From assembly GCF_007097395.1 (NCBI RefSeq), contig NZ_VKDC01000019.1, positions 62,001 to 126,000 on the forward strand: DNA of 64,000 nucleotides, in the 5' to 3' direction. This document shows positions 1 to 64,000 of the stretch, piece by piece (the stretch's first letter is position 1; every line of letters starts with the position of its first letter). Both the position numbers and the translations under genes were made by a program. The notes beneath the pieces are model-generated. The model worked only from the letters and a program-made list of their open reading frames with translations, ran no database searches and was not told the origin of the DNA. Origin of the DNA: Fulvivirga sp. M361 (GTDB taxonomy: Bacteria; Bacteroidota; Bacteroidia; Cytophagales; Cyclobacteriaceae).

Positions 1-400
1 CGTGATAAGCTCCAATCTGAGGACATCGTACAAGAGGCTTTCATTAACCTCTGGAAAGACAGAGACAAGTTAGATCCTACTAAATCACCAAAAAGTTATT
101 TGTATGCGATTGCTTATAACAGGTGTATTGATAGTTTAGAAAAAGCTCCTGGAGGTAATATGGCATAGAGCACTGGGCGACCGTATAAAGGAAGATACCG
201 AATCACTCGAAAAACGTATTGAAAAGGTGAAACAAGTGGTAGATTCCCTCCCTCCCAAATGCCAGGAGATCATTCGGCTAAACAAGCTGGAAGGTATTAA
301 GTATAAAGACATTGCAGTTCGAATGGACATTTCTGTTAAAACAGTAGAATCACAAATGCGCATAGCTTTTAAGAAAATAAGAGAAGCTTTTCACGATTAA
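1..400 (+). pseudogene. ECF-type RNA polymerase sigma factor, 5' end outside window, frameshifted
   Basis: Region 2 reads in frame from base 1 (the SEDIVQEAFINLWK and SYLYAIAYNRCIDSL stretches are typical of the sigma-70 region 2 core-binding helix) and stops at a TAG at 166-168. Region 4 continues one frame over, with SLPPKCQEIIRLNKLEG and the helix-turn-helix KDIAVRMDISVKTVESQM, ending at TAA 398-400. If the A5 run at 140-144 had four A's, the two halves would join as one ordinary sigma factor (DSLEK-LLEVIW...). The gene is therefore either inactivated by a one-base insertion or corrected by slippage on the A run. Such sigma factors usually act with a FecR-type anti-sigma and a TonB receptor, but none is adjacent here. 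The family call is secure; functional status is unknown. Confidence 0.75.
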
Positions 401-445
401 TACCCCCGTTTCTTTGTTTCCCGGATGAAGTAATTCAAAATGTTA

Positions 446-522
446 GAGGCCGTCTCAAAAGTAGTTGAGGCGGTTTTTCTGTTTTTGACATAAAAAAGAA
501 GGTGCCCTTTTGAGACACCCTC
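446..522. mobile_element. MITE-like element with 16-bp terminal inverted repeats
   Basis: The left end GAGGCCGTCTCAAAAG and the right end CTTTTGAGACACCCTC are inverted repeats matching at 14 of 16 positions. They enclose only 45 bp, so no transposase is encoded. The same ends, perfectly matched, bound a second short element at 12352-12450. Termini of this kind occur on Bacteroidota insertion sequences, so these are probably non-autonomous derivatives. No clear target duplication was found. The inner part could also fold as a hairpin. Confidence 0.6.
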
Positions 523-1039
523 ATCTGTGAAAACTTTGGAATAAATCTGATCCTTTTAGAATGACTGTGAGACATTTCAACAATCAAACTATCAAAAATT
601 CTTTTATTCAATATGGATGACTCCAGGCCGACTACCTTATTACATGAACTTGATACTTCAATCAACCAAGCTGAATGGCACACAAACGGTCGCACCGAGG
701 ATGCTTTGTAATAATCCAGTCTTGCTTTAAATTCTTCTTGTTGATAATTGCCATATAGAAGCCTCAAGGTACATCCAAAATGATCATACCATAGTTTTTT
801 TTGCAGGGCAATGCAGCAAATGCTAGTACTGCTTATCCTACCTAATAATATTAGATTAAAATCGTTCGTTCCTACTAATTTTTTGTAATCTTCCATAACA
901 TAGAAATGGTACTCATGAATTCAAAAACTTTACCCATCCAAGTAAGTTCCCAATTAAAAGTTAATAAAGTAGTTATTTGCAATGTTTACAATGATTAGTT
1001 TTCACGGTTAAACAAAGGTGCTAATACCGCCTGAAATCA
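523..1039. other. Non-coding or decayed stretch between the MITE and the lipoprotein gene
   Basis: No convincing gene is seen. A 153-codon open frame exists on the minus strand (435-896), but it runs through the MITE, is rich in Cys and Ser and resembles no family I know. The last 100 bp should hold the promoter of the downstream lipoprotein gene; a TTAGTTTTC stretch near 993 is only a weak match to the -7 box. Confidence 0.4.
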
Positions 1040-1858
1040 ATGATGATCAAATTTTCACCTGCTTTATTAAGTACGCTGTTTTTGGGATGGCTGTCCTGTA
1101 GTTCTTCTATTCAACTAGGTGAAGTAGACCCTACAGAAGAATATGGAGCCTTGCACATACGCTGGTTCCGCGATCTTCATCTTTATATGGAACAACCTAA
1201 TTGGATTATGAAATTAGAAGGGCCGCAAAATCTTCGTCGAGAAACATCTTATAAGAAAGACTCTGTATTCATAGGGAAGATTCCTACAGGGATTTATCAA
1301 TTGAGCTTAAGTCGTAGGGTGGTAGAGCTCAATAGAGAAATCAAAATAAAGATCAGCGAAATTGTCGTAGTCAAGGAGAAAGTAAGTTTCGTCTCAGTCA
1401 CGAAAGAAGATGAGCAGCTTACCCGTACTAAGGGTTCAAGTCTTTGGGAAGGGCATCAGATACTACTGAATCAATTAGACAAGACAGGCAATGTTGTAGG
1501 CTCTGTTGACACAATAGCATTTAAAAAATGGTTTAATGAGCCATTATCACCCTACAACGGCCAATTCAGGAAAGCTGTAATGGGAAACAGTCCTCGGGAC
1601 AAAGCAGATTACCTGGTTGACCTGGATTCAGCGGCATCATTCCAATTTCATCATGTCAAGCCAGGTTACTACAAACTGCACGTAGTATTCCGTGAAAATC
1701 AAGCCTCTTACCAATCCAGGATTATCCAAAATGTATTTGTCAAACCGAACACTGCCTCAGTAGTTAAAGTGGATCAATTCATACGTCACATGTCATTGTT
1801 TCCTCCTCTGACTGGTAGCCAATACATGGATTGGCTACCCCAATTTAAACCGAAATAG
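1040..1858 (+). CDS. Hypothetical lipoprotein, 272 aa
   Basis: The N-terminus (MMIKFSPALLSTLFLGWLSC) is a lipoprotein signal peptide with a lipobox ending at Cys20, followed by Ser residues, so the product should be lipid-anchored in the outer or inner membrane. The mature part is beta-rich with two similar stretches (around residues 75-115 and 210-245), each ending in a hydrophobic 'phi-VxVxK' strand (IVVVKEKVSFVSV; VFVKPNTASVVKV), suggesting two related beta-sandwich modules. No catalytic motif is visible. It stands alone, with decayed DNA on both sides. The first two codons are both Met; either could start. Function unknown. Confidence 0.75.
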   Translation: MMIKFSPALLSTLFLGWLSCSSSIQLGEVDPTEEYGALHIRWFRDLHLYMEQPNWIMKLEGPQNLRRETSYKKDSVFIGKIPTGIYQLSLSRRVVELNREIKIKISEIVVVKEKVSFVSVTKEDEQLTRTKGSSLWEGHQILLNQLDKTGNVVGSVDTIAFKKWFNEPLSPYNGQFRKAVMGNSPRDKADYLVDLDSAASFQFHHVKPGYYKLHVVFRENQASYQSRIIQNVFVKPNTASVVKVDQFIRHMSLFPPLTGSQYMDWLPQFKPK

Positions 1859-2300
1859 TTACTCAATTAAACCAATACAGTTATGAACAAATCCCATAAA
1901 TGCCTAATCACAGCAAAGGGTAAAAGTTGACCCTGCTCTCCGTATGATTTACCGTTCCAAATATTCACAACCTTTGTAGCCATCTTCGAGAATGGCAACG
2001 GCTCCCATAAGAAAGCTAACCCCGGGTATTAACGTATTATTTTCACTTTTCACAATCAAGTACGGCAGGTTGAATTCTAAAAAGAATGAGCAGCCTTACC
2101 TTGATTGAATAAATTACCATTCAATCAACTTCCAATAAGAATCTCTGAAAGCAATTAGAGTATAGCTTTTCGGGGATCCTTATTAAGATGTAACTGAAGT
2201 CGATGATCAGGGATAACCATCAGTGAAGATTGCAAATATGAATGATCACCAGTAAGAGGAGGTTGATTCAAAGAGTTACACCACTGGAAAGGAGACTGAA
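1859..2300. other. Intergenic stretch without recognisable gene
   Basis: No supported coding region is seen. The only structure noted is the perfect inverted repeat at 2101-2128. A 63-codon minus-strand frame (2155-2346) overlaps the next small plus-strand frame and has no family resemblance. Confidence 0.4.
2101..2128. repeat. Perfect 10-bp inverted repeat, 8-bp spacer
   Basis: Arms TTGATTGAAT and ATTCAATCAA enclose AAATTACC. No T-run follows either arm, so it is not a classic terminator. It could be an operator left from a lost gene or a hairpin; no neighbouring gene explains it. Confidence 0.5.
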
Positions 2301-2498
2301 ATGATGTTAAAATCATTCGATTACACCAACGAATTACCTTCACCACTTACTGGTTTCATATTTAAATATAGTGAAACAATGAACTACGCACCAGAAGGCA
2401 CCTACATGATCTATCTAAATGATGAAGAAATGGAACTGAAGATGCTAAAAGCTACTAAATGCTTAGGGTTGAATATGGATATGGTATACCTCGACTAA
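2301..2498 (+). CDS. Possible small hypothetical protein, 65 aa
   Basis: A 65-codon frame starts with two ATGs and is preceded by GGAAAGGAGA about 10 bases upstream, which is unusually close to a Shine-Dalgarno sequence for this phylum. The product (FIFKYSETMNYAPEGTYMIY near the middle) is acidic and has no signal peptide or recognised domain. It lies in an otherwise decayed region, so it may be the surviving fragment of a longer gene. Doubtful. Confidence 0.3.
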   Translation: MMLKSFDYTNELPSPLTGFIFKYSETMNYAPEGTYMIYLNDEEMELKMLKATKCLGLNMDMVYLD

Positions 2499-2809
2499 TA
2501 TCGGCTACAGATCACACCAGATTAGGGCAATAGTTTAGTGCTGATGGAATCCATCAAGTAGTAAGAAGTGAAAGCAGAATTGTTCAAGCACTTTCGAAAT
2601 AGAGAATGCAGGAATCCAGGGAGAACATTATTCAACTAATAAGAGAGCAAGTGGACAACTAACCGCTAATGCTATTGGAAATGGATAAAAGTGATGTGCC
2701 TTTAAAAAAATAGGTTACTCAAAGAAGATGGACAACCCTGAAAGGGTCCGCACAGCTATCAAGAATATTAAAAAATCTGCAATTTTCTACAAAAAAAAGC
2801 TTTGGACAT
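2499..2809. other. Probable decayed coding DNA upstream of the tRNA terminator
   Basis: Short plus-strand pieces read like protein but are broken by stops and frame changes, for example ESRENIIQLIREQVDN near 2611 and SKKMDNPERVRTAIKNIKKS near 2718. They probably derive from one or two dead genes. No family could be assigned. Confidence 0.3.
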
Positions 2810-2835
2810 AAAAAAAGCCCTTTTTAAGGGCTTTT
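2810..2835 (-). terminator. Rho-independent terminator of the tRNA-Lys gene
   Basis: On the minus strand AGCCCTT-AAA-AAGGGCT forms a 7-bp stem, extendable by A-T pairs, followed by a T-run (A-run 2810-2815 on the plus strand). It begins six bases downstream of the tRNA 3' end. Confidence 0.75.
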
Positions 2836-2840
2836 AAGGG

Positions 2841-2913
2841 TGATTCGGCTGGGGCTCGAACCCAGGACCCTCTCCTTAAAAGGGAGATGCTCTACCAGCT
2901 GAGCTACCGAATC
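2841..2913 (-). tRNA. tRNA-Lys (anticodon TTT)
   Basis: The cloverleaf reads directly on the minus strand. The acceptor stem GATTCGG pairs with CCGAATC, with discriminator A; the D-arm is GCTC...GAGC; the anticodon stem TCTCC/GGAGA holds loop CTTTTAA, giving anticodon TTT; the T-arm is CTGGG TTCGAGC CCCAG. Length is 73 nt and no CCA is encoded. It is a single gene bracketed by two minus-strand hairpin/T-run structures. Confidence 0.95.
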
Positions 2914-2930
2914 ATACAAGAAATTTCATT

Positions 2931-2953
2931 AAAAAAAGCCTTCATCAAAGGCT
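2931..2953 (-). terminator. Terminator-like hairpin 18 bp upstream of the tRNA
   Basis: On the minus strand AGCCTT-TGATG-AAGGCT is followed by seven T's. No minus-strand gene lies directly upstream (the neighbour 3109-3840 is on the plus strand), so it either terminates a lost transcript or insulates or attenuates the tRNA. Confidence 0.5.
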
Positions 2954-3094
2954 GTATTTTCTAATAGAGTTGCAAAGGTAATAGCCCGTACATAAAATGC
3001 AAAAGATGGGAGAAAAAAACTGTAAAAATAAATTCACAATGCCAAGTGCGGCATAATCTATCAGGTAAGAATTAAGAATTCTCATCCAAGGATT

Positions 3095-3102
3095 TATATT
3101 TG
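3095..3102 (+). promoter_or_regulatory. Bacteroidota -7 promoter box TATATTTG
   Basis: It matches the TAnnTTTG consensus of the Bacteroidota housekeeping sigma factor. The last base is seven bases before the ATG at 3109, so transcription would start at or within a few bases of the start codon, giving a leaderless or nearly leaderless mRNA. No clear -33 element was found. Confidence 0.5.
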
Positions 3103-3108
3103 CAGGCA

Positions 3109-3840
3109 ATGCTGAAGAAAACTTTATTGTCTACCCTTGCCGTATGTTGTAGTTGGGCATTTCTTTACGCCCAGTCTACCGTTAATGAGCAACTGTCAAA
3201 AGCGGATTCATTATTTAGCGCCGGGAAGTACACGGAATCATTTGATCTCTTCCATCACCTGATGGAAACCGAAAAACTATCCAGCCCTGCTATGCTGCTT
3301 AAAATGGCTTTTATAAAAGAAGGGCTCGGTGATTTTAGTGGTGCACTTTATTACCTTAATACTTACTACTTAAAAACGGTTGACCGAAGGGTAATGACAA
3401 AAATGGAAGAACTAGCTGAAAAGAAAGAGCTATACGGTTATGAATTCCAGGACGCTGACTTTGTGATCACTCATTTCTATAAATACTTTAATATCATTAC
3501 CTATAGTCTATTAGCTATTGCAGTATTACTATTAGCCCTTGCCTACCGTCAAAAAGTAAGGTTGAAACAAAGCCCGGTATTGCCCGCGGTATTTATGGTA
3601 GTAGTGCTGGCCATTCTTTTCTATACACTTAATTTTGGAAGAGATTATGATCGCGCTATTATCGTAGATTCCAACACTTACCTGATGAGTGGGCCTTCAG
3701 CAGGTTCTGAAGTCATTGATGTGGTAGGCAAAGGGCATCGGGTGAGCTATCTTAACGAGAAGGACGTCTGGGTCAAAATAGACTGGCAAGGCAAAATGGC
3801 ATTTATCAAAAAAGATAAATTACGATTTATTAGCTTCTAG
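3109..3840 (+). CDS. TPR and SH3-like domain membrane protein (BatE-like architecture)
   Basis: The product is 243 aa from the ATG at 3109; a TTG at 3100 is in frame but lies inside the promoter box. A signal peptide (KKTLLSTLAVCCSWAFLYAQ) precedes a short TPR-like helical region (about 25-110), two membrane helices (about 128-145 and 157-175) and a C-terminal SH3-like beta domain (about 185-243). This order resembles BatE of Bacteroidota aerotolerance operons, but no batA-D genes are adjacent, so that is only a structural comparison. It likely binds protein partners at the inner membrane. Its 3' end overlaps the convergent gene by 4 bp. Confidence 0.7.
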   Translation: MLKKTLLSTLAVCCSWAFLYAQSTVNEQLSKADSLFSAGKYTESFDLFHHLMETEKLSSPAMLLKMAFIKEGLGDFSGALYYLNTYYLKTVDRRVMTKMEELAEKKELYGYEFQDADFVITHFYKYFNIITYSLLAIAVLLLALAYRQKVRLKQSPVLPAVFMVVVLAILFYTLNFGRDYDRAIIVDSNTYLMSGPSAGSEVIDVVGKGHRVSYLNEKDVWVKIDWQGKMAFIKKDKLRFISF

Positions 3841-6557
3841 TACATCACCGTAAGCGCTCCCTGATATTTGTTATTGGAATAAAGGATGGTATAATAATAA
3901 ACACCCGAGGCCACTCCATCCCCAAACCATTTAAAATCACGACTGGTACTTGAAAATACTTCTTTGCCCCAGCGGTTGTGGATGAGTACCTGTTCAAACT
4001 TACCTGCACAGTTGTCTGTCGGGAGATAGATCAAACGGTCATTTTCATTAGGGTTTTCTACAGGGTAATACCCGAAATAATCGTTCATATCCGGGCTGGT
4101 TTTTGGAGTAATGATATTCGTTATGGCAAATTCATTTTTACTCGGAAGGTCTTCTACATGTATGGTCAATGATGCGGTATCATACTGTGGCTGAAAACAA
4201 TTTTTATCCCACAGTACAAAGGTGAATTCAAACTCCTCGGAAAGATCACCATTGGTAAATACCGAACAGTCCGGCGTCCATGACAATGTGGATGATACAC
4301 GCCCCACTCCTTTTGCCGTTTCAAAATCTACTTCAGGCAGATTGTTGTTCAGAAGAAATAGTTCCAGGCTATCCCCTTCAAAATCCAATCCACTCACCTG
4401 AATATTCAATTCAGTATCTACAAAAAAACCAACACTATCCTGCGCTTCTATCCTTAACTGGTTCAAACTTGAAAAGGATATTTCTGGTCTGGTACTGGGA
4501 GGTGGGCCTAATAAAAAATCCACCGTCAAGGTATCTTGATTTGTGAACTGACATACATCAATATCCTCCACCAAAAACTCAACCCTTAAAGAATCCTGTT
4601 CTTCCAGGTCAAAATCACAGGCAAGCTCCCAAAAAACATTGCTAAATACACGTTCTTCCGATTCTGCCTCAGGAAAAATAAAATTCACCAGTTCAAAATC
4701 AAAGTTTATCCCCCTGGCTGATAACTTTATCAAATCTTTATCCTCATCAAAACCTCTTATTGTATGTGTAACAACTTCCCTTAATCTGTACTCAAATTGA
4801 AGCAATTCACTATCAGGATTATCAGACTCAAAAATGACAGGTTTTGACTGTTCGGGATCATTAATAAGTAAAGTGATCAATAATTGCTGAGGGTCCTCCC
4901 ACTCACATTGATCAAAATCTTCTGTTTCCACCAGAATATCAAAGGCTTTGGTAACTCCAACGCTCGTTGGTACATCACGTCCGGCGGAAAAATCAAGGTC
5001 CTGGGAGTTACAATCAAAATTCCAAACTAAATTGGTTAAAGCCTCGCCATCTGAATAGGTTATTTCATCTAACTCAATTCCAATATCCGCAAATTCAAAT
5101 CCCAAAGGCGTTAATACCAGGCTGACTGAATCACCATCATTATCAAAACTACCAATATCAATTTCCCGCATACCGTTGTCCTCAAGGGTATTGGAAAAAG
5201 TTACTATTCCTGACCTGGCAACATTATTAACCCGAAAAAAAGCATTTTCATTCGGTGGTGGTGGCACATTCAGTGATACAATGATCGTATCCAGCGATGG
5301 CTGAGGGCACGCATCATCAAACCCGATTATGCCAATCTCGTAAAAACCGCTTCGGGTAAACGGACAATCAGGAAAGCAAACTGTAAACCGGGCCGTATCG
5401 GTTTCACTCCTTATCACCACATTCTGAGAAAAATCAATTTCGATATCCTCTAAATCTGCATCGAAATTGATAGGTATCGCTCTTAAATTTACGTTTGAAA
5501 CTGAATCTCTTCCAATGTTAGTAAGTGAATCCGTTACAAGTACATCGATACATTTGTCAGGATCATTAAAATCAAAATTTATGACTGTTCCTTCCGTGTA
5601 TAAACTATTTTCCCCGGTTTCACGGGCAAGCACTAAAGGATCGCCGTTAGAATCACAATCAGCAATTACAAGCATCTGAAAATCCCTTCTCATTTCCCCG
5701 TGCTTTACACCATCTCTGAATTCTTCTACTTTAACCGCAAAAACGTAAAGACCAGCATTTGAAGGAGTCACGGTTAAAAGGCCATCAGAAGAAATCGTGA
5801 GGTCAGGATTACCTCCAATTATATTGTCAATACCAAAACTTGGCCGCCAAACCACTTCGGGGTATGGGCCAGGATTAGGGGTAAGCGGGAATGCATTTTG
5901 TGTATCTACCGTACTATTGGGTGTAACCAGTGAGTATACAAGCGAATCACCGTCATCATCCGTACCTCCAAAATCAGTAAAGTAGAGTTTATTGATGCAG
6001 GCGAAATCGCTCAACGGAGGAAACAAGCGCGGTGTGGAATTTACAAACGGACTCCCGTCAATGGTTACCGGAGGAAATTCAAGGTAAAAAGTCTGTCCGG
6101 CGGAAATACCAAATCCCAACGGGTCATTGCTTTGGATATTGGTTATGGTGTAATTTCTGCAACATCTTTCCCATGAAATGTAATATCCCTCCGGATCACT
6201 GAAACTTTCCGGAGGTAAAGTAAATACATCAGTATATAATAGTCGTGAGGTTGAAAGTGTTTCATTATCGGGATCACAAGAAGGATTGCTATATTCTACC
6301 TGCGTGTCCGTAACGAGATTTAGCGTTCGTGTGAGCACAAGTACATTATCCGATTTACGATAAAAATACACTGTCACTGTCGGGTCCTGGGCGCCGGGCT
6401 CACCATTTATCCTATCAAAATACAGGATCATATTCAATCGATACCGAAAATCCTGTACGTGCAATAATTCAAACTCTCCCCCCACAATATGAGAACCAAA
6501 TACACTAGCTTTGCAGGCTGCAAAAAGAATAAAGAGAATTACATATCGCTTCATCAC
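3837..6557 (-). CDS. Large secreted protein with type B T9SS (gliding-motility-associated) C-terminal domain
   Basis: This 906-aa protein has a signal peptide (MMKRYVILFILFAACKASVFG) followed by SHIVGGE, the usual mature N-terminus of this family of long Bacteroidota surface proteins. The middle holds repeated acidic beta-sandwich modules with recurring 'FDxDxDSxxL' strands (for example around 470-490, 610-625 and 715-735). The C-terminal about 90 residues (ITPKTSPDMNDYF..., FEQVLIHNRWGKEVF, DGVASGVYYYTI) are the gliding-motility-associated C-terminal domain that directs export by the type IX secretion system and attachment to the cell surface. Probably an adhesin or surface-layer component. 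Monocistronic; it runs divergently from rlmD across a 64-bp gap. Confidence 0.85.
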   Translation of the reverse strand: MMKRYVILFILFAACKASVFGSHIVGGEFELLHVQDFRYRLNMILYFDRINGEPGAQDPTVTVYFYRKSDNVLVLTRTLNLVTDTQVEYSNPSCDPDNETLSTSRLLYTDVFTLPPESFSDPEGYYISWERCCRNYTITNIQSNDPLGFGISAGQTFYLEFPPVTIDGSPFVNSTPRLFPPLSDFACINKLYFTDFGGTDDDGDSLVYSLVTPNSTVDTQNAFPLTPNPGPYPEVVWRPSFGIDNIIGGNPDLTISSDGLLTVTPSNAGLYVFAVKVEEFRDGVKHGEMRRDFQMLVIADCDSNGDPLVLARETGENSLYTEGTVINFDFNDPDKCIDVLVTDSLTNIGRDSVSNVNLRAIPINFDADLEDIEIDFSQNVVIRSETDTARFTVCFPDCPFTRSGFYEIGIIGFDDACPQPSLDTIIVSLNVPPPPNENAFFRVNNVARSGIVTFSNTLEDNGMREIDIGSFDNDGDSVSLVLTPLGFEFADIGIELDEITYSDGEALTNLVWNFDCNSQDLDFSAGRDVPTSVGVTKAFDILVETEDFDQCEWEDPQQLLITLLINDPEQSKPVIFESDNPDSELLQFEYRLREVVTHTIRGFDEDKDLIKLSARGINFDFELVNFIFPEAESEERVFSNVFWELACDFDLEEQDSLRVEFLVEDIDVCQFTNQDTLTVDFLLGPPPSTRPEISFSSLNQLRIEAQDSVGFFVDTELNIQVSGLDFEGDSLELFLLNNNLPEVDFETAKGVGRVSSTLSWTPDCSVFTNGDLSEEFEFTFVLWDKNCFQPQYDTASLTIHVEDLPSKNEFAITNIITPKTSPDMNDYFGYYPVENPNENDRLIYLPTDNCAGKFEQVLIHNRWGKEVFSSTSRDFKWFGDGVASGVYYYTILYSNNKYQGALTVMY

Positions 6558-6621
6558 TGGTAGGTTTACCTCATCCGAACAATTTTCCTAATCGATAGCT
6601 CTGATTGGACTCGAAAAGAAC

Positions 6622-8040
6622 ATGAATTTAAAAAATAAAGTTTTAAAAGATATCAAAATAGAAGGAATTGCGTCTGAAGGTAAGTGTATTGCGCGTTATG
6701 AAGGACAAGTAATCTTTATCAATGGTGTAGCACCAGGGGATATAGTAGATCTAAAGGTAGTACGTAAAAAAAAGTCTTTTATGGAAGCCGTTCTCCTGGA
6801 GATCAAAGAGCACTCTTCACTACGAACCACTCCTTTTTGTAATCATTTCGGAACATGCGGTGGCTGTAAATGGCAACACCTTCAATATGACCGGCAACTT
6901 GCTTTTAAACAACAGCAAGTTGTTGACAATTTTGAACGTATCGGAAAAGTAAAGCTACCTCCTATTTCTCCCATCATTAGCGCCAGTCAGACCAAATATT
7001 ACCGAAACAAACTTGAATTCACTTTCAGCCATAAACGATGGCTGAGTAGAGAAGAGATCGAAAGCGGACAAGAAATAGAAAGAAATGGGTTAGGTTTTCA
7101 TATCCCCAGGCGTTTTGATAAAATTCTGGACGTTGAGCACTGCCACTTACAAAGCGACCCGTCAAACGACATACGCCTGGCCGTAAAAAAGTACGCTATT
7201 GATCATAACATTCCTTTCTTTGACATGGTCACCCAAAAAGGTTATTTGAGAAACCTTATCATCCGCAGTACTTCGATCGGTCAATGGATGGTAATGCTGC
7301 AGGTGACGAGTGATAAACCTGTTATAATAGAAGGTATCCTGGAGCATATTAAAGCACAATTTCCTCAGGTGGCTTCGCTGAACTATATTGTCAACTCGAA
7401 AAAGAATGATACTTTCCACGACCTGGAAGTGATCCATTACGCTGGTACTCCATATATAGAAGAGCAAATGACATTATCAGGTGGTGATGAAAAAGTGATC
7501 TTTCGGATAGGGCCAAAGTCTTTCTTTCAAACCAATACAGCACAAGCGGAAGTCTTATATAAGAAGGCATGGGAAATGGCCGGCTTAACAGGAAATGAGT
7601 TGGTATATGACCTTTACACCGGTACAGGAACCATCGCTAACTATGTAGCCAGGCATGCCAGGCATGTGGTAGGTATTGAATACATCGATGAAGCTATACA
7701 AGACGCTAAAACCAATTCCGGCATCAACGGTATCACAAATACAGATTTTTTTGCCGGCAATATGCGGGACATGCTCAATGCCTCGTTTCTGAACGAACAT
7801 GGACATCCGGATGTCATTATTACAGACCCTCCAAGAGCCGGTATGCACCCGGACGTTTGCAACGTAATACTCAAAGCTACACCCACAAAAATCGTTTATA
7901 TCAGCTGCAATCCGGCTACTCAAGCACGGGATGTGGAATTGCTAAATTCCAAATATGAAGTAGTAGAGATACAACCGGTGGATATGTTTCCACATACCCA
8001 TCATGTGGAGTGCGTGGTTTTGTTGGAGTTAAAGAAGTAG
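6622..8040 (+). CDS. rlmD: 23S rRNA (uracil-5-)-methyltransferase RlmD/RumA
   Basis: This 472-aa SAM-dependent enzyme methylates C5 of a uridine in 23S rRNA (U1939 in E. coli numbering). It has an N-terminal TRAM RNA-binding domain (about 1-62) and iron-sulfur cysteines C73, C79 and C82 (CNHFGTCGGCKW). The central RNA-binding region is followed by a Rossmann methyltransferase domain with VYDLYTGTGTIANYVA, the DPPRAGMHPDV loop and catalytic Cys429 in YISCNPATQARD. The C-terminus HTHHVECVVLLELKK is the standard ending of the family. Full length. Its last 13 codons and the DNA just after the stop recur elsewhere in the window as part of a dispersed repeat. Confidence 0.93.
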   Translation: MNLKNKVLKDIKIEGIASEGKCIARYEGQVIFINGVAPGDIVDLKVVRKKKSFMEAVLLEIKEHSSLRTTPFCNHFGTCGGCKWQHLQYDRQLAFKQQQVVDNFERIGKVKLPPISPIISASQTKYYRNKLEFTFSHKRWLSREEIESGQEIERNGLGFHIPRRFDKILDVEHCHLQSDPSNDIRLAVKKYAIDHNIPFFDMVTQKGYLRNLIIRSTSIGQWMVMLQVTSDKPVIIEGILEHIKAQFPQVASLNYIVNSKKNDTFHDLEVIHYAGTPYIEEQMTLSGGDEKVIFRIGPKSFFQTNTAQAEVLYKKAWEMAGLTGNELVYDLYTGTGTIANYVARHARHVVGIEYIDEAIQDAKTNSGINGITNTDFFAGNMRDMLNASFLNEHGHPDVIITDPPRAGMHPDVCNVILKATPTKIVYISCNPATQARDVELLNSKYEVVEIQPVDMFPHTHHVECVVLLELKK

Positions 8041-8235
8041 ATGGGAAATCAAATGAGAAATTTCCTATTCAATTTACGAAATAAATGCATAATTGTGTTT
8101 TTGGTACTTTTTCATTTCCTAGTCATTCCTATCATTTCTCATCCTTTCCCAACATTTTTTACTATTTCTCAACATATTTTTGTTCGAATCTTGTCCGCGG
8201 AAAAGAAAGGACAAACGTATCCTTCGGATATTGGA
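8001..8235 (+). repeat. Dispersed repeat family, copy 1 (contains the genuine rlmD 3' end)
   Basis: This copy begins in the last 13 codons of rlmD, runs over the stop and includes a second conserved block at 8145-8198 (TTTCCCAACATTTTTT, TTTCTCAACAT, TCTTGTCCGC). Against the copy at 14444-14492, the rlmD-end block matches at 42 of 49 positions by hand count. Against 11685-11738, the second block matches at 50 of 54. A 72-codon open frame (8041-8259) follows from the AT-rich sequence and is not taken as a gene. The rest of the gap, 8236-8362, leads to the AbiE operon and shows nothing else. Confidence 0.75.
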
Positions 8236-8362
8236 TTTGACACTTATTCAATTTATTAAAATCGTTTATATTTTCAAACTAAAAGGAACTAACAGTACCT
8301 TTATAATTAATTTTTTAAACTTTCAGCTTGTAGTAGTTTAAAACATATGATAAATTGGTACT

Positions 8363-9145
8363 ATGACTACTGAAAGAGGAAGTAAAATAAACCAACTCTT
8401 ACAATCCCAACCCAAAGGGGTTGTTTTTCTGGCTTCCTGGCTATCTCAAAACGGATATAGCTCTGATCTGCAAAAGAGATACCGAAAAAGCAACTGGCTT
8501 AAATCCATCGGCACAGGCGCTATGGTCAGAACTGGTGATGAGGTCAATTATGAAGGTGCTTTATTCGCATTACAGAAGCAGACCACTTCAAGTATACATC
8601 CTGGTGGAAAAACAGCACTGTCCCTGTTGGGAAAGTCTCATTATCTTCAGTTTTCAACCAAGAGAATAACGCTGTTTGGAGGAAAGGGAGAAAGTCTACC
8701 TATTTGGTTTAGAAACTATGATTGGGGTGTTGAATTCAATCATTATCAATCAGGTTTCCTTCCCAAAGATTTAGGCCTCACTCAAATTGAAAGGAAAAAT
8801 TTTACACTGAAGATATCCAACGCGGCAAGAGCACTTATGGAGTGCTTATATCTTATTCCAAAATATCAAGAATTGCATGAATGCTACGAATTGATGGAAG
8901 GGCTAAATAACCTGAGACCAAAAGAAGTACAAAAGTTATTAGAAGCATGTACCTCTATAAAAGTGAAAAGGCTTTTTCTTTTCCTTGCGGATAAAGCGGG
9001 GCATAGCTGGTTTAATTATATGGATGTAGATAAAATAGATTTGGGTAAGGGAAAACGGAGTATCGTAAAAGGAGGCATTTACATTCCGAAATATCAAATC
9101 ACTGTAAATAAGGAATTGGGTCTGAAGGATGAACGAGATTTATAA
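8363..9145 (+). CDS. Type IV toxin-antitoxin system antitoxin, AbiEi family
   Basis: This 260-aa protein has an N-terminal winged-helix region (about 1-65, SKINQLLQSQPKGVVFLASWLSQNGYSSDLQKRYRKSNWL) and the family block HPGGKTALSLLG at 79-90. A C-terminal AbiEi domain follows. AbiEi proteins repress their own operon and counter the AbiEii toxin without binding it. The gene overlaps the toxin gene by 17 bp, a coupled arrangement typical of abiE operons. It opens a three-gene defence-type island. The lack of DNA-modification or recombinase genes nearby gives no clue to how it arrived. Confidence 0.85.
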   Translation: MTTERGSKINQLLQSQPKGVVFLASWLSQNGYSSDLQKRYRKSNWLKSIGTGAMVRTGDEVNYEGALFALQKQTTSSIHPGGKTALSLLGKSHYLQFSTKRITLFGGKGESLPIWFRNYDWGVEFNHYQSGFLPKDLGLTQIERKNFTLKISNAARALMECLYLIPKYQELHECYELMEGLNNLRPKEVQKLLEACTSIKVKRLFLFLADKAGHSWFNYMDVDKIDLGKGKRSIVKGGIYIPKYQITVNKELGLKDERDL

Positions 9146-10031
9146 AGGGCAGGTATCTTTATTACTATCTGTTATACCAGAGATAGCGAAAGAGAAATGT
9201 TTTGCCTTACATGGGGGAACAGCTATCAATCTGTTTGTACGTGAAATGCCCAGGTTATCTGTGGACATTGATTTGACTTATGTGCCTATTGAAGATCGAC
9301 ATACTTCATTAGATAAAATTGCTCAAGCACTCGAAGGCATACGAGAAAGAATTCTCTCAATTCTTCCCAAGGCAAAAGTTCAACACCAAAGGGAGGTGTC
9401 GAAACTTCAAATTTCTAATCAGGGTTATCAGATTAAAGTTGAGGTAAACCAAACCAATCGAGGTATTCTTTCTGATCCTATAGATTATCTACTATGCGAA
9501 ACCGCACAAGATCAGTTCGATGCATTTTGTTCAATTGCTATCGTACCACTGTCCCAATTGTATGGTGGGAAAATATGTGCCGCTTTAGACCGACAACATC
9601 CGAGAGATATTTTTGATGTGAAATACTTACTGGAAAATGAAGGATTTACAGAAGATATAAAAGAGGGCTTATTGCTATCTATACTTAGTAGCAACAGACC
9701 AATACATGAGCTTCTCCGACCCAATTTACTAGATCAACAAGCAATCCTTGAAAATCAATTTTCGGGTATGACCACCGAGTCTTTTGCTTACAAAGATTTT
9801 GAAGCAACTAGAGAGCAACTTATAGCCAATATATCTAAATTCTGGACCGATTCTGATAGACAATTTCTAATTGGATTTTCAAAATTAGAGCCTGATTGGA
9901 GTATCTATGATTTTGAAAGGTTTCCTTCGGTTCATTGGAAAATTCAAAATTTAGCAAAGCTTAGGCAGGATAATCCTGATAAGCATAGGGAGCAGGTTAA
10001 ATTGTTGAAAGAGGTTTTAGTGAAGGAATAG
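9129..10031 (+). CDS. AbiEii-family nucleotidyltransferase toxin
   Basis: This 300-aa protein has a nucleotidyltransferase fold. The motif HGGTAINLF at 28-36 and the metal-binding pair D46-I-D48 in LSVDIDLTY are intact. The later motif QLYGGKICAALDRQHPRDIFDVKYLL (about 143-168) is the conserved AbiEii K...R.RDi.Dv segment. Known members transfer nucleotides to RNA, some of them to tRNA, and stop growth to limit phage spread. Active-site residues look complete, so the toxin is likely functional. Start codon ATG at 9129 lies inside the antitoxin gene, implying translational coupling. Confidence 0.88.
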   Translation: MNEIYKGQVSLLLSVIPEIAKEKCFALHGGTAINLFVREMPRLSVDIDLTYVPIEDRHTSLDKIAQALEGIRERILSILPKAKVQHQREVSKLQISNQGYQIKVEVNQTNRGILSDPIDYLLCETAQDQFDAFCSIAIVPLSQLYGGKICAALDRQHPRDIFDVKYLLENEGFTEDIKEGLLLSILSSNRPIHELLRPNLLDQQAILENQFSGMTTESFAYKDFEATREQLIANISKFWTDSDRQFLIGFSKLEPDWSIYDFERFPSVHWKIQNLAKLRQDNPDKHREQVKLLKEVLVKE

Positions 10032-10129
10032 ATCCATTTTTCATACCGCCCACTATCACCTTCAACATAGAAAAAAAAGTATGATAATTGCTTACGAATA
10101 ACGGTAAATATCAAATCAAAAACCTGATA

Positions 10130-11401
10130 ATGAATGAGAATAGCTATTTTATTTGTAAGCGATGCGGCATCGAAGGTGTGAAATCGCCACTTTACAAAGA
10201 TGAAATGTGCGATCCATGCAACAGGATATTTTATATGGAAAAAATTAGAGATGAGCTAGACAAGTTTCCCCTAGATATTGGGAATAAACCCTTCTTATAT
10301 GCGCTGAATGTCTCAATCGATGACTATGAAGAGCCAATCACAACAAAAGACTATACCTTAATCAAAATTGATGAACGTATTAGGCAGGTACTTAATAATT
10401 TATTAGAGCTTGTCAGCCTGGATATCAGGCAAGAAGTTATTGATAGTTCTGGGTACCTTTTTGCAACAGATACTTACCTTAATATTGGAAGGGTAGAATG
10501 TCACTTGCACAACAGATTCAGTGGAAAGTCTTGTGAGTTTTCAAGGTCAGCTATTCTGGGGTTCACGACACAGTATAGCGACTGGAAATTTCGGTACAAG
10601 CCTGCGAATAACGTTCTCAGGATAACAACTGAAGGCGTTGAAGAAATATCAAAGCTTCGACTGGATATTAGCAAATCAATCACGCTTGATGAAATTGATG
10701 CTCGATTCATATTGAAGCGGTTGGAAGAATCAAAAGATAGTCATTTGTTTCGGGGCATAAATAGACACTACTTTCATAATGATGGAATAGCTGCATCCAT
10801 ATACAGAAATAACAACGATTTGGTAGAACATGGAAAACTGCAAGAGCATGAAAACGAGATTGTAAAAAATTTACTAAGCAAGGGCCTTTATCTACCTGAA
10901 CAAAGCCGCCCAATTTCTGCACTTACAGATTTAAGGCACTTCGGAAAAGACACTTGCCTGCTTGATTTTTCAGAGGATTTTAAAATTGCCTTATTTTTTT
11001 CTTGTCAGCCAACGATGAATAAATCGGCTACAGTTGCAGAGATACTGGTTCTTGACAAATCTGAATACGAGCAAAAAGAGGATATAGCATACCCCAATGA
11101 AGAAGACTTTTTGATAAGTCCTGCCATCACTGATATTACTAGAAATCGAGTTGAAGCTCAACAGAGCGTGTTTTTATATTGCCATCAAGGTCACCTCCCC
11201 AGAGAAACATGTGGGACAAAGGTTAGTAACTTACTGATAGCACCAAGTTTGAAACCGGCTTTTTATGATTATTGTGAATATTCAGATGAGATGGTTTATC
11301 CTGATTTTCATTCATTTATTGAAAACCCCCAGAACTTCATGACCAAAGCAAAACAGGACTGCCAAGATGAAGGTAAGAAAGAGGATAAGGAATATGTTTA
11401 A
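10130..11401 (+). CDS. Zinc-ribbon plus FRG-domain protein, likely defence-associated
   Basis: Read from the ATG at 10130 (423 aa); an in-frame TTG 14 codons upstream is less likely. The N-terminus has four cysteines, C9-x2-C12 and C27-x2-C30, forming a zinc ribbon. From about residue 203 the FRG domain is clear: HLFRGINRHYF starting at 205, then LRHFGKDTCLLDFSEDFKIALFFSC, and later QQSVFLYC. FRG domains are named for the conserved Phe-Arg-Gly and their biochemistry is poorly known, but they recur in anti-phage loci. The gene lies about 100 bp after the AbiEii toxin on the same strand and is probably part of that operon. It may be an effector; that role is inferred from context. Confidence 0.75.
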   Translation: MNENSYFICKRCGIEGVKSPLYKDEMCDPCNRIFYMEKIRDELDKFPLDIGNKPFLYALNVSIDDYEEPITTKDYTLIKIDERIRQVLNNLLELVSLDIRQEVIDSSGYLFATDTYLNIGRVECHLHNRFSGKSCEFSRSAILGFTTQYSDWKFRYKPANNVLRITTEGVEEISKLRLDISKSITLDEIDARFILKRLEESKDSHLFRGINRHYFHNDGIAASIYRNNNDLVEHGKLQEHENEIVKNLLSKGLYLPEQSRPISALTDLRHFGKDTCLLDFSEDFKIALFFSCQPTMNKSATVAEILVLDKSEYEQKEDIAYPNEEDFLISPAITDITRNRVEAQQSVFLYCHQGHLPRETCGTKVSNLLIAPSLKPAFYDYCEYSDEMVYPDFHSFIENPQNFMTKAKQDCQDEGKKEDKEYV

Positions 11402-11674
11402 AGCTAAAAGGAATATCATAGAAATCACAGCTAAATAATATGACCTATGCCTTAATGAAAATCTTAGTAGAGTACTGATATTGAACGAATCCTACCTGCA
11501 CAATCATCGTAAACATTTATGGTTGCTGTTTATAATGGCTACTATTGGCCATCAAAATGATACTTCTTAGGTAGTTTGATAGTCATAGTCAAGTTCGCAT
11601 CTTTATCCCGTACGGGATGCATTTTGAGATATAGATTATCGGAATTTTCCCATCTTTCTGACCATTTTCAAAAA

Positions 11675-11785
11675 CCATGAAGGATTTCCCAACATTTTTT
11701 GCTATTTCTCAACATACTTTTATCCGAATCTTGTCCGCAGGAAGTAAGGGAAAAACATATTCTTCGGACAAGAAGTCAATAATCG
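11675..11785 (+). repeat. Dispersed repeat family, copy 2 (second block only)
   Basis: Bases 11685-11738 match the block after rlmD (8145-8198) at 50 of 54 positions and continue as a weaker match through TTCTTCGGACAAG. The part resembling the rlmD 3' end is missing. The preceding 11402-11674 stretch holds no gene that I can see. Confidence 0.7.
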
Positions 11786-11863
11786 ATTTCATTAGCAAAA
11801 CAGGATGTATGTAAGCATTATCTCATCTGTAGAAATGCTACAATGTGATAAGATCATCCGATC

Positions 11864-12310
11864 TCACCCTAAATCAAAACCAAGATCAAGATTAGCTTCT
11901 TCCCAAATCACACTTAATACAGTATTGTATTTTGGCGTCACGATGCAATATTCATAGAATGTAAAATCCTGATCTCTATCGCGATCTCTTAGCTCAAACC
12001 AAGTTGATTTATCCACCTCTTGCGCGCTTTCGTTCTTTGGATAGATTTTACCATGATTAAAGAATTCGGTAGCGATCGAATCTTCAGGCGGTGGGAACTT
12101 GGTTCTGTTCTTGAGAAAATACCAAAAGTTGTCGTGTCTTTTCCAGTAACGAACTTTGTTGTTGTAGCTGTAGACCAAACAAATAGAATGGTGACCACAT
12201 TCAACATAGCGGTAAGTGATACTTGACTCAAACTCTTCGGCAAGAAATCTTAAAAGCGTTGGATCAAAATCATAATCATCAGAAATGCTGGTGAAGAGCT
12301 TAGCTGACAT
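11864..12310 (-). CDS. Hypothetical protein, N-terminus probably removed by a MITE
   Basis: From the ATG at 12310 the product is 148 aa. The frame stays open a further 41 bases upstream with protein-like sequence (LLFGETNQFVSELL) right up to the terminal repeat of the MITE at 12352. The original gene was therefore probably longer and was cut by the insertion. The remaining protein is acidic and aromatic-rich (YRYVECGHHSICLVYSYNN; NFWYFLKNRTKFPPPED) with no signal peptide and no family that I recognise. It may still be translated from the internal ATG, but its promoter would have been displaced. Confidence 0.45.
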   Translation of the reverse strand: MSAKLFTSISDDYDFDPTLLRFLAEEFESSITYRYVECGHHSICLVYSYNNKVRYWKRHDNFWYFLKNRTKFPPPEDSIATEFFNHGKIYPKNESAQEVDKSTWFELRDRDRDQDFTFYEYCIVTPKYNTVLSVIWEEANLDLGFDLG

Positions 12311-12351
12311 GAGCAATTCGGACACGAACTGGTTAGTCTCGCCAAATAAAA

Positions 12352-12450
12352 GAGGGTGTCTCAAAAGTATTTTGAACGGTCTCAGATTTTCGTATATGAG
12401 AATTTTCTCAGGCAGGCACCTAAATACGTTTATCCTTTTGAGACACCCTC
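12352..12450. mobile_element. MITE-like element with perfect 16-bp terminal inverted repeats
   Basis: Ends GAGGGTGTCTCAAAAG and CTTTTGAGACACCCTC are perfect inverted repeats around 67 bp of non-coding DNA. The ends match those of the element at 446-522, showing a family. The insertion sits at the 5' end of the truncated gene 11864-12310. No obvious target-site duplication is visible, and no transposase gene with these ends occurs in the window. Confidence 0.7.
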
Positions 12451-12527
12451 AGTCTTTATAAAATGAGTTTTTTTAACTTATCAACCAAATACTACGCTAA
12501 ACATTCATTCTCAAGCATTACTCATTA

Positions 12528-13862
12528 TTATTTTTTTAATTCGTCTTGCGCTTCAGGAGGGTAGAGTTCAGGATATTCAAGCTCCGTTACTGTTCCTTTG
12601 ATTTTAGAACGATAAGATGCTAAACTGTTTTCAGCTGTAAACTCATGGTAATCTCGTATAGCAGACACCAACGATTCTCCTATGAGGCGCATATTATCCT
12701 GGGTAATTCGATCAGGTGCGTACCCTGCCCTGTCATAAGTGACTTCCATAGTCATCGCCATGACAGAATCTTTAAAATTAGCCCACCACCACGCTTCAGG
12801 ATAGCCTCCATTGACAAAACCTGAACCACCCTCGTCAGGAGTAGGTTCCAGCATATCTTTCCCATAATACTTTGCCATTTGATCTATAAAAAACAACTGC
12901 TTATGCCAAAGATTAGATTCAACCTCAGAATATCCCTGTGCCCTGGTTCCAAAGTGAGGAAAAAAGAAGGGGCGAGTATCGGGCTCACTGTTGGATCCAT
13001 GTAAATTAAGTGCCATCGATACCTTAGGACCTCCGTCCGTCATCAGATTCCTGGCATATTCATGTATAACATTTACTTCCAGAGGTAAGCCATCAATCAG
13101 GTTTAAAGGATCAAGGGGGTCATATTTCCACTGCACTTCAAGGTTTTCAGACTTGGGAGTTGTACGATAATTGCCAGCGATCACGCCATCCACATTGTGC
13201 ATCGGATAAATATAAAATTCATGCTTGCTCAATATCAATGCTGACTCTGGTGAGTTGTTCAGAAGTCTTTTAACCAAACCTTCTACCACGTACGAACCCG
13301 GAGTCTCAGCGGGATGTGTGCGGGCATGAATAAAGACTTTTTTCTTGTTTTCCGGTGGGGAATGTGGGTGGGTTAATTTTATCAAATAAATAGGTTTTTG
13401 GCGCTGCGAATAACCGGAGACTTCAACCTCGGTAAAAAATACATACCTTTCTATATCGGAAATAAACCGCTCTAAATCAGAAAAGGTATATGGATAAAAC
13501 CTGGCTATCCATACCTGTGATTGACTAAAGGTTGTAGTGACTACTATTTCTTTATTGGTATTTTGGTATACCTCGCTTTCATTGAATCTAAACCAACGTA
13601 CATTATCATACGAGTACACTGGAACGTAGTAAAATGGCCACCCCCTGTTTTTTATGGTAAAAGTAACGGGTTCGTTCGTGGGGGCGTTATCAACTTTCAA
13701 ATACCACCAACTACGATATTCATCTGGTAAGCTAACATCCCCATTATCATCAGCTAGATAAAAGTCCCATTTATTATTTGCTATTTTCACAACATCCCCT
13801 ATGCTGCCAGATTCAAAATCATCAGAAAAAATAACTTCTCCGATATGATTAAATTTTCTCAT
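12528..13862 (-). CDS. M14-family zinc carboxypeptidase with cytosolic-carboxypeptidase-like N-domain
   Basis: This 444-aa protein has an N-terminal beta-sandwich domain (about 1-125, with WWYLKVDNA and FYYVPVYSYDNVRWFRF) as in cytosolic carboxypeptidase (CCP/AGBL-like) enzymes, then the M14 peptidase domain. Zinc ligands are H183 and E186 in ARTHPAETPGS; further on are the substrate-binding GNYRTTP, the third-ligand region ALNLHGSNSE and the catalytic glutamate in AMTMEVTYDR. It should remove C-terminal residues from peptides or proteins. No signal peptide is seen, so it is probably cytoplasmic. Monocistronic; full length. Confidence 0.85.
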   Translation of the reverse strand: MRKFNHIGEVIFSDDFESGSIGDVVKIANNKWDFYLADDNGDVSLPDEYRSWWYLKVDNAPTNEPVTFTIKNRGWPFYYVPVYSYDNVRWFRFNESEVYQNTNKEIVVTTTFSQSQVWIARFYPYTFSDLERFISDIERYVFFTEVEVSGYSQRQKPIYLIKLTHPHSPPENKKKVFIHARTHPAETPGSYVVEGLVKRLLNNSPESALILSKHEFYIYPMHNVDGVIAGNYRTTPKSENLEVQWKYDPLDPLNLIDGLPLEVNVIHEYARNLMTDGGPKVSMALNLHGSNSEPDTRPFFFPHFGTRAQGYSEVESNLWHKQLFFIDQMAKYYGKDMLEPTPDEGGSGFVNGGYPEAWWWANFKDSVMAMTMEVTYDRAGYAPDRITQDNMRLIGESLVSAIRDYHEFTAENSLASYRSKIKGTVTELEYPELYPPEAQDELKK

Positions 13863-14289
13863 AGTTTTTTGGTTTGTGTAAAGACTAAATGGCGCTCACT
13901 ATTAGATCCAAAACTTAACATTCCAAACTCCCAAACATGTCAGCATTAAAATTGGCAAACTCAAACTGACAAGTAGCGGTCTAATATCAATTTCAATACA
14001 GATCACTTTCTTGAATTAATATCTGCGTACTTTCAGATGTGAACTTTTCATTAATTCTTACAGCCAAAAATTCACAAGAGACATCTAAACATCTGTGCTA
14101 AAAACGTTAATGTGTATGCAGAAACCATCAAATGTAGGTTCTCCCGCTGGTGCGAGCTCAATGTCGTTAAGTTAAGCTCATATTCCTTTAGAGTTGTTCA
14201 TTTTATTTCTTCGTCTCGATGAGGTTTGGGGTCTTGGAAATGACCTTCCTGGCTGGACAATCTCCTATCTTTTTTCACTGTTTTTCAGA
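13863..14289. other. Intergenic stretch upstream of the carboxypeptidase
   Basis: No gene is seen. The sequence is AT-rich with many stops in all frames. It should contain the carboxypeptidase promoter near 13870-13900 on the minus strand and grades into repeat copy 3. Confidence 0.4.
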
Positions 14290-14677
14290 AGTTGGGAAGG
14301 ATTTCCCAACATTTTCTCAACTTATCTGAGAAAAAGATGAGAAATGAACATGCTTTTGTCCGTTTTTTGTCTGAAGAAAACTAATCTTCATAAAAAACGG
14401 CCTATACGAACAATAAAAGGCACATTTAAACCTCACAGACATCTCATGTGGAATGCGTGATTTTGTTGGAGTTGAGAAAGTAGATAAGAAATTTTACAAA
14501 CCAGGAAATCTCCCTTTAAATAATTTTCATAGATGTTTTTTTCTCATCTCTTCCAAACCTTTCCAATTCATTACAATCTATTTAGGTCAATTTCCTGGTT
14601 AGGTTTTGAGTTTAATTAACGCTGTTTCGTGAGACTAATTATTGAGACGAGTTTATGAGATGCGGCAGCTATGTAGT
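14290..14677 (+). repeat. Dispersed repeat family, copy 3 (most complete)
   Basis: Four parts follow in order. Part A is 14300-14392 (TTTCCCAACATTTTCTCAAC, GATGAGAAATGAACATG, TTTTGTCCG). The rlmD-end block is 14444-14492 (TCATGTGGAATGCGTG...TAG, 42 of 49 identical to rlmD). A weak block B lies near 14530. Part C is 14585-14677, ending TTATTGAGACGAGTTTATGA. The rlmD-like block still encodes SHVECVILLELRK and a stop, although it has no start codon or upstream gene. Confidence 0.75.
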
Positions 14678-14743
14678 CTACCCCTAAAAATTTGACGGTA
14701 AACCATAATTTTAATTTCATTTTTAAATTTCTAATCAAAAACA

Positions 14744-15823
14744 TCAGGGACGTAATGCAACTTTAAGTGTTCCTGATGAACGATCGCGCATTAAGTCATA
14801 TCCTTTTTCTGCCTCTGATAATGGTAAAATATCTGTAAAAATCGCACTGGGGTCAATAACGCCTCTTTCTACTATGGGCAACAGTTTTTTCATATATGCA
14901 GCTACATTTACAACACCCGTATGAATGGTTATATTTCTAAACAACGCTGATGAATAGGGCTGCTCAACTGGTTCGTAAAGATGACCAAACCCTAGAACAC
15001 TTATTGATGCACCAGCCTGAGTCATTTCCATGCCTTGTGCAATTGCTGTTTTATTACCTACAGAATCGATAACAGAATTCGCACCTCGTCCATCTGTGAG
15101 TGATTTCACAAATTCAATGGGATCCTCGTTTTTTGAATTCACCACATGCGTTGCTCCAATAGTTTTTGCTAATTCTAATCGACTATCGTGACGTCCTACA
15201 AGAATAATAGTAGAGGGACCAAATAATGTAGCGGCCATTACTGCGCTTAGGCCTACTGCACCATCACCAATAACCACTACGGTTTCTCCTGTCTTGATAT
15301 TAGCATTTAGTGCACCATGATAACCCGTAGCAAAATTATCTGCTAGTGGAAGAACTTTTGTATCATGCTCATCTCCAGTCAAACCTTCCGGAAGTTTAAA
15401 TAGTGTAGTATTACCATAAGGAACGCGTATAAATTCAGCCTGCCCTCCCTGGATATCATCACCTCCATGTTCGGCAAAAAGTGGTGTTCCAAATAAACCT
15501 CCATGTTCACATGCTGAAGGTAATTCACGTTTACAATAGTAACATTCTCCGTCGACAAACATAGCGGAAGCCACGACGCGGTCTCCAACTTTTAATGAGT
15601 GAATACCTTTACCTACCTGGTCTACTTCACCAACAAATTCATGACCTATTCGCATACCCTTATATAAACCCATTTCAGGTCCGTTTTGGGTAAATTCTAA
15701 ATCAGCTCCGCAAATACCCGCAAGTGTGATACGAACAATAACATCATCACTCTTCAATAATTCTGGTTTCGCCACATCAGTTACACTAATTTTTGCGCGA
15801 TCTTCATATACAACTGCTTTCAT
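14744..15823 (-). CDS. Zinc-dependent alcohol dehydrogenase-type (MDR) oxidoreductase
   Basis: This 359-aa medium-chain dehydrogenase binds catalytic zinc through C38 (GICGADLE) and H61-E62 (GHEFVGEV). The structural zinc loop is GECYYCKRELPSACEHGG with C94, C97 and C105; the usual first cysteine of the four is absent. The Rossmann segment VVVIGDGAVGLSAVMAA binds NAD(P), with GRHDSRLELAKTIGATHVV after it. It probably oxidises an alcohol or reduces an aldehyde or ketone; the substrate is unknown. A Crp-type regulator gene lies 132 bp upstream on the same strand. A decayed paralogue of its middle third is at 19033. Confidence 0.85.
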   Translation of the reverse strand: MKAVVYEDRAKISVTDVAKPELLKSDDVIVRITLAGICGADLEFTQNGPEMGLYKGMRIGHEFVGEVDQVGKGIHSLKVGDRVVASAMFVDGECYYCKRELPSACEHGGLFGTPLFAEHGGDDIQGGQAEFIRVPYGNTTLFKLPEGLTGDEHDTKVLPLADNFATGYHGALNANIKTGETVVVIGDGAVGLSAVMAATLFGPSTIILVGRHDSRLELAKTIGATHVVNSKNEDPIEFVKSLTDGRGANSVIDSVGNKTAIAQGMEMTQAGASISVLGFGHLYEPVEQPYSSALFRNITIHTGVVNVAAYMKKLLPIVERGVIDPSAIFTDILPLSEAEKGYDLMRDRSSGTLKVALRP

Positions 15824-15955
15824 TTATTTTGCTTTATAATCTATCAAAATTGAGATCCCAAAGTTGAATCATAATTGAAGGGATTAAAATGACGTGTGGT
15901 AAGAAAAGAGCTTGACCTCTATCAAGGAGTAAAATTGATTTAAGTCAATTTTTGT

Positions 15956-16531
15956 TTATGAGCGTGAACGGATTCTACTCAATGATTCTGGAGAAATTCC
16001 TAAATATGATGCTAAGACATATTGCGGTACTCTATTTGCGATTTGAGGATATTTATTAACATACTCCCAGTATCTCTCTTCTGAGTTTTTACTAATGCTG
16101 GAAATAGTTCTTTTAAGTGAGTAGGATAAAGCCCTTTCTGAGAATAACCTAAAATATTGACATAGTGGATGGATTCTTGCACATAGCTCTTCAACATCTT
16201 CATATTTCATTTGTAGGATTAAAGAGTTCTCAAGAGCTTCAGCAAAATATTCGGCAGGAGTTCTATTTAAATAACTGTAAAAGTCTGTGAAAAACCAATC
16301 TTCGATTCCAATACTTACAGTATGTTCCTTTCCATGGTCATCTAAATAAAAAACCCTAACCGCACCCTCTACAATATAGTTTCGATATTCAGATACAAAA
16401 CCTGGTTGAACAACAAATTGCCTTTTCTTTATCCTGGTGGTTTTCAATATTGAAATAAACTGTTCTATTTCATCATCTGATAGTTTAACATATCTGGCTA
16501 TGTTATCCAATATTCCTTTGTAGTGACTCAT
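15956..16531 (-). CDS. Crp/Fnr-family transcriptional regulator
   Basis: Read from the ATG at 16531 (191 aa); an upstream TTG is in frame but unlikely. Residues about 10-120 form the cyclic-nucleotide-binding-type beta barrel (FVVQPGFVSEYRNYIVEGAVRVFYLDDHGKEHTVSIG in the usual order), followed by a dimerisation helix and a short C-terminal helix-turn-helix (YVLASYLGISPESLSRIRS). No FeS or haem cysteines typical of Fnr are seen. It may control the adjacent dehydrogenase gene. Confidence 0.8.
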   Translation of the reverse strand: MSHYKGILDNIARYVKLSDDEIEQFISILKTTRIKKRQFVVQPGFVSEYRNYIVEGAVRVFYLDDHGKEHTVSIGIEDWFFTDFYSYLNRTPAEYFAEALENSLILQMKYEDVEELCARIHPLCQYFRLFSERALSYSLKRTISSISKNSEERYWEYVNKYPQIANRVPQYVLASYLGISPESLSRIRSRS

Positions 16532-16748
16532 CGATATTTTTTTTGACTCTTGTCGGTAACACAAAATGTATGAGGACAAAAAGCTCCTGTAATCCCCATA
16601 TATAATTCCCTGATCTAACCGTTTTCAGCTTGTCCAACTTAATGCTTTTAAAACTTCAGGTAAGTCCAGCTCATACTTTATCTCAAACAACATCAGGTGA
16701 ATAGCAGTCAGCTGGATGTTGAAATAATTGTAGACAAGCTGATGGATT

Positions 16749-17381
16749 TTATGAAAATGAAACAGCCTCTTTGATCGGTATTCCTCCATCGTGCATTGAA
16801 ATCACTTTTTGGAATGTTGATTCTTTATCTAGTAATTCCTTCAGCGTTTCAGCTACATCTTCAATAGAATTATCACCAAGATCATTCACATTTACACTGA
16901 TCTTGCCCGTGGCTTTCACTTCTTTTAAATGCCCGGGTTGCAAGATTGTATAGCTTAATTCGGTATTTTTCATCAACCACTGATCAGCATAGAATTTGGC
17001 AAGGTAATAGTCTCTCAGGCTTGGTACTTCATTCCACCTTTCAGGTTGAAGTGAAAAAATAGTGCTGAGCATAATGTAACGTTTGATACCCAGATCCTCA
17101 GCAACTCTCATGGTTTTAACGGCGCCATCAAGATCCACTTGCAGTAGGTTTTTACCTCGGGAACCGGACACAAAGTAAACGGCTTCAATGTCGTTCGGAA
17201 TTTCTTTTCGAATTTCTTCCATACTTCCTAGGAGATTCAAATCGATCTGGCTGTAGTTTGAGGCTTCAAATAATCTATCTCCATGTCTTGAAGTCCCTAC
17301 GACCTTGTGATTATCTTGAAGTAATTTCTCTGTCAATAAAAGGCCAACCCTTCCGGTTGACCCTATTACTAATATTTTCAT
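16749..17381 (-). CDS. NAD(P)H-binding atypical short-chain dehydrogenase
   Basis: This 210-aa protein has the nucleotide-binding motif GSTGRVG at 7-13 and a basic GTSRHGDR stretch after beta-2 that favours NADPH. A central YFVSGSRG and the LSTIFSL...YYLAKFYAD segment replace the classical Ser-Tyr-Lys triad. It resembles the NAD(P)H-binding/NmrA-like group of quinone- or flavin-reductase relatives. It is the last gene of a three-gene operon (18260 to 16749): the start codon follows the NTF2-like gene by 8 bp. Confidence 0.78.
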   Translation of the reverse strand: MKILVIGSTGRVGLLLTEKLLQDNHKVVGTSRHGDRLFEASNYSQIDLNLLGSMEEIRKEIPNDIEAVYFVSGSRGKNLLQVDLDGAVKTMRVAEDLGIKRYIMLSTIFSLQPERWNEVPSLRDYYLAKFYADQWLMKNTELSYTILQPGHLKEVKATGKISVNVNDLGDNSIEDVAETLKELLDKESTFQKVISMHDGGIPIKEAVSFS

Positions 17382-17389
17382 TTTATATC

Positions 17390-17839
17390 TTAATTATTTG
17401 AATGAGAATCGTATGTCTTACCACTGATCTTCCATTGACCATCTTTCTTGTAAAGCACGAAGAAGTCAGTAAATCTCAGTCCAGCCCAATCTATAAACTC
17501 TACCTTAGCAGCAGCTGCCGGTCCAGAGACGTCAATCCATGCGATATGATGTTTGATATTTTCTGATTTTCCCGTTTTGTTGATTTCAGCAGCAAATTCA
17601 TCCGCAGTTAACGCTGAAAATTGTCCACCTATGGATCCTACAATATCAGCATGATCGTAAAAAGCTGTCCTACTCAGTTTTCCATCTCCGCTTTTTGCGC
17701 TTTCTATGTACGGTTTCAGAGCAGCTGCCACTTGCTGATATTCGCTAAAACTCTGGGTTTCGTCCTGCTTTGTCTTAGCCTGTTGTGCAGAAGCGCTAAG
17801 GGCTAATGCCAGTGCTAGGATTGTGTGAATAAATTTCAT
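17390..17839 (-). CDS. Exported NTF2-like (lumazine-binding type) protein
   Basis: From the ATG at 17839 the product is 149 aa with a signal peptide (MKFIHTILALALALSASAQQ). The mature part is an NTF2-like cone fold: SFSEYQQVAAALKPYIESAKSGDG, YDHADIVGSIGG, ISGPA-type strands and FTDFFVLYKKDGQWKISGKTYDSH. It is a close paralogue of the product of 17871-18260, which has no signal peptide. Upstream in-frame codons to 17974 are not part of the gene because they overlap the paralogue. The substrate is unknown. Confidence 0.8.
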   Translation of the reverse strand: MKFIHTILALALALSASAQQAKTKQDETQSFSEYQQVAAALKPYIESAKSGDGKLSRTAFYDHADIVGSIGGQFSALTADEFAAEINKTGKSENIKHHIAWIDVSGPAAAAKVEFIDWAGLRFTDFFVLYKKDGQWKISGKTYDSHSNN

Positions 17840-17870
17840 ATTTCTTTTGTTTTTGGTTTTAAATTTTATT

Positions 17871-18260
17871 TTAGTTCTGTGAATGAGAATCATAGGTTTT
17901 ACCACTGATTTTCCATTGCCCATCCTTTTTATACAGCACAAAGAAGTCCGTGAATCGAAATCCTTTCCAATCAAGAAATTCTACTTTAGCCGCTGCTGCC
18001 GGTCCCGAAATGTCTATCCATGCAATATGATGTTGGATATTAGGAGACTCTCCCAGGGAACTCACTGCCTTTGCGAATTCATCAGCAGTATTATTCTCAA
18101 ATTGTCCGCCTATAGAGCCTACAATATGAGCATGATCATAAAATGCGGACCGGCTTAATTTACCATCTCCGCTTTTTGCTGCGTCAATGTAAGGCCGCAG
18201 CGACTTAGCTACTTCTTGATATTCATTGAAGCTCTTAACTTCATTAATTTGTGTTTCCAT
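17871..18260 (-). CDS. Cytoplasmic NTF2-like (lumazine-binding type) protein
   Basis: This 129-aa protein starts METQINEVKSFNEYQ with no signal peptide. From the SFNEY block to the C-terminal SGKTYDSHSQN it closely parallels the next gene, including SGDGKLSR-AFYDHA and SGPAAAAKVEF, so the pair arose by tandem duplication with gain or loss of a signal peptide. It is the first gene of the operon, 29 bp downstream of the TetR-type operator at 18289-18308. Known relatives are small enzymes or ligand binders; activity here is unknown. Confidence 0.8.
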   Translation of the reverse strand: METQINEVKSFNEYQEVAKSLRPYIDAAKSGDGKLSRSAFYDHAHIVGSIGGQFENNTADEFAKAVSSLGESPNIQHHIAWIDISGPAAAAKVEFLDWKGFRFTDFFVLYKKDGQWKISGKTYDSHSQN

Positions 18261-18288
18261 TTCGAATTATTATTTATTTGTTTTATTG

Positions 18289-18308
18289 TATTAGAACGTT
18301 CGTATATA
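18289..18308. promoter_or_regulatory. TetR-type operator, site 1
   Basis: The 20-mer TATTAGAACGTTCGTATATA is centred on the palindrome GAACGTTC with outer TA flanks. It lies between the tetR stop codon and the start of the NTF2/NTF2/SDR operon. An identical 20-mer sits upstream of tetR, which strongly suggests a binding site of that regulator. Confidence 0.7.
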
Positions 18309-18323
18309 AATATTTAAAATTTT

Positions 18324-18902
18324 TTATTTCATTATTTGATCCATCATTTTTGATTTAAACACCTCATATGGTTCTATTGATCGGATAGCTTTTACCATAG
18401 TCAAAGCTCCCTGCCTACTGCTTAGAAAAAACATTGCCATTTCTTTCGGTTCAATCTTCATTGAAAATGACCCATTATCCTGACCTTCCCTTAAAAAACG
18501 CTCAACGATCCCCTGGAATTTCTCATAACTACTCTTCTGTATTCTTTGGGCAGCATCTACTTGTCCTGCCAGTTCGCTACTCAAATCCCCAAGCATGCAA
18601 CCTATCCTGCAATCTTCACTAAGCAGCCATTTCGTTTCAGCCTCAAAAAGTGACTCAAGTCTTTTTTTATAGCTGATATCTCCTTCTAATAATTGCGATT
18701 TATAAAATTCAATTACGTAATCGGTGTAGTATTCTATCGCTTTTAAGACAAAATCTACTTTACTCTTGAAGTAGTAATAGAAAGAACCACTGGGAATACT
18801 TGCTTCCTCCAATACCTCTCTCAATCCAAGGTTATGGTATCCCTTTTGACTCAAGATCTTAACGCCAATTTCTAATGCCCTATTTTTATTCTCTTCTTTC
18901 AT
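18324..18902 (-). CDS. TetR/AcrR-family transcriptional repressor
   Basis: This 192-aa protein has the N-terminal three-helix DNA-binding domain (about 6-50; LREVLEEASIPSGSFYYYFKSK is the classic TetR recognition segment). The ligand/dimer domain includes CRIGCMLGDLSSELA (about 98-112), as in the LmrA/YxaF-like TetR branch. Two identical palindromic sites flank the gene (18289 and 18970), so it probably represses itself and the NTF2/SDR operon. A divergent decayed dehydrogenase lies beyond the second site. The ligand may be an electrophile or other substrate of the nearby oxidoreductases; this is inferred. Confidence 0.85.
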   Translation of the reverse strand: MKEENKNRALEIGVKILSQKGYHNLGLREVLEEASIPSGSFYYYFKSKVDFVLKAIEYYTDYVIEFYKSQLLEGDISYKKRLESLFEAETKWLLSEDCRIGCMLGDLSSELAGQVDAAQRIQKSSYEKFQGIVERFLREGQDNGSFSMKIEPKEMAMFFLSSRQGALTMVKAIRSIEPYEVFKSKMMDQIMK

Positions 18903-18969
18903 TATTAGAAATATCGTATGTAAGAATGTTCAATCAATTTCGAATTACTAATCTGTTAATAGATTTATA

Positions 18970-18989
18970 TATTAGAACGTTCGTATATA
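18970..18989. promoter_or_regulatory. TetR-type operator, site 2
   Basis: The sequence is identical over all 20 bases to the site at 18289-18308. It lies 67 bp upstream of the tetR start codon and 43 bp before the divergent dehydrogenase remnant, a position fit for autoregulation and for control of the lost divergent gene. Confidence 0.7.
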
Positions 18990-19032
18990 CGTAGTAAAAT
19001 GTAAAAGGTTCAAACTATTTCTTCACTCTTTA

Positions 19033-19464
19033 GTGTTGATATATAATTTAGCGCCTGAGGTAAACACTATAAGTGGCGATGATGCACTACCCCTTGGAGA
19101 TAATTTTGCTACGGGTTATCATGGTGTACTAAATGCTAATATCAAGACAAGAGGAACAGTGGTGATTATTGGTGATGGCGAAGTAGATCAAAGTGCGATA
19201 ATGGCTGCTAGATTATTCGTACCATCGACAATTATCCTTGTGGGTCGACATGACAGCCGCTTGAAATTAGCTAAGACTATCGGAGCTACTCATGCTGCAA
19301 ATTCAAAAAATACAGATCCTGTAGAATGTATTAAGTCTCTTACTAATGGACGTAATTCGATTACAGTACCATTAGTGATGTGATCATTCATATCAGACAC
19401 AGCATATCAGGACGATACTTTGCGTGGTCAGGTAGAAGCAAACGTAGCTCAGGCAATTAATTAA
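19033..19464 (+). pseudogene. Decayed fragment of an MDR alcohol dehydrogenase
   Basis: The translation LPLGDNFATGYHGVLNANIK through GRHDSRLKLAKTIGATHAANSKN matches the middle third of the dehydrogenase at 14744-15823 with many identities. The zinc-binding N-terminal half and the C-terminal third are missing. The Rossmann glycine motif is altered (GDGEVDQSAI for GDGAVGLSAV). After a stop at 19381-19383 the same frame continues with QDDTLRGQVEANVAQAIN and another stop; this tail is not dehydrogenase-like and may be the end of a different gene joined by deletion. It points away from tetR with the operator between them. Confidence 0.75.
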
Positions 19465-19569
19465 GGGTCTAACAAATTGTCATCAAGGATAAAACACCCT
19501 GGAAATCTTGAATATAAAATATGATTGAACTATCAAAAAATCTCGATTGAGAATTATCATGAAAAATTT

Positions 19570-19905
19570 TAAAAACTGAGAAATGAACATTCTTTTGTCC
19601 GTGTTTTGTCTGAGTTGTAACCAATAGCCTACGAAAGTGTCTTACAAATGCAATAGAGGCCGATTATAAGCCAAACCAACACATCATGTGGAATGCCTCT
19701 GCTTGCTTGAGTTGAGAAAGTAGGTGGGAAATCAGATGAGAAATTCCTACTAAGGTTTGGAAATTATGGCAAAATCAGCACTTTTAAGCTTTTTTCATAT
19801 CCATGCTTCCCTATCGTTTCTCATCCATTCCCAATATTTTTCCTCATTTCTCAACATGTTTTTGCCCGAATTTTATTCACGGATAAGAGGAGGCAAATAT
19901 ATCAT
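19570..19905 (+). repeat. Dispersed repeat family, copy 4
   Basis: It contains part A (19580-19612, GAGAAATGAACATTC, TTTTGTCCG), a diverged rlmD-end block from 19684 (TCATGTGGAATGC, then GTTGAGAAAGTAG and GGGAAATCAGATGAGAAATT), and block B (19818-19880, CGTTTCTCATCCATTCCCAA, TTTCTCAACATG). It fills most of the gap between the dehydrogenase remnant and the fic gene. Confidence 0.7.
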
Positions 19906-19936
19906 GAGCGCAAAAGAATGATTATGGTAAGTGTGA

Positions 19937-19965
19937 TGAGCCGAATAAATTCACTAATCGGCTCA
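19937..19965. promoter_or_regulatory. Inverted repeat upstream of fic, site 1
   Basis: Perfect 8-bp arms TGAGCCGA and TCGGCTCA are separated by 13 bp. The same arms and spacing recur at 19981-20009, which favours an operator over a terminator, although a T6 run follows this copy. Confidence 0.65.
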
Positions 19966-19980
19966 TTTTTTAGTTAAATT

Positions 19981-20009
19981 TGAGCCGAAAATATATTATA
20001 ATTGGCTCA
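19981..20009. promoter_or_regulatory. Inverted repeat over the fic start, site 2
   Basis: Arms TGAGCCGA and TTGGCTCA (7 of 8 paired) have the same 13-bp spacer as site 1. The site starts exactly 44 bp after site 1 and touches the first fic codon. A -7-like TATAATTG lies inside it, so binding would block the promoter. Confidence 0.65.
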
Positions 20010-21115
20010 TGATGTATAATTGGCAACAATCGGATTGGCCTGATTTCAAATATAATACGTCCCAAATTGATGAGTTACTCATAGATTTTGCGCAGAAATC
20101 AGGGAAAAGTACTGGCTTATTAGAAGCACTGCCTAATGACTATCAGCAGGAAACTGTGATTGAATTGATGGTTGCCGAAGCCATTAAGACATCTGAAATT
20201 GAAAATGAATATCTCAGCCATCAAGATGTCATGTCTTCTATTCGAAGAAACCTGGGGTTTAAGACTAATATGGCCAAGACACATGACCTTCGTGCAGAAG
20301 GTGCTTCCGAATTAATGGTAAGTGTCAGAGAAAACCATGATAAGCCATTGAGTAAAGAAATGCTTTTCAACTGGCACAGAATGATCATGAAAGGAAGCAA
20401 AGGAATCAATGCCGGGCAGTGGAGAACCCACAAAGACCCCATGCAAGTGGTTTCAGGTTCGATAGGTAAAGAAACAGTACATTTTGAAGCACCACCTTCA
20501 ATGAATGTTCCTAAAGAAATGCAGCAATTTATATCGTGGTTCAACGATACTGCCCCGGGAAGAACGAAGGAAATAAAGAAAGCCCCCGTTCGATCGGCTA
20601 TAGCACACGCATATTTCGAAACAATTCATCCTTTTGAAGATGGGAACGGGCGTATTGGCCGCGCAATTTCGGAAAAAGCCATATCTGAGGGCATGGGTAA
20701 ACCTGCCTTAATCAGCCTTTCCAGAACTATTGAAGCAAATAAAAATGACTACTACAACGCACTGAAGGAGGCACAATCATCCAATGATCTGACCCACTGG
20801 ATCAATTACTTTGTGCAAGTGGTTGTTAATGCTCAGGCTGAAGCTGAGGAATTAATTGCTTTCATAGTCAAAAAATCCAAGTTCTTCGATCGTTACAAAA
20901 ACAAGCTCAACGAAAGACAAATGCGTGTAACAAACCGCATGCTGGAAGAAGGGTCAAAAGGGTTTGAAGGTGGAATGAGTGCAAAAAAATATATGTCTAT
21001 TGCCAAAACTACCAAAGCAACGGCTACCAGGGATTTACAAGATTTAGTGGAGAAAGAAGTTTTCCTTGTATCAGGAGGTGGTCGAAGTACCCGGTACGAA
21101 GTTAATCTCAAGTAG
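20009..21115 (+). CDS. Fic-family protein (AMP-transferase), with N-terminal inhibitory motif and C-terminal winged helix
   Basis: This 368-aa protein has an N-terminal domain holding the inhibitory motif T61-SEI-E65-N66, fitting the (S/T)xxxE(G/N) consensus, so it belongs to the self-inhibited class with an N-terminal alpha-inhibitor. The Fic core has an intact active site HPFEDGNGRIGR starting at His207. The C-terminal about 90 residues (NERQMRVTNRMLEEG..., TATRDLQDLVEKEVFLVSGGGRSTRYEV) form a winged helix. Such proteins AMPylate targets and may bind their own promoter. Two matching inverted repeats cover the start region. Two consecutive ATGs (20009, 20012) are possible starts. Confidence 0.9.
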   Translation: MMYNWQQSDWPDFKYNTSQIDELLIDFAQKSGKSTGLLEALPNDYQQETVIELMVAEAIKTSEIENEYLSHQDVMSSIRRNLGFKTNMAKTHDLRAEGASELMVSVRENHDKPLSKEMLFNWHRMIMKGSKGINAGQWRTHKDPMQVVSGSIGKETVHFEAPPSMNVPKEMQQFISWFNDTAPGRTKEIKKAPVRSAIAHAYFETIHPFEDGNGRIGRAISEKAISEGMGKPALISLSRTIEANKNDYYNALKEAQSSNDLTHWINYFVQVVVNAQAEAEELIAFIVKKSKFFDRYKNKLNERQMRVTNRMLEEGSKGFEGGMSAKKYMSIAKTTKATATRDLQDLVEKEVFLVSGGGRSTRYEVNLK

Positions 21116-21174
21116 CTCTTGTTAGCAGCTTATTAGATTGGAAATCTCCAATATTTCACCCACTCTTCCTGTTT

Positions 21175-21355
21175 GGATTGGAAGGATTTCTCATCATTTT
21201 CCCAACTTATCTGAGAAAAAGAGAAATGAATATGCTTTTGCCCGTATTTGTATCTGAAGTATCAAAAAACAGCCTATAAACGCAATAGAAAGCAATTTTG
21301 AGTGAAACAAACACATCATGTGGAATGCGTGACTTTGCTCAAGTTGAAAAGATAA
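21175..21355 (+). repeat. Dispersed repeat family, copy 5
   Basis: Part A (21180-21243: GGAAGGATTTCTCATCATTT, CTTATCTGAGAAAAAGA) is followed by the rlmD-end block from 21316 (TCATGTGGAATGCGTGACTT), which decays after about 30 bp. It lies between fic and the convergent AraC-type gene and ends 10 bp before the latter's stop codon. Confidence 0.7.
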
Positions 21356-21364
21356 ATGACTGAT

Positions 21365-22348
21365 TCACCACCGCGATTCACTAGGTGGATAACCATAGTA
21401 CCTTTTAAATGCCGCGCTAAAATGCTGTGGGTTTTTATACCCAACTCTGGCACTCACTTCTGCAACATTCAACTTACCTTCCGTTAGCATTGTTTTAGCT
21501 TCTTGCATTTTTACCTCATTCCAGTACCCAAAAACGGTAGTACCAAACAACTCTTTAAACCCCTTCTTGAGTGTAAACTCATTAGTACCCACTTGGTGGG
21601 CCAGGCTGTTCAAAGTGAGTTCGCCAGTAAGTTGCTGACTGAGAATTTCACGTGCTGTATAAAGTTTCTCTTCATGTTGCTTGTTAGCGGCACAAAACAC
21701 CTCACAATTATGGTTACTGATTTGTTCAAGTTGTAACATCAAAAGTTCAATAACATGCGATTCCAGAAACATTCGTTTAAAATGTCCGGTGCGGTTACAG
21801 TTTAACATCTGGTGGATCAAGGTCATCATTTGGGGTGTGATAGGATAGTTATGAGGAGAAAGAACGGCACCTTCTTTTTTTTCAATACTCTTACGAAACA
21901 GATCAAAGAGATCTCCTTCCGGAAGATACTTGGTGAAGAAAGAAGGCCATAAGTTGATTTCAAATACCTTCATATCTTTTTCAGCACACCATTCAATAGC
22001 TCCTTTAAATTCATTAGCATAAATCAAGTTGTGCTGATTTGCATTAAAATCTACCTCCCTCTGAAAGACCTTTGAGCTGGTGCGAGCTCTGCCTTGCAGG
22101 GCAAAATGCATCTCGATGGTTTCCATATCAGTATCAAAGTAGATGGATGTGGTTTTAGGTAACTTGAAATCACCATAGCCTATATGTATTCCCTCAAAAA
22201 AAATCTCCCGATAAGACCCTTCGATCAACAAGTGCTTAGCATTGTAATTCCGCTCTAAAAAGGATGATTTATCAGTGCGAAAACACTCTGGATACACAGT
22301 CTCTACAACCAATTCTTGAAGTTCAGATCCATAAATTCTTGTTTTCAT
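21365..22348 (-). CDS. AraC-family regulator, PchR-like
   Basis: This 327-aa protein has an N-terminal ligand-binding domain (about 1-215, with IHIGYGDFKLPKTTSIYFDTD and ALQGRARTSS) like PchR-type regulators of siderophore uptake. The C-terminal AraC DNA-binding domain has two helix-turn-helix motifs (LTLNSLAHQVGTNEFTLKKGFKELFG and LNVAEVSARVGYKNPQHFSAAFKRYYGYPPSE). It is divergent from a TonB-receptor operon, the usual setting for PchR-type activators, so it probably switches that operon on when the ligand is present. Direct repeats before the receptor gene are candidate binding sites. Confidence 0.85.
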   Translation of the reverse strand: MKTRIYGSELQELVVETVYPECFRTDKSSFLERNYNAKHLLIEGSYREIFFEGIHIGYGDFKLPKTTSIYFDTDMETIEMHFALQGRARTSSKVFQREVDFNANQHNLIYANEFKGAIEWCAEKDMKVFEINLWPSFFTKYLPEGDLFDLFRKSIEKKEGAVLSPHNYPITPQMMTLIHQMLNCNRTGHFKRMFLESHVIELLMLQLEQISNHNCEVFCAANKQHEEKLYTAREILSQQLTGELTLNSLAHQVGTNEFTLKKGFKELFGTTVFGYWNEVKMQEAKTMLTEGKLNVAEVSARVGYKNPQHFSAAFKRYYGYPPSESRW

Positions 22349-22556
22349 ATAGCATTCAAGATTTGGATGTTACCGATCAAATAATACTTGCGCATAAACA
22401 AAATTGAGTAATCCGAAGTGAAAAATCAATCGCTAATCATAGTGAAATTATACAGATGATAACAGACTAAGGCACCTTACTTTGAAGGCCTATTTTGAAC
22501 GACCCAGATCAGTTTAAACACCAATGATCTTAAAGTGTTTAGCTTTTCTCCTTATT

Positions 22557-22610
22557 GCGTACGTTTTTCTCCCTTTGGCGTAGGTCCTTGCATTATCCAT
22601 ACGCGTAGGT
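22557..22610 (+). promoter_or_regulatory. Three direct repeats, candidate AraC-type binding sites
   Basis: GCGTACGT (22557), GCGTAGGT (22578) and GCGTAGGT (22603) recur in the same orientation with steps of 21 and 25 bp, close to two helical turns, as AraC-family sites often do. The last repeat runs into the -7 box of the receptor operon. Confidence 0.45.
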
Positions 22611-22613
22611 TTG
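22606..22613 (+). promoter_or_regulatory. -7 promoter box TAGGTTTG of the TonB-receptor operon
   Basis: Fits TAnnTTTG. Transcription would start near 22618-22620, about 40 bases before the GTG chosen as start of the receptor gene. It also overlaps an in-frame TTG (22611), which argues against that TTG being the start codon. Confidence 0.5.
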
Positions 22614-22658
22614 CTTTCGTTTAGAATAATTCTAAATAAGCATTTAATAAATCTACTC

Positions 22659-25073
22659 GTGTATACCAGGTATAGTTCTTTTTTCTCGCTATCTCAACTT
22701 AAATCGCTTCTATTCTTTTATGCTTTAATTGGTACACCGGCATTGTTGGCTCAGCCAAACAATGCGAATGTAAAGTTCAAGGTCCTGGACTCAAATAAAG
22801 ATAAAATTCCAGGGGCATATGTAGAAGTTTTGGGGACAGACTTCAAGGGCATTTCTGATACAAATGGTGAGGTCAGGTTTGCGCTTGAACTTGACAGGTC
22901 ATACAGCATTAAAGTTGCTTATCTAGGGTTTGAAGATTTAATACATAAGGTTCAAATAAGCAGAAATACCACATCGATACGCTTGAATCTGAAGGAGAAA
23001 GTTACTGAACTTGATCAAGTGGTTATCAAAGGTGGTTCTGAACGAGATAGAGTTCTCAAACAGCCTCATAAGGCAGCGTTCATCAGTTTGGAGAACATTA
23101 GATCCCAACCTGTGGAAGTTGTCAATATCATCAACCAGATGCCAGGTATGCGCATTCGGCAGAATGGGGGTGTGGGCAGTGAGGTGAACATCTCTATCAA
23201 CGGAATAGGAGGAAAAGGAGTGAAGACATTTATCGATGAAATCCCTGTTTCTTTACTTGGAGCGGGCTATTCACTCAATAATATCTCTCAAGGAATCATT
23301 GAAAACATAGAAGTGTACAAAGGGACGATCCCTATAAAGTTTGGCTCGGATGCCCTGGGAGGCGTAATCAACATTACCACCAGACAAAAGAATTCGGACT
23401 ATTTGGATTTGAGCTACTCTTATGGCTCATGGAATACACACCAAACGACATTGGGTTTAAACAAGCGATTCGGAAAAGATCGCAAGTTCGGTGTCAGTCT
23501 GGAGGGATTTCAAACCTATTCGAACAACAACTACTGGATGGATGATGTGCTGGTCAAAGATGAGCTCACCTCAAAACCAGGAATTACCAATACCAAAAGA
23601 GGACGTGCCAGAAGATTTAATGACACTTTCGATTCAAAATTGGTCAGGCTGACAATTGGTGCAAGAAACCTCTCATGGGCAGATGAAATCCAACTACACT
23701 CCACGCTATCCAACGTTGACCGTGAATGGCAGCATGGTGTGACCGCCGAAAACCCTTGGGGCGAGGCATTTTCCGAGGAAGACTCCTGGAGTACTGCCTT
23801 GACCTGGAAAAAATTCGGAAAAGATGACCGCTGGGATATCAATCTTTCGTCAGGATTCATCACCAACCAATTGGCTTTCGTTGACACAACCCGTAAAACG
23901 TATCGCTGGGACCAGAGTTTTGAACCCCGTCCATCCGGTCTCCAAGGCGAATCAGGCATTTTTAGTAACGGTACTACTCCGCTGGTGGATAAGGAAACGT
24001 ATTTCATCAGACAGAGCGCTAACCTTGCCATAGACAAGCAGCACAGCCTAAACTTAACTGCGTTATTTACACGAGATGCACTCAGGGCCGCTAACCGTGC
24101 ATTTTCTCAAGAGAATCAACAAGGTCTGGGAGAACCTCAATACCTGCTTAAAAACTACACAGGCCTGGCACTACAGAGTGAACTGTTCCATTCGGCACTC
24201 ACTAATATCATTTCCGTCAAACACTTCTACCAACAGTCTGAGGCCATCAGTTTCGAATTTGACGAAGTAGGACCGACAGAGCAAAATGTCTACTCAATGT
24301 TTGGTTATGGAAATGTACTTCAGTATCACATCAACCCATCTATAGTCGCCAATTTGGGTTATGAATTTACCGTACGCCAGCCGGATAGTGATGAGTTGTT
24401 CGGTGACTTTATCAGAATAATCCCAAACCCTGGATTAAGACCGGAAGAAAGCCAAAATATCAATTCAGGTATAGGGTGGACATCTAAGAATAAAAAGATT
24501 AAAGTTGGAAGTTCGTTTTTTTACCGAAACACGTCCAACAAGGTATTTCTGATAGTGGCTGACAGGGCCAACTCTCAATATGAAAACCTGTCACGGGTAG
24601 AAACAACCGGAGTGGAGATAAACGGAAGTTTCCAACCTATATCCACTCTTAAATTTTCGCTCAATGCAACCTATCAAAACGCGATAGCCAAAGAACTGGA
24701 TACCAGTAGAGGTTTTTCGACGAGTTCTATCGGCGAGAGAGTTCCCAATGAGCCTTATTTCTTTTCCAACTTCATAGCCGATTATTCTATCCCAAAACTG
24801 CCCGTTAGCAAGGGTAAAATCAAATTACTGTATAGCCTGAATTATGTAAACTCATTCTTGATAGCCTGGGATCAGAACGCCATAGACCAGTCCAATACTC
24901 CATCCCAAACGATCCATAATCTATCTGCCGCATGGCTGGCGCCCAAAGAAAAATGGAGTGTGGGGTTTGAATGCCGAAACCTCTTTGATGCACTGGCTTT
25001 TGACAATTTTGAAGTTCAAAAACCCGGGAGAAGTTTTTACGTCAAGGCAAGAATTTTCTTAGAAAGAATTTAA
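22659..25073 (+). CDS. TonB-dependent outer-membrane receptor
   Basis: I start at GTG 22659 (804 aa), which gives a good signal peptide (MYTRYSSFFSLSQLKSLLFF...ALLAQ); no ATG lies near and the upstream TTG is inside the promoter. Domains in order are a carboxypeptidase-like regulatory beta domain (about 35-115), a plug domain (about 130-245, VNIINQMPGMRIRQNGG, IENIEVYKGTIPIKFGSDALGGVINITT) and a long beta barrel ending in aromatic YVKARIFLERI. Given the PchR-like regulator and DUF4374 partner, the ligand is probably a siderophore or similar metal complex; the ligand itself cannot be read from the sequence. Confidence 0.9.
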   Translation: MYTRYSSFFSLSQLKSLLFFYALIGTPALLAQPNNANVKFKVLDSNKDKIPGAYVEVLGTDFKGISDTNGEVRFALELDRSYSIKVAYLGFEDLIHKVQISRNTTSIRLNLKEKVTELDQVVIKGGSERDRVLKQPHKAAFISLENIRSQPVEVVNIINQMPGMRIRQNGGVGSEVNISINGIGGKGVKTFIDEIPVSLLGAGYSLNNISQGIIENIEVYKGTIPIKFGSDALGGVINITTRQKNSDYLDLSYSYGSWNTHQTTLGLNKRFGKDRKFGVSLEGFQTYSNNNYWMDDVLVKDELTSKPGITNTKRGRARRFNDTFDSKLVRLTIGARNLSWADEIQLHSTLSNVDREWQHGVTAENPWGEAFSEEDSWSTALTWKKFGKDDRWDINLSSGFITNQLAFVDTTRKTYRWDQSFEPRPSGLQGESGIFSNGTTPLVDKETYFIRQSANLAIDKQHSLNLTALFTRDALRAANRAFSQENQQGLGEPQYLLKNYTGLALQSELFHSALTNIISVKHFYQQSEAISFEFDEVGPTEQNVYSMFGYGNVLQYHINPSIVANLGYEFTVRQPDSDELFGDFIRIIPNPGLRPEESQNINSGIGWTSKNKKIKVGSSFFYRNTSNKVFLIVADRANSQYENLSRVETTGVEINGSFQPISTLKFSLNATYQNAIAKELDTSRGFSTSSIGERVPNEPYFFSNFIADYSIPKLPVSKGKIKLLYSLNYVNSFLIAWDQNAIDQSNTPSQTIHNLSAAWLAPKEKWSVGFECRNLFDALAFDNFEVQKPGRSFYVKARIFLERI

Positions 25074-25092
25074 GTATAACGAATCGAATAAA

Positions 25093-26385
25093 ATGAAAAA
25101 ACAACTTTACAAAGCAAACAGGTTTTTACTTTATGTACTCCCGTTACTGGGGGTCTTATCCTTCGTCAGTTGTGATGACGATGATATAAAAGTCGATCAG
25201 CAACCCGGGGAGTTTGCGATGATCACTTCTACGCTGAATGCCGACGGTCAAAATCGTGCCTTCTTCCTGCAACGGGTCTCCGTAGACTCTACTGGTTCCA
25301 TCAGTAATAGTAATGCTACAGAATTAAGTCCGGCGACAGGTGCTATGGTGCACTCTTTCAATGGCTCGATTTTTTTTAGTGACTATGCCATTGGCCAAAT
25401 GGTCAAATGGGATTTAGACGAATCTAACAGAGCTATCAAGGCTGGAGAATTATCACTTACAGAATTGGTATTTCAAGGAAATACAGCATTTAAAGACAAT
25501 AACACGGCATTTGTCGGTGGCCTGAACACAAGCATTGTCATATTTGACCCGACCACTATGATCAAAACAGGAACGATCGATTTTTCTGCGGTCTCCAAGA
25601 TCGGAGAGTCCACTGATTATCCTACGGAAGGGGGAGTTTATAAGGGTGAAGCTGTTTCAGAAATCATCATCAGGGACAACTTCCTCTTCGCTGCTTTGAT
25701 GCCGGTATCTAACATAGAAAACTTTGTACCGGCAGAAATCGGATGTTCCATTATCGTAGTGGATTTGGATAAAATCGATGCAAATACTGTAGGAAATCAG
25801 TCGGCAGTGGTGAAACGGATCTACGATGAGCGCGGATCTTCCACCGGAGCCTGGGGTTCCGGAGGAGGAAACTCTTTTATGCAGTTAGATGAAAACAACG
25901 ACATCTACATGCTCTGTCATAATTTCTGGGCTAATCCATTTTTGCGTCCTGGATTTAAGCCTGCCTGTATTCTAAAAATAACAAACGGTGAAACCGATTT
26001 CGACCAGGATTACTATTTTGATGTGGAAGATGCCTCCAGAGGCACAGGTAATGGTGTCATGAACTTTGAATACTATGGTAACGGGAAGTTTCTTGCTGCC
26101 GTGCAAGATCCGCAGGCAATCGATCCGGAGAATCCATTCTCTTACTTTGTAGACCCTATCTTCCAATGGTGGAGTTTCGATCTCAAAAACAAAACGGCCT
26201 CCGTTGTAACGGAAGAATACACCAGAGGGGCACTAGCGGCTGTTTCTTATTTCGAAAATGGATTTGGCTATGTTCCTTTCGAAAGCAACGGAGAAAATTT
26301 TGTAATGAAAGTGGACCTGGACAAACTGTCAGCCACTAAGCAATTCGAGACCGTAGGCCTGCCGCAGCTTTACAGCCTGGACTGA
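25093..26385 (+). CDS. DUF4374-family lipoprotein
   Basis: This 430-aa protein has a lipoprotein signal peptide ending LLGVLSFVSC followed by an acidic DDDD, a common export signal to the cell surface in Bacteroidota. The mature chain is a beta-propeller-like series of repeats (for example SVDSTGSISNSNATELSP, NDIYMLCHNFWANPFLRPG and GYVPFESNGENFVMKVDLDK). DUF4374 proteins are commonly encoded next to siderophore-type TonB receptors and are thought to sit on the receptor as a surface partner. The gene follows the receptor by 19 bp in the same operon. Confidence 0.82.
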   Translation: MKKQLYKANRFLLYVLPLLGVLSFVSCDDDDIKVDQQPGEFAMITSTLNADGQNRAFFLQRVSVDSTGSISNSNATELSPATGAMVHSFNGSIFFSDYAIGQMVKWDLDESNRAIKAGELSLTELVFQGNTAFKDNNTAFVGGLNTSIVIFDPTTMIKTGTIDFSAVSKIGESTDYPTEGGVYKGEAVSEIIIRDNFLFAALMPVSNIENFVPAEIGCSIIVVDLDKIDANTVGNQSAVVKRIYDERGSSTGAWGSGGGNSFMQLDENNDIYMLCHNFWANPFLRPGFKPACILKITNGETDFDQDYYFDVEDASRGTGNGVMNFEYYGNGKFLAAVQDPQAIDPENPFSYFVDPIFQWWSFDLKNKTASVVTEEYTRGALAAVSYFENGFGYVPFESNGENFVMKVDLDKLSATKQFETVGLPQLYSLD

Positions 26386-26417
26386 CTGATGCTGATGGGT
26401 AATTTAGCTGCATATCT

Positions 26418-26834
26418 ATGGCAATAACACGATATATCATCCGATTTCTTTTGGCACTGGTGTTTGTATATGCAGGAATAGAAAAACTATTCCTGCCGTA
26501 CAACCCCTCCGTCTTTAAATCGGATGTAGATATGACTGATCCGAAGTTCTTCGAGTTCTACAACTTCCTGATGGAGACAGGCTATCTCTATTATGTTGGA
26601 TTTTTCCAGTTACTCAACGGGTCGCTGTTGGTTTTCAAACGCACCTATCTCTTGGGAGCAGTGATGATGGTCCCACTACTATTGTGCCTGCTCATGACGC
26701 ATGTCTTTATTTCAAAATATGTCGGGTTTATAATATTTGATGGCATTATGTTTTTGATGAATGGAATTCTGGTTTTGAGCCATTTTGGAGAGCTCAAAAG
26801 CATATTCTTAAAACCTCAACCAACCCTTATGTAA
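26418..26834 (+). CDS. DoxX-like four-helix membrane protein
   Basis: This 138-aa protein has four predicted membrane helices and the DoxX-type opening RFLLALVFVYAGIEKLF. It continues the operon, 32 bp after the DUF4374 gene. DoxX-like proteins are linked to redox or electron-transfer membrane complexes, but the role of this small version is not known. The C-terminal LKPQP tail is cytoplasmic by the positive-inside rule. Confidence 0.75.
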   Translation: MAITRYIIRFLLALVFVYAGIEKLFLPYNPSVFKSDVDMTDPKFFEFYNFLMETGYLYYVGFFQLLNGSLLVFKRTYLLGAVMMVPLLLCLLMTHVFISKYVGFIIFDGIMFLMNGILVLSHFGELKSIFLKPQPTLM

Positions 26835-26836
26835 GT

Positions 26837-27419
26837 ATGGAACCAATTATCTTAAAAATCATCTATGGCTGTTTCATGATTGCCACTTTCATCATTCGAA
26901 TACCCCATGAACGGAGAAATAAGAAGAATACAATCATTAACAATCAGATTAGTCTCCTGGAAAAATTACTGCTCTTTCTGGTATACATCGGTATGATGAT
27001 CCTTCCCTTGATCTATTTTTTTTCAGAGCTTCTGAATTTTGCAAATTATCAGCTACCAATCTGGCTTCATTTTCTTGGGATAACGATGATAGCGTTATCC
27101 GTGTGGCTTTTTTTACAGATCACATAAAGATCTGGGTCAAAATTGGTCTGTAAGTCTGGAGATACGAAAGCAACATACCCTGGTCTCTACAGGTGTTTAC
27201 AAGAACATCCGTCACCCAATGTATACAGCGATATGGTTATCAGTTATAAGCCAGGCATTATTACTCAATAATTATATAGCGGGACTGAGTGGCATTTTGA
27301 CTTTTGGTCTGCTCTATTTCCTAAGAATAAACCATGAAGAAAAGATGATGGAAGAAACTTTTGGGCAGCAATACATAGAATATAAGTCCCACACCGGAAG
27401 ACTCACACCTAAATTTTAA
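26837..27419 (+). pseudogene. Isoprenylcysteine methyltransferase-like membrane protein, frameshifted at a T7 run
   Basis: The first half (96 codons to the stop at 27125-27127) has three membrane helices. The second half resumes in the +1 frame with HKDLGQNWSVSLEIRKQHTLVSTG, the ICMT signature NIRHPMYT and the C-terminal RINHEEKMMEETFGQQYIEY. The shift falls at the run of seven T's at 27108-27114: with six T's the halves join as ...WLFYRSHKDLG..., exactly what the family needs. ICMT-like enzymes use SAM to methylate small lipophilic substrates. It may be a true mutation, a phase-variable switch or rescue by slippage on the T run. Confidence 0.75.
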
Positions 27420-27441
27420 TACATCTAAATCATTCGAAATC

Positions 27442-28344
27442 ATGCAATTAGAAATAAAAAACCTCTCGAAAACGTACTCTAATGGGGTACAAGCCTTGAA
27501 AAATGTAAGCCTCAAAATTAACCAGGGCATGTTTGGCCTGCTTGGCCAAAATGGTGCGGGTAAGTCCACGCTGATGAAAACCATCGCTACACTCCAGGAT
27601 GCCGATAAGGGTAGCATTCACTTTGATGACATAGATGTGGCCAAACAGCCGGATAAGCTGCGCCAAGTATTGGGATACCTTCCCCAGGAATTTGGCATGT
27701 ATCCTACGGCTACCTCAGCAGAATTGCTCACACATATTGCCGATATGAAAGGCATTACAAATACAGGAGAACGCAAAGACCAGGTAGAAGCACTCCTTCG
27801 AAGAGTCAACCTATGGGACGTTAGGAATAAGAAGCTAGGAGGTTATTCCGGAGGTATGAAACAGCGCTTTGGCATTGCTCAGGCACTACTAGGTAATCCT
27901 AAACTCATCATTGTAGATGAGCCTACCGCCGGGCTAGACCCGATGGAACGAAACAGGTTCTACAACCTGCTCTCTGAGATCGGCGAAAATACCGTAGTGA
28001 TCCTATCAACACACATCGTGGAAGATGTGAGTACCCTCTGCAATCAAATGGCGATCATTGGTCATGGAGAGGTATTGCTGACAGGTACTCCAAATGAAGT
28101 GGCTGGTGCATTGGATGGCAAAATTTGGGAAAAGGAAATCGACAAGGACGAATTGGAAAAATATGAAGGCTCGCTCAACGTCATTTCTAACCGTTTCCAC
28201 CTGGGTAAGCTGTTGATTACAGTAGCTTCTGATCATCGACCGGATCATGATTTTGATCAGAAAATACCTAATCTGGAAGATGCTTATTTCAACGTCTTGA
28301 AGAATGGTACATTAACCCGTAAAAAAGAGATTGAAACGGTATAA
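27442..28344 (+). CDS. ABC transporter ATP-binding protein
   Basis: This 300-aa protein has Walker A GQNGAGKST at 35-43, the Q-loop region YLPQEFGMYPT, signature YSGGMKQR, Walker B LIIVDEPTAGLDP and the switch His in STHIVEDV. The C-terminal 90 residues form the accessory domain seen in ABC-2-type export ATPases. Its permease is most likely the fusion protein encoded at 29321, with one unknown gene in between. The substrate is unknown; the operon context suggests export or signalling linked to the receptor system. Confidence 0.9.
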   Translation: MQLEIKNLSKTYSNGVQALKNVSLKINQGMFGLLGQNGAGKSTLMKTIATLQDADKGSIHFDDIDVAKQPDKLRQVLGYLPQEFGMYPTATSAELLTHIADMKGITNTGERKDQVEALLRRVNLWDVRNKKLGGYSGGMKQRFGIAQALLGNPKLIIVDEPTAGLDPMERNRFYNLLSEIGENTVVILSTHIVEDVSTLCNQMAIIGHGEVLLTGTPNEVAGALDGKIWEKEIDKDELEKYEGSLNVISNRFHLGKLLITVASDHRPDHDFDQKIPNLEDAYFNVLKNGTLTRKKEIETV

Positions 28345-28353
28345 TTACTATCA

Positions 28354-29208
28354 GTGGCATCCATGATCAGACGCATTTTAATCTTACTGCTGCTTGCTAT
28401 TCTAGCGTTTTCCATCTTTCTCTTAGCGGAAGATTTTACCTATGATGAAATTCAAACAGATATGCTCACTGATGAAAATAGAAGGGCTTTAGTGGTAACC
28501 TGGGAAACTGACGACCAAATGGCTTTTTGGAGGGACTATGAAAAAAGTATACATCCTACAGTTAAAGATTTGCATGATCAGAAACTGATAAAACAAGTAT
28601 TCCCTTTTCATCATAAAGCATTCAACTATGAGGAGGAGGATCAACAATGGACCAATTGCATCGTACTCATGCTTTCGGACAAAGTTGACCATAGCCTCTA
28701 CTCATCACTCGACTCAGTTATCAGAAAATCAGCTGTAGCGGGGAATTTCCGTGCTTTAGATGTAATGAAAGTTCAAAAAGGAATAGACATGTTCTATCCT
28801 GTAAAAAATGGTATCTCGAGAGAACCTAAAATGTCACAAACAATCGAGTATCTGTTTTCTAATATGGAAGCCAGAAAGTCATACTATGAGGATCAATATA
28901 GGTTTTCCGGGCCTGCTATGCAGGATTTGCATAGTCGGGACAAGGTAGGACGATTCGTTGGTTTCGAACTAGAGAAAAGAATTGCCGCAACCGAAAATAT
29001 GCCGGAATGGGACTTGATCCATATCATTGGTTTCACCACTTGGCAAGAAATTAAGGCAGCTCCATTTTTTTACAGCACATGGAACAAACATGCAGAAAGA
29101 GCTTTTGGGGAAGGAATGACAATGAAAAAGAAAGTTGCGGAATGGGACCAAATAAGAATAAATGTGAAAGGTAAAATACTGCAAAATTTTGCGTTGACTT
29201 TGAGGTGA
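28354..29208 (+). CDS. Membrane-anchored protein of unknown function
   Basis: This 284-aa protein has one N-terminal membrane helix (RRILILLLLAILAFSIFLLA) and a soluble, probably periplasmic, remainder. Two stretches of similar pattern (around 45-130, LVVTWETDDQMAFWRDYEKSIHP, and 195-280, FVGFELEKRIAATENMPEWDLIHI) might be paired alpha/beta domains of the dimeric ferredoxin-like type, but this is a guess from pattern. I do not recognise the family. The gene lies between the ABC ATPase and the permease fusion in the same operon. Confidence 0.65.
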   Translation: MASMIRRILILLLLAILAFSIFLLAEDFTYDEIQTDMLTDENRRALVVTWETDDQMAFWRDYEKSIHPTVKDLHDQKLIKQVFPFHHKAFNYEEEDQQWTNCIVLMLSDKVDHSLYSSLDSVIRKSAVAGNFRALDVMKVQKGIDMFYPVKNGISREPKMSQTIEYLFSNMEARKSYYEDQYRFSGPAMQDLHSRDKVGRFVGFELEKRIAATENMPEWDLIHIIGFTTWQEIKAAPFFYSTWNKHAERAFGEGMTMKKKVAEWDQIRINVKGKILQNFALTLR

Positions 29209-29320
29209 TAGCAGGCTTATAATTAGAACAACAAGCTATCTGATATAGTCAAAAAGTAAAAGTTATGAGAATTTCAACAGAAAGAAGGAAACATAAAAAT
29301 CGCCCATTAAATAGATACAC

Positions 29321-32300
29321 ATGTTAAAAAAAATCTTACAATTCGAGCTGAATGCACGGTTCAAACAACCCATTACGCTCCTCTTTTTTCTGATGCTCGT
29401 ATTTCAGGGTGTGTGGTATACCCAGGGAAGTTATGAGCATTATGTAAGCGACAGTACGCTGATGAATGGCTCGGCATTATTCTACCGAAATTTTGCCGGT
29501 GGAGGAATGCTACTGATCATAGTCATCGCTATTATCACAGGTACGCTGCTTTACAAAGACATTCAGTACAAATCAGCTGGTTTTCTGTATGCGCTTCCCA
29601 TGAATGAAAAACAGTTTTTCCTGGGACGTTTTATCGCCGCTTTTTTGATCAATGTAATCATCAGTACAGGATTTTTTGTAGGGATGTTGCTGACTCCCTA
29701 CAGTGGGATCGCCGGCCCTGAAAAGTTTGGGCCTATGCCATGGGGGCAGATGTTTCACGGATTCTTCCTGCTTACCACCGTCAACCTTTTTATGCTCACT
29801 ATGATATGCTTCTCGATGCTGGTCTTCTTCAAAAAGATGGCGGCAGGATACCTCAGCATATTTGGTGTTGTGATGTTCTTTCTAATTGCTGAGGCAACCC
29901 GTGAAAATGCGTCTGATCCTTTTATCTATGAGCTAATGGATCCGTTTACCTATGTGTACACTGCCCATCAAATGGATGCACTGCCGGCGGCCCTGAAAAA
30001 TACCGGTTACCTTCAGTTCAACACCACTTTCTTCCTGAACCGTCTGCTATGGGTTGGAGGCTCACTGATTTTATTTATTTTGGCTTACCGGAGGTTCTCT
30101 TTCAAACAATTCATTACAGAAAATGCAAAGAAGAAGTCGCAATTGGTGGATGACACTTCTAACTCCGGGCTTAAATTGAGCATCCCCGGAGTGAGGCTGG
30201 ATTTCACCTCTCTGGAATTTATACGAAAGTTTTGGAGGCTCTCTGTATTGGAGTTTAACAATGTCGTCCGGCCTGTTAATTTCAAAATAATCCTGGGCAT
30301 TTTCGCTTTGATGTTTTTCCTCCAAAACGTCATGTGGAATGCCACCTATTACCTTGGTCCCACCGAACCTCTCACTTCGGTCATGACCTTTGTAAGATTA
30401 CCGAATGGTTTTTTTATCATGATTATCCTTATGATCTGGGCAGGAGAGCTATTCTTTAAGGATAAAGTATCAAACATCTGGCAAATTACGGATGCACTTC
30501 CTGTGCCTATTTGGGTGACTCAGTTTTCCAAGTTTGTGGCCATGTGTGGGATCGCATTGATCATGGCACTTGTCATCATGGCATGTGGTATAGTAGCGCA
30601 GGTGCTGATGGGTGGATGGCAGGAAATAGATCTGCTGCGTTATGCCGATGATCTACTGGGGTATAAATGGGGTTGGCTGACTTTTGTGATGCATATTGCT
30701 CTTGTGTTTTTTGTCTCTGGACTTACCGGAAACCGCTTCTTAACTCATATTCTATGCGTTGGCTATTACCTGTTTAATATCATCAGCTTCGATCAGGGCA
30801 TCATGGAAGAGGTGAGATTTGGCTTTGCCCTGGTTCCAGGTGTGGAGGATTATTCCGAACTCAATGGTTACGGTATTTGGAAGACAGCATCGTTCTGGTT
30901 TTTCCTGATGTGGACGTGTTTCACTGTTGTATTGGTTTTGCTGGGCATCCATTTCTGGAGGAGAGGCACATCTCTCAATTTCATGCGTAAGCTTACCTTC
31001 CGGACCAACCAGCTGAATTTATCAGGCAAAGGAGTGGCTTTACTCAGTCTAATCGCTTTTTTCTTCCTTCAGTCATTCATTGTCAGAGAAGTAAACGATA
31101 AGGGCAATTTTGAGACGGAGACCGAGGAGAAAATGTCGGACGCAGCATACGAGAAAAAGTACAAGTGGATAGAACCCATTCCTCAGCCTAAGTTGACTAG
31201 TCTTAATGTCGATCTGGATATCTATCCGGCGGAACGAAAAGCCGTTTACGAGGCAGAAATGCAACTGTCCAACCGGGCAGGTATTTATATTGATACGCTT
31301 TATCTGCACTTTGAAGACTTTGTGGTTTTTGACCAAATCCAATGGAACAAACAGTCAGTAGCTATCGCCTGGATAGATGAAGCCCTCGGACAATTGGCAC
31401 TTCCTGTCAAAATAGACTCTGCTGAGACCGGGACGCTGAGTATTTCCGCTAAAAAGCAATATGTAGGGTTTACACAAAGTGGCGAATCTCCTCAACCGGA
31501 TTTGACCTTCAATGGCACCTTTATGAACGCCAAGGATATCTTGCCCGGGATCGGATACCACTCGGACAGAGAACTGGATCAAAACAGAGATCGTCAGTTC
31601 CATAACCTGGAGAAGATCACTTCCAGGATGGCAGGTACGCAGGATAGCGAAGCACGATTGGAAGGCTATTTCACGGCATACGCCGAGTCGATCAAAGGGA
31701 CGGTGACCATTAGCACCTCTGTTGACCAGATGGCAATAGCACCGGGAAAGCTGGTCCGATCGGATGAAGAAAATGGTAGACGCTCCTACGAGTACAACAT
31801 AGTGGATGCCAGTCCGTACGAATGGTACTTCGGTTCTGCCAGGTACGAAAAGCAATCTTTTTCTGAGGCTGGATTAGCGAGTCACTTTTTCTACAAGTCA
31901 TCGCACCATTACAACATTGAATTGTTTCAGAAGGTGGTTAAAAATACTCATCAATTCATTTCAGAAAAGCTTGGGCCCTATCCTTTTGAGGAGTTGAGGG
32001 TCGTAGAAATTCCTTCCTATCAAGAGGATAACTATGGGTTCGCAAACAGTATTGCCATCGCTGAGACCGAAGGGTGGTATGTGGATGCTTCCGGCCTGCC
32101 TGAAAAAGCCTACATCACTTTTTCTATTGCCACACAGATGATCAGCCACTGGATACACCAAAATGTACAGGTGGCCAATGTGCAAGGCGCAGATATGCTG
32201 ACCAAGGCTTTGCCCCAGGCACTTGCTCTTCAGGTGGTTAAATCTGCCCACGGAGAGAGGGCGGTCACCGGGCTTTTAGACAAGAAAAAGAGTTTTTATG

Positions 32301-32575
32301 GCAAAGAGCGTGGCAATGAACCTAACCAAGAGCCGCCATTGATTTATGCAGACGGTATCGACTACCTCGAGGGCAACAAAGGAACGATGGCTATGTATGA
32401 TTTAAGTCTGACCATTGGTCTTGGAAACTTTTATGGTAAGCTAAAGTCATGGATCAGTGAAAACGAAAACAATCATGTGATCTTTGAAGATCTGTATCGT
32501 TCACTTACTGCTAATCTAAATCAAAGTCAAAAAACGAAAGCTGCTAACGATTTTGAGAAAGTGGCAATGCCATAA
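29321..32575 (+). CDS. ABC-2-type permease fused to a degenerate M1-family aminopeptidase domain
   Basis: This 1084-aa protein has an N-terminal half (about 1-580) with about twelve membrane helices in two permease-like blocks (FELNARFKQPITLLFFLML and LEFNNVVRPVNFKIILG open each). A periplasmic half (about 600-1084) has the M1 layout: an N-terminal beta domain, then the catalytic region. The catalytic motifs are lost. The GxMEN motif is replaced by G906-FANS, and HEXXH by T938-QMIS with all three key residues changed, so it cannot be a zinc peptidase. Fusions of this kind are known in Bacteroidota; here the peptidase domain probably binds ligand or partner. It closes the operon, 112 bp after the previous gene. 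Confidence 0.85.
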   Translation: MLKKILQFELNARFKQPITLLFFLMLVFQGVWYTQGSYEHYVSDSTLMNGSALFYRNFAGGGMLLIIVIAIITGTLLYKDIQYKSAGFLYALPMNEKQFFLGRFIAAFLINVIISTGFFVGMLLTPYSGIAGPEKFGPMPWGQMFHGFFLLTTVNLFMLTMICFSMLVFFKKMAAGYLSIFGVVMFFLIAEATRENASDPFIYELMDPFTYVYTAHQMDALPAALKNTGYLQFNTTFFLNRLLWVGGSLILFILAYRRFSFKQFITENAKKKSQLVDDTSNSGLKLSIPGVRLDFTSLEFIRKFWRLSVLEFNNVVRPVNFKIILGIFALMFFLQNVMWNATYYLGPTEPLTSVMTFVRLPNGFFIMIILMIWAGELFFKDKVSNIWQITDALPVPIWVTQFSKFVAMCGIALIMALVIMACGIVAQVLMGGWQEIDLLRYADDLLGYKWGWLTFVMHIALVFFVSGLTGNRFLTHILCVGYYLFNIISFDQGIMEEVRFGFALVPGVEDYSELNGYGIWKTASFWFFLMWTCFTVVLVLLGIHFWRRGTSLNFMRKLTFRTNQLNLSGKGVALLSLIAFFFLQSFIVREVNDKGNFETETEEKMSDAAYEKKYKWIEPIPQPKLTSLNVDLDIYPAERKAVYEAEMQLSNRAGIYIDTLYLHFEDFVVFDQIQWNKQSVAIAWIDEALGQLALPVKIDSAETGTLSISAKKQYVGFTQSGESPQPDLTFNGTFMNAKDILPGIGYHSDRELDQNRDRQFHNLEKITSRMAGTQDSEARLEGYFTAYAESIKGTVTISTSVDQMAIAPGKLVRSDEENGRRSYEYNIVDASPYEWYFGSARYEKQSFSEAGLASHFFYKSSHHYNIELFQKVVKNTHQFISEKLGPYPFEELRVVEIPSYQEDNYGFANSIAIAETEGWYVDASGLPEKAYITFSIATQMISHWIHQNVQVANVQGADMLTKALPQALALQVVKSAHGERAVTGLLDKKKSFYGKERGNEPNQEPPLIYADGIDYLEGNKGTMAMYDLSLTIGLGNFYGKLKSWISENENNHVIFEDLYRSLTANLNQSQKTKAANDFEKVAMP

Positions 32576-32714
32576 AAAAATTAAGATTTATAATTACTTT
32601 CTAAGAAGAAGCAGACATGTCCTACGGACAAAATTCAGGACAGACATAATATTATATATTGTAATAATATTATTTGAACCAGTTTTACGTATCTTTATGT
32701 AAAGGAAAGTCATT

Positions 32715-32996
32715 ATGGGTGAATCAACAAAAACGGTAAGCTTTACACTTGGAAAACATGATAGGGGTTTTATCTCAGATATGGTTAAAAATGGTCGCTT
32801 TGGTAATCGAACGGAAGTTGTAAGAGCTGGTTTACGCTTACTTGAGGATTATGAAAACAATCAAAAGCTCCAAAGACTTCGGGTGGAAATTGCCAAAGGT
32901 GATGCAGATATTAAGACGGGTCATTTACAATCGTATGCCGAACCTTCAGATTTGCTCAAGGATATTTTAGCAAAAAGCAAAACCCACAAATCATAA
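32715..32996 (+). CDS. ParD-like antitoxin (ribbon-helix-helix)
   Basis: This 93-aa protein has a ribbon-helix-helix DNA-binding segment (TKTVSFTLGKHDRGFISDMVKNGRFGNRTEVVRAGLRLLEDYE) and a charged, flexible tail that would wrap the toxin. ParD antitoxins neutralise ParE and repress the pair's promoter. The stop codon TAA overlaps the toxin's presumed start. The ancestral junction was probably ATGA; it now reads ATAA. Confidence 0.85.
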   Translation: MGESTKTVSFTLGKHDRGFISDMVKNGRFGNRTEVVRAGLRLLEDYENNQKLQRLRVEIAKGDADIKTGHLQSYAEPSDLLKDILAKSKTHKS

Positions 32997-33304
32997 AACC
33001 TTTACAGCTCATCATAACCGATACTGCAAGTACTGACCTTGCTGGTATTTATGATCATATTTCCGCTGATAATCCAGATGCAGCTTTAGCTTTTCTTGAG
33101 GACTTAACACATAAAATTTTTGAGTTAGCAAAATTGGGAGTAACAGGATCATCCCGTGATTGGATAAGTAAAGGATTGCGAGGATTCCCCTATCGCGATA
33201 GATGTTTCTACTTTCGAATTATTGAGGATAAAATGATCTTGATTCGTGTTTTGCATGGAAAGCAAGACGTAGCCGGAAATAGTTTTCCACCAGGTACGTT
33301 ATAG
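32993..33304 (+). CDS. ParE-like toxin with ATA in place of ATG start
   Basis: Starting at ATA 32993, the 103-codon frame reads KPLQLIITDTASTDLAGIYD, then NPDAALAFLEDLTHKI, GLRGFPYRDRCFYFRI and RVLHGKQDV, a complete RelE/ParE-fold toxin (gyrase poison in ParE). No ATG, GTG or TTG lies in frame at a suitable place. A single G-to-A change at 32995 would turn ATG into ATA and, at once, the antitoxin stop TGA into TAA. The toxin is either silenced or made at a low level from a rare ATA start; the body shows no other damage. Confidence 0.75.
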   Translation: MKPLQLIITDTASTDLAGIYDHISADNPDAALAFLEDLTHKIFELAKLGVTGSSRDWISKGLRGFPYRDRCFYFRIIEDKMILIRVLHGKQDVAGNSFPPGTL

Positions 33305-33514
33305 GGTAAGAAATTATTGCTAAAGGAATTTTTCATTATCCATCAAATACTCCATAAACCTGACCCCTTGCTACTTGATGTGTAGCCTCTATTTAGGACG
33401 GGACATTTTGCCTACTGCCCCTTGCCTATTGATAACTGGCCAAGAACTTTCCAACGCTGCAAATAGCGTTCATCATCTGACCCTACACATCCGTTGAAGA
33501 TTGATTAGATACTG

Positions 33515-33560
33515 GTTATTGAGATGGGTTTTATAAGACGAGGTAGTAAGGTTTGAGCAG
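33515..33560 (+). repeat. Dispersed repeat family, end module only (copy 9)
   Basis: TTATTGAGATGGGTTTTATA followed by AGACGAGGTAGTAAGG resembles the end of copy 3 (14639-14677) and of copy 8 (40361-40396). The surrounding gap 33305-33649 otherwise holds no gene. Confidence 0.45.
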
Positions 33561-33618
33561 TTCGATCGTGTTAATAAAATCACTATTGGCTAACCACCTA
33601 CTAAAATCTAAAAATTTA

Positions 33619-33626
33619 TAATTTTG
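33619..33626 (+). promoter_or_regulatory. -7 promoter box TAATTTTG of the haloperoxidase-like gene
   Basis: Fits TAnnTTTG and lies 23 bp before the ATG at 33650, predicting a leader of about 15-20 nt. No -33 element was found at the expected distance. Confidence 0.45.
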
Positions 33627-33649
33627 ATATTATCATCTGCCTCACTCCT

Positions 33650-35110
33650 ATGAAACGAATTTTACCAATAGTTATTTTATCGTCAATAATGGTCACATGT
33701 GGCCAAAACCATCAAAACGCTTCCGAACCAGCAGGTGTAGAAAACCTTGCCTATCGGTGGGGTGAAATGGCACTGCAAGCCACTGCCAATGATACAGAAA
33801 GGTTTCGGCCAAGGCCAACGGTGACATCGCGGTATCTTGGTTTAATTTTTATTGCTGTTTTCGATGCATGGTCCAGGTATGACGAAAAGGCAACCCCTGT
33901 TTATTTGAAAGGAGCAGAAAGACGCCCCCTTAACGAACACTCTCTGAGCAACAAGGAAATCGCCATCAGTTATGCTGCTTTTCGAACCATGGAAGAATAT
34001 TATTACTCTGATAAAGAACTGTTTGCAAACTTTATGAGGACACTGGATTTAGATCCGGTGAACAACTCTATGGACCCGGCCACTCCTGAAGGAATTGGAA
34101 ATCTGGCTGCAAAATCAGTGATTGAAGCCCGTAAGGGTGATGGAGCCAATCAATATGGTGAAGAAGAAGGTTCAAACGAAGAGCCGTACTTTAATTACGT
34201 TGGGTATGAGCCCGTTAATTCTGCCGATAAAAATGTTGATCTAAACCGTTGGCAACCTAAGTACTTCGCCGATGGCCAAGGTGGAAAATATGCACCGGGT
34301 TGTTTAACGCCTTTTTGGGACAAGGTAAAACCTGTTTCACTTAAATCCAGTGATCAATTTCGCCCGGGGCCTCCACCGATGATTGGATCAGAGCAACTAC
34401 AAAAAGAGGTCCAGGAAGTCATTGAACTACAAGCAGGTTTAACGGATTATGAAAAGGCACTGGTCGAATTTATGCGAGATGGTCCTCAATCCGTACAGCA
34501 AGCAGGTCACTGGTTGAAGTTTGCCCAGGATGTTTCCAGAAGAGATGACCATACCCTTGATGAAGATGTTAAGATGTATTTTTTCAATCAGGTGGTAGCG
34601 ATGGATGCATTTATAGCCTCTTGGGACTCAAAAATGTACTATGACTATGCCAGGCCCTATGCCTTAGTACATAAGTATTACGAAAATCAAATTATCAAAG
34701 CCTGGGGAGGGGAAGGCAAAGGCATGATGGAAATGGATGGTAACCAGTGGCGACCTTACTCGCCTGAAACATTTTTATGTCCTCCATTTCCGAGTTATGT
34801 TTCAGGACATAGTTGCATAAGTGGGGCCTGCGGTGAAGCCCTTAAACTCTGGACAGGCAGTGATGTATTTGGAGAGGAGGTAGATCTGGTAGCCGGAGCA
34901 TTAACAGAACCAAATAATCTTGGTGATACTGTGACCCTAAAATTTCCAACATTTACAGAAACTGCAGAAATGGCCGGGATATCGAGAGTTCTCGGAGGAT
35001 ACCACATCCAGGCTGATAACGTTGCCGGATTAGAGCTTGGAAGAAATGTGGCAAAAAATGCATGGAAATTCTATCAAAAGCACGTAAACGGGAACCAGTC
35101 CGGTATATAG
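33650..35110 (+). CDS. Vanadium-dependent haloperoxidase-like / PAP2-superfamily lipoprotein
   Basis: This 486-aa protein has a lipoprotein signal peptide (ILSSIMVTC). The mature chain is all-helical with the vanadate/phosphate pocket of the family: PSYVSGHS with His387, and SRVLGGYH with Arg446 and His452, the residue that ligates vanadate in haloperoxidases. An upstream YDYARPYALVHKY segment supplies further pocket residues. The fold is shared by haloperoxidases and acid phosphatases; the length and motifs favour the bacterial haloperoxidase-like branch, but halide oxidation is not proven. It probably acts at the periplasmic or outer membrane surface. A DUF4198 gene follows 74 bp downstream. 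Confidence 0.78.
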   Translation: MKRILPIVILSSIMVTCGQNHQNASEPAGVENLAYRWGEMALQATANDTERFRPRPTVTSRYLGLIFIAVFDAWSRYDEKATPVYLKGAERRPLNEHSLSNKEIAISYAAFRTMEEYYYSDKELFANFMRTLDLDPVNNSMDPATPEGIGNLAAKSVIEARKGDGANQYGEEEGSNEEPYFNYVGYEPVNSADKNVDLNRWQPKYFADGQGGKYAPGCLTPFWDKVKPVSLKSSDQFRPGPPPMIGSEQLQKEVQEVIELQAGLTDYEKALVEFMRDGPQSVQQAGHWLKFAQDVSRRDDHTLDEDVKMYFFNQVVAMDAFIASWDSKMYYDYARPYALVHKYYENQIIKAWGGEGKGMMEMDGNQWRPYSPETFLCPPFPSYVSGHSCISGACGEALKLWTGSDVFGEEVDLVAGALTEPNNLGDTVTLKFPTFTETAEMAGISRVLGGYHIQADNVAGLELGRNVAKNAWKFYQKHVNGNQSGI

Positions 35111-35184
35111 AACTCAACACAACACCTTTGTAATCTTAAAAAGCCTTAAGCAACAAGCTATATCTATATCTAACTATATTATAC

Positions 35185-35991
35185 ATGAGAGCTATTAGCA
35201 AAATACTGACGTTGATGGTATTGTTTTTTCTTTTATCGTCACACGAACTCTTTCTTAAATGTGATTCCTACTTTTTTGAGGAAAACAGCCTAGGAGTGCT
35301 GTACCTTTTTAATGGAACATTTGATGAAAGCGAAAATGTAATAACAAGGGATAGAATTATTGATCCCCAAATCATTGGACCTGATTACGATTTAAAGCCT
35401 TCCTCTGATGATTACTACGATAAAGGTGACATTACTTACTTAAAATTTAAGACAGGGGACGAAGGAACTTATGTGGCCGGAATCTCTACAAAACCAAGAA
35501 CTATCGAATTAAGTGGAGAGAAATTTACAGATTACCTGGAGCATGAAGGGCTGACCAGGATACTATCAGACCGAAAAAAGAAAGGGATCTCTCATGAAAC
35601 TGCCAAAGAAAAATATTCCAAGCACGTGAAAGCAATCCTTCAAGTGGATAAAAAAAGAACCGACCATTTTTCTACTCAACTCGATTATCCAATAGAATTT
35701 GTCCCTTTAAAAAATCCTTACTACTTGTCCGTCGGTGATGAAATGTCCTTCAAGCTTTTATACCTGGGGCAACCGTTAGTCAATCAAACTGTGCATATAA
35801 GCTCAAGGAAAAATTTGGAAGAGAAAGGAAAGGACGAGATCGCTTCAACAACAGACAAAAATGGTGAGGTCAGCTTCAAGATCGATACTAAAGGTCACTG
35901 GTACATTGCAACGATTCATATGCTTGAAAGTGAAGAGGAAAATCTTGACTATGAATCAAATTGGGCCACTCTGACCTTTGAAGTAAAGTAG
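35185..35991 (+). CDS. DUF4198-family exported protein
   Basis: This 268-aa protein has an N-terminal hydrophobic signal (ISKILTLMVLFFLLSS) followed at once by HELFLK, the His-containing mature N-terminus typical of DUF4198 (NikM-like) proteins, in which that histidine is thought to bind metal. The remainder is a two-domain beta sandwich (SYFFEENSLGVLYLFNGTF; VGDEMSFKLLYLGQPLVNQTVHI; DKNGEVSFKIDTKGHWYIAT). It is probably a metal-binding or metal-uptake accessory protein. It lies just downstream of the haloperoxidase-like gene and may be co-transcribed with it. Confidence 0.75.
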   Translation: MRAISKILTLMVLFFLLSSHELFLKCDSYFFEENSLGVLYLFNGTFDESENVITRDRIIDPQIIGPDYDLKPSSDDYYDKGDITYLKFKTGDEGTYVAGISTKPRTIELSGEKFTDYLEHEGLTRILSDRKKKGISHETAKEKYSKHVKAILQVDKKRTDHFSTQLDYPIEFVPLKNPYYLSVGDEMSFKLLYLGQPLVNQTVHISSRKNLEEKGKDEIASTTDKNGEVSFKIDTKGHWYIATIHMLESEEENLDYESNWATLTFEVK

Positions 35992-36164
35992 CTCCTTAAA
36001 GAGGGTAAGTCGTATGCCAGCATGTTATTCAAGAATTGGTCTGCATTTCACCTCACCTCGAGACACCTTCTGAAAGTTCATCTCCATCAGCAATTACAGT
36101 GGTTCCGGACCTTACCTTTCAATTTTGATGACCTATCATTTCCCATCTTTTATTTTGGTTTTTC

Positions 36165-36355
36165 GAAAAATGAGAAGGATTTCCTATGTTTTTCTCTTCT
36201 ACTTAAGAAAATGATGAGAAACGAACCTGCCTTTGTCCGAAGGAAATGAAACTCAACAAAAAGTACTTCCTAGATGCAATGTAAGCTGATTTCAAACCAA
36301 ACAAACACATCATATGGAGAATATTGCTCTCCTGGAACTCAGATAAGAAATAAAA
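36165..36355 (+). repeat. Dispersed repeat family, copy 6
   Basis: Part A (36171-36240: GAGAAGGATTTCCTATG, AAAATGATGAGAAACGAAC, TTTGTCCG) is followed by a short, diverged rlmD-end block at 36303-36350 (AAACACATCATATGGAGA). A 75-codon open frame at 36022-36249 is a by-product of this AT-rich sequence. Confidence 0.6.
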
Positions 36356-36863
36356 GTTCTGGCTTGATATTTATAACGAGTACCCTGTTAGATCCTTCAT
36401 GAAAAACTTCAGTTTCTACATTTGTTTGAGATCTCTGCAAATATCTTGTTTAAGTTTTCATTCTTCTCTTTTCCAAGCAGCTAAACCACAGATTGTATTT
36501 GGAACAGGCCTACTACTGAAACACTTTATTTCTACATGTTCTTATCTACTTGTAAAAGCAACTTTAAGCAAAATCTAAAGCCAATTTAACAGTAGAAGTC
36601 AACTCCAAAAATTGCTTTTTAGTCATATGCCAGCTAACATAAGCGTTCAATAACCATACCTACTATTCAGTAAGTATGCTGTCAGGAATTACAAAAAAAT
36701 GATCAACCGGATATATCAATAGCGGCTTTTAAGCGTTTTTTGATAGATTTACTCCCTAAATCTTAGTTAGCACCTTGAAATATTTAAAAAATATTATTTA
36801 AAACTTGTTTTAGTTCAATGAATTACAAATAATATCATTTTTTGATATGTTGAAGCAGAGTTT
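36356..36863. other. AT-rich intergenic stretch before the flavoprotein operon
   Basis: No coding region is seen. Runs of A and T increase toward the FMO-like gene. A palindromic TATCATTTTTTGATA at 36833-36847 lies about 16 bp before the ATG at 36864 and may be an operator. Confidence 0.4.
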
Positions 36864-38402
36864 ATGAAAGTGCTAATTATTGGGGCTGGTTGGGCTGGTA
36901 TACAGGCAGCAGCTATGCTAAAAAACAGGTATGGCTGTGAAGTTATTGTTTTTGATCAAAACTCCGATATAGGCGGAACCTGGGCGAAAGGTATTGCTTA
37001 TAGCCACTTAACCACTCATGCAGCTGCGAGTACTATCGAGTTTATAGGATATCCATTCCCCAAAGACATAGTTTCAAACCCTTTGGACAGAGTTCCGGCA
37101 TCAGATGTGGTAGAGTACATGAAAAGGTATGTCAACGATGTGCGACTTAGCGATAATATCAGGCTCAATAGTCAAGTAAAAGCAATTGATCAGATCTCTG
37201 AAAAAGAGATTCGGTGTACCGTGAGAGATGTGATCTCAGGTGAGAAATATACTGAAAGTGGGGAGTTTGTCATGCTAAGTGGTTTTGGTTTTAAGGCAAA
37301 AAAATTCCCTGATATTCCGGGAATAAGCGATTTTGAAGGATCGATATATACAAGTCACGGTGTAAGTGATGCAGTACTGGAAAAATTAAAGAAATCTAAT
37401 CGTCCCGTTGTAGTGGCGGGTGGTTCTAAAGCTGCTCATGATATTGTAAACATTCTTGTTGCCCAGGATATTCCGGTGGAGTGGGTAGCCCGGAAAACTT
37501 ACTGGATGTACAATTATGATAAAGGCATCTATCATAGAAAAAAGGGCAGACGATCAAAACCACTTGACAGGCTAAAGGCACTGATAGGCCACCTGGCCTT
37601 TGGTTTTTTCCCTAAAACCAGTATGCGTTTTTTAAGGTTGAGCGATCTCATGCTCAACGTACATCCGGAAACGTCTGAAGCCGACTATCATTTGGGAGTA
37701 ATAGATCACGACATGGTAAAAGTGGCCAGGAGTGTGCCATTTACTCAGGGAGAGATAGTGGCCCTGCAAAAAGATAAAGTAGTAGTGCGTCAGAAGGGTG
37801 ATGGTGCTCAGAAATTAATATCATGCAGGGCTATTATAGCCTGCTTTGGTACAGAAGTCGCTCCGGATTACCCGAAGTTCAAAGCTAATGAGGAAAAGAT
37901 AGATATTTTAAAAGCCAGGCACCTCTTCCAGTTTTCCATCCACCACAAACTCCCTCGTCTGTATTTCATGGGACCAATAGCCCTCCGGGGTTTGGGTATG
38001 CTCAATGGTTACCATGCCGTACAGCATGCCATTATATACTTATCTAAAATGATGACTGGTGATGAAATAAAGAGAAAGGAAGAACAAGAGGAAAGAATGC
38101 TTAAAAGTTTTTTTAAGACAAACGATTTCAAGCCTCAATTGATGAGAGTGGTTTCTGATATTAAAAACCTTATGAACTACTTAAAACTGGTGGATAACAT
38201 TGGCAAAAAAATGGGATACTCTTATCCTCTTAATTTGGGACCTGTACTACTTCTTTACGGAGCATACTATCAAAATCATAGCAAACCGGTTTATCGAGAG
38301 CCCACGGAAAAAGAAGTGATCAATGTTTTTGGGCATCCCCCGAATAAAAGCAATGTAAATGGAATACCAAATGTCCCTACTGACCTAAAGGCAGACTTAT
38401 GA
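36864..38402 (+). CDS. Flavin-containing monooxygenase-like protein
   Basis: This 512-aa protein has the FAD-binding motif GAGWAG at 7-12 with the following DQNSDIGGTW, typical of FMO/Baeyer-Villiger-type enzymes. A second nucleotide motif (VVAGGSKAAHD, about 179-189) serves NADP. The MGPIALRGLGMLNGYHAVQHA segment is the C-terminal FAD contact region. The extra 100 C-terminal residues are helical. It overlaps the next flavoprotein gene by 4 bp (ATGA), so the two are translationally coupled and probably work in one small-molecule pathway. The substrate is unknown. Confidence 0.8.
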   Translation: MKVLIIGAGWAGIQAAAMLKNRYGCEVIVFDQNSDIGGTWAKGIAYSHLTTHAAASTIEFIGYPFPKDIVSNPLDRVPASDVVEYMKRYVNDVRLSDNIRLNSQVKAIDQISEKEIRCTVRDVISGEKYTESGEFVMLSGFGFKAKKFPDIPGISDFEGSIYTSHGVSDAVLEKLKKSNRPVVVAGGSKAAHDIVNILVAQDIPVEWVARKTYWMYNYDKGIYHRKKGRRSKPLDRLKALIGHLAFGFFPKTSMRFLRLSDLMLNVHPETSEADYHLGVIDHDMVKVARSVPFTQGEIVALQKDKVVVRQKGDGAQKLISCRAIIACFGTEVAPDYPKFKANEEKIDILKARHLFQFSIHHKLPRLYFMGPIALRGLGMLNGYHAVQHAIIYLSKMMTGDEIKRKEEQEERMLKSFFKTNDFKPQLMRVVSDIKNLMNYLKLVDNIGKKMGYSYPLNLGPVLLLYGAYYQNHSKPVYREPTEKEVINVFGHPPNKSNVNGIPNVPTDLKADL

Positions 38403-39814
38403 AGAAAATTGCTGTAATTGGAGGAGGGCCATTTGGCATCTTTTCCGCACTCAAACTTTCTGAAAAAAAAGACCATCAGGTGGTACTATTTGAAGGTTCA
38501 AACAAGCTGGGTGGCCTTGCTGCATCAGAAAAGTATAAAGGCCAGTATCTTGACTACACCACAAAGTTCATCCCCTGCAATCAATTCGGCAAACCTGGCA
38601 TATACCCTCCTTTGGATCATCTGTTAAAACAAAAAGGTGTGTTGTTAGAAGACATAGGAGATTATCATTTCCTGAAAGACAACAAGAAAGCTACGCTCCC
38701 TCCTTTTTTTGAAAAAGTATCAAAGTTTCAAATGCTGAAAGAAGCCATGAGGATCTACAAATATTTTTCTGATATCGATCAATATTCTAATATGATAGAT
38801 TTAGAAAAAGTGGATGGTTTTGAGCGTGGCAAAACTTTCCATGGGCTTTTCGAACAGCTTGGATTGACCACCTACCCGAAAGCCATCGATTACTTTTCTA
38901 CCATTTTTGGAAACTCTATTGAGGGGGCAGAAGCGCTATCTGTTATTACTTCCAGGAATAGTTATACAAATTATAATTACCTAAAAAAACTCTTCTCAAA
39001 AAATGGAATACTGGAATTGATCGGGTCATTCATCGACAAGAACGATTTGCTAAATATGCACACAGCTTTACCCTTTAAATTTCTAATGCTCACTACCGGA
39101 TATGATGTTTTCCTGCAATCACTGCTTGATAATGTTGAAAATACAGACGTTATGTTGAATCAGACGATAGTGGATATAGATAAAGATGCTGATGCAAAAG
39201 AGCAATATCATGTGATCAATGATCAAAAGGAAGTGTTTTCTGGTTTTAATGAGGTAGTTCTGGCCTTACCAATGCAACATTTAAAAAAATTCAGGTACCC
39301 ATATATAAATGACTTAGTAGCGCCTATAAGATCCGAAAGGCACAATTATATACTTACTTCCTTCTGTAACCTGGAATCTGACAAATTGAAGTATTTAGAA
39401 AAAGGCATTTACCTTGACTATAACAATCCACACAAAATAGGAACAAACACAGTCAAAAAGGATGGATCAAAATACGGACTATTTAAGTGCTTTCATGCAG
39501 ATACAATGTTCCAATCCTTAACCATGGTCAATAACATTGACATTGAGAAAATAGACGAGACATTCATTCACAACAAATGGCATCAAGCTACGACAGAATT
39601 TAAGTTCGACCTATCTCGTTCTCAGGTTAAGCCTTACGGATGGCGGGTTGTAAAATGGAATAACCCGTTTGTTCAGGTAGGTGACTTTGATAAAATAGAA
39701 AAATTGCACAAGGAGCAAGGAAAACAAGGCATTTGGTTTGGAGGAGAAATTATGAGTGGACCGGGCGTACCTATTGTACTTAAATACATAGAAGACCTTT
39801 TTAGTAACACCTGA
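38399..39814 (+). CDS. FAD-dependent amine-oxidase-like oxidoreductase
   Basis: This 471-aa protein has an N-terminal FAD motif GGGPFGIFSALKLSE (8-22) and the GG-doublet GSNKLGGLAASEKYKG seen in amine oxidases and phytoene-desaturase relatives. The C-terminal GIWFGGEIMSGPGVPIVLKYIEDLF closes the FAD site. The middle (about 100-300) is helical and would form the substrate domain. It starts inside the stop of the FMO-like gene. Together they look like a two-step oxidation module; the substrate cannot be read from the sequence. Confidence 0.78.
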   Translation: MKKIAVIGGGPFGIFSALKLSEKKDHQVVLFEGSNKLGGLAASEKYKGQYLDYTTKFIPCNQFGKPGIYPPLDHLLKQKGVLLEDIGDYHFLKDNKKATLPPFFEKVSKFQMLKEAMRIYKYFSDIDQYSNMIDLEKVDGFERGKTFHGLFEQLGLTTYPKAIDYFSTIFGNSIEGAEALSVITSRNSYTNYNYLKKLFSKNGILELIGSFIDKNDLLNMHTALPFKFLMLTTGYDVFLQSLLDNVENTDVMLNQTIVDIDKDADAKEQYHVINDQKEVFSGFNEVVLALPMQHLKKFRYPYINDLVAPIRSERHNYILTSFCNLESDKLKYLEKGIYLDYNNPHKIGTNTVKKDGSKYGLFKCFHADTMFQSLTMVNNIDIEKIDETFIHNKWHQATTEFKFDLSRSQVKPYGWRVVKWNNPFVQVGDFDKIEKLHKEQGKQGIWFGGEIMSGPGVPIVLKYIEDLFSNT

Positions 39815-40067
39815 TTACCACTCTTTGCTTACTACCGTGAAGGTTATGCCTGCAGTTGTCGTAATGCCAATCGGTCATATTGATCCTTCCTTTTAGCAAC
39901 TTCATAAAGAATATCCAATAATCCATCCGATTATGATCAATGAAGTAAAACTGTGTTCCCCCTGTTGTGAGCCTGAACTGCAATATTGCCGTTTCATCCA
40001 AGTCAACTGTCTCGACCATGATGAGGTTTCCGCTTTCCATGATGCTTATTATATATTTTAAACTCAA
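39801..40067 (-). CDS. Possible small hypothetical protein, 88 aa
   Basis: The frame MSLKYIISIMESGNLIMVETVDLDETAILQF... is protein-like, with HNRMDYWIFFMKLLKGRI in the middle. Its end overlaps the end of the oxidoreductase gene by 14 bp on the opposite strand. No family is recognised. It may be the remnant of a longer gene together with the open frame just upstream (40064-40300). Confidence 0.3.
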   Translation of the reverse strand: MSLKYIISIMESGNLIMVETVDLDETAILQFRLTTGGTQFYFIDHNRMDYWIFFMKLLKGRINMTDWHYDNCRHNLHGSKQRVVIRCY

Positions 40068-40300
40068 GTATTGATCAACTTTGAAATGTATAATAAACGG
40101 GTACTATTAGTACCAAAATCGGAAGCAAAATAATGGGTTTGTCCCTCTATCCGGTAAATCACGACATGCTGGCCTGCCTTCCATGACAAACAGGGTCCCG
40201 GTACATCAGAACGTTCATGACCTGAAAATGGAAAACCCAAGAAAAGCCCGGAAGTTTGAATTTCAAGGTAGTTTTTCTTTCGAATTCTTCTTAATATTCC
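40064..40300 (-). pseudogene. Possible gene remnant without start codon
   Basis: An open minus-strand frame between TAA at 40301 and TGA at 40064 reads LEIQTSGLFLGFPFSGHERS, then GQHVVIYRIEGQTHYFASDF and STRLLYISKLINT. It has no ATG and its upstream end merges with repeat copy 8. It looks like the C-terminus of a lost protein cut by the repeat. Family unknown. Confidence 0.25.
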
Positions 40301-40399
40301 TTATCTAGTCCATACCATTGACGGGGGTTTCCAAATTTGGTTTGAACTTGATCAACTTTTATTAGCGAGACGATTTTATGAGACAGAAGGTAGCAAGTT
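40265..40399 (+). repeat. Dispersed repeat family, C-module copy 8
   Basis: GGTAGTTTTTCTTTC, then TTCTTAAT...CCTTATC, GGTTTCCAAATTTGGTTTG and GCGAGACGATTTTATGAGAC follow the same order as 49115-49215 in copy 7 and the end of copy 3 (14585-14677). It abuts the start region of the hybrid kinase gene. Confidence 0.5.
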
Positions 40400-40424
40400 G
40401 AGTTTTTTAACTTTAACCAGTAAC

Positions 40425-43031
40425 ATGATAAAGCTGAACATCCTCAATGCGGGCATAACGCCGATAATGGTTTTTGATCAGTCGCGTCGAATTCGATTGG
40501 TGAATGTTTCTGCGCTTTTAGCCTCTGGAACTACCCTCCCGTATTTACTCTTCTTTGCTTTCAATGGCCTTTTTCTGGCTCCGGTAGCTTTAGGCTTTTT
40601 ATTGTGCTTTAGTAGTACATGGCTGTTGAATAGCTATAGGTTTTATAAGCTTTCCCGAAACCTACTCTACATTTTTTCCTGCATGTACCTGTTTACGGTG
40701 GCATCATCATTGGGTCGAGAAGCCTCCCATCACTTGATGTTGATTCCGGTACTGCTAAGCGTGGTGGTTGTATTCGAATTTGATGAGAAACTTACCCTTT
40801 ATTCAATCATAAGTCTAATTCTGTCCGCCTTTTTAATACTAGAGCTAACAGATTTTTCACTTTTTTCAATTGAACTATCCACCCAGGTTCAACGCTATTG
40901 CTATTACGGAAGTCTTTCGACAGCCGTTTTAGGAACAGCCATCATAGGCATCTACTATTTTTATTTGTACGGTAAGCAACTTCGCCAAAATGAATTGATG
41001 GTAGCTGAAGCCAAAGAAATTGAGAGAACCATTAATTATTTTTCTACATCTCTTTTTGGAAAAAACACAGTTGATGAAATTTTATGGGATGTTGCCAAAA
41101 ACTGTATTGGCAGACTCGGACTTGTAGATTGTGTGATCTATCTGGTAGACGATGAAAGAAAAACGCTCGTACAAAAAGCAGCTTATGGCACTAAAAACCC
41201 ACAAGCCTTCGAAATCTATAAACCAATAGATATACCCCTTGGAAAAGGAATTGTTGGAACTGTAGCTAAGACAAAAGAGCCTTTGATAATAGCTGATACC
41301 TCTAAAGATAAAAGATACATTCCGGATGATGCTCACCGATTATCTGAATTGGCTGTGCCCCTCATCTACGACAAAAAAGTTATAGGTGTCATCGATTCAG
41401 AACATCCTGATAAACATTTTTTCACAGAACATCACCTGAATATTTTGAAAACCATTGCCTCGCTATGCGCCAATAAAGTGATCCGGGCTATGGCAGAAAA
41501 AGAACATGAACAAGCACTTAAGATTCAGCTAGAGGCAGAAAAAATCAAATCATTTGATGAACTCAAATCCAAGCTTTTCGCTAATGTTTCACATGAATTG
41601 AGAACACCCCTCACACTTATTGTAGGAACTATTGACAGACATACTAAGCAGGGGGAGTCTGATGACTGGAGTGTATTGAAAAAACATACTGACCGATTGT
41701 TACGATTAATTAACCAATTATTGGACCTTTCTAAATTAGAATCAGGACAGTTTAAATTAAACCCCACGCCTGGAGATATTTACCAATTTCTAAAAACAGT
41801 TGTTGCTCTTTTTTCCTCTTATGCAGCGAATCGCAATGTCAAGATTATTGAAGAAATCCCTGAAGGATCAATGTGGCTAAATTTTGACCACGATGCACTT
41901 GAGAAAATATTCTTCAATCTGGTTTCAAATGCTGTTAAATTTACCAATGAAAATACGATCGTAAAACTTAAAGTAGTTGATGCCATACCACTCAAAGTAC
42001 TGGTTATTGACCATGGAAAAGGTATTTCCCGTCAGGAATGCGATAAAATTTTTGATCGCTATTACCAGATAGATCAAAAATCCTCTCAAGGTACAGGGAT
42101 CGGCTTAGCACTTACCAAAGAGTTAGTAAATCTTCAGCAAGGCCGGCTTACTGTTGAGAGCACACCTGATGTTAGTACTACGTTTACGGTTATTTTACCC
42201 TTAGACAAAACAGAAAAACGATCCCCAGCTATAAATAAAGAACAACCTGATAAAAAAAATACGTTTGAAGAGACTGGTCGTTTTGTGCTCTTGGTAGAAG
42301 ACAACATAGCAGTGGCTAAATTGATAAGATCTACATTGGAGCAAAAATTTAATATCATACATGCCAACAACGGGCAAGAGGCTATGAACATTGCCAAAAA
42401 CCGCATACCTGATCTTATTATAAGTGATATTATGATGCCTGCTATGAATGGATTAAAATTTTGTCAATGGATCCGGGAAAATGAATTGACAAGTCACATA
42501 CCATTTATTTTTTTAACAGCAAGAGCTGATGCTGATACAAAACTAAAGGGGCTTCAAATTGGAGCTGATGATTTTTTGACTAAACCATTTAGTGGTCAGG
42601 AATTAGAAATTCGTGTGACTAATTTAATAGTAGGTAGAAATAAACTTGCCGAAAAATACAGAAAGATTATTTCGTTAGAGCCGGGTAACATTGTAGTAAC
42701 CAGTATAGAAGAGGTTTTTCTGAAAAAATTACTAAAAGTAGTAAGTAAAAACATTGACAACAATGATTTTAACGTAACCGATTTAAGTCGATCCATCGGT
42801 GTAAGTAGAATGCAGCTACATCGCAAAATCACTGCTCTAACAGGACATTCAGCGACTTCATTTATCAGGAATCAACGGTTACTTCACGCCTCAAAATTAT
42901 TGGAAGCCGGGGAGTCAGTATCTCAAGTGGCCTACGCAGTTGGATTTGAGAGCCTGTCATATTTTTCAACGGTCTTTAAGGAAAAATTTGGGGTATTACC
43001 TTCAGAGTTTATCAAAGCCAGAGCAAAATAG
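40425..43031 (+). CDS. Hybrid histidine kinase with GAF, receiver and AraC-type output domains
   Basis: I choose ATG 40425 (868 aa) over the TTG at 40398, which lies in the repeat. Five or six membrane helices (about 20-190) are followed by a GAF domain (about 205-370; GKGIVGTVAKTKEPLIIAD, AVPLIYDKKVIGVID), a HisKA domain with phospho-acceptor His390 (NVSHELRTP) and an ATPase domain (HGKGISRQECDKIFDRYYQ; GTGIGLALTKELV). A receiver domain with Asp668 (ISDIMMP) precedes a C-terminal AraC helix-turn-helix pair (VTDLSRSIGVSRMQLHRKI; VSQVAYAVGFESLSYFSTVFKE). It senses, relays and regulates in one chain. It probably controls the adjacent T9SS cargo operon. Confidence 0.88.
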   Translation: MIKLNILNAGITPIMVFDQSRRIRLVNVSALLASGTTLPYLLFFAFNGLFLAPVALGFLLCFSSTWLLNSYRFYKLSRNLLYIFSCMYLFTVASSLGREASHHLMLIPVLLSVVVVFEFDEKLTLYSIISLILSAFLILELTDFSLFSIELSTQVQRYCYYGSLSTAVLGTAIIGIYYFYLYGKQLRQNELMVAEAKEIERTINYFSTSLFGKNTVDEILWDVAKNCIGRLGLVDCVIYLVDDERKTLVQKAAYGTKNPQAFEIYKPIDIPLGKGIVGTVAKTKEPLIIADTSKDKRYIPDDAHRLSELAVPLIYDKKVIGVIDSEHPDKHFFTEHHLNILKTIASLCANKVIRAMAEKEHEQALKIQLEAEKIKSFDELKSKLFANVSHELRTPLTLIVGTIDRHTKQGESDDWSVLKKHTDRLLRLINQLLDLSKLESGQFKLNPTPGDIYQFLKTVVALFSSYAANRNVKIIEEIPEGSMWLNFDHDALEKIFFNLVSNAVKFTNENTIVKLKVVDAIPLKVLVIDHGKGISRQECDKIFDRYYQIDQKSSQGTGIGLALTKELVNLQQGRLTVESTPDVSTTFTVILPLDKTEKRSPAINKEQPDKKNTFEETGRFVLLVEDNIAVAKLIRSTLEQKFNIIHANNGQEAMNIAKNRIPDLIISDIMMPAMNGLKFCQWIRENELTSHIPFIFLTARADADTKLKGLQIGADDFLTKPFSGQELEIRVTNLIVGRNKLAEKYRKIISLEPGNIVVTSIEEVFLKKLLKVVSKNIDNNDFNVTDLSRSIGVSRMQLHRKITALTGHSATSFIRNQRLLHASKLLEAGESVSQVAYAVGFESLSYFSTVFKEKFGVLPSEFIKARAK

Positions 43032-43100
43032 CCCCTGTTACATTAGAGCAAATCATTGATACATTGTAGCAAACGGTCTCAGGAGGGTTAGATCAACTTT

Positions 43101-46100
43101 GTGAATCACACAAAGCAAATTAAATTGAAGATAAAAGCTTTTTTAGCACTATCTCTGACCGGCTTATTGCAATTCACCTATTCGCAAACACCGGTTAGTG
43201 GCTCCATCACTTCCAATACCACATGGGGCTTAGTAAATAGTCCTTACCAGGTAACAGGAGATGTGACCGTTATCACGGGAGTTATATTAACCATAGAAGC
43301 TGGCGTACAGATAAGTTTACCTATTTACACCAATGATATCATTATAAACGGCACATTAATCGCAGTCGGTAACGCTTCGCAGCCGATCATTCTAACTGGT
43401 CCCGGGGGCATTGATATTTCGGAGACCAGTAATAATTCCATACTAGAATTTATAGAATACACAGGAGCGGGATTTGTAGGTTCAGGCTTTTTGGATGATA
43501 CCTTTACAGCGGGGATTTCATTGGGCTCTACTGGCAGTTCGTCCATTAGTAATGCCGTTATGAACGACTGTGATGCTTGTCTGTACGTTTATAATGATTC
43601 GGAGCCAGTGATTCATCAATCCACTCTGTCTAATGCAATTGTAGGCATTCGCTCTCAACAGGGAAATCCTACCATTACTAACTCTGCTCTAGACCAAAAT
43701 ACAGTTTATGGAGTGTGGCTGATAAATGGATCGGGTGTTGTTCAAAACAATACTTTTTCCAACAATGGTTCTTCCGGTAAGAATTCGGCTCTCTACATCC
43801 AAAACCCAATGTTGGGATTAATTATTGAAAATAATGTTTTTACCTCTAATCATCAGGACTTACTCATAGATGCTGAAATGGCAGATGACGAACTCTATGA
43901 CACTAACGGTCTAACAGTTATTCAGATCGATTTAGGTACTATTACTGGCAACACTACCTGGCAGAAGCCCCAGGCTCCTGAGACTTGGACTTATGCCATG
44001 TCAGCAGGTGCTGTGGCAGTTAATGCTTCCGTCACCTTAACGATTGAGCCGGGAGTTGTCATTCAGCCCACAAATGATATTCAGGTTCAGGGTACAATAA
44101 TCGCTCAAGGTACACCTTCAGAGCCTATTCAATTTTTTGGGTCAGGAGCTTTTAATTTTTTAACCAATAGTATAGGTTCTGTATTTGAATTTGTAGAGTA
44201 CTACGGTACTAAAAGTGACGGTGGAGGAGTATTTCGTCCACGAAGTGCTGCCAGTCCGATTACCATTAGGAATTCCCTTATAGACAATTGCCGATTTGGG
44301 GTATTGATCGATGGACAAAACTCAATCATAGAGCAAAACACGATTAGCAATTGCGATGAGGCCATACGATCCTCCTCAGCCAGTCCGATCATTACCAATA
44401 ATTCAATAACAGATAATGAGTTTGGCATTCAATTCACACAAGGAAGCCCTACCATCTCTAATAATACCTTTACTAATAATGGCAGTAGTTTTAATGGATC
44501 GGCAGCAATAAAGTTTAATAATGGTATTTCAAACCCCATAATTGAAAACAATTCATTCAGTAACAATACGAAGGATATCATTACCCACCCTGAAGTAATG
44601 GATGATGAGTTTTTTGATACGAACGGATTCTCAAAAATTATCATAGATAATGAAGCTGTTGAAAATGATGTAACATGGCATGCGCCTGTGTTACCTGAGG
44701 TTTGGGAATTTGAAATGCTAGGAAGTGTTACTGTAAACGCAGGTATAACACTCACGTTGGAGCCGGGTTTAATTATCAATTCGACTGCTTATACCTACGA
44801 TATTGACGTTCAGGGGACATTATTGGCTGCAGGGACGTCATCATCTCCAATCCAAATAGTTGGAGCCGGTGGCATAGACCTTTCAGAAACCAGCGTAAAC
44901 TCAGTTATCGATCATTTGGAATGGCAAGGTATAGGTAATACAGGTATTGGGGCCGGAGATCGTACTTTTGGTGCAGGAATTTCCATCGGAGGCACTACTT
45001 CTACCATTTCTAATATAGAAATGAACGACTGTAGAAGTTGCATTTACATCTATAATGATGCTACTCCAATTCTAAATGATCTCACGCTTCGTAACGCCTT
45101 TTTAGATGGGATGTATGTCGATAGTGGTTCACCAACTATTGCTAACTCCTGCATAACCAATCATGGAGATAATGGAATTGAAAATGTTGGAGGAGGGAGT
45201 GTTAATGCTATTAACAACTGGTGGGGTGATGCTTCAGGACCTTTCAATGCCAGTGCTAACAGTGGTGGTACGGGCAGTTCTGTCACTGACGGAGTTGTAT
45301 TTGCCCCCTGGCTAACAACTGATATCTGCAATCCGGCAATAGCAGTTACCATACAACCACAGGATACAGACCAATGCGAGGGAACTAATGTCAGCTTTTC
45401 TGTGCTGGCATCCGGAGTAAATAATCTGCAATACCAATGGCAGGAAGATGAGGGAACAGGTTTCACTAATCTGACTGATGGAGGATCAATTTCAGGGACA
45501 CGCACCCCTAATCTGGATATATCTTCTATTACACCGTCAATGGATGGGTTGCTATACAGATGTGTAGTGTCAGGGGATAATACCACAGATGAAATCTCTT
45601 CTTCAGCAGTCCTTAGCGTAACGGCCCTTGCGAGAATTACTACTAATCCAATAGATCAAACTCAAAATGTTGGTGAATCAGTCAGTTTTAGTATAACTAC
45701 AAGTGGTGATAACTTAACGTACCAATGGCAAAAGGACGGCACGGATATCTCTAACGAAACAAATCCTAGTCTTATATTGAATAGTATTACCATTAGTGAT
45801 CAGGGCAATTATACCTGTGTTATCACCAGCAGCTGCAATACAATTGCCAGTTCATCTGCTCAATTAATAGTCAATGATCCTAATATAAGCTTCTCCATCA
45901 TAGATTCAGAGCAGAATCAACCCATAGCAAATAATCAACAAACCTCCATAAGTTTTGGACAAACAGTCTCAGAGCAAAGTATTTCACGTCGTTTTTTAAT
46001 AGAAAATACTGGCACCCAAACGCTAAATATAAGTACTATAACTTCTTCTGACCAGGCTTTTGAAATCAGTGATGTCCCAGAACAAGTACCTGTAGCGGGT

Positions 46101-46508
46101 AGCCAGTCATTTGAAATAACTTTCTCAGCAAAGATACCTGGAGTTTACCTCTCAACTATAAGTACTCTGACGGAATCAGGCTCTTTTCTTTACCCGGTTA
46201 CTGCTGAAGTAACGGTACTACCGCCTGGCGAAGATCTTATTGTATATAATGCTTTAGCCCCTAACGGCAATGGCAAGAACGACTTCCTGAAAATCGAAAA
46301 TATTGAATCTTATATAAACAACTCCGTGCAGATATACAACCGCTGGGGTAGCAAGGTCTACGAAGTCTCGGGATACAACAACCAGAGTAAGAGGTTTGAA
46401 GGGCAAAGTAACACGAATGGAAATCATGCCTTAATAGAAGGTACTTATTTCTACATAATACAGACAGAAACTGATAAGCTCACAGGGTTTTTATATTTAA
46501 GAAGATGA
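43101..46508 (+). CDS. Beta-helix/Ig-like surface protein with type B T9SS C-terminal domain
   Basis: This 1135-aa protein starts at GTG 43101; no ATG is available. After a signal peptide (KAFLALSLTGLLQFTYSQ), residues about 35-720 are three related modules of roughly 220 aa, each with a GxxLTIEPG-type strand and right-handed beta-helix repeats (IxNNxFxxN pattern). Two Ig-like domains follow (CEGTNVSFSV...YQWQED; VGESVSFSI...YQWQKDG), then a choice-of-anchor-D-like sandwich and the gliding-motility-associated C-terminal domain (NALAPNGNGKNDFLKIENI; IYNRWGSKVYEV; GTYFYIIQT). It would be secreted by the T9SS and surface-attached. Its stop overlaps the porP/sprF-like gene by 4 bp. Confidence 0.87.
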   Translation: MNHTKQIKLKIKAFLALSLTGLLQFTYSQTPVSGSITSNTTWGLVNSPYQVTGDVTVITGVILTIEAGVQISLPIYTNDIIINGTLIAVGNASQPIILTGPGGIDISETSNNSILEFIEYTGAGFVGSGFLDDTFTAGISLGSTGSSSISNAVMNDCDACLYVYNDSEPVIHQSTLSNAIVGIRSQQGNPTITNSALDQNTVYGVWLINGSGVVQNNTFSNNGSSGKNSALYIQNPMLGLIIENNVFTSNHQDLLIDAEMADDELYDTNGLTVIQIDLGTITGNTTWQKPQAPETWTYAMSAGAVAVNASVTLTIEPGVVIQPTNDIQVQGTIIAQGTPSEPIQFFGSGAFNFLTNSIGSVFEFVEYYGTKSDGGGVFRPRSAASPITIRNSLIDNCRFGVLIDGQNSIIEQNTISNCDEAIRSSSASPIITNNSITDNEFGIQFTQGSPTISNNTFTNNGSSFNGSAAIKFNNGISNPIIENNSFSNNTKDIITHPEVMDDEFFDTNGFSKIIIDNEAVENDVTWHAPVLPEVWEFEMLGSVTVNAGITLTLEPGLIINSTAYTYDIDVQGTLLAAGTSSSPIQIVGAGGIDLSETSVNSVIDHLEWQGIGNTGIGAGDRTFGAGISIGGTTSTISNIEMNDCRSCIYIYNDATPILNDLTLRNAFLDGMYVDSGSPTIANSCITNHGDNGIENVGGGSVNAINNWWGDASGPFNASANSGGTGSSVTDGVVFAPWLTTDICNPAIAVTIQPQDTDQCEGTNVSFSVLASGVNNLQYQWQEDEGTGFTNLTDGGSISGTRTPNLDISSITPSMDGLLYRCVVSGDNTTDEISSSAVLSVTALARITTNPIDQTQNVGESVSFSITTSGDNLTYQWQKDGTDISNETNPSLILNSITISDQGNYTCVITSSCNTIASSSAQLIVNDPNISFSIIDSEQNQPIANNQQTSISFGQTVSEQSISRRFLIENTGTQTLNISTITSSDQAFEISDVPEQVPVAGSQSFEITFSAKIPGVYLSTISTLTESGSFLYPVTAEVTVLPPGEDLIVYNALAPNGNGKNDFLKIENIESYINNSVQIYNRWGSKVYEVSGYNNQSKRFEGQSNTNGNHALIEGTYFYIIQTETDKLTGFLYLRR

Positions 46509-47422
46509 TTATGAAAAAAGTAATCTTAGTGATTGTCTTAACTTCTTATGCCTGGTTTACAAACGCTCAACAGGACCCGTTATTAAGTCAATATCAATTT
46601 AACCAGTTACCCATTAACCCTGCCTATACCGGAGTGAATGATATGACAAGCTTTGATCTACATTATCGCTCTCAATGGGGAGGAGTAGCAGGAGCTCCAA
46701 CCACTATTACATTTTCAGGTAACAGTTCTCTTTTTGAGAATAAAGTTGGGCTTGGACTATCACTTGTTCATGATGAGACAGGCGTTACTAAAAACACAAA
46801 CTTTAACCTTGCTTACGCCTATGAACTGGACCTGTCGAATGATATGACACTATCTTTTGGGTTACAAACAGGTATTCTGTCATTGCGATATAATTTTGGG
46901 GAACTCACATTGGACGACCCAACAGATGAGGATTTCACAAATGCAGATGACGGCCTCACAAAATTGAATTTTGGAACCGGACTCTTTATTAGTAATGAAA
47001 AATACTACTTGGGGGTTTCGGTCCCAAGATTACTCAAAGCCACGGAAGGTATTGGTGAAAACATAGGAGAACGATACAATCGACACTATTATTTCACCGG
47101 AGGACTGATTATAGACAAGTCACAGAGTGTTAAATTGAAGCCTTTTGCTGTACTTCGCCTGGCCGAAGATTCCCCACTTTCCACGGATATAGGCATCAGT
47201 GTCTTGCTTGCTGATGTCATTTGGGCTGGAGTATTTACAAGAAATTTTAATGTTTATGGGATTTCAGCTTTTCTCAACCTTAATAATGGTTTTCGGCTTG
47301 GATATACTGGTGAACTGACTTCTAACGACTCACCTGCTTCTACCTTCAGCACTCATGAAGTTTCTGTAGGTATTGATCTCGAGTTGTTCGCTAACCAGGC
47401 TGTAGCAAGAAGATATTATTAG
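46505..47422 (+). CDS. PorP/SprF-family outer-membrane protein of the type IX secretion system
   Basis: This 305-aa protein has a signal peptide (KKVILVIVLTSYAWFTNAQ) and the family opening QDPLLSQYQFNQLPINPAYTG, then SQWGGVAGAPTTITFSG and repeated beta strands of a 14-stranded barrel. PorP/SprF proteins pair with individual type B cargo proteins and are needed to export or anchor them. The coupling (ATGA overlap) to the cargo gene fits that role exactly. ATG at 46511 is an alternative start two codons in. Confidence 0.9.
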   Translation: MIMKKVILVIVLTSYAWFTNAQQDPLLSQYQFNQLPINPAYTGVNDMTSFDLHYRSQWGGVAGAPTTITFSGNSSLFENKVGLGLSLVHDETGVTKNTNFNLAYAYELDLSNDMTLSFGLQTGILSLRYNFGELTLDDPTDEDFTNADDGLTKLNFGTGLFISNEKYYLGVSVPRLLKATEGIGENIGERYNRHYYFTGGLIIDKSQSVKLKPFAVLRLAEDSPLSTDIGISVLLADVIWAGVFTRNFNVYGISAFLNLNNGFRLGYTGELTSNDSPASTFSTHEVSVGIDLELFANQAVARRYY

Positions 47423-47432
47423 AAAAGTAGCA

Positions 47433-48137
47433 ATGAACAAGTATAAAAGCCTTCATTTATGGATGATTATCCCTTTTGTATTGATGCAGAGTGGATTCAT
47501 AGACAGCTACTGGATAACCTGGTCAGATGAAGATTGGTCTACCCATATTCATGTCTTTAGCGCCATGTTTTGGTATATACTCCTTATCGTACAGCCGTTC
47601 TTAGCCACGCACGGAAATATTCAGACTCATCGTACCTGGGGTATCATCGGTTTTTTTGTAGCTGGTGCTACAGTTTCCAGTGCCGTTTCCTTTCTATGGC
47701 AAGATGTTAGTTTTGGTGATGCCGGAGGTTTTGGCGAACCATTCACCGAAGGTTTTTTCTATGGGATAGTACTGGTGGAGTTAATCATGATGACGGGTTT
47801 TGCAGTAGCTGTCATTATGTCAATCGTGCATAGAAAAAGAACCGATGAGCATGTTTTATGGCTTATATCCACCATTTTTTATATCATGATGCCTGGACTG
47901 GGAAGAGGACTGGAATTTCTAATATTTACTTTCTACGGCCCTTATGCCTGGCTGGCCCTGTCCATCTGCTCGGTACTTATTATTATAACCTTGCTCATGA
48001 TTGGGTGGCGGTTGAAAAAAATCATGCACCCTGCCATTCTACTAGGAATTGTGGTCAATATACCTACGTTTTTTGTCTATTGGATTGGTCAGCAGGCTTG
48101 GTATGTAGATTGGCTTCAGCAATTTATGAAGTACTAG
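47433..48137 (+). CDS. Multi-helix membrane protein, DUF2306-like
   Basis: This 234-aa protein has about seven membrane helices. The segment HIHVFSAMFWYILLIVQPFLA...HRTWGIIG has the paired histidines and the H-R-x-x-G turn of DUF2306-like membrane proteins, which may bind haem, though this is not established. It follows the porP/sprF-like gene by 10 bp and so belongs to the same transcript, followed by a shorter relative. Function unknown. Confidence 0.65.
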   Translation: MNKYKSLHLWMIIPFVLMQSGFIDSYWITWSDEDWSTHIHVFSAMFWYILLIVQPFLATHGNIQTHRTWGIIGFFVAGATVSSAVSFLWQDVSFGDAGGFGEPFTEGFFYGIVLVELIMMTGFAVAVIMSIVHRKRTDEHVLWLISTIFYIMMPGLGRGLEFLIFTFYGPYAWLALSICSVLIIITLLMIGWRLKKIMHPAILLGIVVNIPTFFVYWIGQQAWYVDWLQQFMKY

Positions 48138-48139
48138 CA

Positions 48140-48769
48140 ATGAATAAGTATTTAAAGATAGCGCTATGGTCGATTATACTGGCTCTCAGCTGTTGGTTCT
48201 ACTTTGAAAGCACAAAACCTTACTTTACAAATGACTTACAACCTCGTAAAATAGCCATCAAACCCTGGTTGGTCGCCCATTTTATCGGAGCATTTTGCAC
48301 ACTATTTTTAGGGCCGCTGCAGTTCTGGCCAAGACTTCGAAAAACATACCTCTCTCTTCACAGAACTTTAGGCAAAATCTATATTATAGGATCTCTTTTA
48401 GGAGCTTCCACTGTGTTTTACCTACTTTTCAACGGATACACTTTATCCGGTGGAATTCCTTCCTTGTTTATACTGGCAATCTTATGGATATTCATGACTA
48501 TAGCCGCATGGATATCCATTCGAAATCGGGATATTGTCAACCATAAAAATTTTATGATCCGAAGTTATGTCTTCGGGCTTGCCTTCCTCTTTATTCGAGT
48601 TTTTAATAGGCTTGATGAATATGGCTATAATCTTTTCCCTTATATAGAAGATGGGCTAATGCGATACACCTTGTATGAATGGATGTGCTGGGTTTATCCT
48701 CTGGTAATCACAGAAATGATTTTGGTCTGGTGGCCTGCACTTAAAGAAAGAGCTAAAACGACCTTATGA
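48140..48769 (+). CDS. DUF2306-family membrane protein
   Basis: Read from the ATG at 48140 (209 aa), two bases after the previous stop; a longer in-frame frame back to 47858 overlaps the upstream gene and is rejected. Six or so membrane helices carry the family pattern FIGAFCTLFLGPLQFWPRLRKTYLSLHRTLGKIYIIG, then NHKNFMIRSY. It is related to the upstream protein, suggesting a heteromeric pair. Function unknown. It ends the operon started by the T9SS cargo gene. Confidence 0.72.
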   Translation: MNKYLKIALWSIILALSCWFYFESTKPYFTNDLQPRKIAIKPWLVAHFIGAFCTLFLGPLQFWPRLRKTYLSLHRTLGKIYIIGSLLGASTVFYLLFNGYTLSGGIPSLFILAILWIFMTIAAWISIRNRDIVNHKNFMIRSYVFGLAFLFIRVFNRLDEYGYNLFPYIEDGLMRYTLYEWMCWVYPLVITEMILVWWPALKERAKTTL

Positions 48770-48869
48770 AAGCATTTCACTTCCCAGCCCTGATGATTCT
48801 AATTTCTAATAGTAGCACCAATGACCTCCTCCTGACTTCAGCACTCCTTTTACTATGTTTATTATTTAG

Positions 48870-49215
48870 CATAGTACCTTTTTCTCATCTTTCCCTCTAT
48901 TTTTTCCAACATTATTGAGAAAATGATGAGAAATAAACATGTTTTTGCTCGTTATTGTCTGAGGAAACTTATTATCATCAAAAAATCATCCATCTATCAG
49001 AAAACACTTTCTACGTCAAACAAACATATCATGTGGAATATGCGAATTTGCTGAAGTTAAGAAAGTAGATGGAAAATATCTGAGAGAAACTCAAAACTCT
49101 TAAAAAAGCAGTTTTGGTTAGTTTTTCTTTCCAGTTTCTTAATGGTCTTTCCTACCCCACCCATATTAATGAGGCAGATTTCCAAGTTGATTTTTAGATT
49201 TAATTAAATGTCTTT
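48870..49215 (+). repeat. Dispersed repeat family, copy 7
   Basis: Part A (48880-48960: TTTTTCTCATCTTTCCC, GAGAAAATGATGAGAAATAA, TTATTGTCTGAGGAAA) is followed by the rlmD-end block from 49029 (TCATGTGGAATATGCG...AAGAAAGTAGATGG) and the C-module (49115-49210: GGTTAGTTTTTCTTTCC, GATTTCCAAGTTGATTTTTA). No gene lies in the gap 48770-49410. Confidence 0.7.
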
Positions 49216-49410
49216 CCACAAAATGAATTCGGATAAGAGATAAATAGATACGAATCAAAGACCAAGCATTCTCCTGTTCAGTTCCGGCAATCTTTAAACT
49301 GGGAGAACTACCTACAATTTCCTCATTTTGACTACATCCTTCCTCAATTAGGCTACAGGAAGGCAGAAGGGACTGTCGACCTTTGATACCAGAAACTAAA
49401 TAATAAAATC

Positions 49411-50247
49411 ATGGAAAATCAAAAGGAAAAAAAGGTTTGGTTCATCACAGGCTCTTCCCGCGGATTTGGTCGAATTTGGACAGAGGCAGCACTTGAGCGT
49501 GGGGATAAAGTAGTCGCAACAGCCCGTAAACTAAGTAGCATTGCAGACCTTCAGAAAAAGTATGGAGAAAGTGTTTTGACTCTTGAACTTGATGTAACAA
49601 AGCCAGATCAGGTTAAGACGACTATCATCCAGGCACACGCACATTTTGGAAAACTTGATGTCATCCTGAATAATGCAGGTTATTCACTTGTAGGCACTGT
49701 TGAAGAGGCCCGTCTGGACGATGTAAGAGCACTCTATGATACTAATTTGTTCGGAACACTCTCCGTTGTACAAGCAGTACTACCATTTTTAAGGAAGCAA
49801 GGAAATGGTCATATAATTGGAGTATCCAGTAGCCTTGGTCATGAGTCCATGCCGGTAATTGGGTATTACTGTTCTACAAAATGGGCATATGAAGCCATTC
49901 ATGAAAGTTTGGCTGCAGAGATCAAAGCCTTTGGCATCAAAGTATCCCTTATTGAACCAGGAGCCTATGCTACAGAATTTGGTAGTCCTGAATCTTTGAA
50001 GATGTCGGAAGGACTAGATATCTACAATGATTTTAAAGAGCAATTCGTTAATGGTTTAAGAAATATGGAAAGGGGGAACCCGAATGCTACACCCGAGGCA
50101 ATTTTCAAAGTGGTAGATGCTGAACAGCCACCATTACGACTTTTACTGGGTGATCAAGCGCTACCTTCAGTTCGCAGGGCCTACAATGAAAGACTTGCCA
50201 CATGGGAAGAATGGAAAGAGGTATCTAATGCCGTGCAAGGTAATTAG
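49411..50247 (+). CDS. Short-chain dehydrogenase/reductase (SDR)
   Basis: This 278-aa protein has the classical SDR motifs TGSSRGFGR (13-21), NNAGYS, catalytic Ser in GVSSSLGH, and YYCSTKWAYE with the Tyr-x3-Lys pair. The C-terminal tail is that of the oxidoreductase group often labelled 'SDR family, YqfY-like'. It is the first gene of a cluster of three SDRs and two AraC regulators. The substrate is unknown; an NADPH preference is plausible from the basic ATARKLS after beta-2. Confidence 0.85.
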   Translation: MENQKEKKVWFITGSSRGFGRIWTEAALERGDKVVATARKLSSIADLQKKYGESVLTLELDVTKPDQVKTTIIQAHAHFGKLDVILNNAGYSLVGTVEEARLDDVRALYDTNLFGTLSVVQAVLPFLRKQGNGHIIGVSSSLGHESMPVIGYYCSTKWAYEAIHESLAAEIKAFGIKVSLIEPGAYATEFGSPESLKMSEGLDIYNDFKEQFVNGLRNMERGNPNATPEAIFKVVDAEQPPLRLLLGDQALPSVRRAYNERLATWEEWKEVSNAVQGN

Positions 50248-50342
50248 GTAGTTGTAGCACAGAAACAGATAAAATATTGTTTAACTTATGATAACGATGA
50301 CCAGTCATAGTCGCTGTTGGTTATCGTTATCAATTTCTAAAA

Positions 50343-51254
50343 ATGAAAAAAAGAATAAATACACCACGGAAATTTGATTCATTATCAGACTTTCATAACG
50401 CGTTTCGATTACCCAAGCCTATCCATCCACTGATAAGTTTTATTAATTTGGAAGATGCAGACGTTTCTACAAAAGAGCCCTTTGACTTTTTTACGCTTAA
50501 TTTTTACAAGATAGCTTACAAAACGTCGCTCTGTGGGACTGCCAAATATGGACAAAACTATTACGACTTTGGAGAAGGGGGGTTGATCTTCACCGCACCA
50601 AATCAAGTATTTGAAAGCCCGAAAAAATCAGCCTCAGGTTATATTTTTTTTATACATCCTGATTTTTTACTCACCTATTCACTTACCAGAAAAATCAAAC
50701 AATACGGTTTTTTTTCCTATGCAGCCAACGAGGCTTTACACCTTTCAGCTCAGGAGAAAGATACCATTATGTCTATTTTTAAAATAATAGATGAAGAGCT
50801 GAAGGGCAGAATAGATGATTTTAGCCATGATGTAATTATTTCTCAAATAGAATTATTACTTAACTACAGCAACCGATTTTACAATCGTCAGTTCATCACG
50901 CATAAATCTGTTTATAAAGATCTACTGGTTAAGATGGAGGAGCTTTTAAATGACTACTTCGATGATTCAAAACCATTAAACGATGGCTTACCAACAGTTC
51001 AATACCTGGCTGAAAAGGTTAACGTATCTCCAAGCTATTTAAGCGATATGTTGCGATCCCTTACAGGGCAAAATGGTCAGCAGCACATCCATCAGAAATT
51101 GATAGAAAAAGCAAAAGAGAAGCTGTCCACTACCAGTTGCTCCGTAAGTGAAATCGCCTATGCATTGGGTTTTGAACACCCTCAGTCGTTTAGCAAGCTT
51201 TTCAAATCAAAAACGAATTATTCACCTATCGAATTTCGACAATCTTTTAACTGA
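50343..51254 (+). CDS. AraC-family transcriptional regulator
   Basis: This 303-aa protein has an N-terminal cupin-like sensing domain (about 25-180; FFTLNFYKIAYKTSLCG, GGLIFTAPNQVFESP) and a C-terminal AraC DNA-binding domain with two helix-turn-helix units (VQYLAEKVNVSPSYLSDMLRSLTG; CSVSEIAYALGFEHPQSFSKLFKSKTNYSPIEFR). It sits between the first SDR and a second AraC gene, all on the plus strand, and probably controls the surrounding SDR genes. Confidence 0.87.
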   Translation: MKKRINTPRKFDSLSDFHNAFRLPKPIHPLISFINLEDADVSTKEPFDFFTLNFYKIAYKTSLCGTAKYGQNYYDFGEGGLIFTAPNQVFESPKKSASGYIFFIHPDFLLTYSLTRKIKQYGFFSYAANEALHLSAQEKDTIMSIFKIIDEELKGRIDDFSHDVIISQIELLLNYSNRFYNRQFITHKSVYKDLLVKMEELLNDYFDDSKPLNDGLPTVQYLAEKVNVSPSYLSDMLRSLTGQNGQQHIHQKLIEKAKEKLSTTSCSVSEIAYALGFEHPQSFSKLFKSKTNYSPIEFRQSFN

Positions 51255-51302
51255 CAAACAGCATAAGCCTTAAGGTCAAGCCCAAAGTATGTTTGAATTT
51301 TA

Positions 51303-51310
51303 TAACTTTG
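51303..51310 (+). promoter_or_regulatory. -7 promoter box TAACTTTG of the second AraC gene
   Basis: Fits TAnnTTTG and ends five bases before the ATG at 51315, so the transcript would be leaderless or nearly so, as predicted for the gene at 3109. Confidence 0.5.
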
Positions 51311-51314
51311 TGCT

Positions 51315-52214
51315 ATGAATTCATTGGAGAGCATAGAAGAATTTTACCGACGCAAACTCAATTGGGTGCCTGATAGCGTTCGTAAGGAAGTGGGACATTT
51401 CAATGTGTTCAAGCTAGCGCCTTTCGTGGGCACCAATGCTAAACCGGTACCATATAGCCGAAGGGATTACTATAAAATAAGTCTTATAAAGGGGAATAAT
51501 AAGGTTCACTATGCTGACAAAGTAGTGGAGATAAAGCAAAGGGCATTATTATTCGCTAACCCGCAAGTACCCTACAACTGGGAGGAAATCGACAAAATAC
51601 AATCAGGCTATTTCTGTGTGTTTACAGGTTCATTTTTTAATCGCTTTGGTAACCTTACCGATTACGAACTTTTCCAACCTAACGGATCGTCCATTTTTGA
51701 GCTTTCTGAAAATCAAGCAGATGAAATAAGCCAGGTCTATGAACGCATGTTTGATGAAATTAACTCCGAATACATGCATAAATATGATATTCTGCGCACG
51801 CTTGTCTTTGAATTAATCCATAAAGCGTTAAAAATCAACCCTTCTCTTCACAAGGTCAAAAAATCTCTGAATGCCTCACACAGGATTACAACCCTTTTTT
51901 TAGAACTTCTGGAAAGACAATTTCCTATTGAAGATACCCGTCAGCGGTTAAATCTTCGAACACCTGCTGCCTTTGCAGACCAATTGGCCATACATGTAAA
52001 TCACCTCAACAGGGCGCTGAAGAAAACAACACAAAAATCTACATCAGACATTATTCAGGAGCGTATTCTGCAGGAAGCGAAAATACTGTTAAAGCATAGT
52101 TCCTGGAATATTTCTGAAATCGCCTACGCTCTTGGCTTCAATGAAGTCACCCATTTCAACAAGTTCTTCAAACAACATCAGACGTTAGCACCAACATCTT
52201 TCAGAAATGTTTGA
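51315..52214 (+). CDS. AraC-family transcriptional regulator
   Basis: This 299-aa protein has an N-terminal cupin-type domain (YYKISLIKGNNKVHYADKVVEIKQRALLFANPQVPYNW) and a C-terminal double helix-turn-helix (AAFADQLAIHVNHLNRALKKTTQKS; WNISEIAYALGFNEVTHFNKFFKQH). It differs enough from the preceding regulator that the two probably answer different signals. It lies 84 bp upstream of the second SDR gene, the likely target. A -7 box sits directly before its ATG. Confidence 0.87.
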   Translation: MNSLESIEEFYRRKLNWVPDSVRKEVGHFNVFKLAPFVGTNAKPVPYSRRDYYKISLIKGNNKVHYADKVVEIKQRALLFANPQVPYNWEEIDKIQSGYFCVFTGSFFNRFGNLTDYELFQPNGSSIFELSENQADEISQVYERMFDEINSEYMHKYDILRTLVFELIHKALKINPSLHKVKKSLNASHRITTLFLELLERQFPIEDTRQRLNLRTPAAFADQLAIHVNHLNRALKKTTQKSTSDIIQERILQEAKILLKHSSWNISEIAYALGFNEVTHFNKFFKQHQTLAPTSFRNV

Positions 52215-52297
52215 TTTTGATAAGTTATCATTTACTTAGTATAATGAGAAGATAAGCTTCAGTACCAACTTTGTCTTATAATTAAAAACCAAAAATT

Positions 52298-53146
52298 ATG
52301 AGCAAAAACAAAGTATGGTTAGTAACAGGAGCGTCGAAAGGGCTAGGCCTTATATTGGTAAAAAAGCTTCTGTCAAGCAATTATCGCGTGGCAGCTACTT
52401 CTCGCACAGTAGCTTCACTCATTGATGAAATTGGTGACGTTTCGGATAGCTTTTTTCCTATCGAAATGGACGTTACCAGCGACAACAACGTCAAAGGGTC
52501 AATTAACAAAGTTGTTGACCACTTCGGAACAATTGATGTAGTTGTGAATAATGCCGGGTTCGGTCAAATAGGAACGCTGGAAGAATTGAGTGACGGAGAG
52601 GCAAAAAACAGTTTCGATGTGAATGTGTTTGGTTGCCTGAATGTAATCAGGCACGCCACTCCGATCTTAAGAAAGCAGGAATCAGGTCATATTTTTAATA
52701 TTTCCTCCATTGGTGGTTACATTGGAAACTTCCCCGGCTTCGGCGTGTATTGTGCTACCAAGTTTGCAGTATCAGGGTTTACAGAAGCACTAGCTGAAGA
52801 AATGAAAGGGTTTGGAGTAAATGTCACTTTGGTATATCCAGGATATTTCCGTACCAATTTCCTTTCAAAGGGCTCGGTAAAAACACCTGTAAATCCTATC
52901 GAAGCTTATTCGATCGCAAGAGAATCAGAACAAGCGCACTTAAACCAGATCAATGGGAATCAGCCTAATGATCCGGAAAAAGCGGCCGAAGTAATGATCG
53001 CCGTTAGTGAGCAAGAAGCCCCACTAGTACACTTATTTCTTGGAAAAGACGCCTACCAATACGCAGGCACTAAAATCGATCTTATTCAAAAGGAAATGGA
53101 AGGAAATGAGGCATTGGGTACCTCTACCGAAATACTAAGTGAATGA
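52298..53146 (+). CDS. Short-chain dehydrogenase/reductase (SDR)
   Basis: This 282-aa protein has TGASKGLGL, NNAGFGQIG, NISSIGG with the catalytic Ser and YCATKFAVSGF with Tyr-x3-Lys, the complete classical SDR active site. It is similar to the SDR at 49411 in length and C-terminal tail. It overlaps the next SDR by 4 bp (ATGA), so the two are translationally coupled and may act in sequence or as partners. The substrate is not known. Confidence 0.87.
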   Translation: MSKNKVWLVTGASKGLGLILVKKLLSSNYRVAATSRTVASLIDEIGDVSDSFFPIEMDVTSDNNVKGSINKVVDHFGTIDVVVNNAGFGQIGTLEELSDGEAKNSFDVNVFGCLNVIRHATPILRKQESGHIFNISSIGGYIGNFPGFGVYCATKFAVSGFTEALAEEMKGFGVNVTLVYPGYFRTNFLSKGSVKTPVNPIEAYSIARESEQAHLNQINGNQPNDPEKAAEVMIAVSEQEAPLVHLFLGKDAYQYAGTKIDLIQKEMEGNEALGTSTEILSE

Positions 53147-54072
53147 TCAACAAAACATTAAATAAAATGGCAAGTAATCAAAAAACAGTCTTGATAACCG
53201 GAGCAGGTTCCGGGATGGGATTACATACCGCTCAGACACTTGCCTTGTCGGGATTCAAAGTTTATGCCGGCATCCGAGACCCAAATGGTCGGAATAGCCA
53301 TAAATCCACCCGGCTAAGAGAATATGTGGAAGGGCACGGAAAAACTATTGAAATCATTGACTTGGATATTCACCAGGATGCTTCCTGTCAGGCAGCCGCA
53401 AACAAAGTGATAGAAAAAGACGGAAGTATTGATGTGGTGATCCATAATGCTGCGCACCTTTTTGTTGGGTTTTCAGAAGGGTACACTCCTGAGCAACTTC
53501 AAAGTTCACTAAATACCAATGCCGTTGGTGCACATAGGCTTAATCGTGCTGTATTGCCTTATATGAGGAAGCAGAAGAACGGGATATTGATTTATGTGGG
53601 TAGTGGGATTACTAACTTAATGGCGCCATTTACTGCTCCATATGTGATAGGAAAGGCGGCCTTCGATGCTTTAGCAGAAAGTACTGCTTACGAAGTAAGT
53701 CAATTTGGCATTGAAACTTCTATCATGATGCCAGGAGTCTTCATGGAAGGGACTTCACATTTTGAAACAGCAGAATTTCCTAAAGACGAAGAGGTGTTGA
53801 AACAATATAACAGGCTCAAAAAGGATTATGACAATTATGAGTCCGGACTGAGAAACCTTTTCCGATTTGGAGATGCTCCCATCCAGGGAGTCGCTGACAA
53901 AATCGAAGAGTTGCTTCTGCTTCCAAAAGGTCAAAAGCCTTTACGTGTTACCGTAGATTATTCTGATTACCTGGCCGAACCGGGGAATGCGGTAAGAGAA
54001 ACCCTAACGGAGCGGGTATTTAGAATCATGAATTATTCCCACTTGCTGAAAGTAAAGACGGATGAAAATTAA
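53143..54072 (+). CDS. Short-chain dehydrogenase/reductase (SDR)
   Basis: This 309-aa protein has TGAGSGMGLHTAQ and HNAAHLFVG (for the usual NNAG). The catalytic Ser/Tyr/Lys region reads YVGSGITNLMAPFTAPYVIGKAAFD, so the Tyr-x3-Lys is Y-VIG-K. Two starts are possible: ATG 53143, coupled to the previous stop, or ATG 53167 (MASNQKTVLITGAGSG), which matches the family start better. Its 3' end overlaps the next, frameshifted gene by 11 bp. Confidence 0.85.
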   Translation: MINKTLNKMASNQKTVLITGAGSGMGLHTAQTLALSGFKVYAGIRDPNGRNSHKSTRLREYVEGHGKTIEIIDLDIHQDASCQAAANKVIEKDGSIDVVIHNAAHLFVGFSEGYTPEQLQSSLNTNAVGAHRLNRAVLPYMRKQKNGILIYVGSGITNLMAPFTAPYVIGKAAFDALAESTAYEVSQFGIETSIMMPGVFMEGTSHFETAEFPKDEEVLKQYNRLKKDYDNYESGLRNLFRFGDAPIQGVADKIEELLLLPKGQKPLRVTVDYSDYLAEPGNAVRETLTERVFRIMNYSHLLKVKTDEN

Positions 54073-54825
54073 TCATTGCAAGGGTTGGAGAATACCATTC
54101 TTCAACCTGTTTCTAACCCTCATACTACCCTTCTCTTGCCACGGGCAGGAAGAAAATACCGATGGAATGAATAGAGAGCAGACAAAAAAGAACAAGCTGA
54201 TAATAGAAGGGAAATTTGAGAAATGGGTAGAAAGGAAAATTTCTTTGACCTGCTGGGCAGGAACGTAGAATGGACGGTTGCAGGCAGAAGCACACTTAGC
54301 AGAACTTACCATGGAAAGGAAGATTTCCTGAAAAATGCCGTACAGCCGGTAGTGGAAAAATTTAAAACACCAATCCAACCTAAACTAATAAGCCTTACTG
54401 CTGAAAACAATGTGGTTTGGCTTCATTGGGAAGGGAAAGCCATTACGCTTACCGGAGAAACTTACCAAAATCAGTATGCATGGAAGCTGCTCATAAAAAA
54501 TGATAGTATCACACGGGTAACTGCATTTTTAGACACTTATGAATTAGACAAACTATTAGAGATGAAAACTAAGAGCCATAAAACAATAGAAGAAACAAAA
54601 GAATACATTGGTATGTGGGTAACTCAGGATGGTTACGTCCGACATGAATTACTTCCTAATAACCGATACGATGAAGCACGCGGAAATAGAGAGCAGGCCT
54701 ACCAGGGAAGTTATAAGGTATCAGGCAATCACATTGATTATCAATATGATACTGGATTTACAGCTGATGGTGAATTCAAAACCGGTATTCTCTATCATGC
54801 GGGTATGGTTCTTTACAAGAAATAA
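54062..54825 (+). pseudogene. SnoaL-like plus Atu4866-domain exported protein, frameshifted
   Basis: The first frame (54062-54268) gives a lipoprotein-type signal (FFNLFLTLILPFSC) and the start of a SnoaL-like domain (NKLIIEGKFEKW). The protein then continues in the other frame from about 54225 with KENFFDLLGRNVEWTVAGRS, YHGKEDFLKN and the rest of the SnoaL cone. It ends in an Atu4866-type domain (YIGMWVTQDGYVRHELL, RYDEARGNREQAYQG, DTGFTADGEF). The shift falls in AAATGGGTAGAAAGG. An internal ATG at 54223 could still make a cytoplasmic fragment. The join of SnoaL and Atu4866 domains in one chain is unusual to me. Confidence 0.65.
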
Positions 54826-54939
54826 GCAAGCCTCATTTGCTCAAACCTTCTCAATTTGGATAGCAAGTCCCTTGATTTGGCTACATACATCAAAGGACCA
54901 ATTGAGATCTTTGAAATGTAAACTTTAAATCCGGATAAG

Positions 54940-55563
54940 ATGATTATGTCTCTTGATAATCCTTTGACAACACGAAATGCAAACACGAAAAATGGCACCA
55001 TTATTATCGTTGACATTAGTGGATTTACTGAATTTGTTTATAAAACCCGGTTGATAGAGGGAAAGGATATTCTTCTTCGGTTGCTTTCATGCATCATCGA
55101 AAAAAACAAGTTAGGATTGTGTATTTCAGAGATCGAGGGAGGTGCCGTGCTGTTCTACCATTTTGGCACTCCTCCTTCTTTTAAACTTTTGCTGGACCAA
55201 TTCCGGGTTATGAATGATTACTTCATGAGACATATTGAGAATATCAACAGCACATTGGACAGCCCGTTGGACCTTTCGTTAAAGATGATCGGACACTATG
55301 GTCCGCTTACTCAATATCAAATTGCCGGGTTTAGCAAATTATTTGGACGAGCAGTATTAGAATCACACTTACTTTTGAAAAATGCCGTGAATAGTAATTC
55401 ATATGTCTTATTGACAAATGATTTTTTGAATCGTGCTTCTTTCAATTTCAATGAACCAAACTTTTCATACTATGAAAATGAGCAATGTGAGATGCTAAGA
55501 GGTGTAAAAAAATTATGCTACCGTTTTTATGATTTTTCCTGTCAAACCGGTACTGCTTGGTGA
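54940..55563 (+). CDS. DUF2652 (nucleotide-cyclase-like) protein
   Basis: This 207-aa protein contains IIIVDISGFTEFVYKTRLIEGKDILLRLLS and SEIEGGAVLFYHFG, which follow the opening of class III nucleotide cyclase folds and are typical of DUF2652. The later LKMIGHYGPLTQYQIAGFSKLFGRAV is the family's second conserved block. The metal-binding aspartates of true cyclases are only partly present, so catalysis is doubtful. It stands alone between the SDR cluster and the LuxR triplet. The 205-bp gap after it holds no gene. Confidence 0.75.
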   Translation: MIMSLDNPLTTRNANTKNGTIIIVDISGFTEFVYKTRLIEGKDILLRLLSCIIEKNKLGLCISEIEGGAVLFYHFGTPPSFKLLLDQFRVMNDYFMRHIENINSTLDSPLDLSLKMIGHYGPLTQYQIAGFSKLFGRAVLESHLLLKNAVNSNSYVLLTNDFLNRASFNFNEPNFSYYENEQCEMLRGVKKLCYRFYDFSCQTGTAW

Positions 55564-55768
55564 CTGGACTTGCAACAAAAAGCTGGACAAATGATTAAGC
55601 GCATTTTGAATAATTGATTTTTACAGATTGACAACAGGCATGATAATTTTCATTATGAGCTTACAGGAATGGGCATTTAACCCTTGGATCATCGGAGTTA
55701 TGGAAATGATTTTGGCTCTTTTAATTCGCTGGCAACTTTTGTAAAACTCTACAAAATTCACACGTACA

Positions 55769-56485
55769 TTAAACCAGGTTAAAAGCGTTTGTAAATTGTA
55801 TAAGGTGGGCGAAGTTTTTAAGGCCGAGTTTTCTATTAATGTTTTTTCTATGATTTTCCACAGTTCTCCTGCTTATAAATAATTCTTCACTGATCTCAGG
55901 GTTATTATGCCCCCTGGCCAATAATCTTAAGATCCTTTTCTCCTGTTTTGTAAGTGAGGCAAAACGTTCAAAGTTCTTTTTCAGAAATTCATGTTCGTCC
56001 AGGACTGTGGAAATTTTATCAGCAATATTATTAATATTATTAACTGGAAAGGTTAATGCGATGCACTGTTTTTCACCAAAGAGCTTGGTCACCGTAAAAT
56101 GAAGGTCAAATTCGTTTTTGCCAACGTTTCTGGTTCTTAGTCTTTCGAAAAAACTCATCACATTACTCGGATCTGCATTACTCAGAAATGATAAGATGGC
56201 TGCAATATTTTTCTCCAGATCACCGGGGTGACACATTCCCTGCAAAGCACTCATACCGTTCTTCAACACCTTTTCTTCGCTAACAGGAAAGAACTTCGAG
56301 ACTTCAGGGTCAATGTACTCTAAAGCAATCGTTTTGGCATTATTTAGATGAAGGAAACAGGGGATCATTTCCTTAATATCCTGCAATTTCATTTTATTTT
56401 GTGATAGTGCATTCTCAACAACAAAAAGGCTTTTTCCGACGGATGAAAGTGCGTCTTGTTCTGTATAAATCTTTTTCATTTTCAT
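55769..56485 (-). CDS. LuxR-family regulator with PAS-like N-domain (paralogue 1 of 3)
   Basis: This 238-aa protein has an N-terminal PAS-like region (about 15-165; FLHLNNAKTIALEYIDPEVSKFFPVSEEKV, FERLRTRNVGKNEFDLHFTVTKLF) and a C-terminal GerE/LuxR helix-turn-helix (about 172-232; LTKQEKRILRLLARGHNNPEISEELFISRRTVENHRKNINRKL). No receiver aspartate is present. Two close paralogues follow upstream on the same strand, in separate units about 170 bp apart. The signal is unknown; the PAS fold suggests a small ligand. Confidence 0.85.
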   Translation of the reverse strand: MKMKKIYTEQDALSSVGKSLFVVENALSQNKMKLQDIKEMIPCFLHLNNAKTIALEYIDPEVSKFFPVSEEKVLKNGMSALQGMCHPGDLEKNIAAILSFLSNADPSNVMSFFERLRTRNVGKNEFDLHFTVTKLFGEKQCIALTFPVNNINNIADKISTVLDEHEFLKKNFERFASLTKQEKRILRLLARGHNNPEISEELFISRRTVENHRKNINRKLGLKNFAHLIQFTNAFNLV

Positions 56486-56654
56486 GGTTTAGGTGCACCT
56501 ACATTGCTAACTGAATCAAGAAAACTCTTTTTAAAACATAGGTTAAAATGTAAAAGTGGAAAGGACTTAGGAAAAATTTGGATCATAGCCGTGGCTTTCA
56601 AACAGATACAAAAAATGACTCATATGACAAAACAAGATTTAAACACTTCTTGCT

Positions 56655-57365
56655 TCAAATAAGGTTGAAGGTCTTCGTGTATTTTATGATATCGTGAAAG
56701 TTTTTTATGTTGAGTTTTCTATTGACGCTCTTCCTATGATTTTCTACCGTTCTCCTGCTAATGTGCAGTTTTTCGCTGATCTGAGGATTGTTGTATCCCT
56801 CTCCCAATAATTTCAAGATGTTTTTCTCTCTTTTAGTAAGTAAAGCAAATTGCTCAAAATTCTTTTTAAAGAAAGCGTGTTCATCCAAAATATCAGAAAT
56901 CTTATCTGCGGTATTATGAATATTGCTAACGGGGATGGTGAGTCCTAAACATTGATCTGCGTTGAGAAGTTTAAAAACAGTAAAGTGCAAGTCATATTCG
57001 TCTGTACCGGCTTTTCTTTTTCTTAATCTTTCAAAAACACTGATCACCTTGTGTTGATCGGGAGTCCCAAAACAGGAAGATACTGTGTCCGTAACCTTAA
57101 AGACGTCTACAGGATGACATACTTTACGTAGGGCAGCCATACCATCCTCTTGAACATCTTCATCGGATATTGTAAAGTATTTGGAAATATCCGGATCAAT
57201 ATACTCCACTGCGGCTGTAGCAGAATTATTAAGATGGAAATAACATGGTACTAGATTTTTAATATCTTCAATATCCATAATGTGAGAAGCCAAACCGTTT
57301 CCTACTACAAACAGGCTTTTTTCAACTGTTGCAATCGCGTCTTGTTCAGTATAGTGTTTTTTCAT
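56655..57365 (-). CDS. LuxR-family regulator with PAS-like N-domain (paralogue 2 of 3)
   Basis: This 236-aa protein has the same layout as its two neighbours: PAS-like domain (FHLNNSATAAVEYIDPDISKYFTISDEDV; FERLRKRKAGTDEYDLHFTVFKLL) and C-terminal LuxR helix-turn-helix (LTKREKNILKLLGEGYNNPQISEKLHISRRTVENHRKSVNRKL). It appears more diverged in the N-domain than the other two, which suggests a different ligand. The recognition helix RRTVENHRK is unchanged, so all three may bind the same or overlapping sites. Confidence 0.85.
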   Translation of the reverse strand: MKKHYTEQDAIATVEKSLFVVGNGLASHIMDIEDIKNLVPCYFHLNNSATAAVEYIDPDISKYFTISDEDVQEDGMAALRKVCHPVDVFKVTDTVSSCFGTPDQHKVISVFERLRKRKAGTDEYDLHFTVFKLLNADQCLGLTIPVSNIHNTADKISDILDEHAFFKKNFEQFALLTKREKNILKLLGEGYNNPQISEKLHISRRTVENHRKSVNRKLNIKNFHDIIKYTKTFNLI

Positions 57366-57539
57366 ATGAGGTTGTTGGGTCCATCTTCGACCGGATAGAT
57401 TTGAGAACTGATTTTCAATGACTTATTGGTTTATCATATTGAATGACACAACTGGAAATGCAAAAGTTGGAAATATTGAAAGAAAAACTTACACGGAAGT
57501 CACAGAACAAAGTAAAACCCAAAATCTTCTGTCAGTACG

Positions 57540-58256
57540 CTACGACGTATAGAGATTAAATGCCCTGGCAAATTCTATCAGACTTGCTAAATTCTTAGTC
57601 TCCAACTTCTTATTAATCCTTTTTCTATGGTTTTCCACAGTCCTTCTACTAATAAACAGTTCTTCACTAATCTTTGGATTATTGTATCCCATCGCCAATA
57701 ATTTCAGGACTTTTTTCTCTTGCTTGGTTAGTGAGGCAAATCGTTCGAAATTTTTCTTCAAAAAAGCATGTTCGTCAAGAATTGAAGAAATCTTACCCGT
57801 TATATTATGCACATCATGGACTGGGAAGGTCAGCACGATACACTGTCTTTCATTGAACAATTTGGTGACCGAAAAATGAAGGTTAAATTCATTTTTATTG
57901 CGTTTGCGTGTTCTCAGTCGTTCAAAAAAACTCATCGTACTACTGGCACCAGCAGTACTAAAAAAGGAATGTATAGCGGCAGTGTTTTTTTCGAGATCTC
58001 CAGGGTGGCATACTTCCTGTAAGGCAGCCATACCATCTCTTTGGACTTTCTCTTCTGTAATCCTAAAGAATTCGGAAACATCAGGATCAATGTATTCTAA
58101 AGCAAGGGTTTCCACATTATTGAGATGAATGAAACAAGGTATCAACCTTTTAATGTCCTCTATATCCATCATACCACTGGATAAATGGTTCTCCACTACA
58201 AAAACACCTTTTTCGATAGACGAGAGTTGTTCAAATTCAGTAAGACCTTTCCCCAT
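57540..58256 (-). CDS. LuxR-family regulator with PAS-like N-domain (paralogue 3 of 3)
   Basis: This 238-aa protein has a PAS-like domain (FIHLNNVETLALEYIDPDVSEFFRITEEKV; FERLRTRKRNKNEFNLHFSVTKLF) and a LuxR helix-turn-helix (LTKQEKKVLKLLAMGYNNPKISEELFISRRTVENHRKRINKKL). It is closest to paralogue 1, sharing NTAAIHSF/NIAAILSF and the CHPGDLEKN segment. The triplet arose by tandem duplication. No kinase or synthase gene for a signal lies alongside. Confidence 0.85.
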   Translation of the reverse strand: MGKGLTEFEQLSSIEKGVFVVENHLSSGMMDIEDIKRLIPCFIHLNNVETLALEYIDPDVSEFFRITEEKVQRDGMAALQEVCHPGDLEKNTAAIHSFFSTAGASSTMSFFERLRTRKRNKNEFNLHFSVTKLFNERQCIVLTFPVHDVHNITGKISSILDEHAFLKKNFERFASLTKQEKKVLKLLAMGYNNPKISEELFISRRTVENHRKRINKKLETKNLASLIEFARAFNLYTS

Positions 58257-58692
58257 GCTAATGCTTTAATCAGTTACGTTATCATTAGTTAGGACAAGTT
58301 AAATCAGCAACCCCCCCATAAATCATATGTATTATTTTACAATAAAGCCTCACTTACCATGTTCCAAGTGATAACAGCCCTTGGATCCTTCATACCTTGG
58401 GTTTCCAGAAAGCTCAAAACCACGCCTTATCAACCTTATTCCAGAAACTTAAAATAATAATGTAGATATACATCTGAGTGTATTTATCAATACATATAAC
58501 TAACTGTCATGACACATAACGGCTTTCTGCCATTCGCATGACTCTAATTTCACATTGGTTTTGAGCTAATTATATCAAATAACACAGTGTCTTAACCATA
58601 AGCCATCCAGGTAGTGAGAAATGGTGTCGCTTCAACAATACGTCAGAATAATTCTGGTTCGTTATACTATTTTTCGAATCAAAGTCCCCCTA
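58257..58692. other. Intergenic stretch between the LuxR triplet and the TonB receptor
   Basis: No supported gene or known repeat is seen. It contains a C7 run near 58311 and several AT-rich stretches. The promoter of the third LuxR gene should lie near 58260-58310 on the minus strand. Confidence 0.4.
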
Positions 58693-60759
58693 TCAAAACC
58701 TGACATTTAACCCTAGGTTGATCGTTCTTCTTCTCAAAGGAACGTATAGGCCATCTCTGCTTAACGGTATAAACGCTTCATTATCCAGCACATTCTCAGT
58801 AAGTATATAGACCTCAAAGGCATCTCTCAAAGTATATGACACTGCTAGATTAGCCATGAAATATCCATCTGTCGCACGCTCAGCATTTATATTCATGCCA
58901 GGCTCCACCTCTCGCTCCCCTCTGTAAAAACCGGATAAATTGACATTAAGAGCGTCCCAATTCAGGTTTATGCCTCCATTTATGTAAGCTTCCGGTATAT
59001 AGAGTGACTTTTCTCCTGAAACTTGATCCTCACTACGGAGCCGGGAAGCATTCAAGAAAAAATAGTTCTGCTCCTTCCAGGTATATTTCATTATTAGCTC
59101 TACACCACTTACTTCTAATTCACCATTATTAGATGCAACAGCAATCGTTTCATCCAGTTCCGATGCTATATAGCCAATCCGATTATTGAATTTTTCAAAA
59201 AATGGATTGACCATTACTTCAAAACCTTTGTTTCTGAATTTTACTGAAATCTCATAAGTAGAAAGCTCTTCAAATGTCAGGTTCTCATTTCCATACAATA
59301 ATGGAAGAAAACTATTACCTTGAATCTCGTAACTTGAAGGTGGCCTTACTGCTTTGGAATAAAGTGCTTTTATAATGAAATTGTCATTGGGCAAGTAGGC
59401 CAGCGCCATCCTGGGATTAAATGCAGTGATGGAGGTACCTTGAAAGTTTTGGTAGTTATCCAATCTAAAACCAAGAAGTAAGGACAAATTATCTTTTGGG
59501 TTCCAGTTATTTTCACCAAATAGCGAATAGATAGTGCGATCATCATCAGGAAGATCAATATTAAAATCCCGTTTTCTTTGATCCGTCACATCAATGAAAA
59601 TATTAGCATCGTTCAGCTGACTCAAACTATGGTCATATTGCCCTTCTCTTTCTACTTTAAACCCCGCGTTCAACGTATTTTCACCTAAAAACTTGAAATC
59701 TTTGAGATAATCCAGTTTTAGATAGTAATTGTAATTGTTCAAGGAGGTGCGAAATGGAACATTTATTCTTTGGTCCACACCCACCGGAATGAATTCATCG
59801 AGGTTGAACGTATTTACCCTGCTAAAGACAGATGCTCCTGCAGATAGTTCAATGGCATCGACAGGAGCGTATTTGATATAATTGTGAAAGGTAGAAGCTT
59901 TATATCCATAAAGATCTGAGCTCTCTGAAAGGCTCAAATTTGAAAATAGTGCGTCCGCCTCCACGTTCTTGTACCAGGACCCGATTTCCATTTTCTCATC
60001 GGGAGATTTTACATTTGCTGTAAAGCTTATTGCTCCTCTGATGCCATCCTTCAGTTCAGCTTCATCGCCTAACTGATCTGATACATCCTGATCGGGATGG
60101 GATTGGCCTTTGTCATCAGCATATTGAAGGCTTGTCCCCAAATGCCATCCATCAATATTCTGGCCATGATTTACGGTAAACCGCTTGGATTGCAAACCAT
60201 CTTCACTATTGAAACCGGTATTCAGATAAACCTCTGTTCCCATTAAACCGGCATCTTTCGTTATCACGTTAATGGTTGTCAAAGCACTACCCCCCATAAG
60301 TGGTGCGGGACTGGTGCTTATCTCTATTCGTTCAACGTTTTCCAGGGTAAATTGCATCCCTGTATAGGGTGAACCGAATGTGGATTCATTAAATTTATTT
60401 TCTCCATTAAACAGTATTAGTATTTGCTGATTAAAGTCTGATAATATCCCCCTGGAATATATACCTTCGCTCACCGGGTCGCCATACTTGAAATAGGTAG
60501 GGACCACATCCATTCCCGGTACCATAACATTCAATGCATCTCGTAAGGTTCTGGCTTGTAAGGCCCGGATCTGTTCTTTATCAATAACAATTACCGCTCC
60601 TGGTATCTGATCCGGATTCTTAACCGTTTTTGAACCTACAGATATCTCGATTTGCATCAACTCTTCCAGGCTCAATTTCATGAGATCCTCATCTGAAGCC
60701 TGAGCCATGAGCCGGGTCATGCCGGCCAGCATAATTAAACTAAAAAATATATTTTTCAT
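58693..60759 (-). CDS. TonB-dependent outer-membrane receptor
   Basis: From the ATG at 60759 the product is 688 aa; an upstream in-frame TTG overlaps the lipoprotein gene. The signal peptide (MKNIFFSLIMLAGMTRLMAQ) is followed by DEDLMKLSLEELMQIEISVGSKT, the short linker of plug-only receptors. Then come the plug domain (PGAVIVIDKEQIRALQARTLRDALNVMVPGMDV; ENVERIEISTSPAPLMGGSALTTINVIT) and a 22-strand-type barrel ending NLGLNVRF. It lacks the carboxypeptidase-like domain of the other receptor in this window. It lies 11 bp after the beta-helix lipoprotein gene, in one operon. The ligand is unknown. Confidence 0.9.
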   Translation of the reverse strand: MKNIFFSLIMLAGMTRLMAQASDEDLMKLSLEELMQIEISVGSKTVKNPDQIPGAVIVIDKEQIRALQARTLRDALNVMVPGMDVVPTYFKYGDPVSEGIYSRGILSDFNQQILILFNGENKFNESTFGSPYTGMQFTLENVERIEISTSPAPLMGGSALTTINVITKDAGLMGTEVYLNTGFNSEDGLQSKRFTVNHGQNIDGWHLGTSLQYADDKGQSHPDQDVSDQLGDEAELKDGIRGAISFTANVKSPDEKMEIGSWYKNVEADALFSNLSLSESSDLYGYKASTFHNYIKYAPVDAIELSAGASVFSRVNTFNLDEFIPVGVDQRINVPFRTSLNNYNYYLKLDYLKDFKFLGENTLNAGFKVEREGQYDHSLSQLNDANIFIDVTDQRKRDFNIDLPDDDRTIYSLFGENNWNPKDNLSLLLGFRLDNYQNFQGTSITAFNPRMALAYLPNDNFIIKALYSKAVRPPSSYEIQGNSFLPLLYGNENLTFEELSTYEISVKFRNKGFEVMVNPFFEKFNNRIGYIASELDETIAVASNNGELEVSGVELIMKYTWKEQNYFFLNASRLRSEDQVSGEKSLYIPEAYINGGINLNWDALNVNLSGFYRGEREVEPGMNINAERATDGYFMANLAVSYTLRDAFEVYILTENVLDNEAFIPLSRDGLYVPLRRRTINLGLNVRF

Positions 60760-60770
60760 CTTATGTATCG

Positions 60771-62057
60771 TTATCGTAAAGTATCCAGCCATAATGCAGT
60801 CCAATCATCCATTGGATCCACTGCCCCAATAAAAGTGACAGGAGTAAACCATTGATCTATAGTAGAAGGGTCAAAACTACCGGCAGCTATACCGATAAAC
60901 CCTTCCAAAACCGGTTCGGAATTGAAGAGATTGGATGGATCGTTCAAAAACGCATCTGCATTGTTAAAATCCCGGGCATTGACATCGCCCACGGCGTTAG
61001 CAAAAACAATCGAGTGCTCTACGTTAAGTGTTTTGTCATTAACAAACACTGCCGAAGCTTCATCTACATCAATGCCGTGATTAGAAAAATTAGTGACAAT
61101 AGCATTATAAATATGTCCTCTGGTGCCATTTCTTAATTTAATGCCAATATTTTCGTCATCCGCATCTTTAGCCCCTATAAGTGTTATGTTGGAAAGGACA
61201 GGATCTGAAAAGGGAAGAGCATTAATATCACCACCATTATTATCAGCTTCAATAGCCCGATCACCTTTAAAAGGATCTTGCTGAGCCACCCAAAACTGTC
61301 CGTAACCGCTCCACCCATAGGTCCAGTCAAAAGCATCATCACCGTTACCCAGTGATACAATGTACCTTGCATTTACAGTTCCTCCAAAAAATTCAAAGCC
61401 ATCATCTTTACCATACAAGGCTTCTACATATTCTATTACCGTGCTTCTGCCTACCCCATTGAGTGAGATACTATTCAATTCGTTCTCCTCGCCTAGCTGC
61501 TTACCGGCATATTCTACAATCACATACCTAAGAATTCCGGAGTTATCTTCAGTATCGGTACCACCGTATAAACCAGTGTCACCTTCTCCCTGAATTTCTC
61601 CGCCAGCCACATTAATGGGAGCCCTTCCATTGAGAATAATACCTCCCCAATCACCAGGCTGTGGAATACTGGTAAGCTTACGTATAGTGGTAAAAACAAT
61701 AGGTTGGGAACGGGTCCCCTCTGCTAACAGACGACCACCTCTTTGAATAGATAAAAAAGCTGTTTTCTCGTTAAAAGCAGCATATATCTTAGTACCGGGC
61801 TCTATACTTAATGTAACACCTTCATTGACAAAAATACCTCCATCTAACAACCAATTTCGGTCACTTGAGAGTGTAAGGTTCTGGCTTATCGTACCTCGTA
61901 ATTCGCTAAAGGTTAGATTACCAAGCTTCACTTCAATAATCTCCAGATCTCCTATTTTTTCTATAACCGCTACCTCATCCAGGTCGTTACACGAAAAATC
62001 TATCACACTGATTAACAGCATAATGATTAATTTACTATACCCTTTCAATCTTCTCAT
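60771..62057 (-). CDS. Right-handed beta-helix surface lipoprotein
   Basis: Read from the ATG at 62057 (428 aa). The signal peptide ends in a lipobox (LLISVIDFSC) at the cysteine near residue 23, followed by acidic residues that favour surface display. The mature chain has beta-helix repeats with the Bacteroidota pattern WLLDGGIFVNEGVTLSIEPGTKI, GDWGGIILNGRAPINV, YVEALYGKDDGFEFFGGTV and NGDDAFDWTYGWSGYGQF. Members of this family are encoded with TonB receptors and may act as their surface cap. Here it is the first gene of a two-gene operon with such a receptor. Confidence 0.8.
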   Translation of the reverse strand: MRRLKGYSKLIIMLLISVIDFSCNDLDEVAVIEKIGDLEIIEVKLGNLTFSELRGTISQNLTLSSDRNWLLDGGIFVNEGVTLSIEPGTKIYAAFNEKTAFLSIQRGGRLLAEGTRSQPIVFTTIRKLTSIPQPGDWGGIILNGRAPINVAGGEIQGEGDTGLYGGTDTEDNSGILRYVIVEYAGKQLGEENELNSISLNGVGRSTVIEYVEALYGKDDGFEFFGGTVNARYIVSLGNGDDAFDWTYGWSGYGQFWVAQQDPFKGDRAIEADNNGGDINALPFSDPVLSNITLIGAKDADDENIGIKLRNGTRGHIYNAIVTNFSNHGIDVDEASAVFVNDKTLNVEHSIVFANAVGDVNARDFNNADAFLNDPSNLFNSEPVLEGFIGIAAGSFDPSTIDQWFTPVTFIGAVDPMDDWTALWLDTLR

Positions 62058-62276
62058 GATAATCCTTTTTTTTGCATATTTCAAAGTACGACAATATACA
62101 CACCACTGACAATCAGTGAACTACGGTAAAAATTTATAGGCAGATAGGCTTAAGGGTTGGTAGGTAAGTCTACCTACAAGAAATAAATCGTCCGGAAAAA
62201 ATTATGACGGTCTCTGAATGCAAAAGCTCCGGAAAGTCGGGCCACGGTGAATGCCCTATAAATCGAATGGTATTGA

Positions 62277-63386
62277 TCAGGGAATGTAAGTAACGGTCAC
62301 TCTAAACTTGTTATCAATAGCCCCAAGGCTATTATAGGCGGATTTTGATAGTTTGATAAGAATATTTTGGTTGGCACCGGTATTGGGGAGCTTTCCAAGG
62401 ACCCTGACAAATACTTCCTGATCATTCATATCATTTTTTACACGCAAAATAGTACCCACTTTTGCGGTTCGATGAAGCGCCAGGTACTTGCGTGTATTCT
62501 CCGTACCTTCTATCACCTCAGCCAATCCGGACTCCACAATTTCTTCAAAGTTAATACGTTGGTTTTCTTCGTCATACTTACGCGCTGCATCCAGTGCCTT
62601 TGTAACAGGCCCTTTATCTTCTTCTACTTGTGTAGCTACCTCCCGGAGCGTTGAGTCACCGGGAATATCATCATTCACCGGGATAGTGTCAATAACAATT
62701 GAAGGGTCAGCGATCATCAATTGTTGACCAATATTCAAGCTATTTGTCACCAGACCATTCCATTTTTTCAGTTGTTCAATTGAAACATCGTACTTTTTCG
62801 ATAGTGAATACAATGTTTCAGAAGCTTGCACAATGTGTATCTTTTCAGGATCTGACAGCATTTGTGATGCATCAGGGTCTTCCACCGATACCAAATTTTT
62901 AATCACCAACTCCTGCCCTATTTCGAGTGAATTACTGTGCAGATCATTCCATGCCTTGATCTGTTCGACAGATACGTTGTAGATCCTTGAAATGCCAAAC
63001 AGTGTCTGCTTTTCTTCAACGATATGTTTTTTTTCAGAGGGAGTTTTTTTTTCTGATGAAGGTTGGGTCAACAGCGGCTGCGGGGATTGATGCGTCGGTA
63101 AGGGGACACGGGCATTAATTTTAGCTACCTTTTTCTTAACTACCACGGGTACCCGGATGGTATTACCAATTTCCAAACCAAACTCTGTAGGTGGGTTATG
63201 TTCTATGATCCTGTAAATAGGTATCTCATACTTTCTGGACAATGAGTAAAGTGTTTCCTTTTCTTCTACCCTATGAATGATAAACTTTCTACCGTCTATC
63301 TCTTCTATCCCTATTGAATCCTGAACGTTCAGGGCAAAGCCGGAAAACCCGGATATCATTAAATGTAATACAACTAAGAATCTCAT
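62277..63386 (-). CDS. Triple-LysM protein with C-terminal RlpA-like domain
   Basis: This 369-aa protein has a signal peptide (MRFLVVLHLMISGFSGFAL), then three LysM peptidoglycan-binding modules (about 38-80 HRVEEKETLYSLSRKYEIP; 120-163 HIVEEKQTLFGISRIYNVS; 184-226 HIVQASETLYSLSKKYDVS) joined by Pro/Ser/Lys-rich linkers. A C-terminal double-psi beta-barrel-like domain follows (about 285-369; GTILRVKNDMNDQEVFVRVLGKLPN). It should bind the cell wall in the periplasm. Its start codon overlaps the stop of the preceding gene (ATGA, 63383-63386), so the two are coupled. Confidence 0.85.
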   Translation of the reverse strand: MRFLVVLHLMISGFSGFALNVQDSIGIEEIDGRKFIIHRVEEKETLYSLSRKYEIPIYRIIEHNPPTEFGLEIGNTIRVPVVVKKKVAKINARVPLPTHQSPQPLLTQPSSEKKTPSEKKHIVEEKQTLFGISRIYNVSVEQIKAWNDLHSNSLEIGQELVIKNLVSVEDPDASQMLSDPEKIHIVQASETLYSLSKKYDVSIEQLKKWNGLVTNSLNIGQQLMIADPSIVIDTIPVNDDIPGDSTLREVATQVEEDKGPVTKALDAARKYDEENQRINFEEIVESGLAEVIEGTENTRKYLALHRTAKVGTILRVKNDMNDQEVFVRVLGKLPNTGANQNILIKLSKSAYNSLGAIDNKFRVTVTYIP

Positions 63387-64000
63387 TTACTGGGTAATTG
63401 GTAGCTTAAAAAATTGGTATTATCTTTTACAAAGATAAGCGTGTCATGGAAAATGAAGAAAGCTCTGTCACTTATTCCACTTAATTCACTTCCCAAACAT
63501 TCTTTCAATAAAATACTTCTATTGAAATCAATCACGAGTAAATCATTATCTAATTTCGTGCCACCTGTATAATAGGATATAACTACCACAGCATGGCCTT
63601 CATAGTAATCCACTCCACGCTCAATGTGATGCACATTAAGAGACGCAAGAAATTCACGGACGGTATCAAAATGATCATCACCTTGTGCGTAATGGAACGG
63701 ATACTGCACGTGATTAGTATCTTCTTGTGTTTTGGAAGACGGGTTTCCTGTCATAAGGGCGCCTGAAGCAAGGTCAAATTGCCTGACAGCCATTTCTCCT
63801 TTGGTAATAGCATTGAATGAATTCATTTCAAAACTGACTATATCCATACTTTTTTTAGTCCATGAGATACGAGACTGTTTTACATTATATCCAAAAAACT
63901 CTTTAACAGAAGGATCATCTGTCTCCGGAAAAGTGTGAAAAACAATTAGGTCTCGCGTAAAATGTGAAATGCCTATCCACCATTTTTCTTCAAATGAAAT
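63383..64000 (-). CDS. Conserved hypothetical protein, 5' end outside window (DUF4905-like)
   Basis: The frame stays open to the window edge, reading upstream of Met 63847 through FEEKWWIGISHFTRDLIVFH and SRISWTKKSMDIVSF, so the annotated piece (205 codons plus stop) lacks its N-terminus. The strand pattern (GVDYYEGHAVVVISYYTGG; LLVIDFNRSILLKECLG; IFHDTLIFVKDNTNFLSY) suggests a beta-propeller-like or beta-rich protein; it reminds me of the Bacteroidota family DUF4905, without certainty. It is coupled to the LysM gene by a 4-bp overlap, which suggests a joint role at the cell envelope. Confidence 0.55.
   Translation of the reverse strand: MSFEEKWWIGISHFTRDLIVFHTFPETDDPSVKEFFGYNVKQSRISWTKKSMDIVSFEMNSFNAITKGEMAVRQFDLASGALMTGNPSSKTQEDTNHVQYPFHYAQGDDHFDTVREFLASLNVHHIERGVDYYEGHAVVVISYYTGGTKLDNDLLVIDFNRSILLKECLGSELSGISDRAFFIFHDTLIFVKDNTNFLSYQLPSK

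Follow-up and report, generated by a model that had tools for sequence, protein, structure and literature searches.

Why does the 3' end of rlmD, the gene for a 23S rRNA uracil-5 methyltransferase, recur in intergenic positions behind that gene in Fulvivirga sp. M361? The window, that is, the whole 64,000-nucleotide stretch analysed here, holds at least five cassettes separated by such copies, and we consider it likely that the rlmD 3' end is the attachment site of tyrosine-integrase elements and that these cassettes are integrase-less, CIME-like units, probably mobilised by a helper. The junctions are composite, consisting of a right end (RE, about 150 bp), an attachment block that copies the rlmD tail and sometimes a left end (LE, about 190 bp). 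The features of the window are as follows.

6622 to 8040, plus strand: rlmD, the home gene, ending HVECVVLLELKK (Pfam PF05958, TRAM)
7992 to 8049, plus: attachment block at rlmD (attL; repeat search)
8044 to 8238, plus: LE with TTTTGTCCG-type repeats (nhmmer E 1.7e-45, the copy itself being in the training set)
8363 to 11401, plus: cassette 1a cargo, AbiEi, AbiEii and an FRG-domain protein (Pfam)
11648 to 11774, plus: LE remnant without a block (repeat search and LE profile; in the training set)
11864 to 13862, minus: cassette 1b cargo, an ORF without family and an M14 carboxypeptidase (Pfam)
14290 to 14440, plus: RE 1 (RE+block search of the genome, profile model)
14435 to 14492, plus: attachment block 1 (repeat search)
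14476 to 14640, plus: LE-B, end approximate, resembling the sequence that follows block 5 (weak match to the LE profile, E 2.6e-4; alignment)
14744 to 19383, unstranded: cassette 2 cargo, dehydrogenase, cNMP-binding regulator, NAD-binding and lumazine-binding-like proteins, TetR, ADH fragment (Pfam)
19571 to 19680, plus: RE 2, 5' part missing
19676 to 19732, plus: attachment block 2 (repeat search)
19727 to 19919, plus: LE of the Fic cassette (LE profile; in the training set)
20009 to 21115, plus: cassette 3 cargo, Fic protein (DUF4172-Fic; Pfam)
21176 to 21312, plus: RE 3 (RE+block search of the genome, profile model)
21307 to 21362, plus: attachment block 3 (repeat search)
21365 to 35991, unstranded: cassette 4 cargo, AraC, TonB receptor, ABC transporter, ParD-like antitoxin, haloperoxidase-like protein, DUF4198 (Pfam)
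36170 to 36306, plus: RE 4 (profile model)
36307 to 36350, plus: attachment block 4, degenerate
36864 to 48769, plus: cassette 5 cargo, flavin oxidoreductases, hybrid histidine kinase, beta-helix T9SS protein, PorP/SprF, DUF2306 (Pfam)
48891 to 49025, plus: RE 5 (RE+block search of the genome, profile model)
49021 to 49077, plus: attachment block 5 (repeat search)
49078 to 49240, plus: LE-B after block 5, end approximate (alignment)

A repeat search of the window placed the block at 7991 to 8049 (rlmD), 14434 to 14492, 19674 to 19732, 21306 to 21364 and 49019 to 49077, the four copies outside rlmD being 69 to 81% identical to it over 59 nt. All five intergenic copies of the original prediction were confirmed, the one from 36310 having a clear RE (36170 to 36306) and a degenerate block. 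The best copy, 14444 to 14492 against 8001 to 8049, is 85.7% identical over 49 nt by blastn, the same 42 of 49 positions that had been counted by hand. Of the shared modules described around the block, part A is the RE, and parts B and C are the LE, which has two subtypes (the second being LE-B). Several junctions in the window have no LE, the ends are diverged (mostly 65 to 82% identical), and the LE copy at 11648 to 11774, which no block precedes, probably stems from damage to a junction of two elements. The genome-wide search proposed earlier, run with a 206-bp RE+block sequence against 8.13 Mb in 148 contigs, gave 11 matches at E ≤ 1, five of them weak and six, the query itself included, at E 3.5e-8 or better and all within the window. 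The RE+block profile found six matches at E ≤ 1e-3 in this genome; five belong to the window, and the sixth is on contig C138 (E 2e-15). The repeat family is thus far above chance.

The cassettes share two features with CIMEs. An att site lies on both sides (the block at rlmD and the five RE junctions, block 4 being degenerate), and Pfam on 30 ORFs (8 to 49 kb) and tblastn with 11 helper proteins detected neither an integrase nor a relaxase nor a coupling protein in the interior. CIMEs also arise from an ICE or IME by deletion and transfer by accretion with a full element; on the first point, the cassettes have ends homologous to those of the helper described below but no helper-gene remnants in the loci searched. 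No serine recombinase family was found among the 30 ORFs either.

The RE+block model, trained on copies from the window's own genome (G000), G030 and G300, matches 35 of 390 family genomes at E ≤ 1e-3. For position counts we kept 63 strong RE copies, dropping the 23 of 86 rows weaker than 3.6e-11; they are spread over 27 genomes and include the window's five. On contigs that carry rlmD, 38 of 39 strong copies lie downstream of the gene, on its strand and within 61.4 kb, and leaving out the three training genomes 28 of 29 lie downstream on its strand. The remaining 24 of 63 are on contigs without intact rlmD, several of those assemblies being fragmented; copies on contigs C30 of G030, C16 of G077 and C3 of G308 may be real other sites. 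Two rlmD genes with HVEC tails (L082 and L029, the latter from G049) had no RE within the sequence searched. Among genus-mates that lack RE, 10 of 10 have a clpB-like gene of 868 to 869 aa starting about 1 to 5 kb behind rlmD; neither the window nor the next 20 kb matched it, and the far end of the array is therefore not placeable by synteny.

The gene tails bear out the proposal that the elements carry replacement gene ends. In G187 and G228 the original tail of rlmD has been displaced to the far side of the element, where it reads HVENIVLLERRG (by eye in G228), against HVENIVLLERK at rlmD of G243 in the same genus. In G268, a second RlmD only 34% identical (RlmD2) bears a foreign, cassette-type tail with 89% DNA identity to five RlmD1 tails, and in G218 rlmD and its attR have 42 identical bases in common. 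Third-position tail identity is 62% in 10 HVEC genomes with RE versus 44% in 12 HVEN genomes without LE, both sets having been picked by tail type. Other combinations of tail and ends speak against the preferred reading: G072 has LE together with an HVEN tail, and G152, G204, G243, G300 and G323 have RE and an HVEN tail and no LE.

In RE and LE alike, direct repeats of TTTTGTCCG recur at 11-bp spacing, as in integrase arm sites. At least two such sites (one mismatch allowed) occur in 16 of 26 RE and 11 of 15 LE, with 11-bp spacing in every case; plain shuffles held on average 0.8 (RE) and 0.5 (LE) sites in all. A recombinase linked to these sequences, for which the original prediction had suggested a search, was found in relatives and not in the window's genome: a P0003-type tyrosine integrase (E ≤ 1e-60) is present in 5 of 390 family genomes, each match starting 137 to 150 bp after rlmD beside the same LE, and G000 has no match at that threshold. 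Coupling-protein and relaxase genes follow the integrase in four of the five, the contig ending in the fifth. With its own integrase, a TrwC/MobF relaxase and a TraG-type coupling protein (TraG-D_C), alongside RadC and ArdC, this helper may be an IME; no mating-pore family appears among those listed for G228 (25 of 46 Pfam, 25 of 108 NCBIfam) or in 20 G175 proteins scanned.

Cassette ends are homologous to those of the helper. Profiles built from cassettes only matched the LE of four helpers (E 4.8e-12 to 1.5e-24) and, in three helper genomes, the RE (E 4.1e-13 to 1.3e-30). The rlmD tail is HVEN, HIES or HVES in helper genomes but mostly HVEC in those with cassettes, and the cassettes may therefore have partners other than the helpers found. 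The integrase itself matched 17 phage records (the 8 listed being 23 to 26% identical) and five plasmid records (23 to 27%), with none confirmed in viral contigs and no PDB chain at E ≤ 1e-3. None was found at E ≤ 1e-40 in 395 class genomes, a set that contains no positive genome and so shows little, and an AlphaFold model (mean pLDDT 43) was too poor to use.

Position (38 of 39 copies), shared ends and arm repeats, displaced and foreign tails, and the finding of a related element with an integrase at this very site support the predicted non-autonomous elements with rlmD as home, and lead us to read the window as a tandem array of them. An incoming circle (RE, block, LE) would recombine at about the 5' boundary of the conserved HVE codons. 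The gene would then end in the element-supplied tail and the old tail would shift to the element's far side, with repeated insertion stacking elements behind rlmD. The rlmD-linked integrase would act on the cassettes; a full element that has this integrase, the MobF relaxase and the coupling protein would probably excise them and take them along in tandem.

One alternative keeps the attachment site and differs on present mobility, so that its odds overlap with those of the preferred reading: full elements entered rlmD successively and lost their mobility genes by deletion, leaving scars that no longer move as units. The damaged junctions (11648, RE 2, degenerate block 4), the divergence of the ends and the rarity of the helper integrase would fit such decay. 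We nevertheless think it rather unlikely, since AbiE and Fic cassettes that resemble one another are found in several genera, bounded by ends of one kind though their place in the array differs, and one unit is as short as 0.75 kb (ParE plus a companion ORF, G095). Moreover, tblastn with the 11 helper proteins found no helper-gene fragments, whether of integrase, relaxase or coupling protein, in the cassette loci searched, which argues against recent decay from a full element.

Integrase-free spread, in which DNA taken up would recombine homologously at the conserved rlmD tails and ends, would suit the absence of a helper from most array genomes, and the ends have the similarity and length that it needs. 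It is improbable, however, given that in the tails compared the boundary always falls close to the same codons, that RecA has no evident need of repeats spaced 11 bp apart and that the RE-block order is constant across genera and in G800, a genome of another family with the same layout. We assign a similarly low probability to another recombinase, encoded elsewhere in the genome and acting on the ends in trans as in integrons. G000 does have 15 Phage_integrase matches (the nine listed are on contigs other than C60) and the RE has inverted repeats, but no covarying fold was found, and the integrase that shares the LE occurs, among the 390 family genomes, only beside rlmD.

A spread 3'-UTR-derived or structured RNA, the alternative offered in the original prediction, is hardly credible: the block does span the gene end and downstream bases, and the RE inverted repeats are kept (85% of cells paired versus 45 to 66% when slid), but RNAalifold of 17 RE+block copies gave no pairs, the junctions flank cargo genes and no Rfam match lies near the copies. 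Apparent compensatory pairing, seen by eye in two RE inverted repeats, was rejected, as their covariation does not exceed that of shuffles (207 of 500 reach it).

Among known systems, staphylococcal SCC has its home at the 3' end of rlmH, also an rRNA methyltransferase gene, and forms composite tandem cassettes moved by Ccr serine recombinases. The rlmD arrays share the home and the tandem arrangement, but the helper integrase is a tyrosine recombinase and the ends have arm-type repeats. Like integrons and CALINs, as described in excerpts of PMC11389934, they are cassette arrays without their own integrase; they differ in that no covarying folded, attC-type site was found and that cassettes are longer and often multi-gene. 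The streptococcal precedent invoked originally is inexact. In the excerpted accounts of PMC4701971 and PMC5704250, the Streptococcus rumA ICEs and IMEs likewise target a 23S rRNA uracil-5 methyltransferase gene and change the host protein's C-terminus, but they use serine integrases (PMC4701971) and a site within rumA (PMC5704250), in contrast to the tyrosine integrase and 3' end here. A close likeness is to streptococcal CIMEs, which accrete with ICEs and IMEs at rpmG, rpsI, fda and rplL and, in the excerpts of PMC7563491, have att sites, no integrase or transfer genes, and stack where a housekeeping gene has its 3' end. Those of the classical type measure 1.2 to 13 kb, and window-type cassettes about 0.75 to 15 kb. 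Unlike those described there, the arrays reported here belong to another phylum and target gene, can lack any full element (five cassettes in the window) and include units that are single toxin-antitoxin or anti-phage modules.

The window's cargo includes AbiE, Fic and metabolic genes, and the first two recur elsewhere. The AbiE cassettes of G187 and G003, whose RlmD proteins are 31.6% identical, have 84% DNA identity over 2.6 kb; the Fic cassettes of G125 and G030, from two genera, have 91% over 1.1 kb; and the window's Fic (cassette 3) is 85.6% identical to that of cassette 4 in G095. Genomes with the ends (35 of 390, E ≤ 1e-3) far outnumber those with the helper (5 of 390, E ≤ 1e-60), and most cargo here would therefore depend on a rare helper. 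Tentatively, these small, integrase-free units, some consisting of a single toxin-antitoxin or anti-phage module, could be satellite cassettes, selected hitchhikers of an rlmD-specific mobilizable element. They would form lasting arrays across many genera and, time and again, give RlmD a new C-terminus, even a very divergent RlmD. The rlmD site, with its end profiles and candidate integrase, provides a recognisable address for locating anti-phage and metabolic cargo in these bacteria.

All five intergenic copies of the rlmD 3' end placed in the window by the original prediction are present, and alignment returned the same figure of 42 of 49 bases for the best of them. Aligning the copies gives the order of each junction: a right end (RE, ∼150 bp) and an attachment block comprising the last rlmD codons, the stop, and a short run of downstream bases. 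Some junctions then continue with a left end (LE, ∼190 bp), of which a second, weaker subtype (LE-B) also occurs. The whole-genome search that the prediction had proposed, run with an RE-plus-block query over 8.13 Mb, yielded six matches (E ≤ 3.5e-8), every one inside the window; a profile model of RE plus block added one further copy on contig C138. The closest named RlmD found, from an uncultured Fulvivirga sp., is 65% identical to that of the window. Elsewhere in this genome, half an attachment block (locus L078, G000:C109, 9993-10030) lies near a group of AraC, DUF1611-like, alanine racemase-like, and dipeptidase-like genes, names that were assigned by eye. The junctions divide the window array as follows.

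Cargo of the window array
8.0-14.3 kb: AbiEi, AbiEii, FRG protein, LE remnant, M14 peptidase
14.5-19.6 kb: oxidoreductase, lumazine-binding-like, and TetR genes
19.7-21.2 kb: single Fic gene flanked by two junctions
21.4-36.2 kb: AraC, TonB receptor, ABC transporter, ParD
36.4-48.9 kb: flavin oxidoreductases, hybrid kinase, T9SS proteins

Scanning 30 open reading frames (ORFs) of the array revealed no integrase, and tblastn with 11 helper proteins matched none of them in the window. Other repeats were seen there: a MITE-like inverted repeat of ∼100 bp at 12344-12450 (GAGGGTGTCTCAAAAG...CTTTTGAGACACCCTC; similar half at 438-466), a direct duplication with 481-bp spacing in the lumazine-binding-like genes (17376-18235), and three minus-strand ORFs of 236 to 238 aa at 55769-58256, the first a LuxR-type regulator, two of which have a 71% identical stretch in common.

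RE and LE share direct copies of TTTTGTCCG (one mismatch allowed), always spaced 11 bp apart. At least two sites occur in 16 of 26 RE and 11 of 15 LE copies and at least one in 23 of 26 and 15 of 15, compared with totals of 0.8 (RE) and 0.5 (LE) in plain base shuffles; the copies are not independent, because they were found with profiles and are related to one another. Arm-type sites of lambda-like tyrosine integrases resemble such direct repeats. Two inverted repeats are also kept in RE, with no covariation beyond shuffles.

An RE-plus-block model (R1; 17 training copies from the window genome, G030, and G300) matched 35 of 390 family genomes in 17 of 84 genera at E ≤ 1e-3, a threshold near which matches may be due to chance. 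At E ≤ 1e-5 the model also matched 5 of 390 order genomes, including G800, which belongs to a different family. Among the 63 matches listed at E ≤ 3.6e-11, from 27 genomes, 39 are on the rlmD contig and 24 on other contigs. All but one of the 39, which is inverted, lie downstream of rlmD on the same strand at 1.2 to 61.4 kb (28 of 29 without the training genomes). Copies away from rlmD (G030:C30, G308:C3, G013:C122, with a HipA-type cassette in G013, and G000:C138) could reflect rearrangement, secondary sites, or assembly breaks. On a contig without intact rlmD (L246, G077:C16:20727-21202), RE copies sit next to pieces of a second rlmD that is broken and may have been an earlier home site. Three RE-plus-block copies occur in L100, from the MAG Roseivirga sp. 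OFTM338 (same sequence as G300); relatives of the L078 gene group come after rlmD in L100 and after the last RE in G187 and G228.

AbiE-like cassettes occur in seven genomes (G000, G010, G003, G030, G125, G187, and G095; Pfam was applied to those of G000 only), and across five genomes compared pairwise AbiE proteins are 75 to 88% identical and RlmD 31 to 70%. The Fic protein of G095 is 85.6% identical to that of the window, while RlmD is 57% identical; G095 also carries a 0.75-kb unit that pairs a ParE toxin with a small ORF lacking a Pfam match. The Fic cassettes of G125 and G030 share 91% DNA identity over 1.1 kb, and G187 and G003 have 2.6 kb in common at 84%. Toxin-antitoxin genes are common cargo without being the norm, since many other cassettes hold ordinary metabolic or regulatory genes.

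If elements supply a new end for the gene, the original rlmD end is expected on their far side. Both G187 and G228, of genus g89, have HVENIVLLERRG plus a stop after an RE; the present rlmD of G187 ends in HVECICLLELRK, and that of G243, which lacks an LE after the gene and has just a partial RE at a distance of 13 kb, ends in HVENIVLLERK plus a stop. In the genus of the window, HVEC tails occur in three of four genomes with an RE (window included) and in none of 11 without. Exceptions to the tail pattern exist across the family: G072 pairs an LE with an HVEN tail, and G152, G204, G243, G300, and G323 carry an RE and an HVEN tail but no LE. Third-position identity in the tail is 62% in 10 HVEC genomes with an RE versus 44% in 12 HVEN genomes without an LE (two of which, G243 and G204, have an RE), sets that were picked by tail type, which favors the 62% figure; upstream windows give 30 to 52% and 29 to 43%, respectively. 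RlmD2 of G268 is 34% identical to the RlmD of the window; its 36-base tail has 89% DNA identity to those of G000, G030, G095, G023, and G094 and 50 to 69% to those of the 12 HVEN genomes. RlmD proteins only ∼33 to 34% identical to that of the window occur at L069 (G003:C122) and in G107, G268, G271, G308, and G146. The divergent rlmD of G003 adjoins the same upstream neighbor as the window rlmD, which gives the appearance of wholesale gene replacement, and the end of the divergent rlmD is also used by cassettes.

Phage_integrase matches lie directly behind rlmD in G228, G175, G280, and G077 (among the matches listed, 24 genomes), and a family search with one such integrase (E ≤ 1e-60) recovered the same four plus G271, for a total of 5 of 390 genomes; the G271 gene is split between two contigs, and one internal stop was reported in it. 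The match starts 137 to 150 bp after rlmD in all five, the ATG probably lying ∼70 bp beyond that start. The four complete integrases are 76 to 91% identical to the first, and we read in their sequences R, HxxR, W, and Y, which we take to be the residues expected of the tyrosine integrase family. Profiles built solely from cassettes match the helper LE (E = 1.5e-24, 4.8e-12, 8.7e-18, and 9.9e-16) and the helper RE of G228, G175, and G077. Behind the integrase, G175, G228, G077, and a piece of G271 encode a TraG-type coupling protein and a TrwC-like relaxase, while the G280 contig stops after the integrase. The distance to the RE is ∼24 kb in G175, where the RE adjoins an EcoRII-type restriction set, and ∼45 kb in G228; helper elements also contain genes for RadC and for Toprim/SSB or ArdC.

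Among the matches listed from the open-access literature, we found no paper on an rlmD 3'-end site in Bacteroidota. Streptococcal rumA elements use serine integrases (PMC4701971, PMC5704250). A review of IMEs states that MobF relaxases were absent from all canonical IMEs known at the time (PMC5704250), whereas the helper element here has a MobF relaxase and a coupling protein. CIMEs are described as keeping att sites, having lost recombination and transfer genes, and being moved by accretion (PMC7563491); the cassettes have their anatomical features, and may also have arisen by deletion and be transferred by accretion.

The genomes compared contain composite junctions in a consistent position, tails that are displaced or foreign, arm repeats common to RE and LE, and an integrase beside the same LE. 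The rlmD-linked integrase probably recombines these sites and excises cassettes, which would then transfer in tandem with a helper. Because the window genome has no rlmD-linked integrase at E ≤ 1e-60, the array there may be unable to move unless a helper enters.
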